DNA of 64,000 nucleotides from Microbotryum silenes-acaulis (Eukaryota; Basidiomycota; Microbotryomycetes; Microbotryales; Microbotryaceae), in the NCBI GenBank assembly GCA_003665825.1, contig QPFY01000003.1, positions 1,488,001 through 1,552,000 on the forward strand, in the 5' to 3' direction. Under the pieces are notes generated by a model. That model did not search any database, was not told the DNA's origin, and saw only the letters and a program-made list of their open reading frames with translations. Position numbers and translations under genes: made by a program. Positions 1 through 64,000 of the stretch are shown here, in pieces. Every line of letters starts with the position of its first letter. Position 1 is the stretch's first letter.

Positions 1-970
1 AAGTCGAAGTCGAGGCCCCCGGAACAGGGGCGGCGGTGGCCGGAGTCGAAACCGGCTTCCTGCAAGCGCCCCACTGATGTCCGGCGCGATCGCACACCGC
101 GCAGTAGTGCGTCTCGAATTCGTGTCGCAAGCCGTACTTGGTGCCCAGGATCTCGATCTCTTGTGGCAAGGCGGCGTTGAGCGCAGCCTTCTGCGTCTCG
201 GTAGAGCCTTGGAAAAGATCAGCATGTAAGCGAAGGTACGCGCAGTGGAACCCGTCTTCGGTCATGGCCATCGGATCTCCATTCGGATCGACCGCGAGGC
301 CCCGCTGTAATTGCATCAGGGTATAACCTTGCGTACGACCTGCGCGGCCGAACGAAAGGGTGAGAGCATCATCGAGAGATTTTCGGAGCACGGAAGCGGG
401 GATCGCGCTGGAGGAGGAGGGCAAGGTGAATCGCACCTGAACGACGTGGTTAAGGGGAGAGGCGCTGGGGAGCTCGGTAACCATCTCCTTGCCGTGGTAA
501 GGGAATGGGCCCGCGGCAGCGGCTTCGAGACAGGCTTGGTCGGATTCGAAAACAAGCTCGTACATGTGACGAGCGATCGGGAACCTCTTCGTGGCTTTTG
601 TCACAATCGGGTTCAGCTTCACGCATTTCGAAAAAAGCTTCTCGACCTCGGGGTCAAGCACGACGCCCTCGGGCCGCGCGAACATGAACGGCGTCTCGGC
701 CAATCCAAAGTGCTTGCGCAGCGCAATCTGTACAGGACCTCTGGGTGATCCAGGACCATCCATAATGACTCGGATCACATTGGAGGCCGGGGCTGCGTCG
801 TTTCGCACCGCTCTTTGGGCGGCTCGTGCGAGCACTGGCGCCTGCGAAGGCGGGGTCGAGGCGTCGTGCATCAGGACCATCAGTCGGCGGGTCGACTTGC
901 CGGAGGGAACGATACCGAGTGCTCTAAAGGTCTTCTGCATCGCCTTTTCACAGTCCAGTCGAGCCTGAGT
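1..970 (-). CDS. LINE ORF1 (Gag-like, zinc-knuckle) fragment, runs off the left edge
   Basis: An open frame on the minus strand runs from about 970 to base 1 without a stop and continues outside the window. It ends here in a CCHC zinc knuckle (CAVCDRAGHQWGAC, roughly 65-105) followed by a Pro/Ala/Thr-rich stretch. The layout, a basic/mixed N-terminal domain and then one zinc knuckle, is that of an RNA-binding ORF1 protein of a non-LTR retrotransposon. It parallels ORF1 at 38684-40615 without being close to it in sequence, so it belongs to another family, possibly the one whose ORF2 lies at 46168-49296. The 5' part is missing: upstream the frame runs directly into the poly(A) of the neighbouring LINE tail at about 995. 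No start codon can be assigned. Confidence 0.65.
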
Positions 971-994
971 CGCCTCAGTGGACCACGCTGGAGG

Positions 995-1356
995 ATTCGA
1001 ACCCACTTTTTTTTTGTTTTTGACTGGGGCTCATAAATTGCAATCCTTCGGGTTGGCTGGGACCGCTACAAAAAGAGCTAAAAGAGGTTATAAAGCAACG
1101 ACGGCGAGCAGTTGGGTGAAAGTCAAACCCCTGCGCGCAAAGAGCGCTGCGCAGATCAAAACCCGCCGAGCACCTAACGCGGACTCCAACGGGCGGTGAG
1201 TACTGCTGCCGCTTCACGTCCCAAGAGCGGGAGCGAAGATACTCGAAAACCAGGCAAGAGCGCCTAGAGAAAAAAGGGGGAGAGTATACAGAAAGTCACG
1301 ACTGGGGATAGGGAGAACCAGGAATACTAAGACAGAGAGGAGGGGAACACACCCGC
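995..1356 (-). mobile_element. LINE 3'-end fragment (copy A), 5'-truncated in the 3'UTR
   Basis: Read on the minus strand, this is the last ~360 bp of the element at 46168-50275. It has the GTATTCCTGG..CTCCC segment, the hairpin-bearing 3' tail (CTGCGC..GCGCAG) and the A-rich end (AAAAACAAAAAAAAA at about 1006-1022). It contains no coding sequence. Its 5' break abuts the poly(A) end of copy B, giving a head-to-tail join. Confidence 0.85.
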
Positions 1357-2851
1357 CTTTTTTTTTGTTTTTGACTGGGGCTCATAAATTGCTATCCTTC
1401 GGGTTGGCTGGGACCGCTACAAAAAGAGCTAAAAGAGGTTACAAAGCAACGACGGCAAGCAGTTGGGTGAAAGTCAAACCCCTGCGCGCAAAGAGCGCTG
1501 CGCAGATCAAAACCCGCCGAGCACCTAACGCGGACTCCAACGGGCGGTGAGTACTGCTGCCGCTTCACGTCCCAAGAGTGGGAGCGAAGATACTCGAAAA
1601 CCAGGCAAGAGCGCCTAGAGAAAGAAAGGGGGAGAATATACAAAAAGTCACGACTGGAAACGCGAAGAACCAGGAATACTAAGGCAGAGAGGAGGGGAAC
1701 ACACCCGAGGGGCCAAGGGAGGGGGTCGAAGCCAGAGATAGAGGCCCCCAGGGACTAACAGGCCGGAGCCAAGCCCCAGCTACTCGTCACCCCGACAGCG
1801 CCTGATGCCCTCCCTTGGCTGAGTCTCGAGTGCTGGCTGTTGAGCCGTCGGGGCCGAGCGAAAGACGATCCAATACAACGAAACGAGCCTCGCCTTGACG
1901 CGAGGATGTCGACCAAAAACGAGCGACCTTTCTTCCTGATCCATGCCGTAGATCTTGACCAACGCGAACGAACGATCCATTCGACGGAATTCAACACACG
2001 GCTTAGGAATAAAAGGAGAAGTGGCTGAAGCGTAGTCAACAACCGAGCAACAGGAACGAGAAGAGGAAGGGAAGGGGAAAAGGGGGGGAAAGGAGAGGGG
2101 AAAACTTCACAAAGCCTCCAACGCAAAGACGATCGACCGGGCTTGCCGATCCATCCAAGAACGAAGACCGCTACTGCGCAAAGTAGAGAGAGAGAGAGAG
2201 AGGTGCGCAGCCTTCCACTGCGCAACAAGTTTCAAGACAATCAGCTTCTGAAAGAAAAGTCGACCTCCGAAAAAGAAGGGAGGAAAGGAGGGGAGGAAAA
2301 TGGGAAGGAAAGACTTGACTCGGTCATCACACCTCCCAATCTCGAGCCCCAGGCACAAAGCCCGCTCGAGAGAGAAAATCTCGCTCGAACGCTCTGAGTG
2401 CACTGGGCAGCGAGGGAGGGGCCACGACCTTGTCCAGCTCGAACCGCTGATGAACGCGCCAGCGGAGCAGGTGCAGCCGCTGGAAGCCGATCGCGCAAGC
2501 CAGCCGAACCCACATCCATTTCGAGGTCGTTCTCCCACGACCCCGCAAAAGGGGGAGCCCCATAGTCAGCTGCTCCGGAGTGAACGTCGACGGATCGACG
2601 TCGGTATCCTCGATGCCGAGCTTGTCGAACAGAATGCGAAGCACCCCGCCCCAGAAGCTGGTCGAGTACGCGCACTCGAAAAAGTAGTGCGACACCGTCT
2701 CGATGACCGCTGCATCGTTGCCGCAGAACAGACACGTCGGCGAAGAGGCATGACCCTGAGTATGCTGCCTCTTGCGCGTCGGCGTCACGTCGTACATGAG
2801 CCGCCAGTGGGTGTCCTGCTCCACAGCAGACGCGAACCGGTCATGAAGCCA
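1357..2851 (-). mobile_element. 5'-truncated LINE (copy B)
   Basis: This is a minus-strand copy of the element at 46168-50275, nearly identical over about 1.49 kb. It comprises the last ~175 codons of ORF2, the full 3'UTR with a GA/CT microsatellite (about 2180-2202), and the A-rich 3' end at about 1362-1375. Homology stops sharply at 2851, inside ORF2. The 5' truncation is typical of target-primed reverse transcription. The truncated end lies 58 bp upstream of tRNA-Glu and the element points away from the tRNA. Confidence 0.9.
2327..2851 (-). pseudogene. ORF2 C-terminal remnant of LINE copy B
   Basis: The open frame encodes the C-terminal zinc-finger region of a LINE reverse transcriptase protein, with motif CLFCG..HYFFEC. 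It matches the end of the protein at 46168-49296 almost residue for residue. Endonuclease and reverse transcriptase domains are absent because of the 5' truncation, so it cannot be functional alone. Confidence 0.85.
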
Positions 2852-2909
2852 TTTGCAACAAGTTTTTTGTCAATAAGGATATATTGAGCATGCTCAATCA
2901 GGTGTTCAA

Positions 2910-2980
2910 TCCTCGATGGTCTATTGGTATGATTCGGCTCTCTCACAGCCGCGAACGGGGTTCGATTCCCCGTCGGGGAA
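2910..2980 (+). tRNA. tRNA-Glu (anticodon CTC)
   Basis: A complete cloverleaf can be drawn. Acceptor TCCTCGA pairs with TCGGGGA (one G-T pair). Anticodon stem CGGCT/AGCCG closes loop CTCTCAC, giving anticodon CTC. T-arm CGGGG-TTCGATT-CCCCG carries a B-box consensus, and A2980 is the discriminator. A T-rich stretch follows immediately. It differs by one base from the second copy at 31424-31494. Confidence 0.95.
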
Positions 2981-2989
2981 TTTCTTTTT
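2981..2989 (+). terminator. Pol III terminator of tRNA-Glu
   Basis: TTTCTTTTT directly follows the tRNA 3' end, the usual oligo-T stop for RNA polymerase III. Confidence 0.75.
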
Positions 2990-3961
2990 GGTCCTGATTT
3001 GTCTGTGCTGCTCTGTACATGTTTTAGGTTTTTAGTCGTGTCGGAACCTCCCTTTGGTTTTTTTCACCTTGAACCCTCGACAAATAAGACTGGCGTCGGA
3101 ACCCGCTGCTCGGCGGGGCTTGCAACGGATGTGCCGCGCGCGAATGGCACTGCAGCCCGATAGTCTGCCCTCTGTCCGATTATAGAGAGGTTTTTGGTGG
3201 GTCATTATTCTGGAGTTCCCTTCGCCAGAAGCACACCATTGAGCTCCAGAGAATGTAAGGACAGCTCGCAAGGATTGGTGTCTGCAGCTCTTCATTTTTC
3301 GTGAAAGCATCGGTGAATGCCGCTTCATGACATTGTATGAAATGGAATAAAGCCGTTTTCTTCAGAAGAAGAGACTGAAAATGTAAGACAATTTCAAATA
3401 CTGCAATGTGCGTTACACGACGGCCTCAGCTGCAAGATCTGTTCGACTTGTCTGAAAATACCAAGTTTGTGTCGACAGAGACACCCAAGCTGGCACGACG
3501 AGAGGTGATCCCGCCTTGTGCTTAAAGACGGGGCATTAAGGGTTCGTATAATATGTAATCACTCTTGTCATCATCGAGTGTGAGGACGTCATCAAGCCGG
3601 TTGCGTATGAGCTCAGAATGAGGTTGTACGGCGGGTCGGCCCTGCCAGGCTCGGACTCGATGAAGCTCTCCGCAACACAGTAACGACCGCCGTCCAGATT
3701 GATTAACAATGTCTGGAGGGTAGAGGAGGTTAATCTCGAGACTCTCCACGAGATTCGACCAGAATTCTGCCAATTCGGCACACGTGTCGTAGATTTGAAG
3801 ATCAAGCTGGAAAATGCGCAGTCTTGGCAGGGATCAGAGGTGATCGCTCAACAGCGAGGCCGTGTCTTAAATGCTGACTTCGGAGTAGTCCTCATACTCC
3901 GACAGACACGCGCGATGCCGAGCTGGAACCTTTCCAAGGATGGGAAAGGTGAAGGTGTCAG
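2990..3961. other. Intergenic, no gene recognised
   Basis: Only short open frames without recognisable motifs are present. The stretch separates tRNA-Glu from the 5' LTR of the copia element. I see no tRNA, repeat or coding signal that can be supported. Confidence 0.5.
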
Positions 3962-4149
3962 TGTTAGAAGTGGGGTCTGAGAGCCTAACTCTTTTCTATT
4001 AGCCTTGTTAATTCTTTATTCTGCGTGCGCGCCTATCTCTGTCTTTGCCCCTTTTTTTCTTTCTGGTCTTCTTCTCCACGCTATTCTCATCATCTCACTC
4101 GTGTATCTCGGAGCTGAGTCGTGGAGTACCTCTTAGTCCTTATCTGTCA
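3962..4149 (+). repeat. 5' LTR of copia element
   Basis: 188 bp, TG..CA ends, matching 8547-8734 except for two bases in the CTTTGCCCC / CTTTGCGTC stretch. The promoter for the element should lie here. Confidence 0.92.
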
Positions 4150-4151
4150 AA

Positions 4152-4164
4152 GGTTATGAGCTCA
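4152..4164 (+). promoter_or_regulatory. Primer-binding site, half-tRNA initiator Met type
   Basis: GGTTATGAGCTCA lies 2 bases after the LTR. It is complementary to the anticodon-loop region of initiator tRNA-Met (..CTCATAACC). Priming from an internal tRNA-iMet fragment is established for Drosophila copia and yeast Ty5. The ATG inside this site (4156) is also the best Gag start codon. Confidence 0.75.
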
Positions 4165-7100
4165 GCGAGCGAACCCGATCCCCACAATGGGGCGGGCAAT
4201 CGCTTGTACCTCAAGGACACCAAAGGGTACAAGAGTTGGGCGTCAAAGGCGTATCTCAATTTACGAGGCGACGCACTATGGGACGTTGTTATCCACTCGG
4301 TCGACTCCCTCGTCGCGGACTACCGGTCCACCCTCGTTTCCGCCAATGCAACTGCGTCCGCCGCGCCTGTTGAACCCGCCTCCCCAGCTTTAGCGGGCTC
4401 GGGGGGGAGATCTGGTTCCGCGCCTTCAGCGGACGTCTTGCCCAACCTCACCAGCGTCCAAATTGCGGACAAGGTCGCGGTATTTCGCGAGAAAGCCAAA
4501 CGTCGTAACGAGCTAGCATGCAAGTTCCTCGCCAATGCACTTTCCGAGGAACAGATGGGCCACTGCGAACATCTCGATTCTGCGAAGGACATTTGGGACA
4601 CGCTCAAAGGGATCCACTCTCTCGGTCAATCGAGTCGTACCATGAATTTGCTCAGTGTTCTGATGCAACCATACACGGGTGATATCCCGTTCAAGGAGTT
4701 CGTCAACAAGGTCAAGATTGCCATGATCGACTTCAAGAACCTCGGTGCTCCGCTTCCGAACTGGTTGTTTGCAGCGATGCTTGTTCGCTCACTTCCTGAC
4801 CAGTACGACTCGATCGTTGGCAACCTCGCGTCCGATGTCGACATCCACATGGACTGGAACGCGTTCTATCCTAAGCTCCTTATGAACGTCGAGTTGGCCG
4901 AGTCTCGTAACAGACAGAAGGCATCGCTATCCGATCGAATTGTTGACGATAGCAGCCTCGTCGCTCGTATCTCTACTACTGCGCCAAAGGACTACTCCAA
5001 GTCGTACTGTTCTCGCTGCAAGGTCCACGGTCACGAACGTGGTTGGCGTCTCTGTCCAAGCAGGAACAACAATGCGAACGTCTCCGCTCCTGCCTCGGAC
5101 TCGAACTCGAACTCGAACGTTGCTGCCATTGGTGTAGACGAAACTGCATTGATGACCTACACTTTCCCTTACTCGAAGGCTATGCCTGTCTTTCCATGGA
5201 TCATTGATTCGGGTGCCAAAGTCCATTGCGTTGGTGACAAGTCGGTTATCTCGGACTTCATCTCTGAGCCGCTCGAAATCTCCGTCGCCGACCAATCTCG
5301 AGTAGACTCTCCAGGCCATGGCTCAGTGACATTCCTTACCTCCTATGGCTGTCGTATTACCTTGAAAAAGGTTTACTACATGCCCGGTGCTCAATGTGGC
5401 TTCATCTCGATCGATCGTCTGTTGGAATCGATGACGTACGTCGTGGGTCCTCAAAGCAACCTCATCTTCAGCGTCCGCGGAAGGTCGATCCTTCGTTCGC
5501 GTCCTGGTCGAGGCTTTGTCATGGATGCCGCTCCAGTTCAGCCTATCCTGTCATCCTCACCGCCGTCGATGGTCGCCGCCAATCGTCTCACTGGAACGTG
5601 CACGTTGATGGAGGCGCATCGGAAGTTGGGCCACCAATCTCCTGCGGCGATCGTTTTGGCCGTCAAGTCTGGGGCTATTACTGGCATCACTTTGAAGGAT
5701 GGAAAGGTCACTCCCTGCTTCTCGTGCATCCAGGCAAAGTCAAAGCGATCTCCCTTCTCCGCCAAGAGCACCGAAGCGCCTCACCCTCTCTATCGTGTCT
5801 TCATCGACCTTGGTTTCGTCGAACATTCCAACCACCATGGTGATACCATTTATCTCGCGATTGTGGATCAGTATTCGACGGCTAAATGGACGATCGTGCT
5901 GAAGGACAAGAGGGCGGAGACGATCATCGGAGCATGGACGAAGTTTCAAGCTGAGGCTGAGCGGCAGACAGGTCACAAGATCAAAAGGGTCAGGTCGGAC
6001 AATGGTCGTGAATTCGACAACTCGTTGTTCCGGGATCTTCTTGTGAAGTAGGGTATCATCGTGGAATTCACGGCGCCCTATACTCCGGAGCAAAACGGGC
6101 AAGTCGAACGACTTAATGGATCTCTCATGGGTCTCGTTCGATCAATGCTCCCCGACTCTGGTCTTCCCATGCGTTTCTGGTCGGATGCTCTCGCCGTCGC
6201 AACGTTTGTTCTCAATCGTCGACCACACCCTCGTATATCGGGAAAGACGGCGATCGAGGTTCTCCTTGGCAAGAAGCCCAACCTCACTCATCTTCAGCCA
6301 TTCGGATCTACGGCGTTCGTGCATGTCCCCAAGGAACGTCGGACCAAGCTTTCACCTCGATCCATTCAGGGAGTGTTCATCGGGTATTCCGGCGAGTACA
6401 ACTACCGTGTCTGGGTCCAATCCTCCAACAAGGTCTACGTCTCGCGTCATGTCACGTTCGTCGACACTTCTCCTCGTGCACCTCCTGTCGTTACCTCGAC
6501 TTAGGATCGGGTTGATGCTCCCATTCCTCCCATTCCTCCCATTCCTGTGTTCGATCCTCGTCCTCCGTCGCCCGAGATGCTACCGGTTACTCCGGTTTCG
6601 CCTGTCGTGACGCCACCCATCGGAGCCGATCAACCGGGGGGAGATCTTGGCGTTGTGCCTCCGATGGACGAAGAGGATGAGGACCACGACAGGCCGGAGG
6701 ACTTCCATGACGCAGAGGAATCTCTCGATGGCGAGGCGGAAGTCGCTCTCGCTCCTCGTGAAGGTTACGCGATCGTGCGTACTGGTCCAAACCCAGGCCA
6801 GTTTGAGAATGTCGATCCCTCCAACATCCTTCCTGCTGGCTCTCGTCGTCGACCTCAACCTCCCGACAAGGTTCTGCCCATCATTGCCGCTATCATGGTC
6901 GATGTCCTTAATACTCCACCTTTGTTCCACGACAAACTATCCTACGATGCCTACTGCGCTGCGGTGTTCGTCGAGGAAGACATCGAGATCCCCAAGACCT
7001 TCGAGGAGGCCATGAAGTCACCCTATCGCAACCATTGGATTGAGGCCATGGTCTCGGAGCTCCTTCAATTCGATCATCATGGAGTCTTCCAGGAAGTCAC

Positions 7101-8565
7101 GTGGCACGAAGGAATTCGGGTACTTGGCACGATCTGGGTCTACAGTATCAAACGCGATGCGAACGGGAAGATCATTCGTTTCAAAGCTCGCTTTGTTGCT
7201 CAAGGTTTCGCCCAACGCCCTGGCATCGACTACCATGACACCTACGCTCCTGTCGCTCGCTCGTCGACTATCCTATTCTTGATTGCTCTGGCTGCTGCTC
7301 AGGGTCTGCATCTCGAACAGTTCGACTTCGATTGCGCCTTCCTTAATGGCAAGATGACCGAGGATGTCTACGTTCGATATCCGAAAGGATGGAATGGTCC
7401 TAAATCCCCTGGCAAATGTCTCAAGCTCGTGGGCTCGATGTATGGTACCAAGCAAGCCCCTCGTGAATGGTATCGAGCTGTCAACGATCTCATGGTGTCT
7501 CGAGGGTATATGAGGGCCACTGCCGACGCCTGTCTCTACATCAAGCATTCGGGAACTTCGTTTGCTATCATCACTCTTTATGTTGATGACGGTCTCATCG
7601 CCTCCAATGATCAATCGTTCTTGGAGTCCGAGCTCTCTTCACTTCACAAGGCCTTCAAGCTCAAGCGTCTTGGTCCGGTGTCGTACTTCCTTGGCTTCGA
7701 GGTTCATTGCACCAAGGATCACATTCTCGTTCATCAGAGCAAGTACGTTCGGACCATGCTCGAGAAGTTCGACTTTGCCTCGCCTTCCAAGCGTCGTGCT
7801 TTCACGCCGATGGATGACCGTCCTTCGCTTCGAATTGATACAACTCCTTTCGCCGAAATTCCAATGCACCAGTCTGCTGTGGGTTCTCTCCAATACGCTT
7901 CGACTCGATGCCGACCCGATATTGCGATTGCTGTGCGTGCCGTGGCTCAAAAGAACTCCTGTCCTACTGTCGACGATTGGGCTGCAGCCAAGCGTATCTT
8001 CCGCTATCTCAACAGTACTGTCGATTGGGGAATCCTGTATCGCAACAGCTCAACTACTCGGGTGATGGTCTACTCCGACGCCTCCTTCGCCGATGATCCG
8101 GTATCTCGGAGATCGGTGGGAGCCTACGCATCAATGCTCGCTGGCGGCGCTATCTCATGGCAGTCAAAACAACAGTCCATGATTGCTACTTCAACTACCG
8201 AGGCCGAGATCCTATCTGCATCCTCAGCCACTCGTGAAGCAATCTGGCTCCGTCGCTTGGCAGGTGATGTTGGCATTCCCCAGTCTGGTCCCACCATCAT
8301 CCAAGAGGACAATGCGGCGTGCATCCAGATCGCCAAGGATCCTGTCGACCACATGCGTACCAAGCACTTCGACATTGCTCATCTGTTTGTTCGGGAACGT
8401 GTTGCTTCTGGCGAGGTCGAGCTCGAGTACTGTCCTACCCACGTCAACGCTGCGGATTTGATGACCAAGCCTCTGGGACCTCAGCGCTTCGATCAACTCC
8501 GCGCACTTCTTGGAATGGTCTCGTTAGTCTCTTTGACCGGTGGGAGTGTTAGAAGTGGGGTCTGA
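4156..8565 (+). pseudogene. copia Gag-Pol polyprotein, interrupted by two TAG codons
   Basis: This is one continuous frame of 1469 codons plus stop, apart from in-frame TAG at 6049-6051 (codon 632) and 6502-6504 (codon 783). Visible parts: Gag with a variant zinc knuckle (CSRCKVHGHERGWRLC); protease WIIDSGAK with the catalytic Asp at about residue 351; the HHCC pre-integrase region; an integrase core whose first stop falls between the second Asp and the Glu of the D,D-35-E triad; reverse transcriptase with YVDD at about 1142; and RNase H ending in ADLMTKPL. The first ATG of the longer open frame (4045) is inside the LTR, so 4156 is preferred. Both stops could come from CAG by a single C-to-T change. 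Without suppression no complete Pol is made. Confidence 0.9.
8535..8546 (+). promoter_or_regulatory. Polypurine tract of copia element
   Basis: GACCGGTGGGAG immediately precedes the 3' LTR, in the position of the plus-strand primer. It is only moderately purine-pure. Confidence 0.55.
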
Positions 8566-8734
8566 GAGCCTAACTCTTTTCTATTAGCCTTGTTAATTCT
8601 TTATTCTGCGTGCGCGCCTATCTCTGTCTTTGCGTCTTTTTTTCTTTCTGGTCTTCTTCTCCACGCTATTCTCATCATCTCACTCGTGTATCTCGGAGCT
8701 GAGTCGTGGAGTACCTCTTAGTCCTTATCTGTCA
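8547..8734 (+). repeat. 3' LTR of copia element
   Basis: 188 bp, 186/188 identical to the 5' LTR by hand alignment. Confidence 0.92.
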
Positions 8735-10428
8735 AATTCAGGTCAGAAATGCGATCGCGGCCGCGCCATGACCCACATGCTTGCTGCAGCTTTCGTCGAT
8801 CACGCAACGCAGACTGCGGAGATTAGAGGTGTTGGCATCCAGAAGCCGGATCACGAACGCATCTTGGTGACGTACTCAGCAATAGGGATATTCTCCTTCT
8901 TAAGACCGACAGTGTACGCGAGCGTTCTGAAGGGTACGCCGCGTGCGGATGAAGGACGCAAAATCCGCCTGGACGATAGGTCCTTGACAATGAGGGCTCC
9001 TTGAGGTGGGGGAGGACGGGCGCTGACGGGTTGGGTATGCCCGAACCGCCTTGGCTGTGACCGTACATCGTCGCGAATAATTAGTTTGTCCAGATCTTTT
9101 GCAAGGACGAAGGATGCATCGACCTCGTCAGCGGCAAGAGCCCTGTCAGATCTTCACGCGGACATACTTCTACAACTGTAATTGAAAAATTAAAAAAGTT
9201 AGTCTGTTTCGAACCACTAAAAAAATATACTTGAATCGACTACCTAAATCTGAAGAAGAACCGTAGTAAGGGAATAATCTAAAAGGCAGAAACGTTATCT
9301 TGTAGATTCCAGTGTATCATACACAAAGCCAGCATAGGTAGCGGTACCTTGGAGTTGCCCCATCAGGTTCTCTTCGAACACCAGGTCCTGACGTCGACGT
9401 CGCGAGGTCGAGTCAACGCAGGCTAGCAATACAACGGAATATGTCGAACTACGTCGGGTCGCAGGAGCTCAGGATATGAAGATAATGTAAGGGGTACACT
9501 TAGGTCCGGCCCAGTTGCGGCAGACCTGGGGTCGCTCTGAGATAGGATTCTTGGAGGCAGAGATGTTTGAAGAGACGACATAGGAAGGGTCCAATCCAGG
9601 CCTGGCAGACGCAAACTGCTCTTTTCAGGGCGTCACGGCCTTGACATCGTCTCAAACACAAACAGTAGATGGACAGGTACTCCTCACGTTTGTCATCTTC
9701 GCTTACGTAGTACCAAGGACGTAGGTCGTGCTTCTGAGTCGCCAGGTATGTGATCTCGTCGAGGACGTCGGTTGGCAGTCGCGGGAATACATCAGGCGCT
9801 CGGATGATTCGTGTCGCGTATTCTGTTCAGCATGGCTCTCCGCGGAGTTGCTCACGTCGTAGACGATGATGGGCATAGGAAATGTGCTTGAAAAGAGGCC
9901 AAGATAGACCAAGAGCTCTGCGTTTGTCAAGACAGCTAGTGAAAAACTTGGAGCTTGATTGTACGAATTTCGGCGCGGAGAGCCTTTGCGCCTCGAGCGC
10001 TCTGAGCCAGGCAGCCTTCCCGCCCTATAGAGCACGACACCTCGAATAGTCAACGATCTGAATATTCCTCGAAGTCAGACTTCAAGGCCGCCGCGGAGTG
10101 TGCCGCCCGCATCCAACGACCATCAGTGGCCCCTCTTTCCCCGAAAGCTTTCTAGAGTCACTTTTCCTAAGCTTGACGGGTACCAAGGCGTGTATATCGT
10201 GAAGGTGTCAGATTATACAGCAAGTAGGTAGCCAAACGAAGTTTACGTTTCACTGAGATTATGCTTGGCCGCGTCAAATCCTCCAGTACTTTTTCTTGTC
10301 TCGACACGCCAAAAATTGGAGGGTTGTTTGGGTTAGATGCTCCATCGAGACCGGGCGTCGCACGCCAGATCATCTAATCTGTTTCGTCCTAGTCATCGAC
10401 AACGCGTCACTCAAGTCAGGGTCCCATT
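8735..10428. other. Intergenic, no gene recognised
   Basis: About 1.7 kb with only short unconvincing frames and an AT-rich patch near 9180-9330. The right end should contain the 3'UTR of the cofactor B gene. Nothing else can be supported. Confidence 0.5.
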
Positions 10429-11579
10429 TCACATCTCTTCTCCTTCCAGGTCATCATCTGCAAAAGGGTCCACTTCGGGGAAGTTTCCAACGGTGACCTT
10501 GTCTGGCCTCACAAAGCTTGCGCGCAGAGATTTGGTCTCGAAATATTTCACTCCGTCGACCCTGCAGCACGTCTAGCATCAGCGACCAAAGCGCTCGATC
10601 TTTCCTTTCTTAGACCACTCACGATCCGTCATTCTTGCCAACGGGTTCGTCCCATTCAATGCCGACCCATACGGTCTCGTCCTGGGGACCAAACTGTGTC
10701 GGCCCGAGGAAGCGAACGGTGCCTCTTCGACTGAGCACGTCTGACAGAGCAACCTCACACCGTGCACCTGGTACCAGATTGTCCGGTAACTGCGTCCGTT
10801 GCGATGCCACCAGTTCGTGGGAGGAGTCTGCGGTCGGTGCGAATCGACCAAGTTGGTGCCGTTGTTTGAAGGCGAGAACGGTGTCTGTTCGGTGAAACAC
10901 GAGAACAGTCAGCTGATCAGGGTTCCTTTAGACGGACCATGAGCACGCCCTCGCGGGAACGGCGCACCTGATCTTGCCTCGTATTCTTGATTTGTGAGCT
11001 CAAACTTTTCAACCAAAGACGTGTCTGTGAAGAGGGACGATTGGCTCTTGCCGTGAGCATCCGAGCTGTCGACCTGGTCGTGGGAGGTCGTTGCAGAAGC
11101 GCGATCAGTCTGGGAGCAAGGGCGAGCTAGCGCCGACGAGCAATGTGCACACCCTTATTGTCATCCATGCCTGCACGCCATACTGTGCGAGCGTTTTGTG
11201 GTCCTCGTTGAGCTGGGCCACGACGGTCTGACCCTGCGGTACTTGGCCCGAATGGCCCGTGCCCGTTGCGGTGCGTTGTAGTGAAAGCACCTGCACGGAC
11301 GATGAAATACCCGAGACCCTTTCTAGTTTGTCCTATTTGTCACCAAAGTCAAGTATGAGTTCCGGGAGATGCATGCAACGCGGCAGAGGCGGGAAGGGGG
11401 CCAGATGTAGGTGTCATTTAGCCGGAAACCCGTCGCGACGCGTGCTGAGCTTCGGGCTCGAGTTGACTCACCTTCAAATCTGCGATGGTCAGGTCCAGCG
11501 CGAACCTTCGTTCCGAGTGCGTGTCGGGCGACGAGACCCACAGCGTGATGAGCGCATTGTCGTGACCAAGTGACTGCAT
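10429..11579 (-). CDS. ALF1: Tubulin-folding cofactor B (CAP-Gly protein)
   Basis: Exons are complement(join(10429..10561, 10623..10884, 10968..11073, 11153..11332, 11472..11579)). All phases agree and give 262 aa, close to the usual ~245 aa. The N-terminus is a ubiquitin-like domain (ALDLTIADLK..DKLERVSG, then KTLAQYGVQAWMTIRV). A linker SLVEKFELTNQEYEARSD follows. The C-terminus is a CAP-Gly domain (GTVRFLGPTQF..VWVGIEWDEPVGKNDGS) with the family-typical acidic end EEM. Cofactor B binds alpha-tubulin after CCT release and works with cofactor E in tubulin heterodimer assembly in the cytosol. The start ATG at 11579 gives MQSLGHDNALITLW. The gene is divergent from the cystathionine gamma-synthase-like gene. 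The symbol is the yeast name. Confidence 0.92.
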
Positions 11580-12015
11580 CTTGTTCCGGTTCACCAGATG
11601 CGTGTCCGTGCGGAGGAAGCGTAGCAGTGAGTCAACACCGCAGACCACAGTGACCATGCCGCGGCGCACAAGAGGCTTCGATCGGTACTACCGTACTTCA
11701 ACCTGGCGATTTTTTGAGCGCAAAGCGGTTGTACCGAAGGTGTTTGACTCGTGCAAATCTGCGACCCGTGGTCTCTCCATCTGTCTCCCCCCGAATTTTC
11801 CCATCTACTCATACGACGACGCTACCGAGTCTCCGCTCAAGCTCAGCGCCTCCGCTCCGCAAGTCGGAAATTGAAATTGGAAATTGCGGTGACGATTGCG
11901 CGAGATCGCGATTCGATCGACCCCGGACGAGATCGTCTTGCCCTCGCCACACTCCTCTCGCTTTCAACCAATTCGAGTCAACCGCCGTCGCTCGACCCCA
12001 CCACACCCACTCGGC
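11580..12015. promoter_or_regulatory. Shared promoter region of cofactor B (-) and CGS-like gene (+)
   Basis: 436 bp lie between two divergent start codons. No TATA box or named factor site can be assigned. Open frames that cross it are extensions of the CGS exon frame into the leader. Confidence 0.5.
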
Positions 12016-14427
12016 ATGCCAGGACTAAACACCTCGAGCTATGGCGTCGGACCGCCGCCTGCTTCGCCTCTAGGCTCGGTCATCCCGGCGCACACACCCC
12101 ACGCCGTCTCGGTCTCGCTCCCGACGTGGCAGGACAACGTCGCGTACGAGGAAGGCGAGCAGCGCATCAAGGACGCCATGACATCAGGCTACCCCCGGTT
12201 CTATATCCATCACCAGATCCAACAGGTAGGCGCGAGGAATGTCTCCTTGGTGTTGGCTCGCAGCTCATCAACCACCTCATCCATGCCCATTTTTCTCAGC
12301 TCGCGGATCTCGCCATCGCAAAGTTTGGCCACGCCAACGAATCGTGCATCCTCTTACCCACCGCGAGAACTGCCCAAGGCTGTGTTTCTTTCTTAGCATC
12401 GCGTGAACCACCCGTGCAATCGCGCGTTGTCGAATGGCCCGTAGCCGCAGCGGTAAGCTTGCCTTCCGATGACGACGACGATGTCGACGCTCTCGCAAAG
12501 CGACGCACGATTCATCTCCAAGCCTGCTTCTTCGACGAAGCGGACTTTTCCATCGCCAAGCAATACTGGCAGCACACCGGCGACGGCATCTCGAGTCGCA
12601 TCGCCGAGCGGTGCCTCATTCTGCTAGGCGAAATCGAAGCCGAGGGCGCAGCGCACCACCACAGTCGCAGGCAGTCGCAAACATCACCCCTTGTCGCCTC
12701 GAATGGAGAGGCATCAACTTCATCTTCTTCGTTGGGGACACATTTCAAGTCGTCTGCAGGTCGTAATGGAGGCAAGGTCGGCGGCGGGCGTTACGGAGTC
12801 GTCAAGCCTTCCTCGACCCCCACAGGTACGGCGACGCAGACTGCATTGGCAGCCAAACTCCGATACTCGACCGCGTCTCGTCCGCGCAACGGGACACACT
12901 CGGATGAGTCGGAGCCAGCCTCGATGACCAACTCGCTCGACGCGCTCGACGCGCTACCTCCCCGCGAGGCACTTGCGGCCGCCGACCAGGACGAGGACGT
13001 CTTGACCCGCTACGTCGAGGAACGATACGGTCGCAACTTGGACCTTTCCCTGGCCCCGCTGGCCAAGCTGGCCATGAGGCGCCGCATCGCTGGAGTGTTG
13101 AGGGAGACGCCCGGGCAAGCCATTCCGGTGGAGCGCATGGGCAAGACTCCGGATGGGGAGGAGAGCACACGTGGTGTGGCGAGTTTGACCGAGCGAGACG
13201 TGTGGCTGTACCCGGGTGGCATGTCGGCCATCTTTCACTCGCATCAATTGGCCATGGGCGCTCGGGAGAAAGACGGCAAATCCATTGGCAAGAGCATATG
13301 TTTCGGGTTAGTGGGACATCGGGGCTTGGAAACGGGCCAACGGCTGAACGAATCCTCTCGCGCACAGCTTCCCATACACCGATACGCTCAAGATCCTCGA
13401 AAAGTGGGGCCCCGGCTGTGAATTCTTTGGACGAGGCCTGTCAGAGGACCTACCGGATCTGCGCCAAACGTTGGAGAAAGCAAATCCTCCGATCCTCGCC
13501 ATCTACTGCGAGTTTCCCTCGAATCCTCTGCTCCGAACACCGCCGCTCACGGCGCTGCGGGAGCTCGCCGACGAATTTGGCTGCATGGTCGTCATCGACG
13601 AAACGATCGCTGGCTTTGTCAACGTCGAGGTGTTGCCCTTCGCTGATATCGTCGTCAGCAGTCTGACAAAAGTGTTCAGTGGAGATAGCAATGTCATGGG
13701 AGGAAGGTGAGTCATGGACATCAGAAGAATACCACACGGCAAACCTGACGAGAGGATCCCGTACTGTGCCGCCAGTCTTGTCCTCAACCCCAAAAGTGAA
13801 AAATATGCCTCACTCAAGGCCGTCCAGGAAGCGACCTACGAAGATTTCTACTTTGACGAAGACGCGATCTACATGGAGCGCAACTCGCGCGACTTTCAAC
13901 AACGCATCGCGCAGGAAAACTACAACGCCGAGACTTTGTGCGAATACCTTCGATCCCGTCGAGCACCCGGCCCGTGCCCGACGGGTGTTATAGATCCTCC
14001 TGAGGCATCGCGGACGGGAGGCGTCATCAAGGAGGTGTACTACCCAAAGTATATGACCCCGGAGCACTACACCGCCTCCCTACGTACACCGAGCGAGCCT
14101 TATGCCTCGGGGTTCGGCGCCTTGTTCTCGCTTACATTCACTTCGCTCGAGGCTTCGGCGGCCTTTTTCGACGCCTTACCCTGCTACAAGGGCCCGAGTT
14201 TGGGCACCAACTTTACACTCGCGTGCCCTTATACGATATTGGCACATTACACTGAAACGGAATGGGCACTCGAGTGGGGCGTGGAGAAGGGTCTGATCCG
14301 GGTCAGCGTCGGCCTCGAGGATGTGGATCTCTTGAAGCAATGGTTCGAGCAGGCGTTGGACAAGGCCGAGCAGGCAGAAGCGAATGCGAAGAAGCTCAGC
14401 GACAGTGTCTCAACAATAGATGAATAG
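12016..14427 (+). CDS. Cystathionine gamma-synthase-like PLP enzyme
   Basis: Exons are join(12016..12225, 12300..13306, 13368..13706, 13776..14427), 735 aa, with phases consistent. The Cys/Met-metabolism PLP-enzyme fold is recognisable: [19 protein letters not shown], then [13 protein letters not shown], then [12 protein letters not shown] (PLP-contacting Asp), then [16 protein letters not shown] with the PLP lysine near residue 507, and a C-terminal ..[15 protein letters not shown]. This is the fungal STR2-type form, with a long poorly conserved Ser/His-rich insert at about 140-250 of the protein. Fungal relatives make cystathionine from cysteine and an O-acyl-homoserine in transsulfuration toward methionine. 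Substrate choice cannot be read from the sequence. Start [10 protein letters not shown] is the first ATG with family-like sequence after it. The gene converges on the DNA ligase, 139 bp apart. Confidence 0.85.
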
Positions 14428-14566
14428 ACATTGTGTTAGATTCTGAACGCTACAATGTGGTGTTACTCTATGCTACTGAAAGGCGTGGGTGATGTAAAAC
14501 AAGATGCTGATGCGGGGGCTTGCGCGGGCCAGGAAGAGAGAGCCGTTCGATCCCGCTCGGGTCGAA

Positions 14567-17500
14567 TCACCACACCTGCAGCACTCCGTTTGACTGCGAC
14601 AACGACTGCAACGAGGTCCTATGACCAAACCATCGTCGATCAATGAACCAAAGCAATTTTTTGTCTTGGCTCGGCAACGCATGGCGACTAATTTGTCGCA
14701 CAAAGTCGATGTCGTGCTCCGACTCGACGTAGATGACCCCTTGCCGAAGACGGGACAATGGGCGATAGCCCGGGATACTCCACCCAGCCGCCCATAGGAC
14801 GTGCAGCGGGTGGCGGTAGTAGTTGGAGTTCTTGAGATGGCAAGGGCCCGGAAGACCCATCGGGCAATCGATCTCTGGGGCGGGCAAGACCGACCAGGCG
14901 TAGTCGCGGGTCGGGGAGCCGCTCGATTCGGACTCGGCTTCGGAAATGAGGTTCGAGGCGCGTAGCACGTTCAGAGGAGAGAGCGGTGTCAAAGGTTGAG
15001 CGGTAGACGGTGGGATGAGCAGCTTTGTGAAGGTCAATTGGCGATCCGGTGCTTGTCGTCCCCACGCAGTGCGATCGAGTCGGAAAGGAGGTGATCCGTC
15101 TCGCGCCCTCGGCTTGACAGAGTTGTCAGCGCCGAGGGTGTCGTAAGGACGCTTGCGGGAACCCGAAGCAGGGCCGACGAGGTCAGCCCATGAGATGCCG
15201 AATGCTTGACAGACAAGGGCATACGGTCCCGCGATATGCTTGTCTTGCCGTTCTCCGTCGTCTTCCTCGACCATTCTGTGGTTCCATGCGAATGTGGGTC
15301 TTTCAATCTTGTCCGCTTCTTCGAGTTTGGCGACCCACTTTTTACACTCGTGAGCTTTCGCGCGCGCAAGCATCGAGTCGAGTGACGAATGTTGATCCGG
15401 ATAGTTCTCGCACAATTGAACGTGGGACGTGAACAGCTCACTGACGGCCCACGGCGAGTCCATGGCATGATGCGCAATCGCTTGTAGTTGCTCGAGGTCA
15501 ACCGGGTCTCCGTCGGTGCGGTCGACTTTGGCGATCCGGGGCCATCGCAACGCGTGATACTGGGAATTCAGCCAGAGCGTGAGCTGTCGATCATTATCCT
15601 CTCTCATCGTCTCTTGCAACCAAAACTCACCTTGCAGCCTCTCTCTTTCTGGAAGCCAGCGCCCACGATCTCGAACACTCGAGGTTCTTTAAAGATGATC
15701 CAGGGCATGGTCGCACTGCTCTCGAGTTCCTTCGACAGGGAGAATGTGTACGGGCAAGCATCCGCCATCCAAACGTCGAGACCTTGTTCCGAGACTTTGA
15801 CTCGTTTGAAGTCGCCGTAAAACACCTCGCCGGCCACGTGGCGCGCAGAGCTAAACTCGAGTTGTTCGGCCGACATGATATTGCTGTTCAGCTCGCAAAG
15901 CCGATTCCTGTCGAGCGCGCCTTGGTACCCGTACGAGCTGGCGGAAAGAATGACGTAGTGCGGTTTCGCAGGTGTATTGGTCTGCAGGTTATAAACAAAG
16001 GAAATCATCTGAGTTATTAGACTGTGGTGAGAAGGTGCACAGGTGGAGCTCACCCAGAGGTCGAAAGGTGACTCGGAGGCCAGGAAGCCGATGAAGAAGG
16101 TGGTGTAAACGGTCGTTGGTACTGTTGGAGCAATATTGGACTAAGCCAAGTCAGCACCGGTTGGCTTCACTGTTTCGCTGCTGACCTTTCTTACCCAATT
16201 GATCCCTCCCTCTTTCCTTCTTCCAAGATGCACCGAGGACGTGGACATCGATAGTATCGCCGCAGCCCGGAATGAAATCCTTCTTTAATTTGATCCACCT
16301 TCGGTTGTCGTGGAGCTCGTTGTAGACCCCCGTCAAAGGCTTCAACATCAGCCCCTCTGCGTGCATTTAGATAAGCGCAGCAGTGTGAGCGATCGACTCT
16401 ACGTTGTCCATGATCGGCTTTGGCGCAAGGCACACCTTTACGCTCCGTGATGATTTGAGCGAAGCGACTCCTCAATTCCTATTGACCGACGCGGATCAGT
16501 CTGACTGCTGGGTGGCGTATTGGACCTCGCTTGCAGAGACTCACACCGAGCGCAGTCGATCGGTCAGCAAAGTCGATGTCGATTGTGTCAGGGAAGGAGC
16601 TCTGCGGATGGTCAACGGGGGGGTCAATGAAGACAGGCCAAAAGACATGTGCTTTAGTCGCTGCGCGGAAGTTACAAAGCCTTGGATCTCGTTGATGAGC
16701 TTTTTGAGGAGGACGCGCCTCAAACTAAAGGGAGCTGCATGGTCCGCAGGCTCGTTAGACAAGGTAATATGGAGCGTGAGCCGGTAATAGCTTACTGTCA
16801 AGCAGCGAGATGTCATCCAGAACCAAAAGTTCGAACCAAACGATGTGTAGGTGAAGTGGAAGGCCATCTGATGGCGTCTCTTCCTGAGTGCTTCCCGTCA
16901 TGGCCGACTCGGCGTCCTCGTCCGCGGCGGCGGCGCCGTCGTCGCGGCCACTCTTGGCATAGACAAGCGTGTAGAACGGTGCGGGGGCGCTGGTGTTCTC
17001 ATCGAACGGTACCATTTCGCCTTCTAGAACAAGCTTCTTCCATTTTTGTGCCCTTGTCTGCGCCGAGCGTCGAAGCAGGCGAGGCTCTACGATGGTGTCG
17101 TCCGCGTGGGTCATGCCGTGGGTCGAGTCAGCCGTGCGCGGCATGCCGAACCATGATCGGACTTGATTAACGCTCGGGATTGTCAGACCAAGCGAAGCCC
17201 GGATAATTCTAGTGCCAGTTGAATTGAGGGGTCACATCAGCGATGAGGTCGTGCGTGCGCGGGTCGACACAGAGACCTTACGGGATGAGACGATAGCGAT
17301 CCTTGGTCGAGTCGCGGCAGCTCTTGGAAAAGATCTGCACTTGACGCTCGATCGGTAGCGAAAGGTCGATGTGAGCTTGCACACTAAATATCCATACGGG
17401 ATTATCAGCACGGCATCACAAGCGCTGCAAATGGTCCGTGTTTGCAGCACGCTCACCGTTCCCCGTCGTATTTGGTCTCGACGGCAGTTCGGCCCGAAAG

Positions 17501-18853
17501 GCAACGACAGGCATCTTCGCAGGCTTGCGGTTTGTTCGTTCGAGGCACCTGCTCATAACCGTGTGTGGTAAGATCGTCTGTAGTTTAAGGTCGCAGGAAG
17601 GAAGAGAGGCTCACGACGTACAAGAATGGGTATGCCGAGTTGAGGTTGGAAATTTTGGGGCTCTTCTCCACACCCTAGCAAAGCAGTGCTCGAACGCTAT
17701 CAATAGGTGTTTGCTCATCAACAACGTGACAAGTGGCTCACTTAGAGCTCGTTCGATCTCTGTAGCTGCCTCATCAATGTCAGCCTTGATGCGATAGAGA
17801 TCCGGCATGCGTTCGTGCCAGAGCGCCATGGCGTCTTGCGCCGTTAAGCGTTCATAAGCTCTTGCGTTGTATTTGAGCAACGCCGCCGTCGACGAGGTGG
17901 TCGGGAGTGGGTAGAAGATGGGCGACATGTCTTGGAGGATGATCTGGACCATAATCGATGCCTCACGCTCGGTGAGTGGATCAAAGAGCTCGCGCAGGAT
18001 TTCATCCCGATTGCGCGTCCGTGATGTCGAAGAGTACAAGCTCCGGACTGTAGGAGGAAAGAGAGAACCGCATTAATAGGTAGATCCGTCCGCGGGATAG
18101 TTAGTGTCTGATCCCACGACAAACCTCTGTCAGCCGAAGTCCCGGCCTTGGCGGCGAGTTCGTCCAGCAGCTCGTCGATCCTATTCACCGAGCAAGAGCA
18201 AATAACGGGCTGATTAGGGGTCAGGTAACTCGACCTGGGCCAAGTACTCGACTCGGAAGCGGGACTCCCGACATACCTTCCAAGAGTCAAGGGTGTCGAA
18301 CTTCTTGGGTTCATGGGCCAACTCTGACTGATCTTGAGACCCAAGCAGCCCGTCACGCCTGCTCGCCGCTCGCGATCCGGGCGCGACCACTCGCCGGGCA
18401 GCTCGTCGCGAAGCTCCTTTCTGAGGTCGAGATAATCTGCGAGCCAGGCCGCCATTGTGGTATCTCCAATCGAGTACCTGCAAATGAGAGAGGTCCGCTT
18501 CAGGACCAGGGCTGTCTCGGGTGGTGTTCACGACCACAAGCAGATCCACACTGCATCCGGTGCGACCCTAGGCAAGGGTGACCGCTGAGCGGTGCGACGT
18601 ACCTGCGTCGTACTCCTTCCTCCGGATACATCATTCTGAACCACAGCACGATCGTACCTGGCGGCATGCGCTCGCTCAACCACGGCGCGGTGCCATCTTT
18701 GTGGTCTTGGATCCATCGCCGCACGATGCTTTGGCGCTTGGACTCGTCCTTGGTCGCCCGTCTGGTGTGGGTCGGGCGGGCGGGCACCTTGGCCAGCTCA
18801 TCGATCAAGCCACACAGGCCTCTGAAAGGTATCGGGTTGGACGACAACTTCAT
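14567..18853 (-). CDS. ATP-dependent DNA ligase (15 exons)
   Basis: Exons are complement(join(14567..15583, 15631..15981, 16054..16121, 16195..16356, 16436..16478, 16545..16601, 16676..16734, 16796..17208, 17282..17383, 17457..17577, 17615..17674, 17742..18047, 18125..18180, 18277..18477, 18603..18853)). Every junction keeps phase and the product is 1088 aa. Order: helical N-domain (from MKLSSNPIPF); adenylation domain with motif I ETKYDGER split at 17457, IFSKSCRDST, and LVLEGEMVPFDE (motif III/IIIa); IITERKEGLMLKP (motif IV) and RWIKLKKDFIP (motif V); OB fold; then a ~340-aa C-terminal region ending ..FGHRTSLQSL that may hold a BRCT-like fold. All catalytic motifs are intact. It joins nicked DNA by lysyl-AMP chemistry in the nucleus. 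The pattern recalls LIG4-related fungal ligases rather than LIG1, but XRCC4 binding cannot be judged. Confidence 0.9.
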
Positions 18854-20038
18854 CTCTCAAAGCCGGTCCGCCGCTGTGGGTCGTCGGAGCTTGACTTTGT
18901 CAGCGTCGGAGCGTTGGGGCGTTGGGAATGGTCCGTCGTGACGCGACGTCAAGTCGCGCCGCTCGCAGTGGTCGAGCTGATCACGTGATCTAGCCACACG
19001 CCAAACTCGGTGACTTGAACTTCGCGGTTTCACCCTGCTCAGTGCCAAGCCAATACCTCGCTATCGCGGGCCCGCTTGATCCTTCCCAACTGAAAGACGC
19101 AGGAGAATTGATGAGCCCAGCCAGGAGCCATACATGAGACCGACGAAGATGTACCGAGCTCGGTGTCGGCGCGAAAGCAGACAAGCTAGCCGCCTGAGAC
19201 GTCTCAGGGGCCGATAGGAAAGTCGATCCAGAAAGCTGTGTGATCGTGGATCGCGATCGAGGCCGGTCGCAACTTACCAGATGAGCCCGTATGCCTTCAA
19301 TAGCACGCACGTGTACCTCTACCTCTACCAGCGAAGGACGGTCGGCGTGTCCCTGGTCATTGTGCTACTACGGATGCTGAGTCAGATGTCCGACGAGAGG
19401 CAGAGCACCAGAAGATGGAGAAGTGCTAATATTAGTCAGCTTTTAGCTCATCGCGGTAAGCAAATTCCCCGTCGAGGGCCGCCACCGTCAGATCGAACAT
19501 CAAGGTGTCTGACCGCCAGCAGTGAGTCCCTCACGTTCTGACTCTGATCTCGAGCCCCTCGAACGCTGGACTCATCGAGGCTCCCTCAATCCCAATCAGA
19601 TGGTCACAATTCTCGCACCCTGAGATGTTGGTGTACTGCAATTTTGATTGGCCCTGCACAGTCAGTCGGGGCTAAATTTTCGGCATGGAGCTACGTTGTC
19701 CACGCCCCAAGCTGCGGAGCTGCGCTATCTTGCCAAAGTTTTCTTTCCAATCTAATAAAAAACACGAAAGAAGAGGCCGACGGCGCGCGTCATCGCACGC
19801 GCTGAAGCTCCACTGTGCTCACCGGCCACGGTGACATCTGCCTTCGCATCATCCGTTTCCTTCTGCCCTACCTCGTGCGTGCGTTTCCCTTGTCGACGAC
19901 GACCACTTCTGCCGAGGTTTGATTCCGACTGTCGACGTCTGCATTTTGGTCGATTCGAGCTTGGAGCTCTCTGGGCCTGTAGGACCTACCGACTCGGCCG
20001 CAGATCTTAGACCGATCGAGCTGCCATTTGTCGGGTGG
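18854..20038. other. Intergenic, divergent promoters of DNA ligase and PH-protein gene
   Basis: About 1.2 kb between divergent genes. Small frames are present but none has motifs or splice-supported continuity. An AT-richer, pyrimidine-rich stretch near 19735-19770 may be the core promoter of the PH gene. The reading frame of the PH gene is open back to 19919, so part of this could be coding if an upstream ATG is used. Confidence 0.5.
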
Positions 20039-23000
20039 ATGCCGTTCCACGCTCGAGCGCCAGGGACACGATCGAGTCAGCACCCGATCTCGTCGCCGTC
20101 GAGCAAGTACGTTTCACCCGGTACGAACGGCCGTGCACCGACCTTGGCCTCGGTTCCTCGGCTGCCGTCGCAATCTCAAATGCCGCTCGATTCGTCGTCT
20201 CCGAGTGCAGCGATGACCGCTAGCCCGACCTCGACCCCGACCCCGACCCCGACCCCAACATCAACGCCGACCGCAGCGCCGCATAGTCACTCGTCCCGAC
20301 GTCTGACCATCAGCAAGATCCTCAACAAAGGGCGTAGATCGAGCGACACGGCGCCTGTCTTGACCAACTCGCTCCCTGCGCCTGCACTGGCGCCCGTGAC
20401 CGTCAGCGACCGCGACAGCAGCCCCGCCGCGATCGCCATCAGGTTCGGGTTCGGCCTCGGCACCGGCCGTACCTCGGTCCGCCGCCCCTCCCAAAGCTCC
20501 GCGTCGGCGTCGGCGTCCCCGTCCCAGTCGTTCGTAGTCGTCGACCGCGTCTCTAGCGAGCATGGATATTGGCAGCGGAATTTCGCCGCCACAGAGAACA
20601 GCGATGTGGACGACGCGAGTAGTGGCAGTGGCCACAGCGAGGACGAGGAAGGTGAGCATCTGGCCCACCTCCACTTTGCGGAGCCCAGTTCGAGTCCATG
20701 GGCATTGCGCGCGTTTCGAGATCGATTGCTGACACGGTACGGCACTCGTCGTAGACATTTCCGACTTCATCCGTGCTTCTTCAGACGATACATCGCTGAG
20801 CTCGCCCAGAATGTCTCGTGAGTGTGTCTTCTCTGGGAGCTACGGTGTGGACAGGGGACCACAACGCCGAGCTCACCCCTTTTGGCTGGCTTCGCCCGAT
20901 CTTGCGTGCAGCGATGACGTTCTTGTCTCGTCCACGAGTTGGCCTGGATTCGGCTCAGCAATCTTCGTCAACATCCAATCCGGTATCCAGTCGCACCACC
21001 TCGTCGGACGAGTCTCCCGTGCCCACGACTCCACCACCCCTCTCCGCTCGACGCTTCACACAGAGTTTGCGACTCTCGGACTTGTCGACGACCAATCAGC
21101 CCGCAGACTCTTCCCGCGACGAGTTGGAGGTAGTGCAGGAGACGAGCACCACATCGCACCAGCCCGTGGTGTCGGATGCGAACCCCGCCGCATCGCCGAC
21201 AGAGAGACGTCTCCGTGCGCTGCCACGACTGCTGTCGTCCGACGCCTTCATGTATGTTGCTGTACGAGAGAGCGGAGCAACGCAGGGAGAAGAGACGGCG
21301 GAAGAGGAGAGTGGGATCGAGATAGACCAGGAAAGCGAAGCCGACCCTTCGCCTACACCAAGCGCGGCGCCTTCACAGCTCCCCGTCGCCCTGGAAGCCA
21401 TCACTCCTAGCGCTCCCGCATTTGGTCGACCGACAATACCCCGCGAGACGAGTGCTTCGCGTCCGCAAGGCCTCTTGTCCACATCGGTAACGAGTGGCGT
21501 GTCGACGTCTCGAACGCCGCGCATATCACCGGCGGAGCCCGTCCAATCCTCCTGGGTCACCTTTGGGTCGGCGACCCCGACCCCTGGCCCTCTTCGAACA
21601 GCGCGCACAGCTACGCGTACCTTCGACTCGCTGGATTCGTACTTCGATCTTCCGCGAGGACCCACCGCGACCACCGCGACATCTGGAAGCTTCGCTGCGA
21701 CCACGTCCCGTCCGCCGATGACCCCTCTTCTGCCCATGTCAATGTCGAACTCGGCACGTGGACGTCGTCCGGCGCGACAGGACGAGCTGCCTGCTTCGCC
21801 CCCGCCGACGCGTGCGATGGAACGGACGGATGCTACCGCATTAAGGGAAACCATTGGGGATGAATCAAGAGCGGAACCAAAGAGCGTGATTTATCAGCGA
21901 CCATCCCACAGCGCTATCGACCTGCGCAGCCCGAGCTTGCTCGATGAGGATGGGTCACCCCTCGGCACCGCCGTCTTGACGGAGTTGGACCCGGTGTGGG
22001 GTCACGGTGGAGACATCGCGACGCCGGGGCCATCCTTTCTTCCCGTTTCATCTTTTGGTATTCCGCGAATCATCGATGCTCACTCCAGTGGCTCGGCGCA
22101 TTCCCGCGCCCCCAGTCCATCGCGAAAGCCGAGCACGAACCAAGTCGTCGGGTCCCGGATACAACGTCGGAGTTCAATGTACGAGCTGGCGACGGAGCCG
22201 CCTGCCTACCATGCGCAGTACAAACGTGCGGGACAGGCGCCGCAGCTCGTTTTTCCTCGAGAGGAGGAGGGCCGAGAAGGGCTGCCGACCTACAGCTGCG
22301 CGATTCACCTCGAAGGCTACATGCCGATGAAGAAGGAGTTCTCGGCGCCGAGCGTACAATCGAAGGACCGCGCTTGGAAACGAATATACTTTGTCCTGCA
22401 CGGAACTTCAATCAAGATCTATCGACACGACTTGCGCACCCATCCGATCCCCGGCGAAGAGGACTGGCTCAGCAGTGTGAGCTCCCAAGATCCCGCCGCT
22501 GGACCGCACTACCACCAAGGGGAATACGGCAACGAGAACTTCATCGCGAGTTCTCACAAGTTCTCCATCACCGACGCCAAAGCAAAAGCTAAGAGCCGAA
22601 TTACACAGGCGGGTACGTCGGAAAACAACGCTTTGTTACGTCACTATTCGCTCCAGCACGCCGAGTCGGGTCTTGCTGCGGACTACCTCAAACGCAAGCA
22701 TGTGGTACGCGTTCGCGCCGAGGGTGAACAGTTCCTGCTTCAGACGAACGGAGATCGTGGGACCATTGATCTCATCGAGGTGCTCCAGGCGGCGACGAAC
22801 GTTGCACTTGACCTCGACACCCGCGTGCTGCCCAAGTTCATTACTCTTCCTCGTCGGCGGCGCCGAAGACGGCGAGTTGTTGATCCGAACGCGAATGCGG
22901 CCAGAGCGGCGGCTTCGTCGGCCACCTCGACCTCTGCGGATGGAGAAGCTGAAACAACAGGCGAGTCCACGGCGGACTCTGATCCCATTGATCGCCTGGG

Positions 23001-23139
23001 TGATATGCTGGAAGAAGAGCAGGTATGTCTTCCCTAGACTCGAGCCGGGCCGACAGTGCTGAGGAGTTGGCGGCTGACGTTTGGTGTCATCTCTGAGCAG
23101 CACGCGTACGCATCTGCATCGGGAGGATCGACAGTCTAG
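20039..23139 (+). CDS. PH-domain protein with long disordered N-terminus
   Basis: Segments are about 20039..20817, then an exon ending at 23022, then 23101..23139. The first junction is unresolved: the GTGAGT donor at 20818 fits phase with an acceptor at 20990, though 20911 looks like a better splice site. The first ~600 residues are Ser/Thr/Pro-rich, with a Thr-Pro dipeptide run near 20235. The C-terminal third has a pleckstrin-homology fold: TYSCAIHLEGYMPMKKEF, then RAWKRIYFVLHGTSIKIY, then HVVRVRAEGEQFLLQT and the closing helix, about 22285-22835. It is split by an insert and followed by a run of eight Arg. PH domains bind phosphoinositides or proteins at membranes. I recognise a conserved fungal PH protein but no named orthologue. 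Confidence 0.7.
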
Positions 23140-23727
23140 TCTTCTGCGATGCTGGGCATATTGTCAAGCACGGGGTGTGTTTTGATAACCATCTATATTA
23201 TTTTCGAGAGGCGGTCGCTCTGAGTAGTGCGCCGCCATCCTGCGGGTTTTCTTTCCTTTTCCTTTTTTCTATTTTGGTGATTGGCGATACCCAGCTTTTC
23301 ACATACATGATGCCAATGTATTTGCGCCGTTCAACCCGAGAGTTGGCAGAAAGTGAGAACACGGACGAAAAATGACCTTTTTATACGAGGGCACACCGTG
23401 GCTCACCTCGATTGGCGCCGGTCGCTGCAGGGAGTCGCTGCGAGTCTGTGCGAGTCGCCCGTCGGAGTCGACCATTTTGGGGATCGCCCGAACCCGATTA
23501 CTTTCGGACTCCGCTCTGTGTCTGGATCGACCCGGCTCCTAATCGCGCACGCCAGCGCTACGCAGGTGTGGATCCTACGATCCTGCGTGCTTCCATTGCT
23601 ATTCTGTCGGTCGCAGGTCATCAAGGAGGTGCTAAAGTCGTCGCGACCTCGGACTTCGGGCGACGCGTAGCACCGCACATACCGAGCCGGCTGCCTGCCG
23701 TCTGCGGAGTTCGCTGGCCAAGTCAAC
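23140..23727. other. Intergenic, promoter side of the SPX-EXS gene
   Basis: 588 bp with the 3'UTR of the PH gene and the 5' region of the SPX-EXS gene. A pyrimidine-rich patch lies at 23248-23280. No other feature is supported. Confidence 0.5.
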
Positions 23728-26700
23728 ATGAAGTTTGGACGATACTTGAGGGAGCACGTCATCGACGAGTGGCGTCGAGCATACGTCAATTGTATGTTCA
23801 GCGCCCTCCCCTTGCCTGCACGAATGAACCGAGCGAACAGCTGTGGCTGCCTCACGTTCCCACGAGACAGCGCCTGACCCCACAGGTACCTTCCCCGAAA
23901 TCTTAGATCGTCAGCTCAAAAAGCAGATAGTCAAAGCTGGCGACGAGACGAATGTCCTCGATGAAGTTGCTGAAGCCGACGAGGTGAGCTCCCACATCGA
24001 TCTCGAGAGAGGATCCACTCGCCCAGCTCGCGAGCAAGACTGGCAGCAGCCCGCCAACGACGACGCCAACTCGTTCGTCGATCCTCACAATGCGACGATA
24101 ACGGACGCTCCCGGAACGGCAAGCCCGGTCGGGAGCGGCTTCGAAGCCTCGCCCATCGCAGAACAGAGTACAAGCTCTCCATTTGCCGAGAGATCGAACC
24201 CGCCCGCTGCAAGTGCTGCCTCGTCCCAGAACCGACCCGTTCGGTTGCCCAGCATCGACTCGCACGCTGAAAAGGGACCTAGCCCTGGACCTGCTCCTCG
24301 ACGCTTACTCGACCGACTTCCGCGCCGAACGTCGTCATTCAAGCTCACCAAGGCAGGCGACTTTAATCCAAGAAACTTCCGCCCCGGGTTCTCCAATTCG
24401 ATGTTGCTGCTGAGGCTGCTCGAGCTGGCGCCCCCGGCTTCGAAGCGGTTCTTTGGACTGATGGACGACGAGTTGGAGCGGGTGTCTTCATTTTATGCGG
24501 ATCGGGAGACCGAAGCGTTCGCTCGGTTCGAAGAGCTGAGCGGCCAGTGGAAGGAGCTGCAGAACCATAGAAAGGAGTACCAGGTCAGTCAGGATCTCAT
24601 CCACTCGCTATGCTCCAGTCGATGGAGACTAATCGCAGGCTCTGCGATCTGACAGGAACTTCGTGCGCGAGAAGCACCCCTCTTCCCCATCATCAACCAT
24701 GTGCCCCCGATGATGCCTGGATCGAAGTTGATTCGCCGAGGATTGGCCGTCGGTGGCGCACGCCATTCCTCGCACGCCCAAGACGGAACTGTTGACGGCG
24801 AAGCACCGGTCCCTGGAGGAAGCCCACGAACCCGCTTTGTTCACAACCGACCCGAACAATACAGGGATGCTCGATCCAAACTCAAGCTTGCCAGTAGGTG
24901 ACCCAAGCGACGGAGGCTGGCCCAGTGCACTCCTGAACTGACGATTTGAGCTTCCACAGCTTTCGAATACTATAGATCGCTGGGTATGCTCAAGTCTTAT
25001 CGAGTACTGAACCGAACTGGTGAGTTCCCATTGTTTCGCCGAGTATGTCCTGCCATGGGGCTGATCGAACCAAAAATCCGGTGCCCATTGCGCAGGCTTC
25101 GCCAAAGCCCAGAAGAAATTTGAGAAAGCGACCCGGATCCCTTGCAAGCCGTGGAGCTACAAACTCGAGCAAGCCAACTTTGTCGCCTCAACCAAACTCG
25201 ATGATTTAATCCGGGAAACGGAGGACGCCTTTGCGTCCATTTTTGAGCGAGGCGACCGCAAGAAGGCGCTCGAGCGGTTGAGAAACACCGGCCAAAGTGA
25301 ACGGCACCACTTCACTGCTTGGCGAGCGGGGGTGTACATTGGTATCGCGATACCTCTGTTGATTGAGGGTATTATAAAGAGCAGGTCTTTTTAGATGTGA
25401 TTGCTCTGGCGATTACCTGCTAATCGGCCAGTCCCCCGTTTTACCGACAGGTTGCAGCGCGTCGACGCGAGTTCAAATTCCGTACTGGGAGGCGCTCATG
25501 CAACTGTTTGGCGCGATGTTCCTCCCGATATTTTTCTCCGTTCTGTTCTTCCTCAACCTCTCCGTTTGGGCAAAGGCCCGCATCAATTACATTCTGATCT
25601 TCGAACTAGATGTGAGCCTTTTAGATGGTCTGCATCGCGCTGCTTCACCGTGCTGACGCCTAAACCGAATCGCATCTTAGATTCGGACGCGCCTCGATGT
25701 TCACCAGTTCATCGAAGTAGGCCATTCCGCGGAAGTCTTTATTCCTCGCTCGATCCCAATACTGAGCCCAATACCGAGCCAACTCTCTTGCTCCCAGATT
25801 CCGGCCTTGCTTCTTGGGCTGTTGTGTCTCTTCTTCTGGGCCGCTTTCACCAACTTTGCACCCGACCGCCTTCCGCCATCCGCCTATCCGCTGGCCTTCT
25901 TCATTCTCGTCCTGGTCCTCTTACTCATCCCCTTACCTGTACTCTATCCGTCCGCCCGGTGGTGGATGATTCGCACGTTCTGCCGCGTGCTCACCGCAGG
26001 GTTGATTGCTGTGCAATTCTCTGATTTCTTCCTCGGTGATGAACTCAATTCTCTGTATTATTCGGTGAGCTCACGCAGCGGCGGGCTACAGATGTGCTAT
26101 TGGACTTTAGCTCAAATACGTTACCTGCACAGATCACCAATTTGTACGCGCTCGTTCCTTGATAGTGCAGTAGAAACACGATCTGACTCCTCGGCGTTTG
26201 ATCAGGGGCTTTCTATACTGCGCATACAGTCATTCGTGGCCGTCAGATACCTACGTGGTATGCTCGCTTCACAAGACATGGGCAAGGACATTTAATTCTG
26301 AGCGATTTTTTGTATCTCGTCACTGATCAATCGCGTTCGCTCGCAGGCGACCCCTCTCCTCGCCTCCCTTCCGGCCATCTGGCGTCTGGGACAAAGTTTG
26401 CGGCGTTACATTGACTCGGATGGACTGGTGTAAGCGAAACGATGCATAGCATCTTTCCAAGTCTGCAGCTAATGAGTATGTTCTCAGTATTCATATGCTC
26501 AACGGTGGCAAGTACACCGCCTCAATCCTTCAGTTCTGTTTTTACTACAGCTGGTGAGTGCACTTTGAAACAATTTACCGCATTTAGAGGCTAAGCTGAC
26601 AACGGTGACGGTGCAGGAGGATCGATGGCTCCACCTCCATCGCCCGCAAAGCGATCTGGATACTGTTTGCTGTGACCAACTCGTGCTACACGGCGACCTG

Positions 26701-27690
26701 GGGTACGCCGCAATTTCTTGCGGCTCTGCGCCAACAACAGCACTGACGTACTTGTCCCTCACTTCCACTGCAGACATCGTCATGGACTGGTCGTTGCTGC
26801 AAAAGAACTCGAAGAACTTCTTGTTGCGTAATGAGCTCGGTTTCAGGGATCAAAAATGGGCATATTACGTCGCGATTGTTGTCAACATCATACTACGCTT
26901 CTCTTGGGTGATCTACATCACCGACAGCGGGCCCTCTCTCGCATTGAAAGGCTTCATCGTTGCTCTTCTCGAAGCATGTCGTCGAATCGTGAGTTTTCCC
27001 CGCACTCCTAGCACTCCCAGCACTTACATTTTCAGGTCTGGAAGATGCTGATCACATCGAGAACCCTGCATCACATCGAGCCAGGTTTGGAACACCTTCC
27101 GTGTCGAGTCCGAACACTGCGGAAACGTTGATGGCTACCGTGTTACACGCAACGTGCCCCTCCCGTACACGCCCGCAACCAGTGCGTTCCTTCCCATGCG
27201 CACACCCCTGTCGAACTGCTTCAGCGCTCCTGACATTTGCACTGCCTTGCGTTCCCCAGTACGTCCTCGGGACGATCAAGACGACCACGACGATCTCGCT
27301 TCGCCTCGCACCCGCAAACAAGTCGTCTTCGATTTCCTCCACAGTTTGCACCGATCCATCGTCGACGACTTTTCCCCGCTTGCCAATATCTCGCTCTTGC
27401 GCATGTCGGCACGCTCCAAGTCGGGCAGTAACAACAAGGGCAAGACCGCTTCGAGATCGCGCAAAGCCAAAGGGAGTGCCGGTACCACTGCTGAAAGCTC
27501 GTCCGAAGATGGTGGTGGCGCTCATTCGAACGACGAGGACGAGGATGACGATGAAGACGGTCGTGGCGGGTACAGCGGGAGTGAAGATGGTGCCGACGGC
27601 TACGACCTTGGAACGGACAGAATGGTGGAGCAGGAAATTCAACAGGCGGATCTTATGATGGACCTGCCGCAGGGCGAAAGACGTCTATGA
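23728..27690 (+). CDS. SYG1: SPX-EXS protein, SYG1/XPR1 family
   Basis: Exons are 23728..23791, 23907..24583, 24656..24893, 24960..25019, 25096..25368, 25451..25611, 25681..25716, 25798..26064, about 26133..26153, 26206..26257, 26347..26429, 26488..26553, 26617..26702, 26774..26988 and 27085..27690, about 968 aa. Only the 3' end of the 26133 exon lacks a canonical donor. The SPX domain starts MKFGRYLREHVIDEWRRAYV, continues YRQLKKQIVKAG, and ends YYRSLGMLKSYRVLNRTGF. Many hydrophobic segments follow (LFFLNLSVWAKARINYIL, LLLGLLCLFFW, LVLVLLLIPLPVL). The EXS domain has QSLRRYIDSDG, HMLNGGKYTASIL and VDGYRV-type sequence after VWNTFRVESEH. The C-tail is acidic/Ser-rich and cytosolic. XPR1/SYG1 proteins sense inositol pyrophosphates through SPX and export phosphate. 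The yeast symbol is used by family resemblance. Confidence 0.88.
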
Positions 27691-27910
27691 AGGCGCTGAT
27701 CTAGCCCCGCCCCGGTCGACTTTTGCTAGTTCCGCCCTTATGCTTTATTACTTGCTAGCCGATGGAGGCAATTCGAGGACCCCGACAATGAGCTTTGTTT
27801 GGTACTTGGGTGCGTACGCAATGATGTCTGTCCGGTAACCAAGCTGCATCAGGACACTAGAACCAGTGAATCGGACTAGAGGAGATCACTCGGAGTCAGC
27901 AAGAGCAGCA

Positions 27911-28989
27911 TTAAATTTTGCGGGCCGACTTTAGGGCTCCGGGCTCACCCTTCTCCTGGCCCACTCGATTACACGCCGCAAACGCTACGCCCCTTCCCAA
28001 AAGAGGCGTGAGTCTCACTTCAAAGTATCGAAGCGCATCAGAAACTCTCGGCCATTCCGCGTCGTCAGTCGCTTGGTCCAACACGCCTTCCGAGTCGAGC
28101 GATTCTTGATTCGAGTCGAGCCAGTTCATCACACAGATCACCAGATCGACATTGCGCTCTCGCGCAAACGTTGCGAGCTCGAAGGCATCGAAAGGAGCAA
28201 CGAAACTTTTAGGGTTAAGATCCATACAAATGCTGGGGCAGATGGTGAAGTCTTGGCCCCGGTGTGAGGACGAAGGTGGGAACGGCAGCACGTATGTCTG
28301 AAAAGCTTTGCCTTCGGTTGCCCAGCTCTCGTCGGTCTCGTAGAGGAAATGTTTTCGGTAAGTCGCGAAAAGCTCGCCCTGGGGAGTGACGATTAACAGG
28401 GAGTTTGATGCCTTCGAATGTGACCGACGCTCGGGAACACCAACGAGGACGTAACATCCGAGTCGGATCGCTAGATCGAAGACAGACGCAACAAGGGGAG
28501 CCAGATCAGGATCTGCATCAGCACTGACTACACAGCACAGGCGATAGCCTTGCAGAGACGGACCTGACGTAGAAGCCCATTTGAATGTAGGTCCAGCACC
28601 AGGAGCTTCCAGAAAAGGCTCGATGTCGGAACACGAGTCGAAGCAGTAGCCTGACTGATGAAGTGGCCGGCGCCTGCCTCCGTCAGAGCCCGTCCGAGTG
28701 ACAGCTATATAAGCTGGATGCTTGACTACTGACCAGTGAACGCCATCTCGGGGAGAACGAGAAGATCCAGTTGATCCTTTGGAAGTCTGCGGGATGTACC
28801 ACGCGTCCATCAACATTGACGGAAAAAGCGAGCGGACAACCGTATCATGGACCATCCTCGCCGCCCGTGTTAAACTCACGTTGTCAGATGCGCATCAGCG
28901 AGCGCAATACTGCGTTCGACGTCTTTGAAGACGGGCGAGAATTGAAGGCAGCCGACGCGGATATAGCGAGCATCGTAGGGGGGAGACAT
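27911..28989 (-). CDS. NTA1: Protein N-terminal amidase (nitrilase superfamily)
   Basis: Exons are complement(join(27911..28650, 28734..28786, 28880..28989)), start MSPPYDARYIRVGCLQF, about 300 aa. The nitrilase catalytic triad is visible: Glu in LDLLVLPEMAFTG, Lys in YRKHFLYETDESWA and Cys in CPSICMDLNP. The sequence around ICMDLNP..FELATFA is that of NTA1, which deamidates N-terminal Asn and Gln to Asp and Glu and so feeds substrates to the Arg/N-degron pathway. The large exon probably hides a further ~68-nt intron (GTCCGT..GATGCAG, near 28501-28570), because the protein has an insert there and removal keeps frame. The gene lies tail-to-tail with the SPX-EXS gene, 220 bp apart. Confidence 0.85.
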
Positions 28990-29480
28990 CCCCGCACGGG
29001 AACGATAGCAGGTAGAGGCAAGCAAGCCGCCGGCGTGGGTGCGGGACCTCCCCCCACCTCGCCAACTTCGTTCGGCAGTACTTCGGCGCCCGGATTTTGA
29101 CGCTGAAAGCCATGAATCGTGGTTCGCGCGAGAATGTGTGCTACCACTGACCAGTCTCCTCGAGGCCGTGTAGATACGTAGCTAAATCAGAAGACGCCAC
29201 TAGGTGTGACGTGAGAACTCAAGGGAGTCGGGATGCTTATAAGATCAGGCGGTAATGAAGGTGGGGGAGTCAGAGTCACCCACGGATGATCGACGATCCC
29301 CTGTGGAATTGGCCGCCGCCATACAGTCTTCCCGACTTCGGGAATTGCAGGTCCTATGACTGAGTTGGTCCAAGAGCAATAATGATATAACATGGAAAGA
29401 AATACGAAATAAAGCACATGTAATCGTTGCAACCACTACATCCGAGAATCGATCCTCACAGCCGACCCGACGGTCACCGT
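28990..29480. other. Intergenic between NTA1 (5' side) and H2B (3' side)
   Basis: About 490 bp holding the NTA1 promoter and the H2B 3'UTR. No coding signal is seen. Confidence 0.5.
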
Positions 29481-30088
29481 CTACTTGGATCCCGACGAGA
29501 ATTTTGTGACGGCCTGGAGGAGTATTTGAATGGATGGATGTCAGTGAGCGTGGTCGCACGCGAGAGAATCCAGTCGCATTACGAAAGGTCTGACCTTTGT
29601 GCCTTCCGAGATGGCGTGCTTGGACAGCTCTCCGGGGAGGATCAATCGGACCGAGGTCTGGATCTCGCGCGACGAGATGGTCGCCTTGCGGTTGTAGGTC
29701 GCGAGCTTGGACGCTTCGATGGTGATGCGCTCAAAGATGTCGTTGACGAACGAATTGAGGATCAGCATCGCCTTGTTCGAGATACCGGTATCGGGGTGGA
29801 CTTGCTTCAACACCTTGCTGTGGACGGGCCAAGGCAGGCGCGAGATCGAGTTCGAGTTCAGGGGTCAGCGACTGAGCCTCGAGCTCGGATGAGCCAATCT
29901 CAAAGTACGCACTAGATGTACGACGAGTAGGTCTCCTTTCGGACCTTGCGCTTCTTCTTCTTGTCACCATCGGCAGCGGGGGCCTTCTTCACAGCCTTCT
30001 TGGCGGGGGCCTTGCCAGCGGGCGCCTTGGATGCGGGGGCCTTGCCGGCGGTCGAGGCAGGTTTCTTCTCAGCAGCTTTGGGGGCCAT
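29481..30088 (-). CDS. Histone H2B
   Basis: Exons are complement(join(29481..29513, 29595..29817, 29913..30088)), 143 aa with clean phases. A Lys/Ala/Pro-rich tail ([12 protein letters not shown]..) leads through [17 protein letters not shown] to the histone fold ([50 protein letters not shown]). The C-terminal helix ends [10 protein letters not shown], which carries the conserved lysine that is monoubiquitinated in fungi. It is a core nucleosome subunit that pairs with H2A, encoded divergently 449 bp away. Two introns interrupt it, common in basidiomycete histone genes. Confidence 0.97.
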
Positions 30089-30537
30089 TGTTGATGATGG
30101 ATTTGGGTGGGTGAGGTAAGTGTTGAGTAGGAGTGGGTGAGGGGAAGGAGAGAGCGCAAAATGCTCTTGTGGTCCTTGTCTTCGAAGCGCGATGTGTTTC
30201 GTCAAACAAGCTTGTTTTGACACGCTGGCCCGCCCCAGCTCTGGGCCCTCGTTGACGATCGATGATGGGCGTGGACCTAGGTCGAGTCAGCTTGGGCGCT
30301 CGTTGCGCCGCCGCGGGGCCCGACTTGTACGCGCGTAGCCCTCCCTAGCTGGAGTCGACGGCTGACGCAGCTGCCACGCTGGCGACTGCTTGGATCGCTC
30401 ACTCGACCTCACTTGACGCGCGACAATCGCCTCGACTTGCCTTCGTGCCTCGACGGTTTCGCTTTCCTTCCTTCAACCCACTCAAACCAACTACTCACCA
30501 CCAAACTCCCCAATCCCAAACCCCTCAAATCTCAACC
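30089..30537. promoter_or_regulatory. Bidirectional H2A-H2B promoter region
   Basis: 449 bp between the start codons of divergent H2B and H2A genes, as in many fungi, which allows coordinate S-phase expression. Leader sequence before H2A is C/A-rich (30470-30537). No specific element can be named. Confidence 0.7.
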
Positions 30538-31094
30538 ATGTCTTCAGGCGGCAAATCAGGTATGTCGGGTTTAGTTAACCCTACCCAACAGCAAGAATCC
30601 CTTTTGGCTGACACAGCCCGGCACCTCGTATGATTACAGGTGGAAAGGCCAAGGCCGGAGCCGACTCCAAGACTCAGTCGCGATCGTCCAAGGCCGGTCT
30701 TCAATTCCCCGTCGGTCGTATCCATCGATTGTTGCGACGAGGCAACTACGCCCAACGTGTCGGTGCCGGTGCGCCCGTGTACCTCGCCGCCGTGCTCGAG
30801 TACCTGGCCGCCGAGATCCTCGAATTGGCCGGCAACGCCGCTCGTGACAACAAGAAGTCGCGTATCATCCCCCGTCACTTGCAACTCGCGATCCGCAACG
30901 ACGAGGAGCTGAACCGTCTGCTCGGCGCCGTCGTCATCTCGCAAGGTGGTGTCCTCCCCAACATCCACTCCGAGCTCTTGCCGACGTGAGCCTTTCCGCT
31001 TCTTTGAGTTCTCATGGTCATGAATTTTAATCTGACCCGTTCGCATACCCTTCGCAGTAAGACCAAGAAGGGTGCTCAATCTCAGGAACTCTGA
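30538..31094 (+). CDS. Histone H2A with SQEL C-terminus
   Basis: Exons are join(30538..30559, 30640..30985, 31058..31094), 134 aa. The sequence opens [14 protein letters not shown], continues with [20 protein letters not shown], the acidic-patch region [19 protein letters not shown] and [10 protein letters not shown], and closes [11 protein letters not shown]. The SQE motif near the C-terminus is the target of ATM/ATR-type kinases, so this canonical H2A should also do the H2AX job, as in other fungi. The first exon has only seven complete codons. Confidence 0.97.
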
Positions 31095-31423
31095 TCATCG
31101 GTCGGTATATCCCAGCTCTTGGCTTCGTTATTTTCTTTTTGTTGTACCTTTCCATCCTTGCGATTGCAACTTGCCTCCTTTTCACAATGGCAAACAAAAT
31201 CTAGAAACTCAATTTTAAGATCGCGAAGCACCAAATTTAACTCGGTAACGTCTGATCAGTTCAACCCTGAACTTGGAAAACATGTGGTCAACCGTTGTCC
31301 TTTGGTCGTCACCCAGCCCAGAACTTTTCCCGAGGTCAGCCTCAAGTCGTGGAGGCAAAAAGATACGGTGATATTCCGGCTTGACAAGGCATGTCAGATA
31401 GAGCACGGGCCGGCAAAAACACT
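31095..31423. other. Intergenic between H2A and tRNA-Glu
   Basis: 329 bp holding the H2A 3'UTR (T-rich from 31128) and the 3' flank of the minus-strand tRNA. No further feature is seen. The minus strand beyond the tRNA has no long oligo-T run directly at the 3' end, apart from a T-rich run about 35 bp away. Confidence 0.45.
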
Positions 31424-31494
31424 TTCCCCGACGGGGAATCGAACCCCGTTCGCGGCTGTGAGAGAGCCGAATCATGCCAATAGACCATCGAGGA
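31424..31494 (-). tRNA. tRNA-Glu (anticodon CTC), second copy
   Basis: Same cloverleaf as 2910-2980 with one substitution in the D-arm. Acceptor, anticodon loop CTCTCAC and T-arm are intact. A truncated LINE begins about 55-60 bp upstream of its 5' end and points away, as at the first copy. Confidence 0.94.
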
Positions 31495-31564
31495 TTGGGG
31501 GTACGCGGCAAAATGTCAAATCGATACTCATCAACCAATCACGTGATCAGAGACATCGTGTTCA

Positions 31565-32890
31565 CAGCCAAGTTCAAGGGGAACTGGGGGTGATCAGGAT
31601 GCAGGACGTCGTGGACGCGGTTGCGGCACGGATCTGGGACGTTCTTCTCGGCGGTTCTGGCGCGATCTGGCAAGGACTTGCGCGCGCGGCACTCCAGCGA
31701 GCTCAGCCCGACCTCGACCTGGCCACCGATCTCTGGCCACATCCATCCACTCCCATCCCCAATGGCACGCCGCACTGGGCGTTCCGAAACATCACGACGC
31801 GCAGGTCAACTCGAGGGCCTTGACCACCGCGAACCTGCTCGCGCTGCCCACCCTGCTCGGCAGCCTCCACACCCCCATCAGAGGGAAACAGACCATCGAC
31901 GCGGTTCATGTACCTGACTACCTTCGTCTCCAGGGCTACCCGAAGGTGGCGGATCTCTATCGGCGCGAGTTGTATGCGGGTGGGGGGTTTCACCTCTGGA
32001 CGCCGCCGGCGGATGTGCTCGGCGACAACAGCGAGTACGATCGACGCGGGCTCCCACGGCGACTGGCAGTCGCGGCCTGGTACCGGTTCACTGTCGATCG
32101 ACACAAGAACACGCCCTTGGCGGCGGCGGTGGCGGCGGGACGGCTCAACGTGCCTCCCCGGATCGGCACCAGCGCACTGCTCAAGGCGATCCTCCCCAAG
32201 CCCGTGGCCCGCTTCGCAATGGAGCAGCGCCTTCCGGACCCGGTGCTTCCACAACAGGCGAGCCAGTACAAGCTGCTGAACATGGCTCGACCCTACACCA
32301 TCCGTCGCATCCGCCGGGTCCTGAACGCGAAGGCCTTTACCAACACGCTCGGGCTCAAGGGACCACCGCAGCCGGACGATCTCAGGAGCTTCTGGAAGGC
32401 GGTCAACTCGAAGGCACTGACGGCGAGGGAGAGGGAAGTTTGGTTCAAGCTGATTCTCCGCTTCACCCCGACGCGCAAGCTGCAACACCAACAAAACCAC
32501 GACACTTCTCCCGCGTGCCTCGTCTGCAAAGCGCCGGTGGACGACACCGACCACTACTTTTTCGACTGCGTTGACTCGCGGAACGTCTGGATCGCGGCAA
32601 GGGGCGTGCTCTGCGATGCACTCGGGTGCGACACGATCGAGGACGCCCAGTACACGACACTGCAACGGCTCTTTGGCCTCCCCAAGCTCAAGGCCAAGCT
32701 CAGCGAACAGGAAGGGGCGGGCAGGACGATCGAGATCTTCACGGGGATGGTTTTGGAGATGATCAGCAGTGGGAGATGGAGGATGCAGAAGCACGGGACG
32801 AAGATGGAAAGCGTGGAGAGGAGGAGGGTGGTACTGGAGGAGAGGATGAAGTTGAGGGCGGGAGGAGCAAGGGGCGGGCGAGGGCAGTAG
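31565..32890 (+). pseudogene. LINE ORF2 C-terminal remnant with frameshifts
   Basis: Homology to the C-terminal part of LINE ORF2 starts in one frame (31565 to about 31805: ARIWDVLLGGSGAIW..LDLATDLW) and continues in another (about 31820-32890), so at least one indel is present. A second probable indel lies near 31580. The C-terminal zinc motif CLVCKAPVDDTDHYFFDC is intact. No endonuclease or reverse transcriptase core is present. Confidence 0.8.
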
Positions 32891-32918
32891 AGGCTGGGTT
32901 CGATTTCCCCCCACCATC

Positions 32919-32946
32919 CCACACACACACACACACACACACACAC
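32919..32946. repeat. (CA)n microsatellite
   Basis: About 13 uninterrupted CA units in the 3'UTR of the truncated LINE. Confidence 0.9.
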
Positions 32947-33235
32947 CACATCACACTTCCTCTTCCAAAACTGTATACTAAATATCTTGCTTTCATCTTT
33001 CATCTATTACAGGTCTGCTTTCGTTGCTCATGGACCGGCTCGCGATTTGGGATTGACTCGACGGTGGCTCGCGCTCTTTGGCTTCGGGGTTCTGAGTCAA
33101 GGGAGGGATCAGCAGACACAGGCAGAAAGTCGGCTTTGAGGGGCCAGGGACTGCTGAGGTGGAGGTTTTGAGGGGCCTCCACCGCGTCTTGCTGTGACCG
33201 AGCATAGACTTGGGGCTTCGTGGGTCAGGGTAGTT

Positions 33236-33548
33236 GCGCAGTCGCTCTCCTGTCTTTGTCTCGACCGAGTTGGGAAGTGGGTGCGGGGTGGGCCTCTTGT
33301 CGTTAGTAAATCGTTTTATTACTCTTTCTCTCCTTCTCTCTCTTTCATTCGTCTCCTGGGGGGGAGCAACCGCTTGGCTGGGGCACTTGAATCCCAAGTA
33401 TCGGATTGGTGGACACCGGCCCGTTTCTCGCATCTTGCGTGCGATTTGTGTTATCATCGTCGACTTCCATCTAGTTTTTCCGTAGGACAATCAGGGGAAA
33501 CAGGAATTGGGGCCAATATGATGAACAGTTTCTACAAAAAAAAAATGG
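33236..33548 (+). mobile_element. Orphan LINE 3' tail, third family
   Basis: About 310 bp ending in GTTTCTACAAAAAAAAAA. It matches 50277-50580 closely (CTCCTGTCTTTGTCTCGACC.., a CT-rich run, GGGGGGGAGCAACCGCTTGG.., GATGAACA..). No coding sequence is attached in either place, so this is the 3' end of a LINE family whose body is not in the window. Confidence 0.75.
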
Positions 33549-33712
33549 TGGGTTTTGATCTGCACAGCGCTCTGTGCGCGCAGGTATTTGACTTTCACCC
33601 AACTGCTTGCCGTCGTTGCTTTATAACCTCTTTTAGCTCTTTTTGTAGCGGTCCCAGCTAACCCGAAGGATTGAAATTTGTGAGCCCCAATAAAACAAAA
33701 AACAAAAAACGG
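33549..33712 (+). mobile_element. Orphan LINE 3' tail of the 46-50 kb family
   Basis: TTTTGATCTGCACAGCGC.. to GAGCCCCAATAAAACAAAAAAC. This is the 171-bp tail seen at 50105-50275 with several substitutions, including changes in the stem of the CTGCGC..GCGCAG hairpin. Confidence 0.8.
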
Positions 33713-33950
33713 ATTGGTGGTCTTGGCCCGTTTCTCGCATCTTTGCGGGCGGTTTGTGTTATCATTGTCGACTTCGACCTAGTTTTTTCGTAGGCCAATC
33801 GGGGGAACAGGAATTGGGGGCAGAATGATGAACAGTTTTTACCAAAATGAAAACGTAAATAAGTCAGACCCAGCCAAGGGAGGATTTTAGGCGCTGTCGA
33901 TGATGAGTAGCTGGGGCTTAGCTGCCGCATGTTAGTACCTACTTATTATG
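33713..33950 (+). mobile_element. Further LINE tail pieces
   Basis: 33713-33850 repeats the last ~140 bp of the third-family tail (GGATTGGTGG.. GATGAACAG). 33867-33945 resembles the 3'UTR segment 49812-49890 of the 46-50 kb family (CAGCCAAGGGAGG.. GTAGCTGGGGCTT). All pieces keep plus orientation. Confidence 0.65.
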
Positions 33951-36029
33951 GGTATGGGTACCCGAACCGGGCGCGAGCCGAGCGCTGCCGAATGAGACAA
34001 GCCGTCATTCCAAGACACAGTAGGTAGTGCATTCGTCATCTTCGGCGCTAGTAAAGCCACGTGAAGCACATGCTGCGCCGCAGCGTCCGGGCTCCACATG
34101 AGGATGGACTGAGTTTCAGCCTGCTCCGCGTTTTTTTAAAATCTTATGTAGATGTAGATAGCAGAGGTGATTTATAGGCCTTGATATAATTAGACTCTGA
34201 TTGACATCTATTAGATATTAGAAATATCAGATTGAAATAAAATGCCAGTGTTTGATCGACAGGGGAGCCTGAATGGAATGAGAATTCGAATTCCGGACGT
34301 GCCCTTTAATCGATTCACTCAGCACTGGCCCCGGCTTGCACGTTCCATCCATGTCTTCCAAAGGTATTCTCACTCTGTCGCTGACAACTCATGACACCTT
34401 CTGTCCCGCTGATCACTCCTCGTGGAATGTGGTGCACGCCCTGCTCTTACTGCGCCTCGGCCCGACGTGCACTCGGGGGTGGGCGAAGGAAAGCCTTTCG
34501 CAACGGTGCACGTCGCGGGAGGCCGATTCTAATCGAGCGTTAGGGTGTATAACTGTTCACTGAGAGGAAGAGACGATCAGGCATGGCTATCACGTGCATG
34601 CACGTTTATGCACACGACGACAGAGGGGAATGGCTGTCAGCAGCTCCTTTAACTCACAACACCTCGGGATAGGTCAGATGAGGATGGGGCCCGGATAATG
34701 GAGAGGAAGTAGGGACGTTTGGGGGTTCGCTGTGTTTGCTTTCTCTTATCACGTGCACATAGTTGGTGTGTTGGGAATGAGGGTTAGGAATGGCGCGTTC
34801 ACTGTAGAACTCCACGGTTGGTGCGCATCGCCAGGCTTCACTAAACAGACGAGCGCTTCTAAACAGATTACCAGTGAACGCGCCATTCCTAACCCTCATT
34901 CCCAACACACCAACTCACATTTGGGCCGCGTCGCACAGCGGATCCGACAGCTCTCTGTTGTTTGGTTTCTCATTGATTGGGTAGAACAGACCCCGATGAT
35001 TGATCTCACAGGCGCCGAAGCTTCCGGCGCCCTCGACGTGCAGAGCGTCCCCAGCGCGGATTTGGAACGTGAGCCCTTTGCTTCTCCACAGTCAGCGGCC
35101 AGTCGCAATATCCGAGTTGGAGCAAAGCGGGATCAGACAATGGGTTGCTACTAGTAATTCACCTGCCCAGCTGGTTGCCACCGATTTCGTCGACGTGATT
35201 ACGATGCGGGTCATTCGCCAGATCGTCGAATCTGCTAAGAAGAAGACACAAGAATGGCCGCGATTTGGCTGTCGAAAATTCAACTCTCAACGTTCAACAG
35301 GGTGGGAACTTGTGAGCAACGCTCCGACTACGTGCCAGATCAGTCGCCGCCTCCCACCGGGGCGACGGGCGGGCTTGGCGCTTGGAGCTTTTTGGAATCT
35401 GCATCCGATCGGCTGCGAGGTCAAGGCGCTGTCCCGGTTCGAGGTAGGCACCATTCGACTTGGCTAGCAGCCCCAGACGCGCGCAGGTTGGTGCTGAGAC
35501 CGCTACAAAAAATTGCGATGTAGCCTTCATGAGCTCCTGCAGGTGCTTGAGAGGCCGACGATCGACTACATTGAAGGGGAATATCGGCCGCAGGGGGAAA
35601 GAGGGACGGTACGAATCCGCCGATTGCGGCTTCTTGAAACATGCTCAGTTCTCGTGCCGCTCCGACCTCATCAACAAGAAACCATTACCCTCATGATGCC
35701 GTGCCAACTTTTGCCAAGTCTCCAACGGCTGCGCGCGCGACCGACGGCCGTTCGACGGAGGGGAGCGCGCTTCGCCAAAGGTTCACAGAATCCGCGCAGC
35801 CAGCTCCTGCCAGCTCCAACCCCACGACGTCTCGGGACCTTTTTCACGCGCGCTCTCTCAGTTGGTGTCTTCTCTTGCCTCACCCTATTACAGCGTACCT
35901 CCTACTCTCTTGCTCCTACCTTCATCTGTCATACGTTACGTGTCGGCACACTGCTCGCCTGCCCCTCCTCACTAACGCATGACTCGACTTTGATGCGCCT
36001 CTGAACAGTCGATCGAGCCTCACTCCACC
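33951..36029. other. Intergenic, no gene recognised; contains an inverted repeat
   Basis: About 2 kb with an AT-rich section (34135-34250) and a perfect inverted repeat (34761-34915, listed separately). Short frames here have no motifs. The right end should be the promoter and leader of the RAX1-like gene. Confidence 0.5.
34761..34915. repeat. 43-bp perfect inverted repeat with 69-nt spacer
   Basis: Arms 34761-34803 and 34873-34915 are exact reverse complements. The left arm begins AGTTGGTGTGTTGGGAATG. There are no open frames of note and no obvious target duplication at the outer ends. Confidence 0.95.
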
Positions 36030-38002
36030 ATGTCGACCAATTCAAGCTCACCCACCCGTTCGCCTGGTTCCCCTCCGCTGGCCCCACCCAAAGGCCGTTA
36101 TCGCCTGTCGTCGCTGCTGTATGCCCCCAATCGCTTGTTGCACCCCGGTCAGCGTATAGAGCACGAGCGTCGACGTCGCTCCTCTTCAATCCGTGGCATC
36201 GAACAGAAATTCGGCGGAGCGACAGCTGGCCAGGTGAGCCATACTTCGGAATCCGCTCTTCTTCAGGCACTCGCGGCTGGGTCCCAGTGGTCACCGCTCG
36301 CTCGAGCTTGCCGACTATCTCCACTTCTCGCTCTTCTACTTATTTCAGTTTCAACTCCTCGAGAGTGCGTGCCACCTTGGAGGGCCTTGGACTTGAGGTG
36401 ACTTCGTGGCAGGAGCGCAATCCGGTCGAACGGATCGATCCACCACGGTTGGAGTCGCCACGCATCCGGCCGCACGTGCCTGAGCCAAGGCACGGATCGC
36501 CCACCGCCCCGGTCTCGTCTCGGCAAGCGTGAAAACCCACCTGCCCTTCGGCAGGTCGTGCGCTCCGCCTCCTCGGTCGATCACGCTTGGGGATGCACTG
36601 TGCCACGATAACGACTCGCCCAGACTCTGGTCTTTCTGTCCCTGTCATATCTCTGTCGGCACCACTACTTCAGCCTCTTGGATTCACGATTCAAGAAGCT
36701 GACCTCGGTATCCTCGCGCTCGAATGTCCGTCGTCCCGTCCATGCTCGCTTCCCCCCTCCCCCCTTTCCAGGTCCGCGGCGCACGCGTCAAGTTGTGCGA
36801 GGTCCAGCTCGATGATGTGATTGCAGGAAAGTACACACCTCCCATCGGACTGAAGGACTTTGAGGACTACCTCTGCTTCCGTACCAAGAGTGCCGAAAAC
36901 CTGTGAGTGCTTTCCTCTCAGTCAAGGCGCTTTGGCTCGGCTAGGTGCTCATGTCCGTTCTTCGGGACTGATATACCCACCTCCTCCATCTTCGACCAGC
37001 TACTTTGAGTTCTGGCTCCGACACTACGCGGCGATGTACAACATGGCGACCCCCTCGACGCGTTCGCACGCCGACATGCTCGCTCTCGGCGAATCTTACC
37101 GACAGGCGCTCGACATCTTCTTCTCTTTACAATCCCCCCTCGAGCTCAACATCGCGTCCGATCTCAGCCACAACCTCGCGGCCGCAGTCAAGGGCGTCGA
37201 ACAGCAGGCGAGAATCGACCCGTCGCGCGAGGACTTTCTCCCGCCCTCGGCATTCGCGGCCGTGCACCACGAGACCAACGAGAGCTTGGCGCAAAGCTTC
37301 AAGTCTTTCTTGATGCAATCGTCGCGCAACGCCAATCGCAACCGTGCGAGGTTCGCCATGTTCTTGGGCCTCATACCCACACTTGTCTGCGCCTCTCTGG
37401 GCAAGAATCGTGGTTGGCGTGCTCTGGACTTCCCGCTGTGGTGGTTCGGCATCGTCGTGCTCGTCGGTGGACTGAAGCGCACTTGCCTGGTCATCTACCT
37501 CTTTGGCGACAATCGTCAGCTGTACTCGTGGGAGCTTGCTCGCGAAACCGACGTGTCAGGCTCATCCATCTACGGTAGCGACGTGTCGGCGACCCTAGCC
37601 GAGATGGAGGAAGGCAAGTCCCCAATGTGCGACTTTGACTCGACGCTCAAGTCAGGCGCGCCTGGCTCGCCCGACTCGGAGACCGCACCCTCGACCTCGT
37701 CACGTCGCTCCTCTGGCCACTTCCCGGACCTCAACTACTTCCGCTTGCAACGCGCCCATTCGCTCTCGGACAAGTTGATCACAACGACAGCTACTACCTC
37801 GGGTGGTCTGTACTTCGCGTCCGCGCACCTCAACAAGAAGGCCTTGCCCAAGAGCTCGGGGGTCTGGGCCCCTTTTACGTGCATCACCGAGCCCATCGTC
37901 GCGCAAGCTCAACGCGAGATCGTCGTCGCCGGCGCGTGCTATGGCATCGCCGTCATGGTCGTCACCGGTGCGATCTGCATGGCCGTCCCCAACCGTCGCT
38001 AG
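36030..38002 (+). CDS. RAX1: RGS-domain membrane protein, RAX1-like
   Basis: Exons are join(36030..36233, 36772..36902, 37000..38002), 445 aa, near yeast Rax1 (435 aa). The 538-nt first intron is unusually long for this window, so an unseen small exon is possible. The N-terminus is basic and Ser/Pro-rich. The RGS fold runs from about residue 90 (LKDFEDYLCFRTKSAENLYF, EFWLRHYAAMYN) to ESLAQSFKSFL. Three hydrophobic segments follow: FAMFLGLIPTLVCASLG, LWWFGIVVLVGG.. and, at the C-terminus, YGIAVMVVTGAICMAV. Rax1 with Rax2 marks division sites for bipolar budding in yeast. Function here is inferred from architecture. Confidence 0.8.
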
Positions 38003-38464
38003 TTGCCTGACGTTTGTTTCTATATCATAATATACGCCGGCTCTGTTCCCCCACTTTTCAAAAACAAGTCACTCACTTGTTCACTCGCACGTCGCTTCGT
38101 TGTTTTCGTCGTTCGAGGCCCTCTAAGAATTTGCATTCTTGTCGTCTCGCTTTCATAATGCTGAGGGGTGGGGGATTTAAGCAGTCGGTGCCGTGAGGAG
38201 AGGGAGCTATTGTAGAATGACGCTGGGCCGAAATGGTTCTTCATCTTGTGCGAGGGCCGGCCTCGCGGGTGAAACAAAAAAACTAGGACGAGCTCGGGTT
38301 TGAAACCTCAGCCTCTAGGGGTCCATGAAACATGCGAGTTTGAAGCAAAATCAGGGTGCTAGCACGACAAATGAGCTAAACGAGGGCGGAAGCACTCCAC
38401 AACCGAACTTGAATGAAAGAGCGAAAAAGCACCTTTCGGGACCGGCATGGGTAGGCAAAAAAAA
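38003..38464. other. Intergenic between RAX1-like gene and tRNA-Arg
   Basis: 462 bp with the 3'UTR of the RAX1-like gene. The A-rich stretch 38455-38464 is the oligo-T terminator of the minus-strand tRNA. A weak B-box-like patch on the minus strand at 38290-38315 does not fold as a tRNA. Confidence 0.5.
38457..38464 (-). terminator. Pol III terminator of tRNA-Arg
   Basis: Eight T on the minus strand directly after the tRNA 3' end. Confidence 0.85.
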
Positions 38465-38546
38465 CGATCACGAAGGGGATCGAACCCTCGATCTTCCCCT
38501 TGTCATAAAGTAGGAGGGGGACGCCGTACCGCTTGGCCACGCAACC
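38465..38546 (-). tRNA. tRNA-Arg (anticodon CCT) with a 10-nt intron
   Basis: Minus strand. Acceptor GGTTGCG pairs with CGTGATC (three G-T pairs). D-arm GCC..GGC; anticodon stem TCCCC/GGGGA. The loop is CTCCTA + CTTTATGACA + A, so the anticodon is CCT with an intron after position 37, the standard place. T-arm GAGGG-TTCGATC-CCCTT. Oligo-T follows. The wobble-rich acceptor lowers certainty slightly. Confidence 0.85.
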
Positions 38547-38683
38547 GGTCATGTCAGCGGACCCTCGGTTGGACAAAATTAGCAAACTTATAAAAAATAA
38601 CTGCCTCATCCCAATCGCACTACCCTACCTCTGCAAACGTCAATACATCAAATACATCAACTGCTACACCAGCTATCGACCCG

Positions 38684-40615
38684 ATGTCCGACCAGGCACC
38701 GCCTGATCCGGGCCGCGGCCCTCCGGAGCCGGCAGCGACGGGACAACCACGTGGTGACGCGGGGGCGGAAGCCGATGCCGCCGAGGGACCAGCGAACCCC
38801 GGCCTAGCGCTGTACCAGGAAAAGCGTGATGAAGAAAAGAAGAGGAAAGAGGATGTCGCGAGAATCCTGAAGATGATCAGTGTCGAAGATGGCACACGCC
38901 AGGGCACCCGCATCCTTGTGCTCAAAGACGCACTCGGCTTCGGCAAGGACCGGGCCACCTCCCTGCGCTTCAGCGCACTCAATGCAACGAAACCAATTAC
39001 CGACACGTCTGGTGCCGTTCTGGAAGTCACGTTCGAACACACCGGCGTGGCCACCGAACGCGAGAAGTCCGAGTTGTACTCGAAGGTGCTCCGTACCCTG
39101 TCGCCCGACACGTCGTTGTGTTTTAACCTGCCCGCAGGAGTTGTCCTCCCGCCCGAGCTCCAGAAATACGCTCCAATAATCCATGGAGTCGCACCGGAAT
39201 CGATCATCCAAAGCGGTAACACCCGGTTCAAGTTCGTGGTGCGCTGCGCTAGCGCAGCGGCGCTCGACCAAGTCCACGACGCGGCGACCAAGATCGAGTG
39301 GAAACGCTCCTTTGCCCAAGTCCGCAAGCGCTTGGCGTTCGTCAAAAACGTCGTCGAACTGCGTTTCATTATCAGTCCTGAGGCCGAATACACGAACGAC
39401 GACCTCTGGAACAAACTGCAAGGCGTCGGCGCCAAGCTTACCGGGGACGGCCACAAGTGCGACTTGCTCCAACTCCAGCAGCCTCTAACGGTCGTTCAAG
39501 GCTCGTACCTCGTCGCTCGAGGAAACTACGCGGCCATCGTCCAGTTCGACGACGACGACCTGTTCAAGAACAACGGTGCTCAACTTCGGCAGGTTCTACC
39601 GACGAGGATCGACCTTCGGGGACGACTCGCAACACTCACGCCCCTTCGCCACGACTACGAGGCCGAAGCCTCGTGCCGCCGATGCGGCTTTGTAGGCCAC
39701 TCCGACAACTGCGTTCAAAAGCCGGTCCAGCGTCAGCAGGCCTCCCAGAAAAACAACAACAACCAAAGGCCCCAGGCCGAGCCCCAAAGCAACATCGAGC
39801 AAACCTCGACCCCCCAAAAACAACGCAGAGGTGATGTAGCCTCTCCCTCTCCCCCAATGTCTCCTGTCGCGTCCAAGCGTTCAAAGAAGAACGCATCTCC
39901 CACAAGGGACACTAACAACTCACCACGAGTCTACCCTACTCGTTCACAAAGCTCTACACCCATAGCATCCGCCCCTCGCGGTTTCATCGTCGCCGCAAAC
40001 CCATTCGCAAGTCTGGCCGGCGACGTAGCCGAGGAGGCGCAGGAGGAGCCCGCTCAGGCCCTCGAGGACGACGAGGACGCGATGAGCGTAGTCGAGGCAC
40101 AGCTGGAACAACAGCAGGAAGTGCCGCCGCTGGAGCTTTCGGATCTGTCGGATCTGCAGGACCGCGGAGCGGAGGGGAACCAGGGGGAACACACGGAGAC
40201 GAGTGACGCGGAAGAAGGGGAATCGCAGTCGGCCGAGACGGGTCACCATCAGCTTGATATGGACGGCCTTCCCGACGACTGGATGAATCGTGTGTCGGAT
40301 CGCGAGCGCAAACAGGATGCTGGTCTATACGATGAGATCACCGAGTTGGACCGCACCCCGTCTGTGACCGGTTGGATGCCTTCGCCGTCTCCAGGTCCAG
40401 TGTTTGATCCCGAGCCCGAGCCCAAGCCCAAGCAGGAGGTGGACGATGGAAGTTCCCAGGGTCTTCGCCGGTCCGAGCGTATCCAGCGTCTCACCAGCGT
40501 CGCGCGCACATCGGACTGGAACGAATCGACTGCTGCGGACCCGCTCCCCTCACCCACATTCGGACCTATGTTGTCCATCAAGGGAGCTGCTGCTGCAACG
40601 AAGGCGCGATCGTAA
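38684..40615 (+). CDS. LINE ORF1 protein (RNA-binding, zinc knuckle)
   Basis: 643 aa. Ala/Pro/Gly-rich start (MSDQAPPDPGRG), then a charged helix (YQEKRDEEKKRKEDVARIL) and a central domain to about residue 320. One CCHC knuckle, CRRCGFVGHSDNC, lies near residue 335. A Gln/Asn-rich linker and a long acidic, low-complexity C-terminus (EEAQEEPAQALEDDEDAM..) follow. ORF1 proteins coat the element RNA and act as chaperones in the particle. The stop codon overlaps the ORF2 start (TAATG at 40613-40617). Confidence 0.88.
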   Translation: MSDQAPPDPGRGPPEPAATGQPRGDAGAEADAAEGPANPGLALYQEKRDEEKKRKEDVARILKMISVEDGTRQGTRILVLKDALGFGKDRATSLRFSALNATKPITDTSGAVLEVTFEHTGVATEREKSELYSKVLRTLSPDTSLCFNLPAGVVLPPELQKYAPIIHGVAPESIIQSGNTRFKFVVRCASAAALDQVHDAATKIEWKRSFAQVRKRLAFVKNVVELRFIISPEAEYTNDDLWNKLQGVGAKLTGDGHKCDLLQLQQPLTVVQGSYLVARGNYAAIVQFDDDDLFKNNGAQLRQVLPTRIDLRGRLATLTPLRHDYEAEASCRRCGFVGHSDNCVQKPVQRQQASQKNNNNQRPQAEPQSNIEQTSTPQKQRRGDVASPSPPMSPVASKRSKKNASPTRDTNNSPRVYPTRSQSSTPIASAPRGFIVAANPFASLAGDVAEEAQEEPAQALEDDEDAMSVVEAQLEQQQEVPPLELSDLSDLQDRGAEGNQGEHTETSDAEEGESQSAETGHHQLDMDGLPDDWMNRVSDRERKQDAGLYDEITELDRTPSVTGWMPSPSPGPVFDPEPEPKPKQEVDDGSSQGLRRSERIQRLTSVARTSDWNESTAADPLPSPTFGPMLSIKGAAAATKARS

Positions 40616-43600
40616 TGATTGACTTCATCATCATGACCTGGAACGTCAACAGGGGCTTCAATACCCCTGAACGACGTCGTCTGCTTCTTTCGTATTTCAC
40701 TTCGCTCACACCTCCCCCTTCTGCTATCCTTCTCCAGGAACACAATGTTCCTAAATCACGACAATCTCACATACGCCACGAGTACGCCCAGTCCCACCAG
40801 GGCGAGGCCTACTTTTCTCAACACTGCCTCACTTTGATTCCAAGCTCTTCTCCTCTTCTCGGTGGTCATCGTCGCACGCGTCAGTCTCTTGGCGGGCGCT
40901 TACTCGTGACCACCTTCGATGTGCGGGGTTCGACGGACGTCGTCGAACTCAACAATATCTACGCTCCGGTTCAACCCGCCGAGCGCCTCCTCTTCTTCAC
41001 CTCCCTTCACTTTCGGGCGACCGTCTCCTCTCACATTCGGGTCATCGCGGGCGATCTCAACGACTGCCCTATCCCCGCGGTGGATCGAGTGCGACAGGTG
41101 GACCGCCCGAACACCCACCACTGGCCCGCGCTTATGTCTCGGCTCGACGGGGCGTACACGGATGCCATTCGGCTCATGCACCCACTGTCGCCGGCGACCA
41201 CGCGCCCGCATCTCAGCAAGGACGGCCGGCTCATTTCGCGCGCGCGCATCGACTTTGTTCTGGTGCAGCGGCGACACGAGCGACGGATCGTTTCTGCTTC
41301 CACTCTGTACAATATCTCTCGATCCATGTCGGATCATCGACCGGTTACGGTCACATTTAGGCTGCGCGCAAGTGGTGCCGAGGTCGAAGCGGAGCTCTGC
41401 CTTCCCCAGGCGGCTCATTTTCTGACCCGCATCAACTCGTCGACCTTCAAACACGCCGAGTTTAAGGAGTTCGTCACTCCTCTCCTTGAGCAAGCACCGT
41501 CTGGGGATCCGGTCGCGGACCTTCAGCGCGTACTCTCGGAGTCTCGGGTCCAAGCTCTCGAGCTGTCTCGGCGTCTGTTTCGGGAGCGCAACGCCCTCGA
41601 GATGATGCTGGTATCTCGACTGCAGGACATTGAGTCTCGTCGGGTGATGAGCCCCTTTGACGTCATCGACTGGACGAACACCCACGACGCTCTCACCAAA
41701 CTTGTGAACGAGCGAGCAAGGCAGTCCCGGATCAGGGCGCACGTGCCCGAGATTGCATCCGAGGAACGTCTCAGTCGTCCGGTTCATGCCAAACTGGCTG
41801 CTCGGTCCCGGGATGTGAAGTTTCAGAGTATCCGGCTCGCTGATGGCGAGCTCACCACTGACATTGAGCGCGCGCTCGAGCACACCCATTCTCATTTCCA
41901 GCAGCACTACCTTGTCGAAGCGAAGGATCCGGAACAGGTCGTGACGATGCGGGATGAGCTCTTGGGACCCATCAGATCAGCAAGACCTTGTGACGACCCG
42001 CTTTCCGACGCTCGCTTCCTTCGGCGCTTCTCGAATTCGCACGTCGACATTCTTGCCGAGCCCATCAGCGAGGCCGAGGTGCTCGCAGCGATTCGAACCA
42101 CGCACGAAGGTCGATCTCCGGGTCCTTCAGGGGTCCCCTATGAGATGTATCGAGCCTGCCCCTTGCTTTGGGCCCCTCTCTTGACTCGAGCCTACAACGA
42201 GCTGATTACTCGAGGCTCCCTTACTCCACAACAGAGCCAGGCGAATGTGCGCCTCTTGTTCAAACACAACAAACCTGGTGCAGCGCGGTGCGACCTCAAA
42301 TCGTATCGTCCGATCACCTTGCGGGAATGCGACTACAAGATCTTCACCAAGGTCTACGTGGCTCGTCTGAACCGGATCCTCCCCGATGTTCTTCCGGCCG
42401 GACAGCATGGGTTCGTCAAGGGGCGAAGACCAGCGGACGCGGCTTTGCATCTGAGGCTCCTGATCGACGAGATTAGGGGTCGTGGGGCAGAGTTCCCGAC
42501 AGCAGCGCTCCTCTCCCTGGATCAGAGCTCGGCTTACGACATGGTCGAGCACGATTGGGTCTTTGCGGTGTTTGAGGCTCTCGGCGCGCCGGAATCTTTC
42601 CAGCGCGTCTTGCGGATGCTCTACAACGGCGAGACGTCCACAGCGCGGTACATTGTCAACGGTTTCCTTACCGAGACGGTGCGACTCCTGTGCGGTCTTG
42701 GCCAGGGCGATCCTCTCTCTTCTTCTGTCTGGGATGTGGTATTCCAACCCTTCCTTGATTCTCTCAGTCGACGCAACATTGCGCTGACTATCACTCTTCC
42801 GGAGCTGGCTCCTCGTCCGCAGACTCGATGCATCACCAATTTGGCGTTCGCGGATGACGCCGTCGTCGCTGTCGCTGGACCGGAAGCTATTGCTTCGCTC
42901 GAGGCGTTAGCTCGGGATTGGCGACTCGCGACGAACGGCCGTCTAAACACCGACAAAACCGTGGTGATGCCATTGGGCGCGACGTTGTGGGATCGCGCGG
43001 ACTTGTCCAAACTGTCGTTCGTGGCACCGGACGAGTCTCTTCCCTGGATCGGTCTCCAGTTTGCGCCTGACGGCAACAACAGGCTGGGATTCCATGATCT
43101 TGAGCGAAGGGTCGATCGAGTGATTCTCTCGGTGCGCGACCGATGGATGACGCATCATACCCGGGCTTTCTATCTCAACCGCTACGGCATCTCCAAGGTG
43201 CTGCACTCTCTCTCCGCCGACGTACCGCCATCCGACGTGATCAAGGCGATCGAGCGCAAGCTTGCCGACTTTGTGAAGGGAGGACCGCGGCGCAGCGACT
43301 ACAAGCAATCGGTCGTCTTCACGGCACGGGCGCGAGGTGGTCTCAGCGTCGTGAGCATCCAAGATGTGGTGGATTCAGTCTCGGTACGGATTTGGGACGT
43401 GCTGGCCGGCGGGTCAACTGCGATTTGGAGCGATCTGGCTCGGAGTTCCATCCGGCGAGCGCTTCCGACTTTTGACTTTGCTACGGATCTGTGGACGTGG
43501 AGGAACGCCGACGCACCCCGGGAGCTACATCCCCGCTGGCGAGCGGTGCTCTCGGTCGCTGAACGCTACCCTGCCGTCGTCGATCCTGCCAAACTTTCGG

Positions 43601-44655
43601 TCTCCAATTTTCTTTCTCTTTCTCCCCTCCAACCTGGTCTGCATGACTCGCGGGCGTTCTCGGAGCAGGATAAGCGTTTGGCGAAGCTTTTCAGTTTCGA
43701 ACGCACCATCGCTGACATCTATGCGCGAGCCCAATACCCCGCAGCTCCAACGGTGCCCTGGACCCCTGAGAAGCATCCCCAAGGCGACGGCTCGGAGCTG
43801 TCCAACCTTTGGCAATGGAAGCGCGATCAAGTCCAGGCGTGGATCCAGGTCGCAGGCGATCGCCTCATCCCGCCGCTTCCGCCTCCTGTTCCCGTCCTCG
43901 CACGTCGACCACCCGTCATTCGTGTTGTTGGAGCACCTGGAGTCCGGCCCGGCGGTCCCCTCGAGCACATCTTGCCCAGAGCGACTCCGGTCGGCATGCC
44001 TGATCAAAAACTTCCCCTCCCCTCCGGCCCCTTGTGTGCTGATCAGTGGAGAATGTTGAACTTGGACAGACCTTACACCATTGCGCGACTTCGACGCGTC
44101 ATCAACCATCGACGTTTCGACGACACAAAACGCCCTGGATCACTCGCCACACCCAAAGAAAGGCGACTCTTCTGGGTGTGGTTCCACACCGGGCCCGCCA
44201 CGGCCCGCGAGCGCGAGGTGCACTTCAAGCTGGCGTACCACTTCACGCCAACGCGGAAGCGCCAGTTTGTGCAGCGGCATGGCGACTCAGCCTGCTGCCT
44301 TGTGCAGGCATGCAGCCTGGCAGGGGTGGAGGATGACTTTACTCACTTTTGGCATGATTGCCCTGACTCTTCTCAATTTTGGCAAGCAGCTAGGTCCATT
44401 CTCTGCGACGCGCTGGGGGTCGTGTCGATCTTCGACCTCGACTACACGGCACTTCAGATCGAGCACGGCCTCCCTCGACTGCGCGCTCGCCTTCCGACGT
44501 CGAAAAAGCGCCCAATCCGCGCCTTCATTGCGCTAGCGCTCGACACTCTCAGCAACCGACGCTGGGATCTCCATCGCCACGCCAGAGCGATGTCGAGCAT
44601 GGACAAGGAGATGGCGGGACTGAAGGAGAGGTTGGAGCTCAGATTGGCACGATGA
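40615..44655 (+). CDS. LINE ORF2: APE endonuclease plus reverse transcriptase
   Basis: 1346 aa, uninterrupted. The endonuclease (about 1-245) shows TWNVNRGF, the Glu of LLQEHN, NIYAPV, AGDLND near residue 146, RIDFVL and SDHRPV near 239, the complete AP-endonuclease-like set. The reverse transcriptase (about 500-780) has SYRPITL, LSLDQSSAYDMV, GLGQGDPLSS and the catalytic FADD at about 745. A C-terminal Cys/His motif (CCLVQAC..HFWHDC) is of the zf-RVT kind. The enzyme nicks target DNA and primes cDNA on it. Its ATG shares one base with the ORF1 stop, so translation by termination-reinitiation is likely. Confidence 0.93.
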   Translation: MIDFIIMTWNVNRGFNTPERRRLLLSYFTSLTPPPSAILLQEHNVPKSRQSHIRHEYAQSHQGEAYFSQHCLTLIPSSSPLLGGHRRTRQSLGGRLLVTTFDVRGSTDVVELNNIYAPVQPAERLLFFTSLHFRATVSSHIRVIAGDLNDCPIPAVDRVRQVDRPNTHHWPALMSRLDGAYTDAIRLMHPLSPATTRPHLSKDGRLISRARIDFVLVQRRHERRIVSASTLYNISRSMSDHRPVTVTFRLRASGAEVEAELCLPQAAHFLTRINSSTFKHAEFKEFVTPLLEQAPSGDPVADLQRVLSESRVQALELSRRLFRERNALEMMLVSRLQDIESRRVMSPFDVIDWTNTHDALTKLVNERARQSRIRAHVPEIASEERLSRPVHAKLAARSRDVKFQSIRLADGELTTDIERALEHTHSHFQQHYLVEAKDPEQVVTMRDELLGPIRSARPCDDPLSDARFLRRFSNSHVDILAEPISEAEVLAAIRTTHEGRSPGPSGVPYEMYRACPLLWAPLLTRAYNELITRGSLTPQQSQANVRLLFKHNKPGAARCDLKSYRPITLRECDYKIFTKVYVARLNRILPDVLPAGQHGFVKGRRPADAALHLRLLIDEIRGRGAEFPTAALLSLDQSSAYDMVEHDWVFAVFEALGAPESFQRVLRMLYNGETSTARYIVNGFLTETVRLLCGLGQGDPLSSSVWDVVFQPFLDSLSRRNIALTITLPELAPRPQTRCITNLAFADDAVVAVAGPEAIASLEALARDWRLATNGRLNTDKTVVMPLGATLWDRADLSKLSFVAPDESLPWIGLQFAPDGNNRLGFHDLERRVDRVILSVRDRWMTHHTRAFYLNRYGISKVLHSLSADVPPSDVIKAIERKLADFVKGGPRRSDYKQSVVFTARARGGLSVVSIQDVVDSVSVRIWDVLAGGSTAIWSDLARSSIRRALPTFDFATDLWTWRNADAPRELHPRWRAVLSVAERYPAVVDPAKLSVSNFLSLSPLQPGLHDSRAFSEQDKRLAKLFSFERTIADIYARAQYPAAPTVPWTPEKHPQGDGSELSNLWQWKRDQVQAWIQVAGDRLIPPLPPPVPVLARRPPVIRVVGAPGVRPGGPLEHILPRATPVGMPDQKLPLPSGPLCADQWRMLNLDRPYTIARLRRVINHRRFDDTKRPGSLATPKERRLFWVWFHTGPATAREREVHFKLAYHFTPTRKRQFVQRHGDSACCLVQACSLAGVEDDFTHFWHDCPDSSQFWQAARSILCDALGVVSIFDLDYTALQIEHGLPRLRARLPTSKKRPIRAFIALALDTLSNRRWDLHRHARAMSSMDKEMAGLKERLELRLAR

Positions 44656-46054
44656 AGTAGACGGCGCTCCTCCCTACCCAGCCAAGAACCACAAACCAAA
44701 AACCAAATAAAAAACACAAGTCCCCTTTCCCTCTTTCTCAATCTCCAAAATGTCTCCCAAACACGCCAGAATACTGAACCTGTTTTCTCTCGCTCTTTTT
44801 GCCATTCCTCCTCATAGGCTTCCGTACTCCCCAGGAGCCTCGGGTTCTTTGCGCCGGCGGGCATTGTCGCCCTTGGTTCGAGCTTCTGCCACATCACGAT
44901 GACACACAGCGAAAGCGGATCCCCTTGGCCCTCTCCTGGACTACGCCGTGAGTTTTCCACTCCTCTCAAGGGCCGGGTCTGTCTTCTCTTTCGGTCGAGC
45001 GACTCCGTGATCTCCTGTTCAAGGCCGGCACAAACTGCCTGCGTGGCTCGCCTCTCCTTGCTTTGCTGCTCGCTCGGAGTCGCGGCCGCGCGGCGGGTGA
45101 CTCGGGTACCGAACCGCCATACACATCCACACTCGAGCGAGGTCCCACACAATGACATCACCGTCGTGGGCCTCATGCTCCTTCTTTCCCCAGTATCTGC
45201 GGTGATTGGGAACCACCTGCACGTACAACGGGACTCGAGTGTGCGTTCCGAGATTGGGAGTACGCCGCAGGGAAGCGAGGCCCCTGCGGAAGGTATACCC
45301 CGCCTCTGGTCTCCAGCCGCGCGCCGGTGTTGTCGGCCACCCGCCCGCGCTGCAGACCGAGGCGTGTCCAATGGACTGTCACATGCTCCGTGACTTTCCC
45401 CGGAAATCTCGGGATTGTGTGTTTTTGTGCGAAGTAGGCCTGTTTCGCAGTTGCAGTCATTGAAATGGGGGTGATCTGGGGTCGTGCGGTCGCGAGGGGG
45501 GGGGGCCGACTTTGGTAACCGAAAAGGGGTTTGGAATCCGCGGTGCAGATCCAGCGCAGTTGGGTACAAGGGGTAGGTGATTGCTGCGGTCGCAGGGGGT
45601 TACATCCCCCCTTTGGACCACGTGAATCATTCGGATTGAGCGGGATGTTTGTGCCATCGGAGGCCTTGTTCGACGCGTGTCAAAGAATTAAGGGGCTTCA
45701 AGGAGTAGGGCGGTCTCAGGGGGGGTCTGAAGTCAAAAGATCGAAGAAGGTTCAACTGTACAACTATAATCGGATTCGCCTGTACAACACATGTACCACC
45801 ACCAACAATTCCTCCATCGTTTCCCGATTCCTTGTGTATTATCTTCAATCTTCCTTTCATTCGTCTCTGGGAGGGAGCAACCGTGGGTGGGGGGGACTTG
45901 AACTCGGATGTATCGGGTTGGTCTGTTCTGCTAGTTACAACGCATCGAGCGGCGGTTGTGGTCATCATCGTGCATACTGGGCAGCATCTCCTTTAGTTCC
46001 GTAGGGGGTTTTCTCGTCTTGCAAATTAGCGATGAGTTTCATACAAAAAAAAAA
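44656..46054 (+). other. 3'UTR of the full-length LINE
   Basis: About 1.4 kb of noncoding sequence between the ORF2 stop and poly(A). It contains a G-rich tract near 45485-45510 and ends GATGAGTTTCATAC(A)n. A segment around 45855-45925 (TTCATTCGTCTC.. GGGAGCAACCG.. GGGACTTGAA) resembles the third-family tail, so the families share a 3' module. Confidence 0.7.
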
Positions 46055-46168
46055 GACGCGCAAAGCGGTTGTGGTCATCATCGTGCATACTGGGCAGCAT
46101 CTCCTTTAGTTCCGTAGGGGGTTTTCTCGTCTTGCAAATTAGCGATGAGTTTCATACAAAAAAAAAAA
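45952..46168 (+). repeat. Duplicated LINE 3' end (about 103 bp, two copies)
   Basis: 45952-46054 and 46065-46168 are the same sequence ending in poly(A), separated by GACGCGCAAA. The second copy is followed directly by the truncated second LINE. Confidence 0.93.
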
Positions 46169-49100
46169 CGATTCCCGGGGTCGTCGACGAGGTCTATCGA
46201 AGGCTCGAGGGGACCGCTCCGCTCGGCGAAGTCTATGACGCCGCTCTGCGGGCGGTTGCAGTCGCTGGCCATGCACGCTATCGCTCGACTCGTGCCGACA
46301 TGCGCCGACTGCGGGCCGAGAGCCAATCCGTCATGGAGGCTTTGGAGGCACGCGGTGAGCACATGAATGAGGCCGAGCGCGATGCGTATACTCTTGCCAA
46401 GTCGCGGTTGGACCAGTTGGCGGTAAAGGAGGCTCAGTGGCTGCGCATCCGTGCGCATGTGCCGTCAGTCGACTCGAGGGAAGGTCAATCGGCAAGCATT
46501 CGCACGCGCCTCAACCGCCGGAGTCGCCAGACGAGCATCGTCTCGCTGGAGGATGTGGATGGCACCGAGACCGTTGACATGCAGGAGGCGCTGGGTATTG
46601 CTTCACGGCACGCGCAGTCGCTCTTCACACCGGACCCAGCTCGTGGCGACCCGACGAACGCACGTCGGTCCCTGCTCGACCCTATTCGCGCAGCGAAATG
46701 CTACGATGACGACCGCTCGGACCCTACGTTCGGTCGTCGGCTGCCTCGTCAAGCGAGAGTGGCGCTTGACGAGCCCTTCACCCTCCTCGAGGTTGAAGCG
46801 GCGTTGAAGAAGACGGATTCGGGGCGATCACCGGGGCCCTTGGGCATTCCGTACGAGCTCTTCAAGGCGCTGCCAACCTACTTTGCTCCCAAGCTGTTGG
46901 ACTTGTTCAACTCGATTTGGGAGGGCGGCAAAATGACGGCGTCCTTGGCAGAGGGGCTGGTGCGGCTCTTGCCCAAGAATAAACCGGGGGCCAATCTGAA
47001 ATCACTGGGGGCATACCGACCGATCACATTGCGTGAGACGACCTACAAGGTCCTCAGCAAGGTCTTGGTGGCGCGACTCAATGGGGTGCTCGGCGAGCTT
47101 TTGCCGCCGGCGCAACACGGTTTCATGCCATCAAGACGTTCAGCGGACGCGGGAAGTCATCTCACTCTCCTTCTCGAAAAACTCAAGTCGCTAGGCACTG
47201 AAGTTTTCCCCGAGGGCGCCCTCTTGTCTTTGGATCAGCAGAGCGCGTACGATCGGGTCGATCACGCCTGGATCTTCGAGGTCTTTGAGGCCTTTGGGTT
47301 CGGCGAGCGTTTCATCTCGTTGCTGCGCGCTCTCTACGATCCCGAGACTCTGGGGGTGCGCTACCTTGTCAATGGGTTCCCCACGGACTTGGTGCGGTTG
47401 CTGTGTGGTCTTGGTCAAGGAGATCCTCTCTCGTGCCCGGTTTGGAACATCACGTTCCAGCCCTTCCTCGACGCCCTCGTTCGGCGCGGGATCGCGCTCG
47501 ACCTGCAGAAGGTGTGGCCAGGGGGGCCGCGTGCGCAGCTTACGCATCTGGCGTTTGCCGACGATGCTGTGGTGGTGGTGGAGTCACCGGCGGCATTGTC
47601 GAAGCTGCAAACGCTGTCGCAGACGTGGTACGAGGCAACCAACGGGAAGACCAACACGGACAAGACGCTGGTGCTACCACTCGGACCGAACTGGCTTCGG
47701 GACGAGACTGCGCAGGCACTGCCAACGGTGCAGGAGGGGGAGAGCTTCAAGTGGTGCGGCTATGCCTTCTTTCGCCACGGTGACTCGAAACTGTTTTGGA
47801 CCCATGTTCTTGACAGGATCAAGGCCAAGGCCCGCGCCGCTGGAGACCGGACACTTTCGCCGAGTGGGAAGGTCTTCTATGCCAACGCTCACATCATCTC
47901 GACGGTCCTCCACGTGCTGTCCTTCGACATACCGCCTCAATGGTTCATTAAGGCGGCGGAGACGGCACTTACGGATTTTGTCTGGGGAGGAGCAGGGCGA
48001 AATACCGTCGCTCGCGATTTCGTGTTCCAGGCTCGGGAGGACGGGGGCTTGGGCTTGATTTCGATCGGCGACATCGTTCATTCGGTGGCGCTTCGATTTT
48101 GGGATGCTGTGGCGGGCTCGAACGAGGCGATCTGGGCGCCCCTAGCTCGCGAGAGCTGGAGGTCCCTCGTCGCTGCGACCCGCGATTTCAGTCCGTGGGG
48201 GTTCTTCAGCAGCACGGCTCGGGTCGAGAAGCTGTATCGCGACTCGACGCGTTGGGGGGCAGTCGTTGCAGCGGCCAGGGTCACAGTTCCAACCATCAAG
48301 TCCGAACTCCTTACGCTTCCCGAATTGCTTTCGCTTCCGCCTCGCCTCCCTTCACTCTATGCTGAAGGTGCCAAGCACGCATATGACGATGCGGACGCAG
48401 TGGCGAAGTTTGCGCAGATCGCGGACCTGTACTGGAGGGACGAAGGGAAGGGATGGGCTCTGGTTGGTCATCGACGCGGGTTCTGGCAGCACTCTAAGGA
48501 ACCCGCCCTACAGCACGAGCACGTGTGGTCGCGCGTGGGTCAGTTGCTCAAGGCGAAAGCGTTGCTGCCCAAGACCGCGTTGCGACCTGCTCGGATACCT
48601 CTCAAGGAGGCTCCCCGTCCTCGGTGCTTCAACTTCTTTGGGCTCTCCCGACCTTTTACGATTCGCAAGCTTCGTCGGCTTGTGAACAAGGTGCGGTTCC
48701 CATGGAGGGAGGATCGTGTCAAGCGTTTCCCTGATGGGACTTCTCAGAGCGATAGGAAACGCTTCTGGAGATGGCTTCATGACCGGTTCGCGTCTGCTGT
48801 GGAGCAGGACACCCACTGGCGGCTCATGTACGACGTGACGCCGACGCGCAAGAGGCAGCATACTCAGGGTCATGCCTCTTCGCCGACGTGTCTATTCTGC
48901 GGCAACGATGCAGCGGTCATCGAGACGGTGTCGCACTACTTTTTCGAGTGCGCGTACTCGACCAGCTTCTGGGGCGGGGTGCTTCGCATTCTGTTCGACA
49001 AGCTCGGCATCGAGGATACCGACGTCGATCCGTCGACGTTCACTCCGGAGCAGCTGACTATGGGGCTCCCCCTTTTGCGGGGTCGTGGGAGAACGACCTC

Positions 49101-49296
49101 GAAATGGATGTGGGTTCGGCTGGCTTGCGCGATCGGCTTCCAGCGGCTGCACCTGCTCCGCTGGCGCGTTCATCAGCGGTTCGAGCTGGACAAGGTCGTG
49201 GCCCCTCCCTCGCTGCCCAGTGCACTCAGAGCGTTCGAGCGAGATTTTCTCTCTCGAGCGGGCTTTGTGCCTGGGGCTCGAGATTGGGAGGTGTGA
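46168..49296 (+). CDS. LINE ORF2 fragment: reverse transcriptase, no endonuclease
   Basis: About 1042 codons. The open frame runs back to 46069, but that part is the tail of the previous element. Readable homology begins TIPGVVDEVYRRLEG. The reverse transcriptase shows YRPITLRETTYK, LSLDQQSAYDRVDHAW, GLGQGDPLSCPVW and catalytic FADD (47554-47565). The C-terminus has a zinc motif CLFCG..HYFFEC. It aligns along its length with residues from about 270 onward of the ORF2 at 40615. Without its N-terminal endonuclease and promoter it is probably inactive as an element, although the reading frame is undamaged. Confidence 0.88.
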   Translation, partial: TIPGVVDEVYRRLEGTAPLGEVYDAALRAVAVAGHARYRSTRADMRRLRAESQSVMEALEARGEHMNEAERDAYTLAKSRLDQLAVKEAQWLRIRAHVPSVDSREGQSASIRTRLNRRSRQTSIVSLEDVDGTETVDMQEALGIASRHAQSLFTPDPARGDPTNARRSLLDPIRAAKCYDDDRSDPTFGRRLPRQARVALDEPFTLLEVEAALKKTDSGRSPGPLGIPYELFKALPTYFAPKLLDLFNSIWEGGKMTASLAEGLVRLLPKNKPGANLKSLGAYRPITLRETTYKVLSKVLVARLNGVLGELLPPAQHGFMPSRRSADAGSHLTLLLEKLKSLGTEVFPEGALLSLDQQSAYDRVDHAWIFEVFEAFGFGERFISLLRALYDPETLGVRYLVNGFPTDLVRLLCGLGQGDPLSCPVWNITFQPFLDALVRRGIALDLQKVWPGGPRAQLTHLAFADDAVVVVESPAALSKLQTLSQTWYEATNGKTNTDKTLVLPLGPNWLRDETAQALPTVQEGESFKWCGYAFFRHGDSKLFWTHVLDRIKAKARAAGDRTLSPSGKVFYANAHIISTVLHVLSFDIPPQWFIKAAETALTDFVWGGAGRNTVARDFVFQAREDGGLGLISIGDIVHSVALRFWDAVAGSNEAIWAPLARESWRSLVAATRDFSPWGFFSSTARVEKLYRDSTRWGAVVAAARVTVPTIKSELLTLPELLSLPPRLPSLYAEGAKHAYDDADAVAKFAQIADLYWRDEGKGWALVGHRRGFWQHSKEPALQHEHVWSRVGQLLKAKALLPKTALRPARIPLKEAPRPRCFNFFGLSRPFTIRKLRRLVNKVRFPWREDRVKRFPDGTSQSDRKRFWRWLHDRFASAVEQDTHWRLMYDVTPTRKRQHTQGHASSPTCLFCGNDAAVIETVSHYFFECAYSTSFWGGVLRILFDKLGIEDTDVDPSTFTPEQLTMGLPLLRGRGRTTSKWMWVRLACAIGFQRLHLLRWRVHQRFELDKVVAPPSLPSALRAFERDFLSRAGFVPGARDWEV

Positions 49297-49414
49297 TGAC
49301 CGAGTCAAGTCTTTCCTTCCCATTTTCCTCCCCTCCTTTCCTCCCTTCTTTTTCGGAGGTCGACTTTTCTTTCAGAAGCTGATTGTCTTGAAACTTGTTG
49401 CGCAGTGGAAGGCT

Positions 49415-49453
<39 letters not shown>

Positions 49454-50275
49454 GCGCAGTAGCGGTCTTCGTTCTTGGATGGATCGGCAAGCCCGGTTGA
49501 TTGTCTTTGCGTTGGAGGCTTTGTGAAGTTCTCCCCTCTCCTTTCCCCCCCCCTTTTCCCTTCCCTTCCTCTTCTCGTTCCTGTTGCTCGGTTGTTGACT
49601 ACGTTTCAGCCACTTCCCCTTTTATTCCTAAGCCGTGTGTTGGATTTCGTCGGATGGATCGTTCGTTCGCGTTGGTCAAGATCTACAGCATGGATCGGGA
49701 AGAAAGGTCGCTCGTTTTTTGGTCGACATCCTCGCATCAAGGCGAGGCTCGTTTCGTTGTATTGGATCGTCTTTCGCTCGGCCCCGACGGCTCAACAGCC
49801 AGCACTCGAGACTCAGCCAAGGGAGGGCATCAGACGCTGTCGGGGTGACGAGTAGCTGGGGCTTGGCTGCGGCCTGTTAATCCCTGGGGACCTCTATCTC
49901 TGGCTTCGACCCCCTCCCTTGGCCCCTCGGGTGTGTTCCCCTCCTCTCTGTCTTAGTATTCCTGGTTCTCCCTATCCCCAGTCGTGACTTTCTGTATACT
50001 CTCCCCCTTCTTTCTCTAGGCGCTCTTGCCTGGTTTTCGAGTATCTTCGCTCCCGCTCTTGGGACGTGAAGCGGCAGCAGTACTCACCGCCCGTTGGAGT
50101 CCGCGTTAGGTGCTCGGCGGGCTTTGATCTGCGCAGCGCTCTTTGCGCGCAGGGGTTTGACTTTCACCCAACTGCTTGCCGTCGTTGCTTTATAACCTCT
50201 TTTAGCTCTTTTTGTAGCGGTCCCAGCCAACCCGAAGGATTGCAATTTATGGGCCCCAGTCAAAAACAAAAAAAA
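49297..50275 (+). other. 3'UTR of the second-family LINE
   Basis: It holds a long CT microsatellite (49422-49448), G+C-variable spacer and the 171-bp tail (50105-50275) with the hairpin CTGCGC..GCGCAG. Confidence 0.8.
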
Positions 50276-50276
50276 A

Positions 50277-50580
50277 TCCCTCTCCTGTCTTTGTCTCGAC
50301 CGAGTTGGAAAGTGGGTGCGGGGTGGGCCTCTTGTCGTTAGTAAATCGTTTTATTACTCTTTCTCTTTCTCTCTCTCTCTCCTTCTCTCTCTCATTCGTC
50401 TCCTGGGGGGGAGCAACCGCTTGGCTGGGGCACTTGAATCCCAAGTATCGGATTGGTGGACTTGGCCGGTTTCTCGCATCTTGCGGGCGGTTTGTGTTAT
50501 CATCGTCGACTTCCATCTAGTTTTTCCGGGGGGAACATGAACTGGGGGCAATATGATGAACAAGTTCTACAAAAAAAATA
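50277..50580 (+). mobile_element. Orphan LINE 3' tail, third family
   Basis: Matches 33236-33548 over its length and ends GTTCTACAAAAAAAA. It is inserted in the same orientation directly after the second-family poly(A). Confidence 0.8.
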
Positions 50581-50587
50581 ATTAAAA

Positions 50588-51018
50588 AATCCCTTTTTGT
50601 AGCGGTCCCAGCCAACCCGAAGGATTGCAATTTATGAGCCCCAGTCCCAAAAAAAAAACTAAAAAACTATCGGCGGGTTTTGATCTGCGCAGCGCTCTTT
50701 GCGCGCAGGGGTTTGACTTTCACCCAACTGCTTGCCGTCGTTGCTTTATAACCTCTTTTAGCTCTTTTTGTAGCGGTCCCAGCCAACCCGAAGGATTGCA
50801 ATTTATGAGCCCCAGTCCCCAAAAAAAAACTAAAAAACTATCGGCGGGTTTTGATCTGCGCAGCGCTCTTTGCGCGCAGGGGTTTGACTTTCACCCAACT
50901 GCTTGCCGTCGTTGCTTTATAACCTCTTTTAGCTCTTTTTGTAGCGGTCCCAGCCAACCCGAAGGATTGCAATTTATGAGCCCCAGTCCCCCCCCCAAAA
51001 AAAAAAATAAAAAAAAAT
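50588..51018 (+). repeat. Tandem array of second-family LINE tails (171-bp unit)
   Basis: A partial unit (50588-50670) is followed by two nearly identical full units starting at 50671 and 50842. Each carries CGGCGGGTTTTGATCTGCGC through GAGCCCCAGTCCC and an A-rich end with ACTAAAAAACTAT. The last ends in a longer A-run (50998-51017). Confidence 0.93.
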
Positions 51019-52560
51019 CGCTCAAGAAAAGGTACCGTGAGTCGTCGCCCGACCATTAGCCCGTTCCCCCTGCCGCTCCATCTCGTGTACTGAAGTTGGC
51101 ATTTCTGTGTTCCCCGTTCCCAGAGAAGTGACGAGAAAGAATTTCACTCATGTTCCGATACCCAGTCCGACTCGTTCAACGCATCTATCGGTCATTTTGA
51201 GCTACCCTTCGCTTCGACTTTAGTTCTACCGAGCCCACCCGGTCCGTATGGTCGAAGATCCGAATGGACGCCGTCTCTCAAGTAGGCAGAGCAATCTACA
51301 AAGTCAGTTACTACTAAGAAGAATCGAAAACACTTTACAAGCATCAGACGGCAAGAGTGTCGGGTCTTGTGCTCCCTCGGCGATTGAGGACGAGATGTGC
51401 TTTTGGAACTGCGGCGGGACGAAATCGTGACCGATGCAACCACTAAGATCGGAACACAAGGAGGACGCAGATTGGCTCCACGACCTGCCATCCAGCGTGC
51501 CATCACTTCGCGCTACTAACGGCCTTTGTATCGAAGCTCGCAAGAAGAAGGACTGGCGTGAGTTCATGCTCGGCGGACCATATGACAAGATTTTATGACC
51601 TCGGCTTGATCCTTATCGGCATCGGTATCGATCGGCATCCTTCCCTGCGCTTCTCACATGGGCATCCTCGGTATCTTGATATTTCATCGACCTTCAATTT
51701 ACGACTTATTCCACCATTCAGGATGTGCTCCGACGGATACGAGCGCAACAAAACGGTCCTCAAGAACGGTGATTCGAGACTCGTTGGTAGCTCGGATTGG
51801 CCTCGCCGAACCCCCGATCTCAATCGACCGGTGCCTTATTCTAAGCATTGGAACTCCAACACGGTGAGATGTTCGCACAGTGTTTGTAGAACCCATTTCT
51901 GGTAAAGCAAAGGATATATCTTGTAATCCACATGTTCAAAGCCTGCTTGTCCATTGCTCTTTACACTGCTGTCCGAGCTTTGAAAAGGCTTTGAAGTGAG
52001 GCGGCTGCGAGCGGGACTGTAAGCGTGTTTCTCAAGCTTAGGCATACCATCTTTGCGTGTACCTGGTGTTGGTGTAAAGATACCGAATTCGGGCAAGTTA
52101 TGCAACAAGAGAGTACTATGACCATGTACATCATGTGTTCGACTTTCCTTCTTCCCCCTTCTTCCCTTCTTTTCCTTATTTCCTTCCTTTTTCTTTCTCT
52201 TTTCTTCTCCTTTTTCCTTCCTTTCCTTCTCTTTTTTTTCTTTTCTTCTTTTTTTCTTTTTCCGCTTCGCCAGCAACTCCCTGAACATGAGTGGCGGCTC
52301 AAAAGATTGGGCCCGTACCCATGTCGGGGGGTGGGGGGGAGGAGAGGAAAAGAAAAGGAAAAAAAAGGAGGGGGAGGGGAGAAAAAAGAAAGAAAGGAAA
52401 AAAAAAAAAAAAAGGAGAGGGAAAGAGAAAAAAAGGGGGAAAGGAGAAGAGGGAGGGGAAGAGAAAGAAGAAGAAGAGGGAGGGGGAGGTGAAAAAGGAG
52501 AAAGAGAGGAAGTGGTACGGAACATGTCATTTTGACAACATACATCATATTACGCAGGTA
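51019..52560. other. No gene recognised; pyrimidine and purine tracts
   Basis: 51019-52130 has no supportable gene. 52138-52262 is almost pure pyrimidine and 52334-52516 almost pure purine on the plus strand, separated by a 71-bp mixed spacer. Lys/Glu- and Phe/Ser-rich frames here are by-products of the base composition. Confidence 0.6.
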
Positions 52561-54620
52561 TTATGCAGCTACAAAGTTGTGACACTTCTTTTGATGCCGA
52601 GCTCGGCCATTCATCTCAGCCCTTGTCAGTCCTCTACAGAACCTTCGTGATTGTGGGTCATTCGGATCCATCTCGTCTGTCAGCCCGAAAGGCTTCCCGC
52701 AGTCCAAGCACGCCCCGTCACACCCAGTCACCGATCCGTCATCGCTTAGTTTTGACCCCTTGCGTCGACAAGTAGTTTGGCCACATAATCGACAGTGCCT
52801 TGCCCCTTTTGTGGTACCCGCGCGCGTCAAAGCGCTGCTCGTGCCCAAGTCCGCGCTCGAACCAGCGTCGCTCCAGGCAGTTGCAACAAAGGGGCGGATG
52901 GATGACGTTGGAGGATCCGAGGAATCGACTTCTACCTCCGTAAGCCTCCCCAAGACTGGCGGTTTGTGACCGAGTAATGGCTTAGCCGCTAGCATGCTAA
53001 CATTACGACCGCGGGAGGGGTCGGTAAGCAAAGCTTGAATCACTCTGACGTCGTTCCCACCCATGTTCATTGTGGCTTGAGCATTTGCCAGCGACGACCA
53101 TCTCGATGCCCATGTATTGATGTGCTCTGGCATCTGTGTGAGAATTGCGCTTCAGCTCAACATCACCATTCAGTGTGACACAGACGCGACATACTTTGTA
53201 AAGAATGTCTATTCCGTTGGCATACTAGTTCCACAGCTCGGTAATCTCGAATATCCGAAGATTTTGAGGAGCTCCCAGTCGTACCTTGCTTGAGAGATAT
53301 CTGTATAGCGCTCGTTCGCTGGGTGTATGGACATGCAATACAGCGAATCAAGTACCCTGACGTTCCGCTAGCCAGTCGTGGCGAAGCTTGCGATCGGTTG
53401 GCAGCCGGCTTTGCATATGCTGTATCGCCGGCGTATTGTTTTGCAGCAAGTTCCGTGGCGACCACTTGACGAGCTCCAAACGCAGAGTCCCGCGCTCGAC
53501 GTGATAGGGCTCGATCAAAAAGCGCATTTGCGCTGTTGGCGACTGAACAACAGGTACGATGCCGAATGTTTCGGTGGATGGGGTGTAGAGCAGCGGGTTG
53601 ACTATATCTGACACAGTGGTTGAGTGCCGTGGGAAAAATGCCGAGGTCTTGCGCCTCAGAAGATGTAATTCCACAGTGAGCCAGAGGTCGTAGTGCCCCA
53701 CGAATGGTTTTCCGGTACGATTGAACGTCCCAACCTGCGAATACAAGGGATAATGGGTGAGAATGGTTGCCGCTTCTTCGAATCGCGATGGTGGAGTTGG
53801 ACTGACCGTGAGATTGTGCACTAGCACGTAGTCAGCCAAGCACGCATTGACATGGCACGGAGAAACACCAGACTTTGGAAACCGTTGGCGAAGGTTCCGG
53901 TGGATGCCTCCTTCGAGACTGTTGGTGTCGCGCTGGCAGGAATATAAACGGACACCGTCATCCGCCTTTCCATCTGGCCCTCCGCAAGGCCCAAGGTCGG
54001 TGTACAGCTCGATGCCAACTGGATCCGAGACTTGGCCTTTCCGAATCGCCTCAGAATATCTCTTCGCTGCCTCGTGCGCCGCTTTGTTGAAAAGTGGTTG
54101 CTTCGACTTCGCATCGACCGAGCTTCTCAAAGACCTCCCGGACCAAAGGCTCGAGAATGCCTGGCGGAGGGATCCATCGACGAACGCGTCTCCAAAGCTT
54201 CTTATTCCATACCGGCGAACGGCCGGCTTCTTCCCACGTCATTCCGAGTTTTGCTAGGCGAGCTTCCATCAGGAGTCGATCATCCGCATTCGGGATGAAA
54301 ACCGCATCGGAGAAGGCGCGAGCAAAGGCTTTGGCAGCGCCATGTTTTTTGGACACAGAGATCCGGTCAAAGAAATGCCAGAGATCGATTAGAATCCGCA
54401 CAGCGGTATCGTCTGAGGAAGGAACTAGTGAAAGGGGATAGTTCGAGATACATACATCAGCTCCAGCCCCGGCGCCAGGACTGGGGCAAGTCCGTAGTAA
54501 CTGACCTTTGCTTGTTGCAGCCTTGCCCCAGATAGCTTTGCCAGCTGCTTCATTTTGTTGTCCGTGTTATCGGCGCTTCGTTTCCGAAAGAAGCGTGACA
54601 GCAGTTGCATCGTAGGATAT
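52561..54620 (-). pseudogene. Transposon-associated basidiomycete gene, frameshifted
   Basis: Minus strand. Segments from N to C: MQLLSRFFRKRSADNTDNK.. (near 54615), WHFFDRISVSKKHGAAKAFA with ARAFSDAVFIPNADDR, WRRVRRWIPPPGILEPLV, then QPLFNKAAHEAAKR.., GIELYTDLGPCGGPDG.., YSCQRDTNSLEGGIHRNLRQ, and a C-terminal Cys cluster CRLCGQTTC..CDGACLDCG. Block order matches a repetitive gene family of mushrooms and rusts that I associate with DNA transposons, though I cannot name the family. The frame changes near 54080 and again near 53350, and a stop follows near 53215, so it is probably dead. The segment 52561-53133 may be a separate exon. Confidence 0.6.
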
Positions 54621-54663
54621 GGCACGTTGCAGCATGAAGACAAGGGGATGGCCGCGTGCGGCG

Positions 54664-54836
54664 CGCCTGATTGCGCCAACTCAGTGCGCCAACTCAAGTG
54701 CGCCAACTCAGTGCGCCAACTCACGCGCGCGCGGTGCGCTAACTCAAGTGCGCTAACTCGGGCGCTCGACTGCGCCAACTCAAGTGCGCTAATTCAATTG
54801 CGCCAACTCAATTTGGCGCGCGCGAGTTAGCGCAAG
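54664..54836. repeat. Short tandem repeat, 13-15 bp unit
   Basis: About a dozen variants of TGCGCCAACTCAAG with T/C changes (GCGCTAACTC), partly inverted at the right end (TTGGCGCGCGCGAGTTAGCGC). No coding meaning is evident, although it keeps a frame open by chance. Confidence 0.9.
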
Positions 54837-55178
54837 CGCACCCCCCAGCACCGCTACCGCCCCGAAAATCTGGGGAACGGCGACCTTGACGAAGGCTTTG
54901 AGCTTGCGCCCCTCCAAGCCCTTGAACTCGTCCAAGCTATACCACCCCTTTTTGTCTCGCTTGACGACCTTGAAGTATTTGCTGTGTTTGTGCCGCTTTG
55001 TGACGACGACGTGCGCCTCACGCGGGTGAACCGACTTGACCTGGCACAACAGAGGCCGGGCGGCAAAGCAAAGGTCAGGATCGGTTGATGGATCCAGTGG
55101 TGGGTCTGCAAGCGCCGATGGCAGACGAGGAGAGAAGAACGTGCTCACTTCCCAGGTACCGTCCAACAGTTTCTGCAT
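54789..55178 (-). CDS. Hypothetical fragment
   Basis: 129 codons with a basic, locally compact section (AHVVVTKRHKHSKYFKVVKR, GWYSLDEFKGLEGRKLKAFV). The C-terminus runs into the tandem repeat. I do not recognise it. It sits upstream of the frameshifted transposon-associated gene on the same strand and could be its 5' part or an unrelated remnant. Confidence 0.3.
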   Translation of the reverse strand: MQKLLDGTWEVSTFFSPRLPSALADPPLDPSTDPDLCFAARPLLCQVKSVHPREAHVVVTKRHKHSKYFKVVKRDKKGWYSLDEFKGLEGRKLKAFVKVAVPQIFGAVAVLGGALALTRARQIELAQLN

Positions 55179-55263
55179 CCGCTTGCGATGTTTGACGTCG
55201 TTGGCGACTGCAACGGCCTGTCGTCAGGGGGGAGGGGCAACGACGTCAAACATCGCAAGCGGA
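55178..55263. repeat. 26-bp perfect inverted repeat, 34-nt spacer
   Basis: 55178-55203 and 55238-55263 are exact reverse complements (left arm begins TCCGCTTGCGATGTTTGACG). It lies next to the hypothetical fragment and the tandem repeat. Confidence 0.93.
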
Positions 55264-55836
55264 GGAGGCGGGTGGAAGCGTCAGTTGGGGTGCGGAGTCA
55301 GTTAGGATGCCATGGTCGCGACGTCGCCAGACGTTCATTTGTTCCAGGGCTTGCCTTTTGACCAATGAGGCTGTACTCTGGGTTCTGGTGAATCAACGCC
55401 ACCCTCGTCGCTTGACCGGCTAGCTCCCCTTTAGCACCCCTCGCCGCCTGCGCCGCCGAGTCCTTGAAGCCTCCAACCGTCACCCCGGGGTAGAACGCTT
55501 CGGCACCGGGTAACCTCCGACGGCGCCGACCTCGCTTGCGCAAGCCCTCCCGTCACCGCCGTTTGAGTGGAGCACCTTGAGCGACGCGTCGTCTCGGTAT
55601 CACTTTTTGAGAAGGACACGGAACGTCGTCCCCTGCACGGAGCGCGTCGAGATGTTGCCCGCCAAACCAGCTTATTTTCTCGTGTCGACCGGAATGAAGC
55701 ACAAAGTCCCCAAGGTCAGCCAGTCCGTAGGCTACTGCCAAAGACCACGGTCCTTTCTCATTTCCGAGCTACATGGATTACAACATGTCGTCACCCAACA
55801 CCAGAGTACAGCACAATTCGAAATGGGAGACTGATC
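55264..55836. other. Intergenic, no gene recognised
   Basis: 573 bp with only shadow frames, containing the 3' flank of the RING gene. Confidence 0.45.
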
Positions 55837-57795
55837 TCACCTGGCACCCGCCAACCGCTTGTAATTTTTGGGCCCATGCTCCGTTGTTCCTGTCGCAAAG
55901 TCGGGGAGATACTTGTCCGAGGAGAGTTTGGAAAGCTGCGGCTTGCTGCCGCACCGTCCAGACGCGTGCCTGTGATTTGACCGCGCATCGGTCATCGTCG
56001 GCATGGGGACGGTGCCTCGGGGTGGTCGGGCCGACGCCGCGAGCGGGGGATGCTTCGCCGACAAGAGGTGGCGCGGAGAGGGTAGGCCGTACAGGTCCTC
56101 GTCGTCGTCGCTATCGGTGATCTCGATCACTTCCGTGCGCAATCCCGGTGCTGCCGCCGCTAATGTCGTCGGACGCTGCCGTTTGCGCGGCGAGGGGCTC
56201 GGCGTCGCGCGGTCAGCATTCGAAGCAAAGCTGCTGCTCGTCATCACCGTGTTTTTGATCCTGAAAGTAAGGCCTGTGTCGGCCGTCGTCGAAGGTGACA
56301 GTGCTCTCGCCGCGCCAGAGGCTGCAGCAGGACTGCGTGGGACCGGAACGACAGGGCAGTTTTCGTATTCGTCGTCCGAGATGGCGGCCTTGGGTCGACG
56401 CCGCTTGAGCTCCTCGTACTTGTGGCGCGTCCTAGCCTGTTTGGACTCCCAGCTCTTGAGCGCCGCCTCGAGGCGCTGCACTTGACCTTTGAGCTTGACG
56501 ACTTCTTCTTGCGCGCACGTCTGGGCCTGGGCAGCCAGCGCGGCCTTTTCGTCGGCCTTGTCGATGGCTTTCGTCGTCGCGCGTTGGCACTCCGCAACGC
56601 GCTCGTCGGCTTGGTGTTGGATCCGATCCTGCGCGAGTTGCATTCTGTGCGAATGAAGCCCAGAACGCGATCGATCGCCAGCCCAGCAAGAAGGTCAGCG
56701 GGGGCTGTCACATCTCAAGCTCGGTGACAAGTGCGGGGACTCACGCAAAGAGCGCCTTGTCGTGGCCGTCGATCTGTTCGCGCAGGCTTTGGATGGTCTT
56801 TTCGCCCTCCTCGCCTCGCATCGCCAGCGTCGCCTTGAGGCGCGCGACTTCCTCTCGGTGCTTGATCTTGGCCTCGTGCGCTTCCGACTCGACTTCGCGC
56901 AGCTGGGCCTCCAGCTTGGTGGCTTCGGCGCGCTTGGTCGAGAGTTCATCGAGCGCGACCTCGATGACCCCGGTGAGCTCGTCGACGCGTACCTCGAGCT
57001 CCATAATGCGCTGGTGCGCACCGGGCTGCCCGCACTCGTACTGGACAAGCTCGTCCATGCGCCGGCCGAGCTCGCTCTCGAGATCGTCGATGACGCTCTC
57101 CTTGGCCTGGCACGTTTCCTCGAGCTCCTCGAGTCGCAGGGCCTGTTCTCGCGTGAGCTCGCGCAGGGGTCGAAGTTCCCGCACGGTCGCTTGCGTTTCT
57201 CGGAGCTCGCGTCGGAGCCGGTCGACTTCTTGCTCGGAACGTGCGCGTCGAGCCAGTCTGGGTGCAGGCCCTTCCCCTGTCAACACATACTCCCGTTCGT
57301 CGTCAACGTCGTTCTCCTCGTCGTCGGTTTCGTGGTCCACGCGCGCGGCTGCAACTTCTCGGCGCACCGATGCGGCCTGCGAGGCTCCGGCCAGCTGGGA
57401 TTGCACACCATCGTTTGTGACATCGGCTTCAAAATAGAGGCGGACCAACGGGTACGGGGTGCGGCGATGACTGCGGTCGGTGCTGCGCACCGAGACGTGG
57501 CGCGAAGGGCAGTGGAGCGGACAGATCGCTTCGGCGCGGTTGTGGCTTCGAATCCACTTTTTGATGCATTTCTGTTGGTCGTAAAGTCGTAAAGGCGGAT
57601 CGTGGGAAGAATCATGGTCAGCTGGGCTCGGTTGAAGAGTATCTTTTGTCACCCAGAAGGGTCAAGGACATGATTTACGGTGTGGTAGACGTGTCCGCAT
57701 GACGTCAAAGCGGACCACTCTGAGCTGTGCGCGTCGTCACCATCCTCGGGCGAGACGGTGGACTGGCAGAAGCATTCGAGCTGGCCCCGCGCCAT
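55837..57795 (-). CDS. RING-finger protein with coiled coil and SUMO-interacting motif
   Basis: Exons are complement(join(55837..56644, 56745..57571, 57679..57795)), 583 aa with clean phases. The start MARGQLECFCQS opens a RING that spans the first intron: ECFC, then TSCGHVYHT, then KCIKKWIRSH and CPLHC. Spacing is odd (C-x-C at the start, C-x2-H or C-x3-C at the end). Residues of about 130-370 form a long Glu/Arg/Leu coiled coil (LRRELRETQATVRELRPLRE..). The tail is Ser/Pro-rich with VIEITDSDDDED, a classical SUMO-interacting motif with acidic flank, near residue 480. The architecture suggests an E3 ubiquitin ligase, perhaps of TRAIP or SUMO-targeted type. Neither can be fixed from sequence alone. 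Confidence 0.75.
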
Positions 57796-58181
57796 CTATC
57801 GGGGAGCGAAGCCGTATGAAGCAACTGAGCGCCGAGTGAGGGCGGGGGCGAGAGGATGCAAGCGACGGAATGGACAGACGCCTGCTCGGGGTGGGGACGA
57901 GAGCGCGAATCAACACGAGGAGCGCGGGGGAGGGGCGTCCCCGTAAATCGTAAATGACTTTTAATGACGCGTCGAGAGCGCGTTCGAGCTTCGCTGACCC
58001 GCGCGCATGGGAAGAAAGCACGTGAGCAAACGGCGCCTCTTCTCATTCGAGACTTATCCGGGTAGCCTGCCAAGCAGCCTGTGTCGACCCACTCCCAATA
58101 CTCGCCACCCTATCCTTCCAAAGGACGGCGCCAGTGGACATTAGGAACCTTGGTCCACCACAGCTCGCCCGTCGAGGGAGG
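57796..58181. promoter_or_regulatory. Divergent promoter region, RING gene (-) and MUS81 (+)
   Basis: 386 bp between divergent start codons. No specific element is recognised. Confidence 0.5.
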
Positions 58182-61100
58182 ATGGCACCTCGCGTCGTGC
58201 CCGGCAACCCGCAATGGATCGAATGGATCAGGACACTCGAGCTCGCCGCCGAGGAAAAGGGTTCTCGAGCGGCCAACTCGTGGGCCAAGGTACGTCCGGC
58301 CAGCCACTCCACCCGATCTCGTTCCAGGCTGACGCTCGTCTCTTTGCGATCACCCTCCCTCGACGCGTTCCGCCCCCCACTCAGGCAAGGAGGTCGTTCG
58401 AAAAGTGCCCGATCGTGTTCAATCACCCCGACGAAGCGCTGCAGCTCGAAGGTGTCGGCAGAAAGACGGTCGAAACACTGCTACACAAGATCACCGAAGA
58501 ATGTAGACGCGTAGGTATGCCTCTTCCAGAACGAGGTCAGTCAATTTACTAGTTTCTCCGTTGAGCCGGGACCGAAATCTTGACCCCTCTTTGCAACCTG
58601 GCACTGTGCAGCGACCGTGCCGAGACGATTTGGGGCAGCAGCGAAGGGAGCGGTAGCACCACCCGTTCGAGATGCGACCACGGGGAATGCCGTCCCTGGA
58701 CCTTCTCGGAAACGTCCAAATTCGGGCTCGGTGGCCCTGCAAGAAGCGGCCGAGGATCAGTTGCGAGAAGCTCGACGGCGCAGGCTGCTCGGACTGCCCC
58801 CGGAACCTTCAAGCTCGCCCCCTCACCACCAACACCACTATGCCGTTGCGTATGCCTTGGCTCGGAACGAGAACGTCAACGCTGTCGCCGGTCTCGCTCG
58901 ATCGCGCAAAGCCGCGGTCCCCAAGGCCTACGTCCCGCGTCGGGGCTCGGGGTCGTACGCGATCCTGCTCGCGTTGTACAAGAGCTGCTCGTACGACGAG
59001 CCGCAGGTGTGGACGACCAAAGCCAAAGTCATGGAGGAAGCCTCCGAGTTTAGTGAAACTCCGATGGATCGACCCATGGCGGCACGCAACGGCGGCACCG
59101 AAGCGGGGACGGGCTTTTACAGCGCCTGGAACGGTATGACAACGTTGATCAGCAAGGAGCTGGTCTCGTGCGACAACAAGCGGCCTATCAAGTACTCATT
59201 GACGGACGCGGGATATGCGCTCGCGGACAGCCTCGCAGAAGCTGCGGGCATGGCGAAGCATGTCAGGGGCCCCGGACCAGCTCCGGTCCTATGGAACGCG
59301 CCGCCGCCGCCGCCGCCGCCACCTCCAGGGGGCGTTCGCTCGTTTCAAGAGGACTTTGTCGCAGGTGGCACAGCGGGGCATCGACTCGGATGTGCAGCAT
59401 CAGCGATAGATCCCGCTTCCGTGGGACCGACGAGGCGGTACCCTAACATTGCCCACCGCACTCGACCTCGCTCGCCCCCACTCTTCGCCGACCTCGGCCG
59501 CATGGGCCACGACGAGGCTCGGTCCGAGGACGACGACGACGATCCCGAGTTTGCCGAGCAGATGCGTCAAGCAAAGGCGCTGAGTCGCCAGGAGAGTCAA
59601 CACCCCTCCTCGTCGTCGACCGCGATGAACCGGGATCTGATGAACCTACGGCCGCCGCCTCCACCCCTGCCCGCGAGCCGACCGTTCTTCGACTCGAGTC
59701 TCGACGGTCGCAGAGTCGTTTCGGGTCACTACGCCGCTGCTTTACCCGCCGCCCCAGGCGTTCCTGCCGCGGGCAACGTCGATCTCCCTTTTGAGTACTA
59801 TTACCTCGACGAGAGTGAGTCGTGTACCGATAGCACTCTGCCACTCCCGTGGCCCCAGGACATTGCTGAGCCTGCGTTTCCCACGACCCCTCACCACTCC
59901 GCAGCTGACGCGAGGGTAACTCGACGCGACCAAGCCGAGGTGGGACAGGAAGAGGGGACGCTCGCACCGATGTACCGCATCGAGTACCGCACCGCTCAAG
60001 CCCTGCATCAGATGACGCGCAGTGTCCTGAGAAGCACGACGCTGGCTCGCGGGACGCCACTCCCCGGCGGACGCACGATAACCGGCTACCTGCGAGGTCG
60101 CGTCGCAAATTCGGTTGCTCCTGGCTTCCCGTCCATGAGTGCGGCAGCTTTTTCAACCGCGGTCGCGGCCTCCTCGACCGCTCGAACGCAGTTCCCGGAA
60201 ATCAACCTACTGGTGGGCTACAAGGAGCGCCCACCTCCCTTGGACAAAGATGCGATGTACGCGCCGCCCCCTTCGGTGCGTCGGCTTGGAGGTGACCCCG
60301 CGCTGCAGCCTCCCTCTGTCGCTCGGCGGCCGGCGGATGCCGCTTCGACGTCGAGAGCCACGACTCTGAATTGCGATGGGAAGCAGGACGCGGGCAGTCA
60401 CGGCACGTCTTCGCCAAACTTGTCCTCGAGTCGCACCGCGGCCGCCTCATTGATTCCTCACACGACCGCTTCACTTCCTGTCCCTCTCGGGGACCGTTAC
60501 GGACCTGCAGATACTTCCGGTTTGAGCACGCGGCTGGACCGCACTCACCAGAAGCTGCCGCCCGCTGTGGCGCTGTCGCGAGCCGATGCACCTCCTGGAC
60601 GACCCCTGGCCCGCACCTCGTCGTCGCAGAACCCATTGCTCGCCTCCTTTGATCAGTTCCCGAACCCGCTCATCAACCGCCACCCTCTGGACCCCGTCAA
60701 GGACCACGTCGCCACGGTCCCCTACGTCCATCACCCCTTCTCCGCCAAGGTCTTGCTTGCGGGCACGTTCCGCGTCATGCTCATCATCGACTCGCGAGAG
60801 GTGGGCTTGCCGATGCGCGGCAAGCGGACGGAGATGATCAAATCGCTCGAAAAGGAGAACGTCCCCTGCGATCGGCGCATGCTGCCCCTGGGGGACATGA
60901 TCTGGGTCGCTCGACCGATCAATTCTTTCGGCCAACCCACCGGAGAGGATGATGTCGTACTGGACGCGATCGTCGAGCGCAAGAGGCTCGACGATCTGTG
61001 TCACTCGATTATCGATGGGCGGTACGTCAGCCAAAAGATTCGGCTCAAGGATTCGGCCATCTCGCACCGCATCTACCTGATTGAAAAGTACGACGACAAG

Positions 61101-61945
61101 AGTCAATGTGAGCCCGCGTTTCCTTCATTTCTTTCCTTCGCGTCCCCGTGGCCGTACTGATCCGCGGACCGTTGTGTAATTCTTTTGCGTTGCAGACGCT
61201 CAATGTAAGACCACCCTTTTGACGTTCAGCTGTCACTTGCTTGACTGCAACTGACGTGATTCCACTTTTCCTCTGCAGTCGGGAAAGCGATCTGGACGTG
61301 CAAGTCTCAGTTGCAGATCAACGACGGGTTCTACGTACACGAGTCGGGCAGCTTCAAGGACACCATTACGTATCTCAAAATGCAGACGCAGATCATGCGC
61401 GAACAGTACGAGGTGAGTACTCAGTCGTCGTGTCCATGGCTGCTCACATTTTGAAACAGCGGGCTAACAAGAGTACTTCTACGCACCAGTCGCAAGATCT
61501 GCTCGTCATTCCGGACACGTCCATCGACCGACCGACCTACCTCTCGATGCAACGCCATCTTCAAGCGACTTCCCCTGCGTACCGCTACCTGACGACGTAC
61601 CGTGCCTTCGAGGAACTGAACAAGGCCGACGCGGCACTGACGCTGCGTGCGCAGTGGGCGCGTATGCTGTCCTGCGTCTCGGGACTGTCGGCCGAAAAGA
61701 CTGTGCAGTTCATCGGTCGTTGGTCGACGCCAATGCAATTCTTTGCCGAAGGTTCGGAATGGAGTAGGATCGTCAAGGAGGACTCGTTCGTTGCCGTCGA
61801 GGGCAAACCGGTGCCGAAAAGGGCGAGGAAGGAGGAGGACTTTGTCGTTGAGCACCTGGAGGATGTCGGGGCGAGGGGAATCAAAGGCAAGCTCGGGTCC
61901 AAGATTTGGAAACTTTTCCAGACAGGCACCGCGTACGCCGAGTAA
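58182..61945 (+). CDS. MUS81: MUS81 structure-specific endonuclease subunit
   Basis: Exons are join(58182..58289, 58385..58535, 58612..61107, 61196..61204, 61279..61412, 61490..61945), phases all consistent, 1117 aa (longer than usual because of a ~450-aa Ser/Pro-rich insert). The N-terminal helix-hairpin-helix (NPQWIEWIRTLELAAEEKGS, GVGRKTVETLLHKI) is followed by a winged-helix region (GSGSYAILLALY..). The XPF-type nuclease domain has IIDSREVG and the catalytic ERK of AIVERKRLDDLC at about 60971-60994, then KAIWTCKSQLQINDGFYV. A C-terminal HhH ends VGARGIKGKLGSKIWKLFQ. With EME1 it cleaves 3' flaps and nicked Holliday junctions in the nucleus. Exon 4 is only 9 nt. The gene converges on RAD9, 108 bp apart. 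Confidence 0.93.
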
Positions 61946-62053
61946 GAAGGTGGTGACCAGGACATGCTTTTCTGTCACTGTCGACAACTATGCGAACTAT
62001 GATACAACAAAAACTAGATGCAATTGCTAGCGTTACAAGCGTATGACCCGTGG

Positions 62054-63885
62054 TCAAGGGCTGGGAGAAGAGTCATCGTCCCCGCCCAGCAAGTTCCACC
62101 GCTTCGACTGTGCAATTCATTATCCGGGTCAGCTGCGTACGGCGGGCGTAAAAAAGCCAGCACATGTTCGTGACAGACCTTTTTGGACATTCTGTGGTCG
62201 ATCCCTTGCGTCGGTCCAAAGTGCGACGCGGAAGGTGTCTGTGTGGGCGGAGGACGTTGCGACAGGGCTTCTTGCGTTAACTGATCGATCTGCGCGAACG
62301 CATCGTCGCCAAAGTCGTCCATCGCGGCTCCGTAGTCGAACTCGTCTTCGCCTTCGTCTGCATCTTGGTCGCCATGCAGAGCTCGCATGAGAGGCGGAGG
62401 GGCTGGGGGCGAGGGAGGTTCCTGCGTAGGTGTCGCGCGATTGAACAAGGGCCGTTCTTGCTCTACTGCCCGATCCTGCGCCTTCTTCCCCCGTTCTGCA
62501 TGCACGCGCAGTGGTTCCTCTTCTGCCTTCCCTCTCCGACCTCTGACCATGTTATCGCTGTCCCTCGCAGCGTCGTCCTGATCATCCCCATCAAAGTCGG
62601 TTGTGGCGATGACAAAGTCGGCTCGGAAATTCTCGGCCTCAACAAGGATCAAGACCGGTTCGCCGCCTCTCGAGCAAGCGACGTCGACCGTCGCCGGAAC
62701 CGCATCGGCCAAAGCGATGATGGATTTGAACTCTTTGAGCCCAAAGGTGATGACCGACGGGCGCAAGACTTCGTACAAGTCAAAGTCCGAGACGGAGATG
62801 ACGAGCTCAGTCGAGAGGGGTCGCGAGGAGAGGGAATCGGCTGAAAAAAACGAGGACGAGGAAACAAACCGGCGCTTACGCACCAAGGTCAGTGACTCCT
62901 GACGGACAGTCTCGAGACTGTTAGCTCTGGACTGACCTGGGTTATCGGAAGAAGTATCTAAGCCGAAGGAGCGCAGGCGACACGAGTTTTCGTGCAGGTC
63001 GAACGAAATCTCGTCCGAGCCTCCGCCCTGAGAACCCGAACGCAAGTGGAAGTGATCTGTCCTACAAGTTCATACTCTTGTTGTCAGCAGAGAGTGGAAG
63101 TCGGTCTAGGAAGACAAACGAGGGAAGACTGTACGGACCACTCCTTGAGGATGCGACTGGATGCGATCCAGGTGATGGTGCAGGCGTCTCGTTTCGCTTG
63201 AGGATACAGTGCCGTCGAGCCCGAGCGGTAGGTCATACGATGGGTTTTGGTGACGCCTGTGGGGTCATCAAGCGATCTGGGTGAGTAAGAATAGAGCCGA
63301 ACCAGGGACGAGCGCTTGGCTCGGATGGTGAACGGGGCGAAATGTGTACTAACCATGCTGACAATGCAGTCGTATGACGATGCGGCACTGGGGTGCGGCG
63401 GCGGTTTGGGAACCACTCGCGGACGTTGCGTCATCATCATCGTCGCCGTAAGATCCATTGTGTCGGCGGTGTTGGGTGAGGTCCTGGCCGGTGACGGCGA
63501 TGGAGCACGTCTCGATCGTGTTGGCCGAGCGAGGTCGCAGCGGGGAAAGCAGCGCCTGGGGTGGGGGAGGAACAAATCAGCGGCGGCATACGACGCAGGT
63601 ACGAGTGTGTGTGTGGAGATTGCCGCCTACTTTGCCCACTACCGAAAACGAGACGATCGCTTCGCCCGCGGGTGCGCGGACGTGGTAGCTCGGAAAGAAG
63701 TGGGCCGGGAAGGTGACGGCGGCGAAGGCGGTGCGCGAGGCGTTGATGGACGACAGCTTGAGCTGACGAGGGGCGGCGACGACGTGAATTTCTTCGCCCC
63801 ATTTGGTGAGGCATGCGATCGCACGGGTAAAGTCTGTGGGATGCACGAGCCGAGAACGCGAGGATGCGGAGTCCGGGCGGCCCAT
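62054..63885 (-). CDS. RAD9: RAD9, 9-1-1 checkpoint clamp subunit
   Basis: Exons are about complement(join(62054..62107, 62179..62840, 62937..63056, 63135..63256, 63354..63555, 63643..63885)). The 63056/63135 junction does not keep phase with canonical sites, so one boundary there is wrong. The PCNA-like fold shows RAIACLTKWGEEIHV, LSSINASRTAFA, PAHFFPSYHV, then CRIVIRLHCQHG, VTKTHRMTY, and LKEFKSIIALADAVPATVDV with VLILVEAENF. The C-terminal tail is long, acidic and Ser/Pro-rich and ends in a KK..R..L stretch (MSKKSKRWNLLGGDDD). RAD9 with RAD1 and HUS1 is loaded at DNA damage and activates ATR-type signalling through the phosphorylated tail. The true start may lie one exon upstream, since CCCACAG precedes ACTTTACCCG. 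Confidence 0.85.
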
Positions 63886-64000
63886 GAGGAGGTAGGTTGG
63901 GTCAGCTGATTGACATTCAAGCCTCGGCGCGCGTCGCGACGTGGATCGCTGCGAAATGGACGACGATCAGACTGACGACGTAGCGCTGAGCCGGATGCGA
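63886..64000. other. Right edge, 5' side of RAD9
   Basis: 115 bp, possibly promoter or a first exon of RAD9. Too short to judge. Confidence 0.4.

Follow-up and report, generated by a model that had tools for sequence, protein, structure and literature searches.

The window, by which we mean the whole 64-kb stretch of DNA analysed here from a Microbotryum, an anther-smut basidiomycete, contains three tRNA genes, each at the base of a stack of LINE pieces from three families, which we refer to as A, B and C. The features are as follows:
2910..2980, plus strand: tRNA-Glu(CTC), base of stack 1 (ARAGORN, Rfam).
1357..2857, minus strand: 5'-truncated family B LINE, nearest the tRNA-Glu in stack 1 (B match 1378-2852).
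1006..1355, minus strand: family B tail-only copy behind the first copy of stack 1 (B match 1027-1346, 98.4%; repeats).
1..999, minus strand: 5' part (ORF1 region) of family B, third in stack 1, continuing beyond the window edge (98.7% to the B 5' piece).
31424..31494, minus strand: tRNA-Glu(CTC), base of stack 2 (ARAGORN; below the Rfam cut-off).
31548..33546, plus strand: 5'-truncated family C LINE, stack 2 (C-terminal ORF2 with zf-RVT, tail, poly-A).
33547..33711, plus strand: family B tail-only copy, stack 2 (match 33547-33687, 94.3%; poly-A).
33710..33846, plus strand: family C tail-only copy, stack 2 (87.8% to the C reference).
38464..38547, minus strand: tRNA-Arg(CCT) with a 10-nt intron, base of stack 3 (ARAGORN; Rfam 38465-38546).
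38607..46054, plus strand: full-length family A LINE with a poly-A end, first in stack 3 (BLAST).
38684..40615, plus strand: family A ORF1, its stop overlapping the ORF2 start as TAATG.
40615..44655, plus strand: family A ORF2, APE endonuclease and reverse transcriptase (Pfam domains).
46065..46168, plus strand: family A tail-only copy, second in stack 3 (direct repeat, 100%).
46169..50276, plus strand: 5'-truncated family B LINE with RT and zf-RVT, third in stack 3 (BLAST, Pfam).
50277..50592, plus strand: family C tail-only copy, stack 3 (match 50277-50570, 90.2%).
50593..51018, plus strand: three tandem family B tail units, outer end of stack 3 (repeats, BLAST).

All three tRNA genes named in the first-pass annotation, two Glu-CTC and one Arg-CCT, were recovered by ARAGORN, the last only with introns allowed, and the coordinates agree with its reading that a LINE lies 5' of each and heads outward. 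The three tRNA-anchored stacks contain every A, B or C piece detected by BLAST in the window, three families where at least two had been supposed to share this geometry. At both tRNA-Glu genes the claimed proximity held: the LINE placed 58 bp from the gene at 2910 is separated from it by 52–57 bp (near end 2852-2857), and that placed 55–60 bp from the gene at 31494 by 53 bp (start 31548). The ends taken there for element 5' ends, however, are truncation points of a family B and a family C copy, respectively. A true 5' end adjoins only tRNA-Arg, where a full-length LINE had been proposed to begin nearer to the gene than its ORF1; family A indeed starts at 38607, 59 bp from tRNA-Arg, with the ORF1 ATG at 38684. 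Part of the family B copy in stack 1 (2185-2857) is an inverted repeat, 100% identical to 48766-49438.

The three families are related and are APE-type non-LTR retrotransposons (LINEs). Exo_endo_phos and RVT_1 score above the Pfam cut-off in all three, Exo_endo_phos barely so in A and B, and the best solved relative is human L1 ORF2p (E 4.5e-28). Pfam detected zf-RVT in families B and C and none in A at E 0.001; for the RNase H family it gave none in A at E 0.001 and none in the full B and C ORF2 at E 1. In A and C, ORF1 and ORF2 meet in a TAATG stop-start overlap; in B the ORF2 ATG comes after TAA. Family A ORF1 carries a predicted RRM-like region at about residues 70-350 (low-confidence model, pLDDT 49) and a CCHC-like knuckle identified by eye. 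Poly-A 3' ends and frequent 5' truncation were seen in the LINE copies, and 21 near-full-length family A ORF2 matches are 99–100% identical, 18 of them without a stop, which points to recent activity.

The survey across the genome comprised 46 tRNA matches, ranked by tRNA score and blind to LINEs, together with the two window tRNA-Glu genes, a partial sample in which 63 of 669 candidates were scored. These 48 divide into 40 ordinary tRNA genes and eight tRNA-like genes borne in LTRs. A LINE or SINE piece lies upstream of 34 of the 40 ordinary genes (31 of 37 if the three window tRNAs are left out), 33 of them within 105 bp, and all 34 pieces point outward, none inward. The nearest piece falls in the 50–80 bp bin at 28 of the 40, or 29 once the window tRNA-Arg is placed at its true 59 bp, the 27 bp of the distance survey being a library-edge artefact; it lies at 89–99 bp at four others and at 245 bp at one, and the remaining six (L010, L014, L024, L025, L073 and L074) have no LINE/SINE piece. 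Downstream, none of the 28 tRNAs with at least 1.4 kb of sequence on that side has a piece within 1.2 kb, the sole one among them being at +1290. Similarly, LINE ORF matches at most 3 kb from the 40 tRNAs occur 26 times upstream and pointing away and 0 times in any of the remaining three arrangements. In 2000 trials with tRNAs placed at random, such matches averaged 0.30 and never exceeded 3 (187 intervals from 279 match rows, secondary, duplicate and distant-family rows excluded), which excludes the chance that had been judged unlikely from the window alone. The plot of tRNA–LINE distance and orientation, set beforehand as the test that could refute targeting, thus yielded on this sample a sharp peak with a single orientation (34/34), and the peak lies in the predicted interval of 40–100 bp upstream.

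Some loci are duplicates (L068/L069, L035/L061, L052/L053, L040/L041 and the C7 array), so these counts include non-independent events. For three loci (L013, L016 and the window tRNA-Arg) the matching library piece was taken from the locus itself; L016 is backed independently by a family B ORF2 match and L013 by L015. The search library lacks the end of the B tail, and B tails at L045-L049 were judged by eye. CA-repeat matches at L064 and L076 proved spurious, and low complexity was masked in the distance survey. A B-box pattern search, with 91+89 matches against 26+26 for the reversed pattern, was kept out of the statistics because positions were given for just 100 of them. Among 28 family A 5' ends, ten lie directly at a tRNA (59–93 bp), three sit behind one LINE tail adjoining a tRNA, nine abut a LINE poly-A tail (five judged by eye), and six have no recognised tRNA or LINE tail immediately upstream. 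A fourth LINE lineage (42–46% to B ORF2) serves as a weak control, its 5' ends not being located: ARAGORN found no tRNA upstream of two of its three copies (stretches C2:1949800-1954100 and C8:912600-916500; the third copy lies on C15).

At the 28 loci where an element lies no more than 80 bp away, tRNA 5' end and element are 63.2 ± 4.8 bp apart, with a slope on gene length of 0.10 (p=0.24), whereas B box and element are 123.8 ± 13.2 bp apart, with a slope of 1.10 (p=4.6e-13). As the former spacing stays constant while the latter grows with gene length, the ruler is the gene start and not the B box, a result that speaks for measurement from the gene start (A box, TFIIIB) rather than from TFIIIC bound at the B box. 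The same figures bear on the idea that LINEs insert widely and persist only in the gene-poor DNA upstream of tRNAs in a compact genome. That such flanking DNA is probably a safe haven when genomes are compact has been discussed (PMC5006619), yet selection would set neither one orientation in 34 of 34 cases nor so narrow a distance, and would not leave the downstream flanks empty (0/28); we rejected this explanation as extremely improbable.

Nor do the junctions point to a DNA motif. Across 25 aligned junctions there is almost no information, the highest column reaching 0.42 bit, in an alignment of BLAST edges, most of them at truncated 5' ends and hence blurred by a few bases. A sequence-specific endonuclease reading TCACGTGA, or a TATA-like box, present by coincidence upstream of tRNAs could draw on the presence of TCACGTGA within 110 bp upstream of 6/48 tRNAs, several times adjoining the junction, and of GGGGGCGG at 6/48; however, 36/48 loci have neither, the junctions are nearly motif-free, and insertions by LTR-borne tRNAs are in unrelated DNA. 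We therefore rejected it as highly improbable.

Those LTRs are 151–158 bp long with TG...CA ends, and the tRNA-like genes they carry, considered as ordinary tRNA-Ser or suppressor tRNAs, were dropped from that class on finding the LTR ends and target-site duplications (TSDs). A 5-bp TSD is present in five of the eight surveyed copies, and also in L035 and L038; the other three adjoin shared internal sequence, and upstream of L027 lies a copia RT fragment (RVT_2, E 5.4e-5, which misses the curated cut-off; truncated by the locus end). None of the eight surveyed LTR-borne genes has a LINE within 105 bp. At two independent LTRs outside those eight, located from the LINE side (L035 and L038; TSDs ACGTC and ACCAG), LINE A starts 61 and 67 bp from the tRNA-like gene, in unrelated, non-LTR DNA, which suggests that the LINEs target the tRNA unit as such. 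Co-copying of tRNA and LINE from a few founder loci by segmental duplication would account for the C14 palindrome (L068/L069 identical), the C7 array and L035 = L061, but the tRNA species differ, the spacers are unrelated, three LINE families are involved and the truncation points at the junctions are many and varied; we rejected it as scarcely credible.

Families A, B and C thus very probably integrate by target-primed reverse transcription ~63 bp 5' of the tRNA gene, with the element 5' end facing it, and accumulate in outward stacks. Position, orientation, stacking, motif-free junctions and the gene-start ruler were read directly from the loci; from these we infer target priming and the Pol III initiation complex as beacon. 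Within the assembled complex, the surface offered would most probably be TFIIIB's upstream edge; the ORF1 or ORF2 protein would contact TFIIIB, the APE endonuclease would nick free DNA beside it, and target-primed reverse transcription would insert the LINE with its 5' end toward the tRNA, repeated insertions at one site building a stack that points outward. Alternatively, with targeting real, the beacon may be TFIIIC, the polymerase (Pol III) itself or the edge of open chromatin; we regard this as unlikely but far from negligible. Two identical U6 loci (Rfam 43.3, cut-off 44) show no LINE up to 1.5 kb away, and the only 5S gene detected has, by eye, no listed LINE match nearby; these are the only non-tRNA-type Pol III genes examined, so a tRNA-type TFIIIC platform is possibly needed. 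The independence of distance from the B box argues against a ruler placed where TFIIIC contacts the B box, but leaves TFIIIC on the A box, or Pol III at the start site, as a possible beacon.

The three LINE families use one site and stack onto each other, and the order of insertion can be read in places. TSDs at 12 inner elements (21 loci tried, eight without a recognisable 3' end, L029 excluded) measure 5–6 bp in four and 3 bp in three, with five lacking them, and their summed match was equalled by 6/733 mismatched pairings. The 5–6 bp TSDs of the four would place each of those inner elements later than its outer neighbour; in the few orderable cases, the younger copy is the one closer to the tRNA.

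A tRNA-headed SINE occupies the same site at two tRNAs, 60 bp from one and 61 bp from the other. Its head has A and B boxes, identified by eye, and a third copy contains an exact B-box match (C1:508601-508611); ARAGORN called a tRNA-Thr-like gene in this third copy (L082) and no tRNA in L013 and L015, at which no TSDs were found. The SINE tail scores 58 against the family C tail (maximum of 500 shuffles, 39), and not significantly against A (38, shuffle maximum 44) or B (23, maximum 36). With its family-C-like tail the SINE presumably gets to the site through LINE enzymes, and its presence there suggests targeting provided in trans. We consider it reasonably probable that tRNA genes are a landing pad common to three LINE families and a SINE with a borrowed LINE tail, all using one TFIIIB-side ruler in age-ordered stacks, and that mobile LTRs, by carrying a tRNA-like gene, add new pads, one retrotransposon class seeding targets for another.

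We found no earlier fungal report of LINEs targeting sites upstream of tRNA genes in the open-licence literature searched. The basidiomycete case offers a second system for studying how LINEs recognise the Pol III machinery, in which natural tRNA length variation tells the two candidate rulers (gene start or B box) apart, and LTR-borne tRNA genes are natural transplants of the target. As LINE pieces lie at most sampled tRNA genes, they matter both for assembling the genomes of these fungi and for the evolution of their tRNA genes.

LINE targeting of tRNA genes has already been described in social amoebae, and its occurrence in a basidiomycete suggests that the same solution may have evolved independently. 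In the accounts consulted, the TRE5 elements (A/B/C) of Dictyostelium discoideum are two-ORF APE-type LINEs that lie upstream of tRNA genes and are oriented opposite to them, at a distance their authors think tracks the A box, and more than one TRE per tRNA gene is possible (PMC5911963, PMC5391098). The likeness to TRE5 drawn in the first-pass annotation extends to this geometry, tRNA-upstream and head-to-head (34/34 outward). Host (amoeba versus basidiomycete) and details differ: as those accounts have it, TRE5 lies at 47 ± 3 bp (window 44–54 bp) versus 63.2 ± 4.8 bp (n=28) for the Microbotryum LINEs, and its ORF2 is reached by a -1 frameshift, whereas here the sequence would place it at a TAATG overlap (A, C) or an ATG after TAA (B). 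TRE5 has a ZF domain, whereas here B and C, but not A, gave a zf-RVT match. According to PMC5391098, 61% of Dictyostelium tRNA genes have any TRE and about 24% TRE5-A, compared with 34/40 sampled here, and the non-autonomous partner is TRE5-A.2, a TRE5-A derivative, rather than a tRNA-headed SINE. NLTR-B of Polysphondylium pallidum, described as a non-LTR element 39–64 bp upstream of tRNA genes (PMC5911963), resembles A, B and C in site, but reportedly has three ORFs and an RNase H domain replacing the zinc finger. Yeast Ty1 and Ty3 are described as inserting upstream of tRNA genes, Ty3 through TFIIIB (PMC5911963); as LTR elements with integrase they use other chemistry, and in these accounts Ty3 inserts in both orientations and Ty1 across about 1 kb (PMC5911963, PMC7175516), in contrast to the single orientation and fixed distance here. 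Cnl1 (Cryptococcus) and Zorro (Candida) are likewise fungal LINEs with a site bias, but with a different target, given as telomeres, subtelomeres or poly(A) sites and not tRNA genes (PMC7175516). Finally, Helenus elements, LTR TRIMs with a tRNA-like sequence, were reported absent from Microbotryum in the account available (PMC10886601); the LTRs of about 157 bp described here, with a tRNA-like gene, TG...CA ends and 5-bp TSDs, are Helenus-like, and differ in that three of eight copies adjoin shared internal sequence, one with a copia RT upstream.

All three tRNA genes that the first-pass annotation placed in the window are real by ARAGORN, and those at 2910 and 38464 by Rfam too (tRNA-Glu at 2910, tRNA-Glu at 31424 and tRNA-Arg at 38464, the last seen by ARAGORN only in intron-aware mode), and its claim that LINEs lie upstream of each and point away holds at 3/3, each tRNA gene being the base of a stack of pieces from the APE-type LINE families A, B and C. 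We found no A, B or C piece outside these stacks in the 64-kb window (C3:1488001–1552000). A copia LTR retrotransposon (window 3954–8736, 198-bp LTRs 98% identical) lies ~1 kb downstream of tRNA-Glu 2910, with no obvious link to the tRNA gene.

LINE stacks in the window, each listed from its anchor
Stack 1, on tRNA-Glu 2910: three family B pieces
Stack 2, on tRNA-Glu 31424: a C piece, a B tail, a C tail and a B fragment (doubtful)
Stack 3, on tRNA-Arg 38464 and extending to ~51018: one full-length A, one A tail, one truncated B, one C tail and then three B tail units

The search was extended to the 29.85 Mb assembly (88 contigs), using 46 Rfam tRNA matches ranked by tRNA score and blind to LINEs (63 of 669 candidates scored), which with the two window tRNA-Glu genes gave 48 loci, 40 of them ordinary tRNA genes and 8 tRNA-like genes borne on LTRs. 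An upstream LINE or SINE piece was present at 34/40 ordinary tRNAs (31/37 without the three window tRNAs) and pointed outward in 34/34, the nearest piece lying ≤105 bp from the tRNA in 33 and at 245 bp in the remaining one, whilst no such piece was found upstream at six (L010, L014, L024, L025, L073 and L074). The window tRNA-Arg distance is 59 bp, a 27 bp reading being a library-edge artefact, and distance statistics omit L069, which with L068 forms two arms of one palindrome. Downstream, the sole piece among 28 ordinary tRNAs with at least 1.4 kb of downstream sequence was at +1290 (L015). When distance and orientation in the tRNA sample were checked against random positions, as the annotation had proposed, the upstream cluster in one orientation stood far above chance. 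After 187 LINE intervals were merged into 161 copies, a LINE ORF match ≤3 kb upstream and pointing away occurred at 26/40 tRNAs, with 0 in each of the three other arrangements, whereas random tRNA placement (21 contigs, 2000 trials) averaged 0.30 and never exceeded 3. Widening the limit to 5 kb gave 28 tRNAs with an upstream match pointing away and 1 with one pointing toward the tRNA, and downstream 2 pointing away and 0 toward (40 tRNAs).

A similar picture emerged from the LINE side, where 28 of the best 30 of 99 family A ORF1 matches had the 5′ end present. Ten had a tRNA directly upstream at 59–93 bp, three had one LINE tail and then a tRNA (at 157, 234 and 268 bp), and nine abutted the poly-A tail of another LINE, these including four in one array on contig C7 and the duplicates L052/L053, with the B tails of L045–L049 read by eye. 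The other six settings were L037, behind a run of tRNA-Leu half-genes; L040 and L041, duplicates of one another with a degenerate tRNA-like stretch by eye; L054, adjoining another A in opposite orientation; L050; and L058. ARAGORN called no tRNA anywhere in loci L037, L040, L041, L050 or L058. At L088 (C7:1149481–1150990) seven tandem ~150 bp copies of a tRNA-Leu 5′ half and upstream flank sit between the tRNA and the LINE stack, the first LINE piece lying ~65 bp past the last half-gene, and similar half-tRNA repeats were seen by eye at L037 and L010. Larger structures include a regular array of A copies (C7:1150990–1200745), two tRNA-Thr genes inside a palindromic duplication (C14, ~695–736 kb) and two divergent tRNA-Lys genes (C4:779003–805276) with LINE matches across much of the 26 kb between them.

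The length of the tRNA genes in the set ranges from 71 to 117 bp, owing to introns and the variable arm. Over loci at ≤80 bp (n = 28), LINE distance to the tRNA 5′ end was 63.2 ± 4.8 bp, with a slope on gene length of 0.10 (p = 0.24), whereas distance to the B box was 123.8 ± 13.2 bp, with a slope of 1.10 (p = 4.6 × 10−13). Removing window tRNAs and SINE loci changed little (64.3 ± 4.4 bp, n = 23), and with four outliers at 89–99 bp (n = 32) the SD was 11.7 for the 5′ end vs. 17.1 for the B box (slopes 0.08 vs. 1.08). The 5′-end distance is independent of gene length and the B-box distance scales with it, therefore the integration machinery measures from the start of the tRNA gene. No sequence specificity was visible at the insertion, as 25 points aligned on the junction (BLAST edges, with a possible error of a few bases) held almost zero information, the top column reaching 0.42 bit. 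Two motifs, GGGGGCGG and TCACGTGA, each occur within 110 bp upstream of the tRNA at 6/48 loci (L005, L010, L014, L024, L032, L072; L013, L015, L064, L071, L075, window 31539–31546) and may serve Pol III genes as upstream elements. The one 5S match was, by eye, near none of the LINE matches listed and the two identical U6 loci had no LINE within 1.5 kb, samples too small to call other Pol III genes spared. The U6 match (L080, L081; one copy ~2.5 kb from the end of contig C16) is 204 bp long vs. a 105-position model, and may be a U6 gene with an insertion of ~100 nt, possibly an intron.

The LTR-borne tRNA-like genes account for 8/46 Rfam matches and lie inside an LTR of 151–158 bp whose ends are TG...CA (one copy has G as its last base), their anticodon read by ARAGORN as TTA, TGA or GAA. 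Perfect 5-bp TSDs flank five of the eight (AGCTT, GAGTC, GCACT, TCATC, GGGAC); the other three adjoin a common internal sequence, and upstream of one of them lies a copia RT fragment. The repeat (L027–L031, L065–L067, L035, L038) is copia-type, ~157 bp, with a complete tRNA-like gene and 5-bp TSDs. It resembles Helenus in these TSDs and in the tRNA-like gene within the LTR, here in Microbotryum, from which PMC10886601 reports Helenus absent. At none of the eight copies does a LINE come within 105 bp of the tRNA-like gene; the one at L029 lies 205 bp away. Two further independent copies, L035 (TSD ACGTC; L061 is its duplicate) and L038 (TSD ACCAG), have a LINE A 5′ array at 61 and 67 bp (65 and 93 bp if 5′ units are counted only up to an imperfect one), starting 24 and 30 bp past the LTR edge in unrelated DNA. 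The likeliest order is LTR before LINE; the reverse is possible for a single case, but would need nearly equal spacing to arise twice. The tRNA unit alone seems sufficient as a target.

The target site is also used by a low-copy tRNA-derived SINE (15 genome matches, mostly partial), a ~480-bp unit in which A and B boxes, recognised by eye, are accompanied by a body and by a 3′ part that finishes with GTTCTAC and poly-A.

SINE copies, two of them at the LINE target site
L013:941–1441, upstream of tRNA-Ser
L015, upstream of tRNA-Gln
L082, near-full, inside a LINE stack

The first two start 60–61 bp from the tRNA and point outward; a fourth locus checked, the partial L083, had no tRNA in 1.05 kb. 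ARAGORN calls a tRNA in the SINE head of L082, not in L013 or L015. The last ~170 bases align to the family C tail up to its very end (score 58 vs. a shuffle maximum of 39, n = 500), with neither the A tail (38, maximum 44) nor the B tail (23, maximum 36) significant. These observations suggest that SINE targeting is supplied in trans by LINE enzymes.

Within stacks, four inner elements carry TSDs of 5–6 bp (CGTGCA at L003, GACCT at L075, ACCCCT at L006, CATCT at L020) whose right copy is at the outer element or within ~10 bases of its edge, therefore the inner element inserted later. Among the 12 inner elements tested, TSDs were 5–6 bp in 4, 3 bp only in 3 and absent in 5, a total match equalled by 6/733 mismatched pairings. 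ORF2 encodes APE and RT in all three families and zf-RVT in B and C, the latter not detected in A at E 0.001, whilst in family A ORF1 a low-confidence model predicts RRM-like folds and a CCHC-like knuckle can be read by eye; in A and C the stop of ORF1 overlaps the start of ORF2 in the string TAATG. Each family seems to have its own 5′ short repeat: TTTCATC in A (from 0 up to 30 units, with the window copy lacking it; arrays at L007, L018, L043, L046–L049), TTCAC in C (L068, L069, L019) and possibly CA in B (L064). These arrays possibly formed during integration, or are promoter units. Family A has 21 near-full-length ORF2 matches at 99–100% identity, 18 without an internal stop, so it was recently active. 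LINE A ORF2 protein shares 97% identity with Microbotryum silenes-dioicae, 92% with M. saponariae and 88% with M. intermedium; for the window MUS81 the values are 96% (M. silenes-dioicae), 91% (M. lychnidis-dioicae) and 75% (M. intermedium). These identities place the host in Microbotryum, near M. silenes-dioicae.

None of the open-licence literature matches listed describes a fungal LINE targeted to tRNA genes, and the whole word tRNA is absent from the main text of two Microbotryum TE papers (PMC10502011, PMC5381629); PMC4469406 puts LINEs at 7% of TE sequence and counts 134 tRNAs. The Microbotryum LINEs are not assigned to TRE5, the Dictyostelium LINEs that integrate upstream of tRNA genes, from which they differ in spacing and ORF layout, and any protein contact behind the targeting is hypothetical. 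For TRE5-A, the authors of PMC5391098 similarly argue that distance is set by the A box, not the B box, and place position 47 just upstream of TFIIIB-covered DNA.
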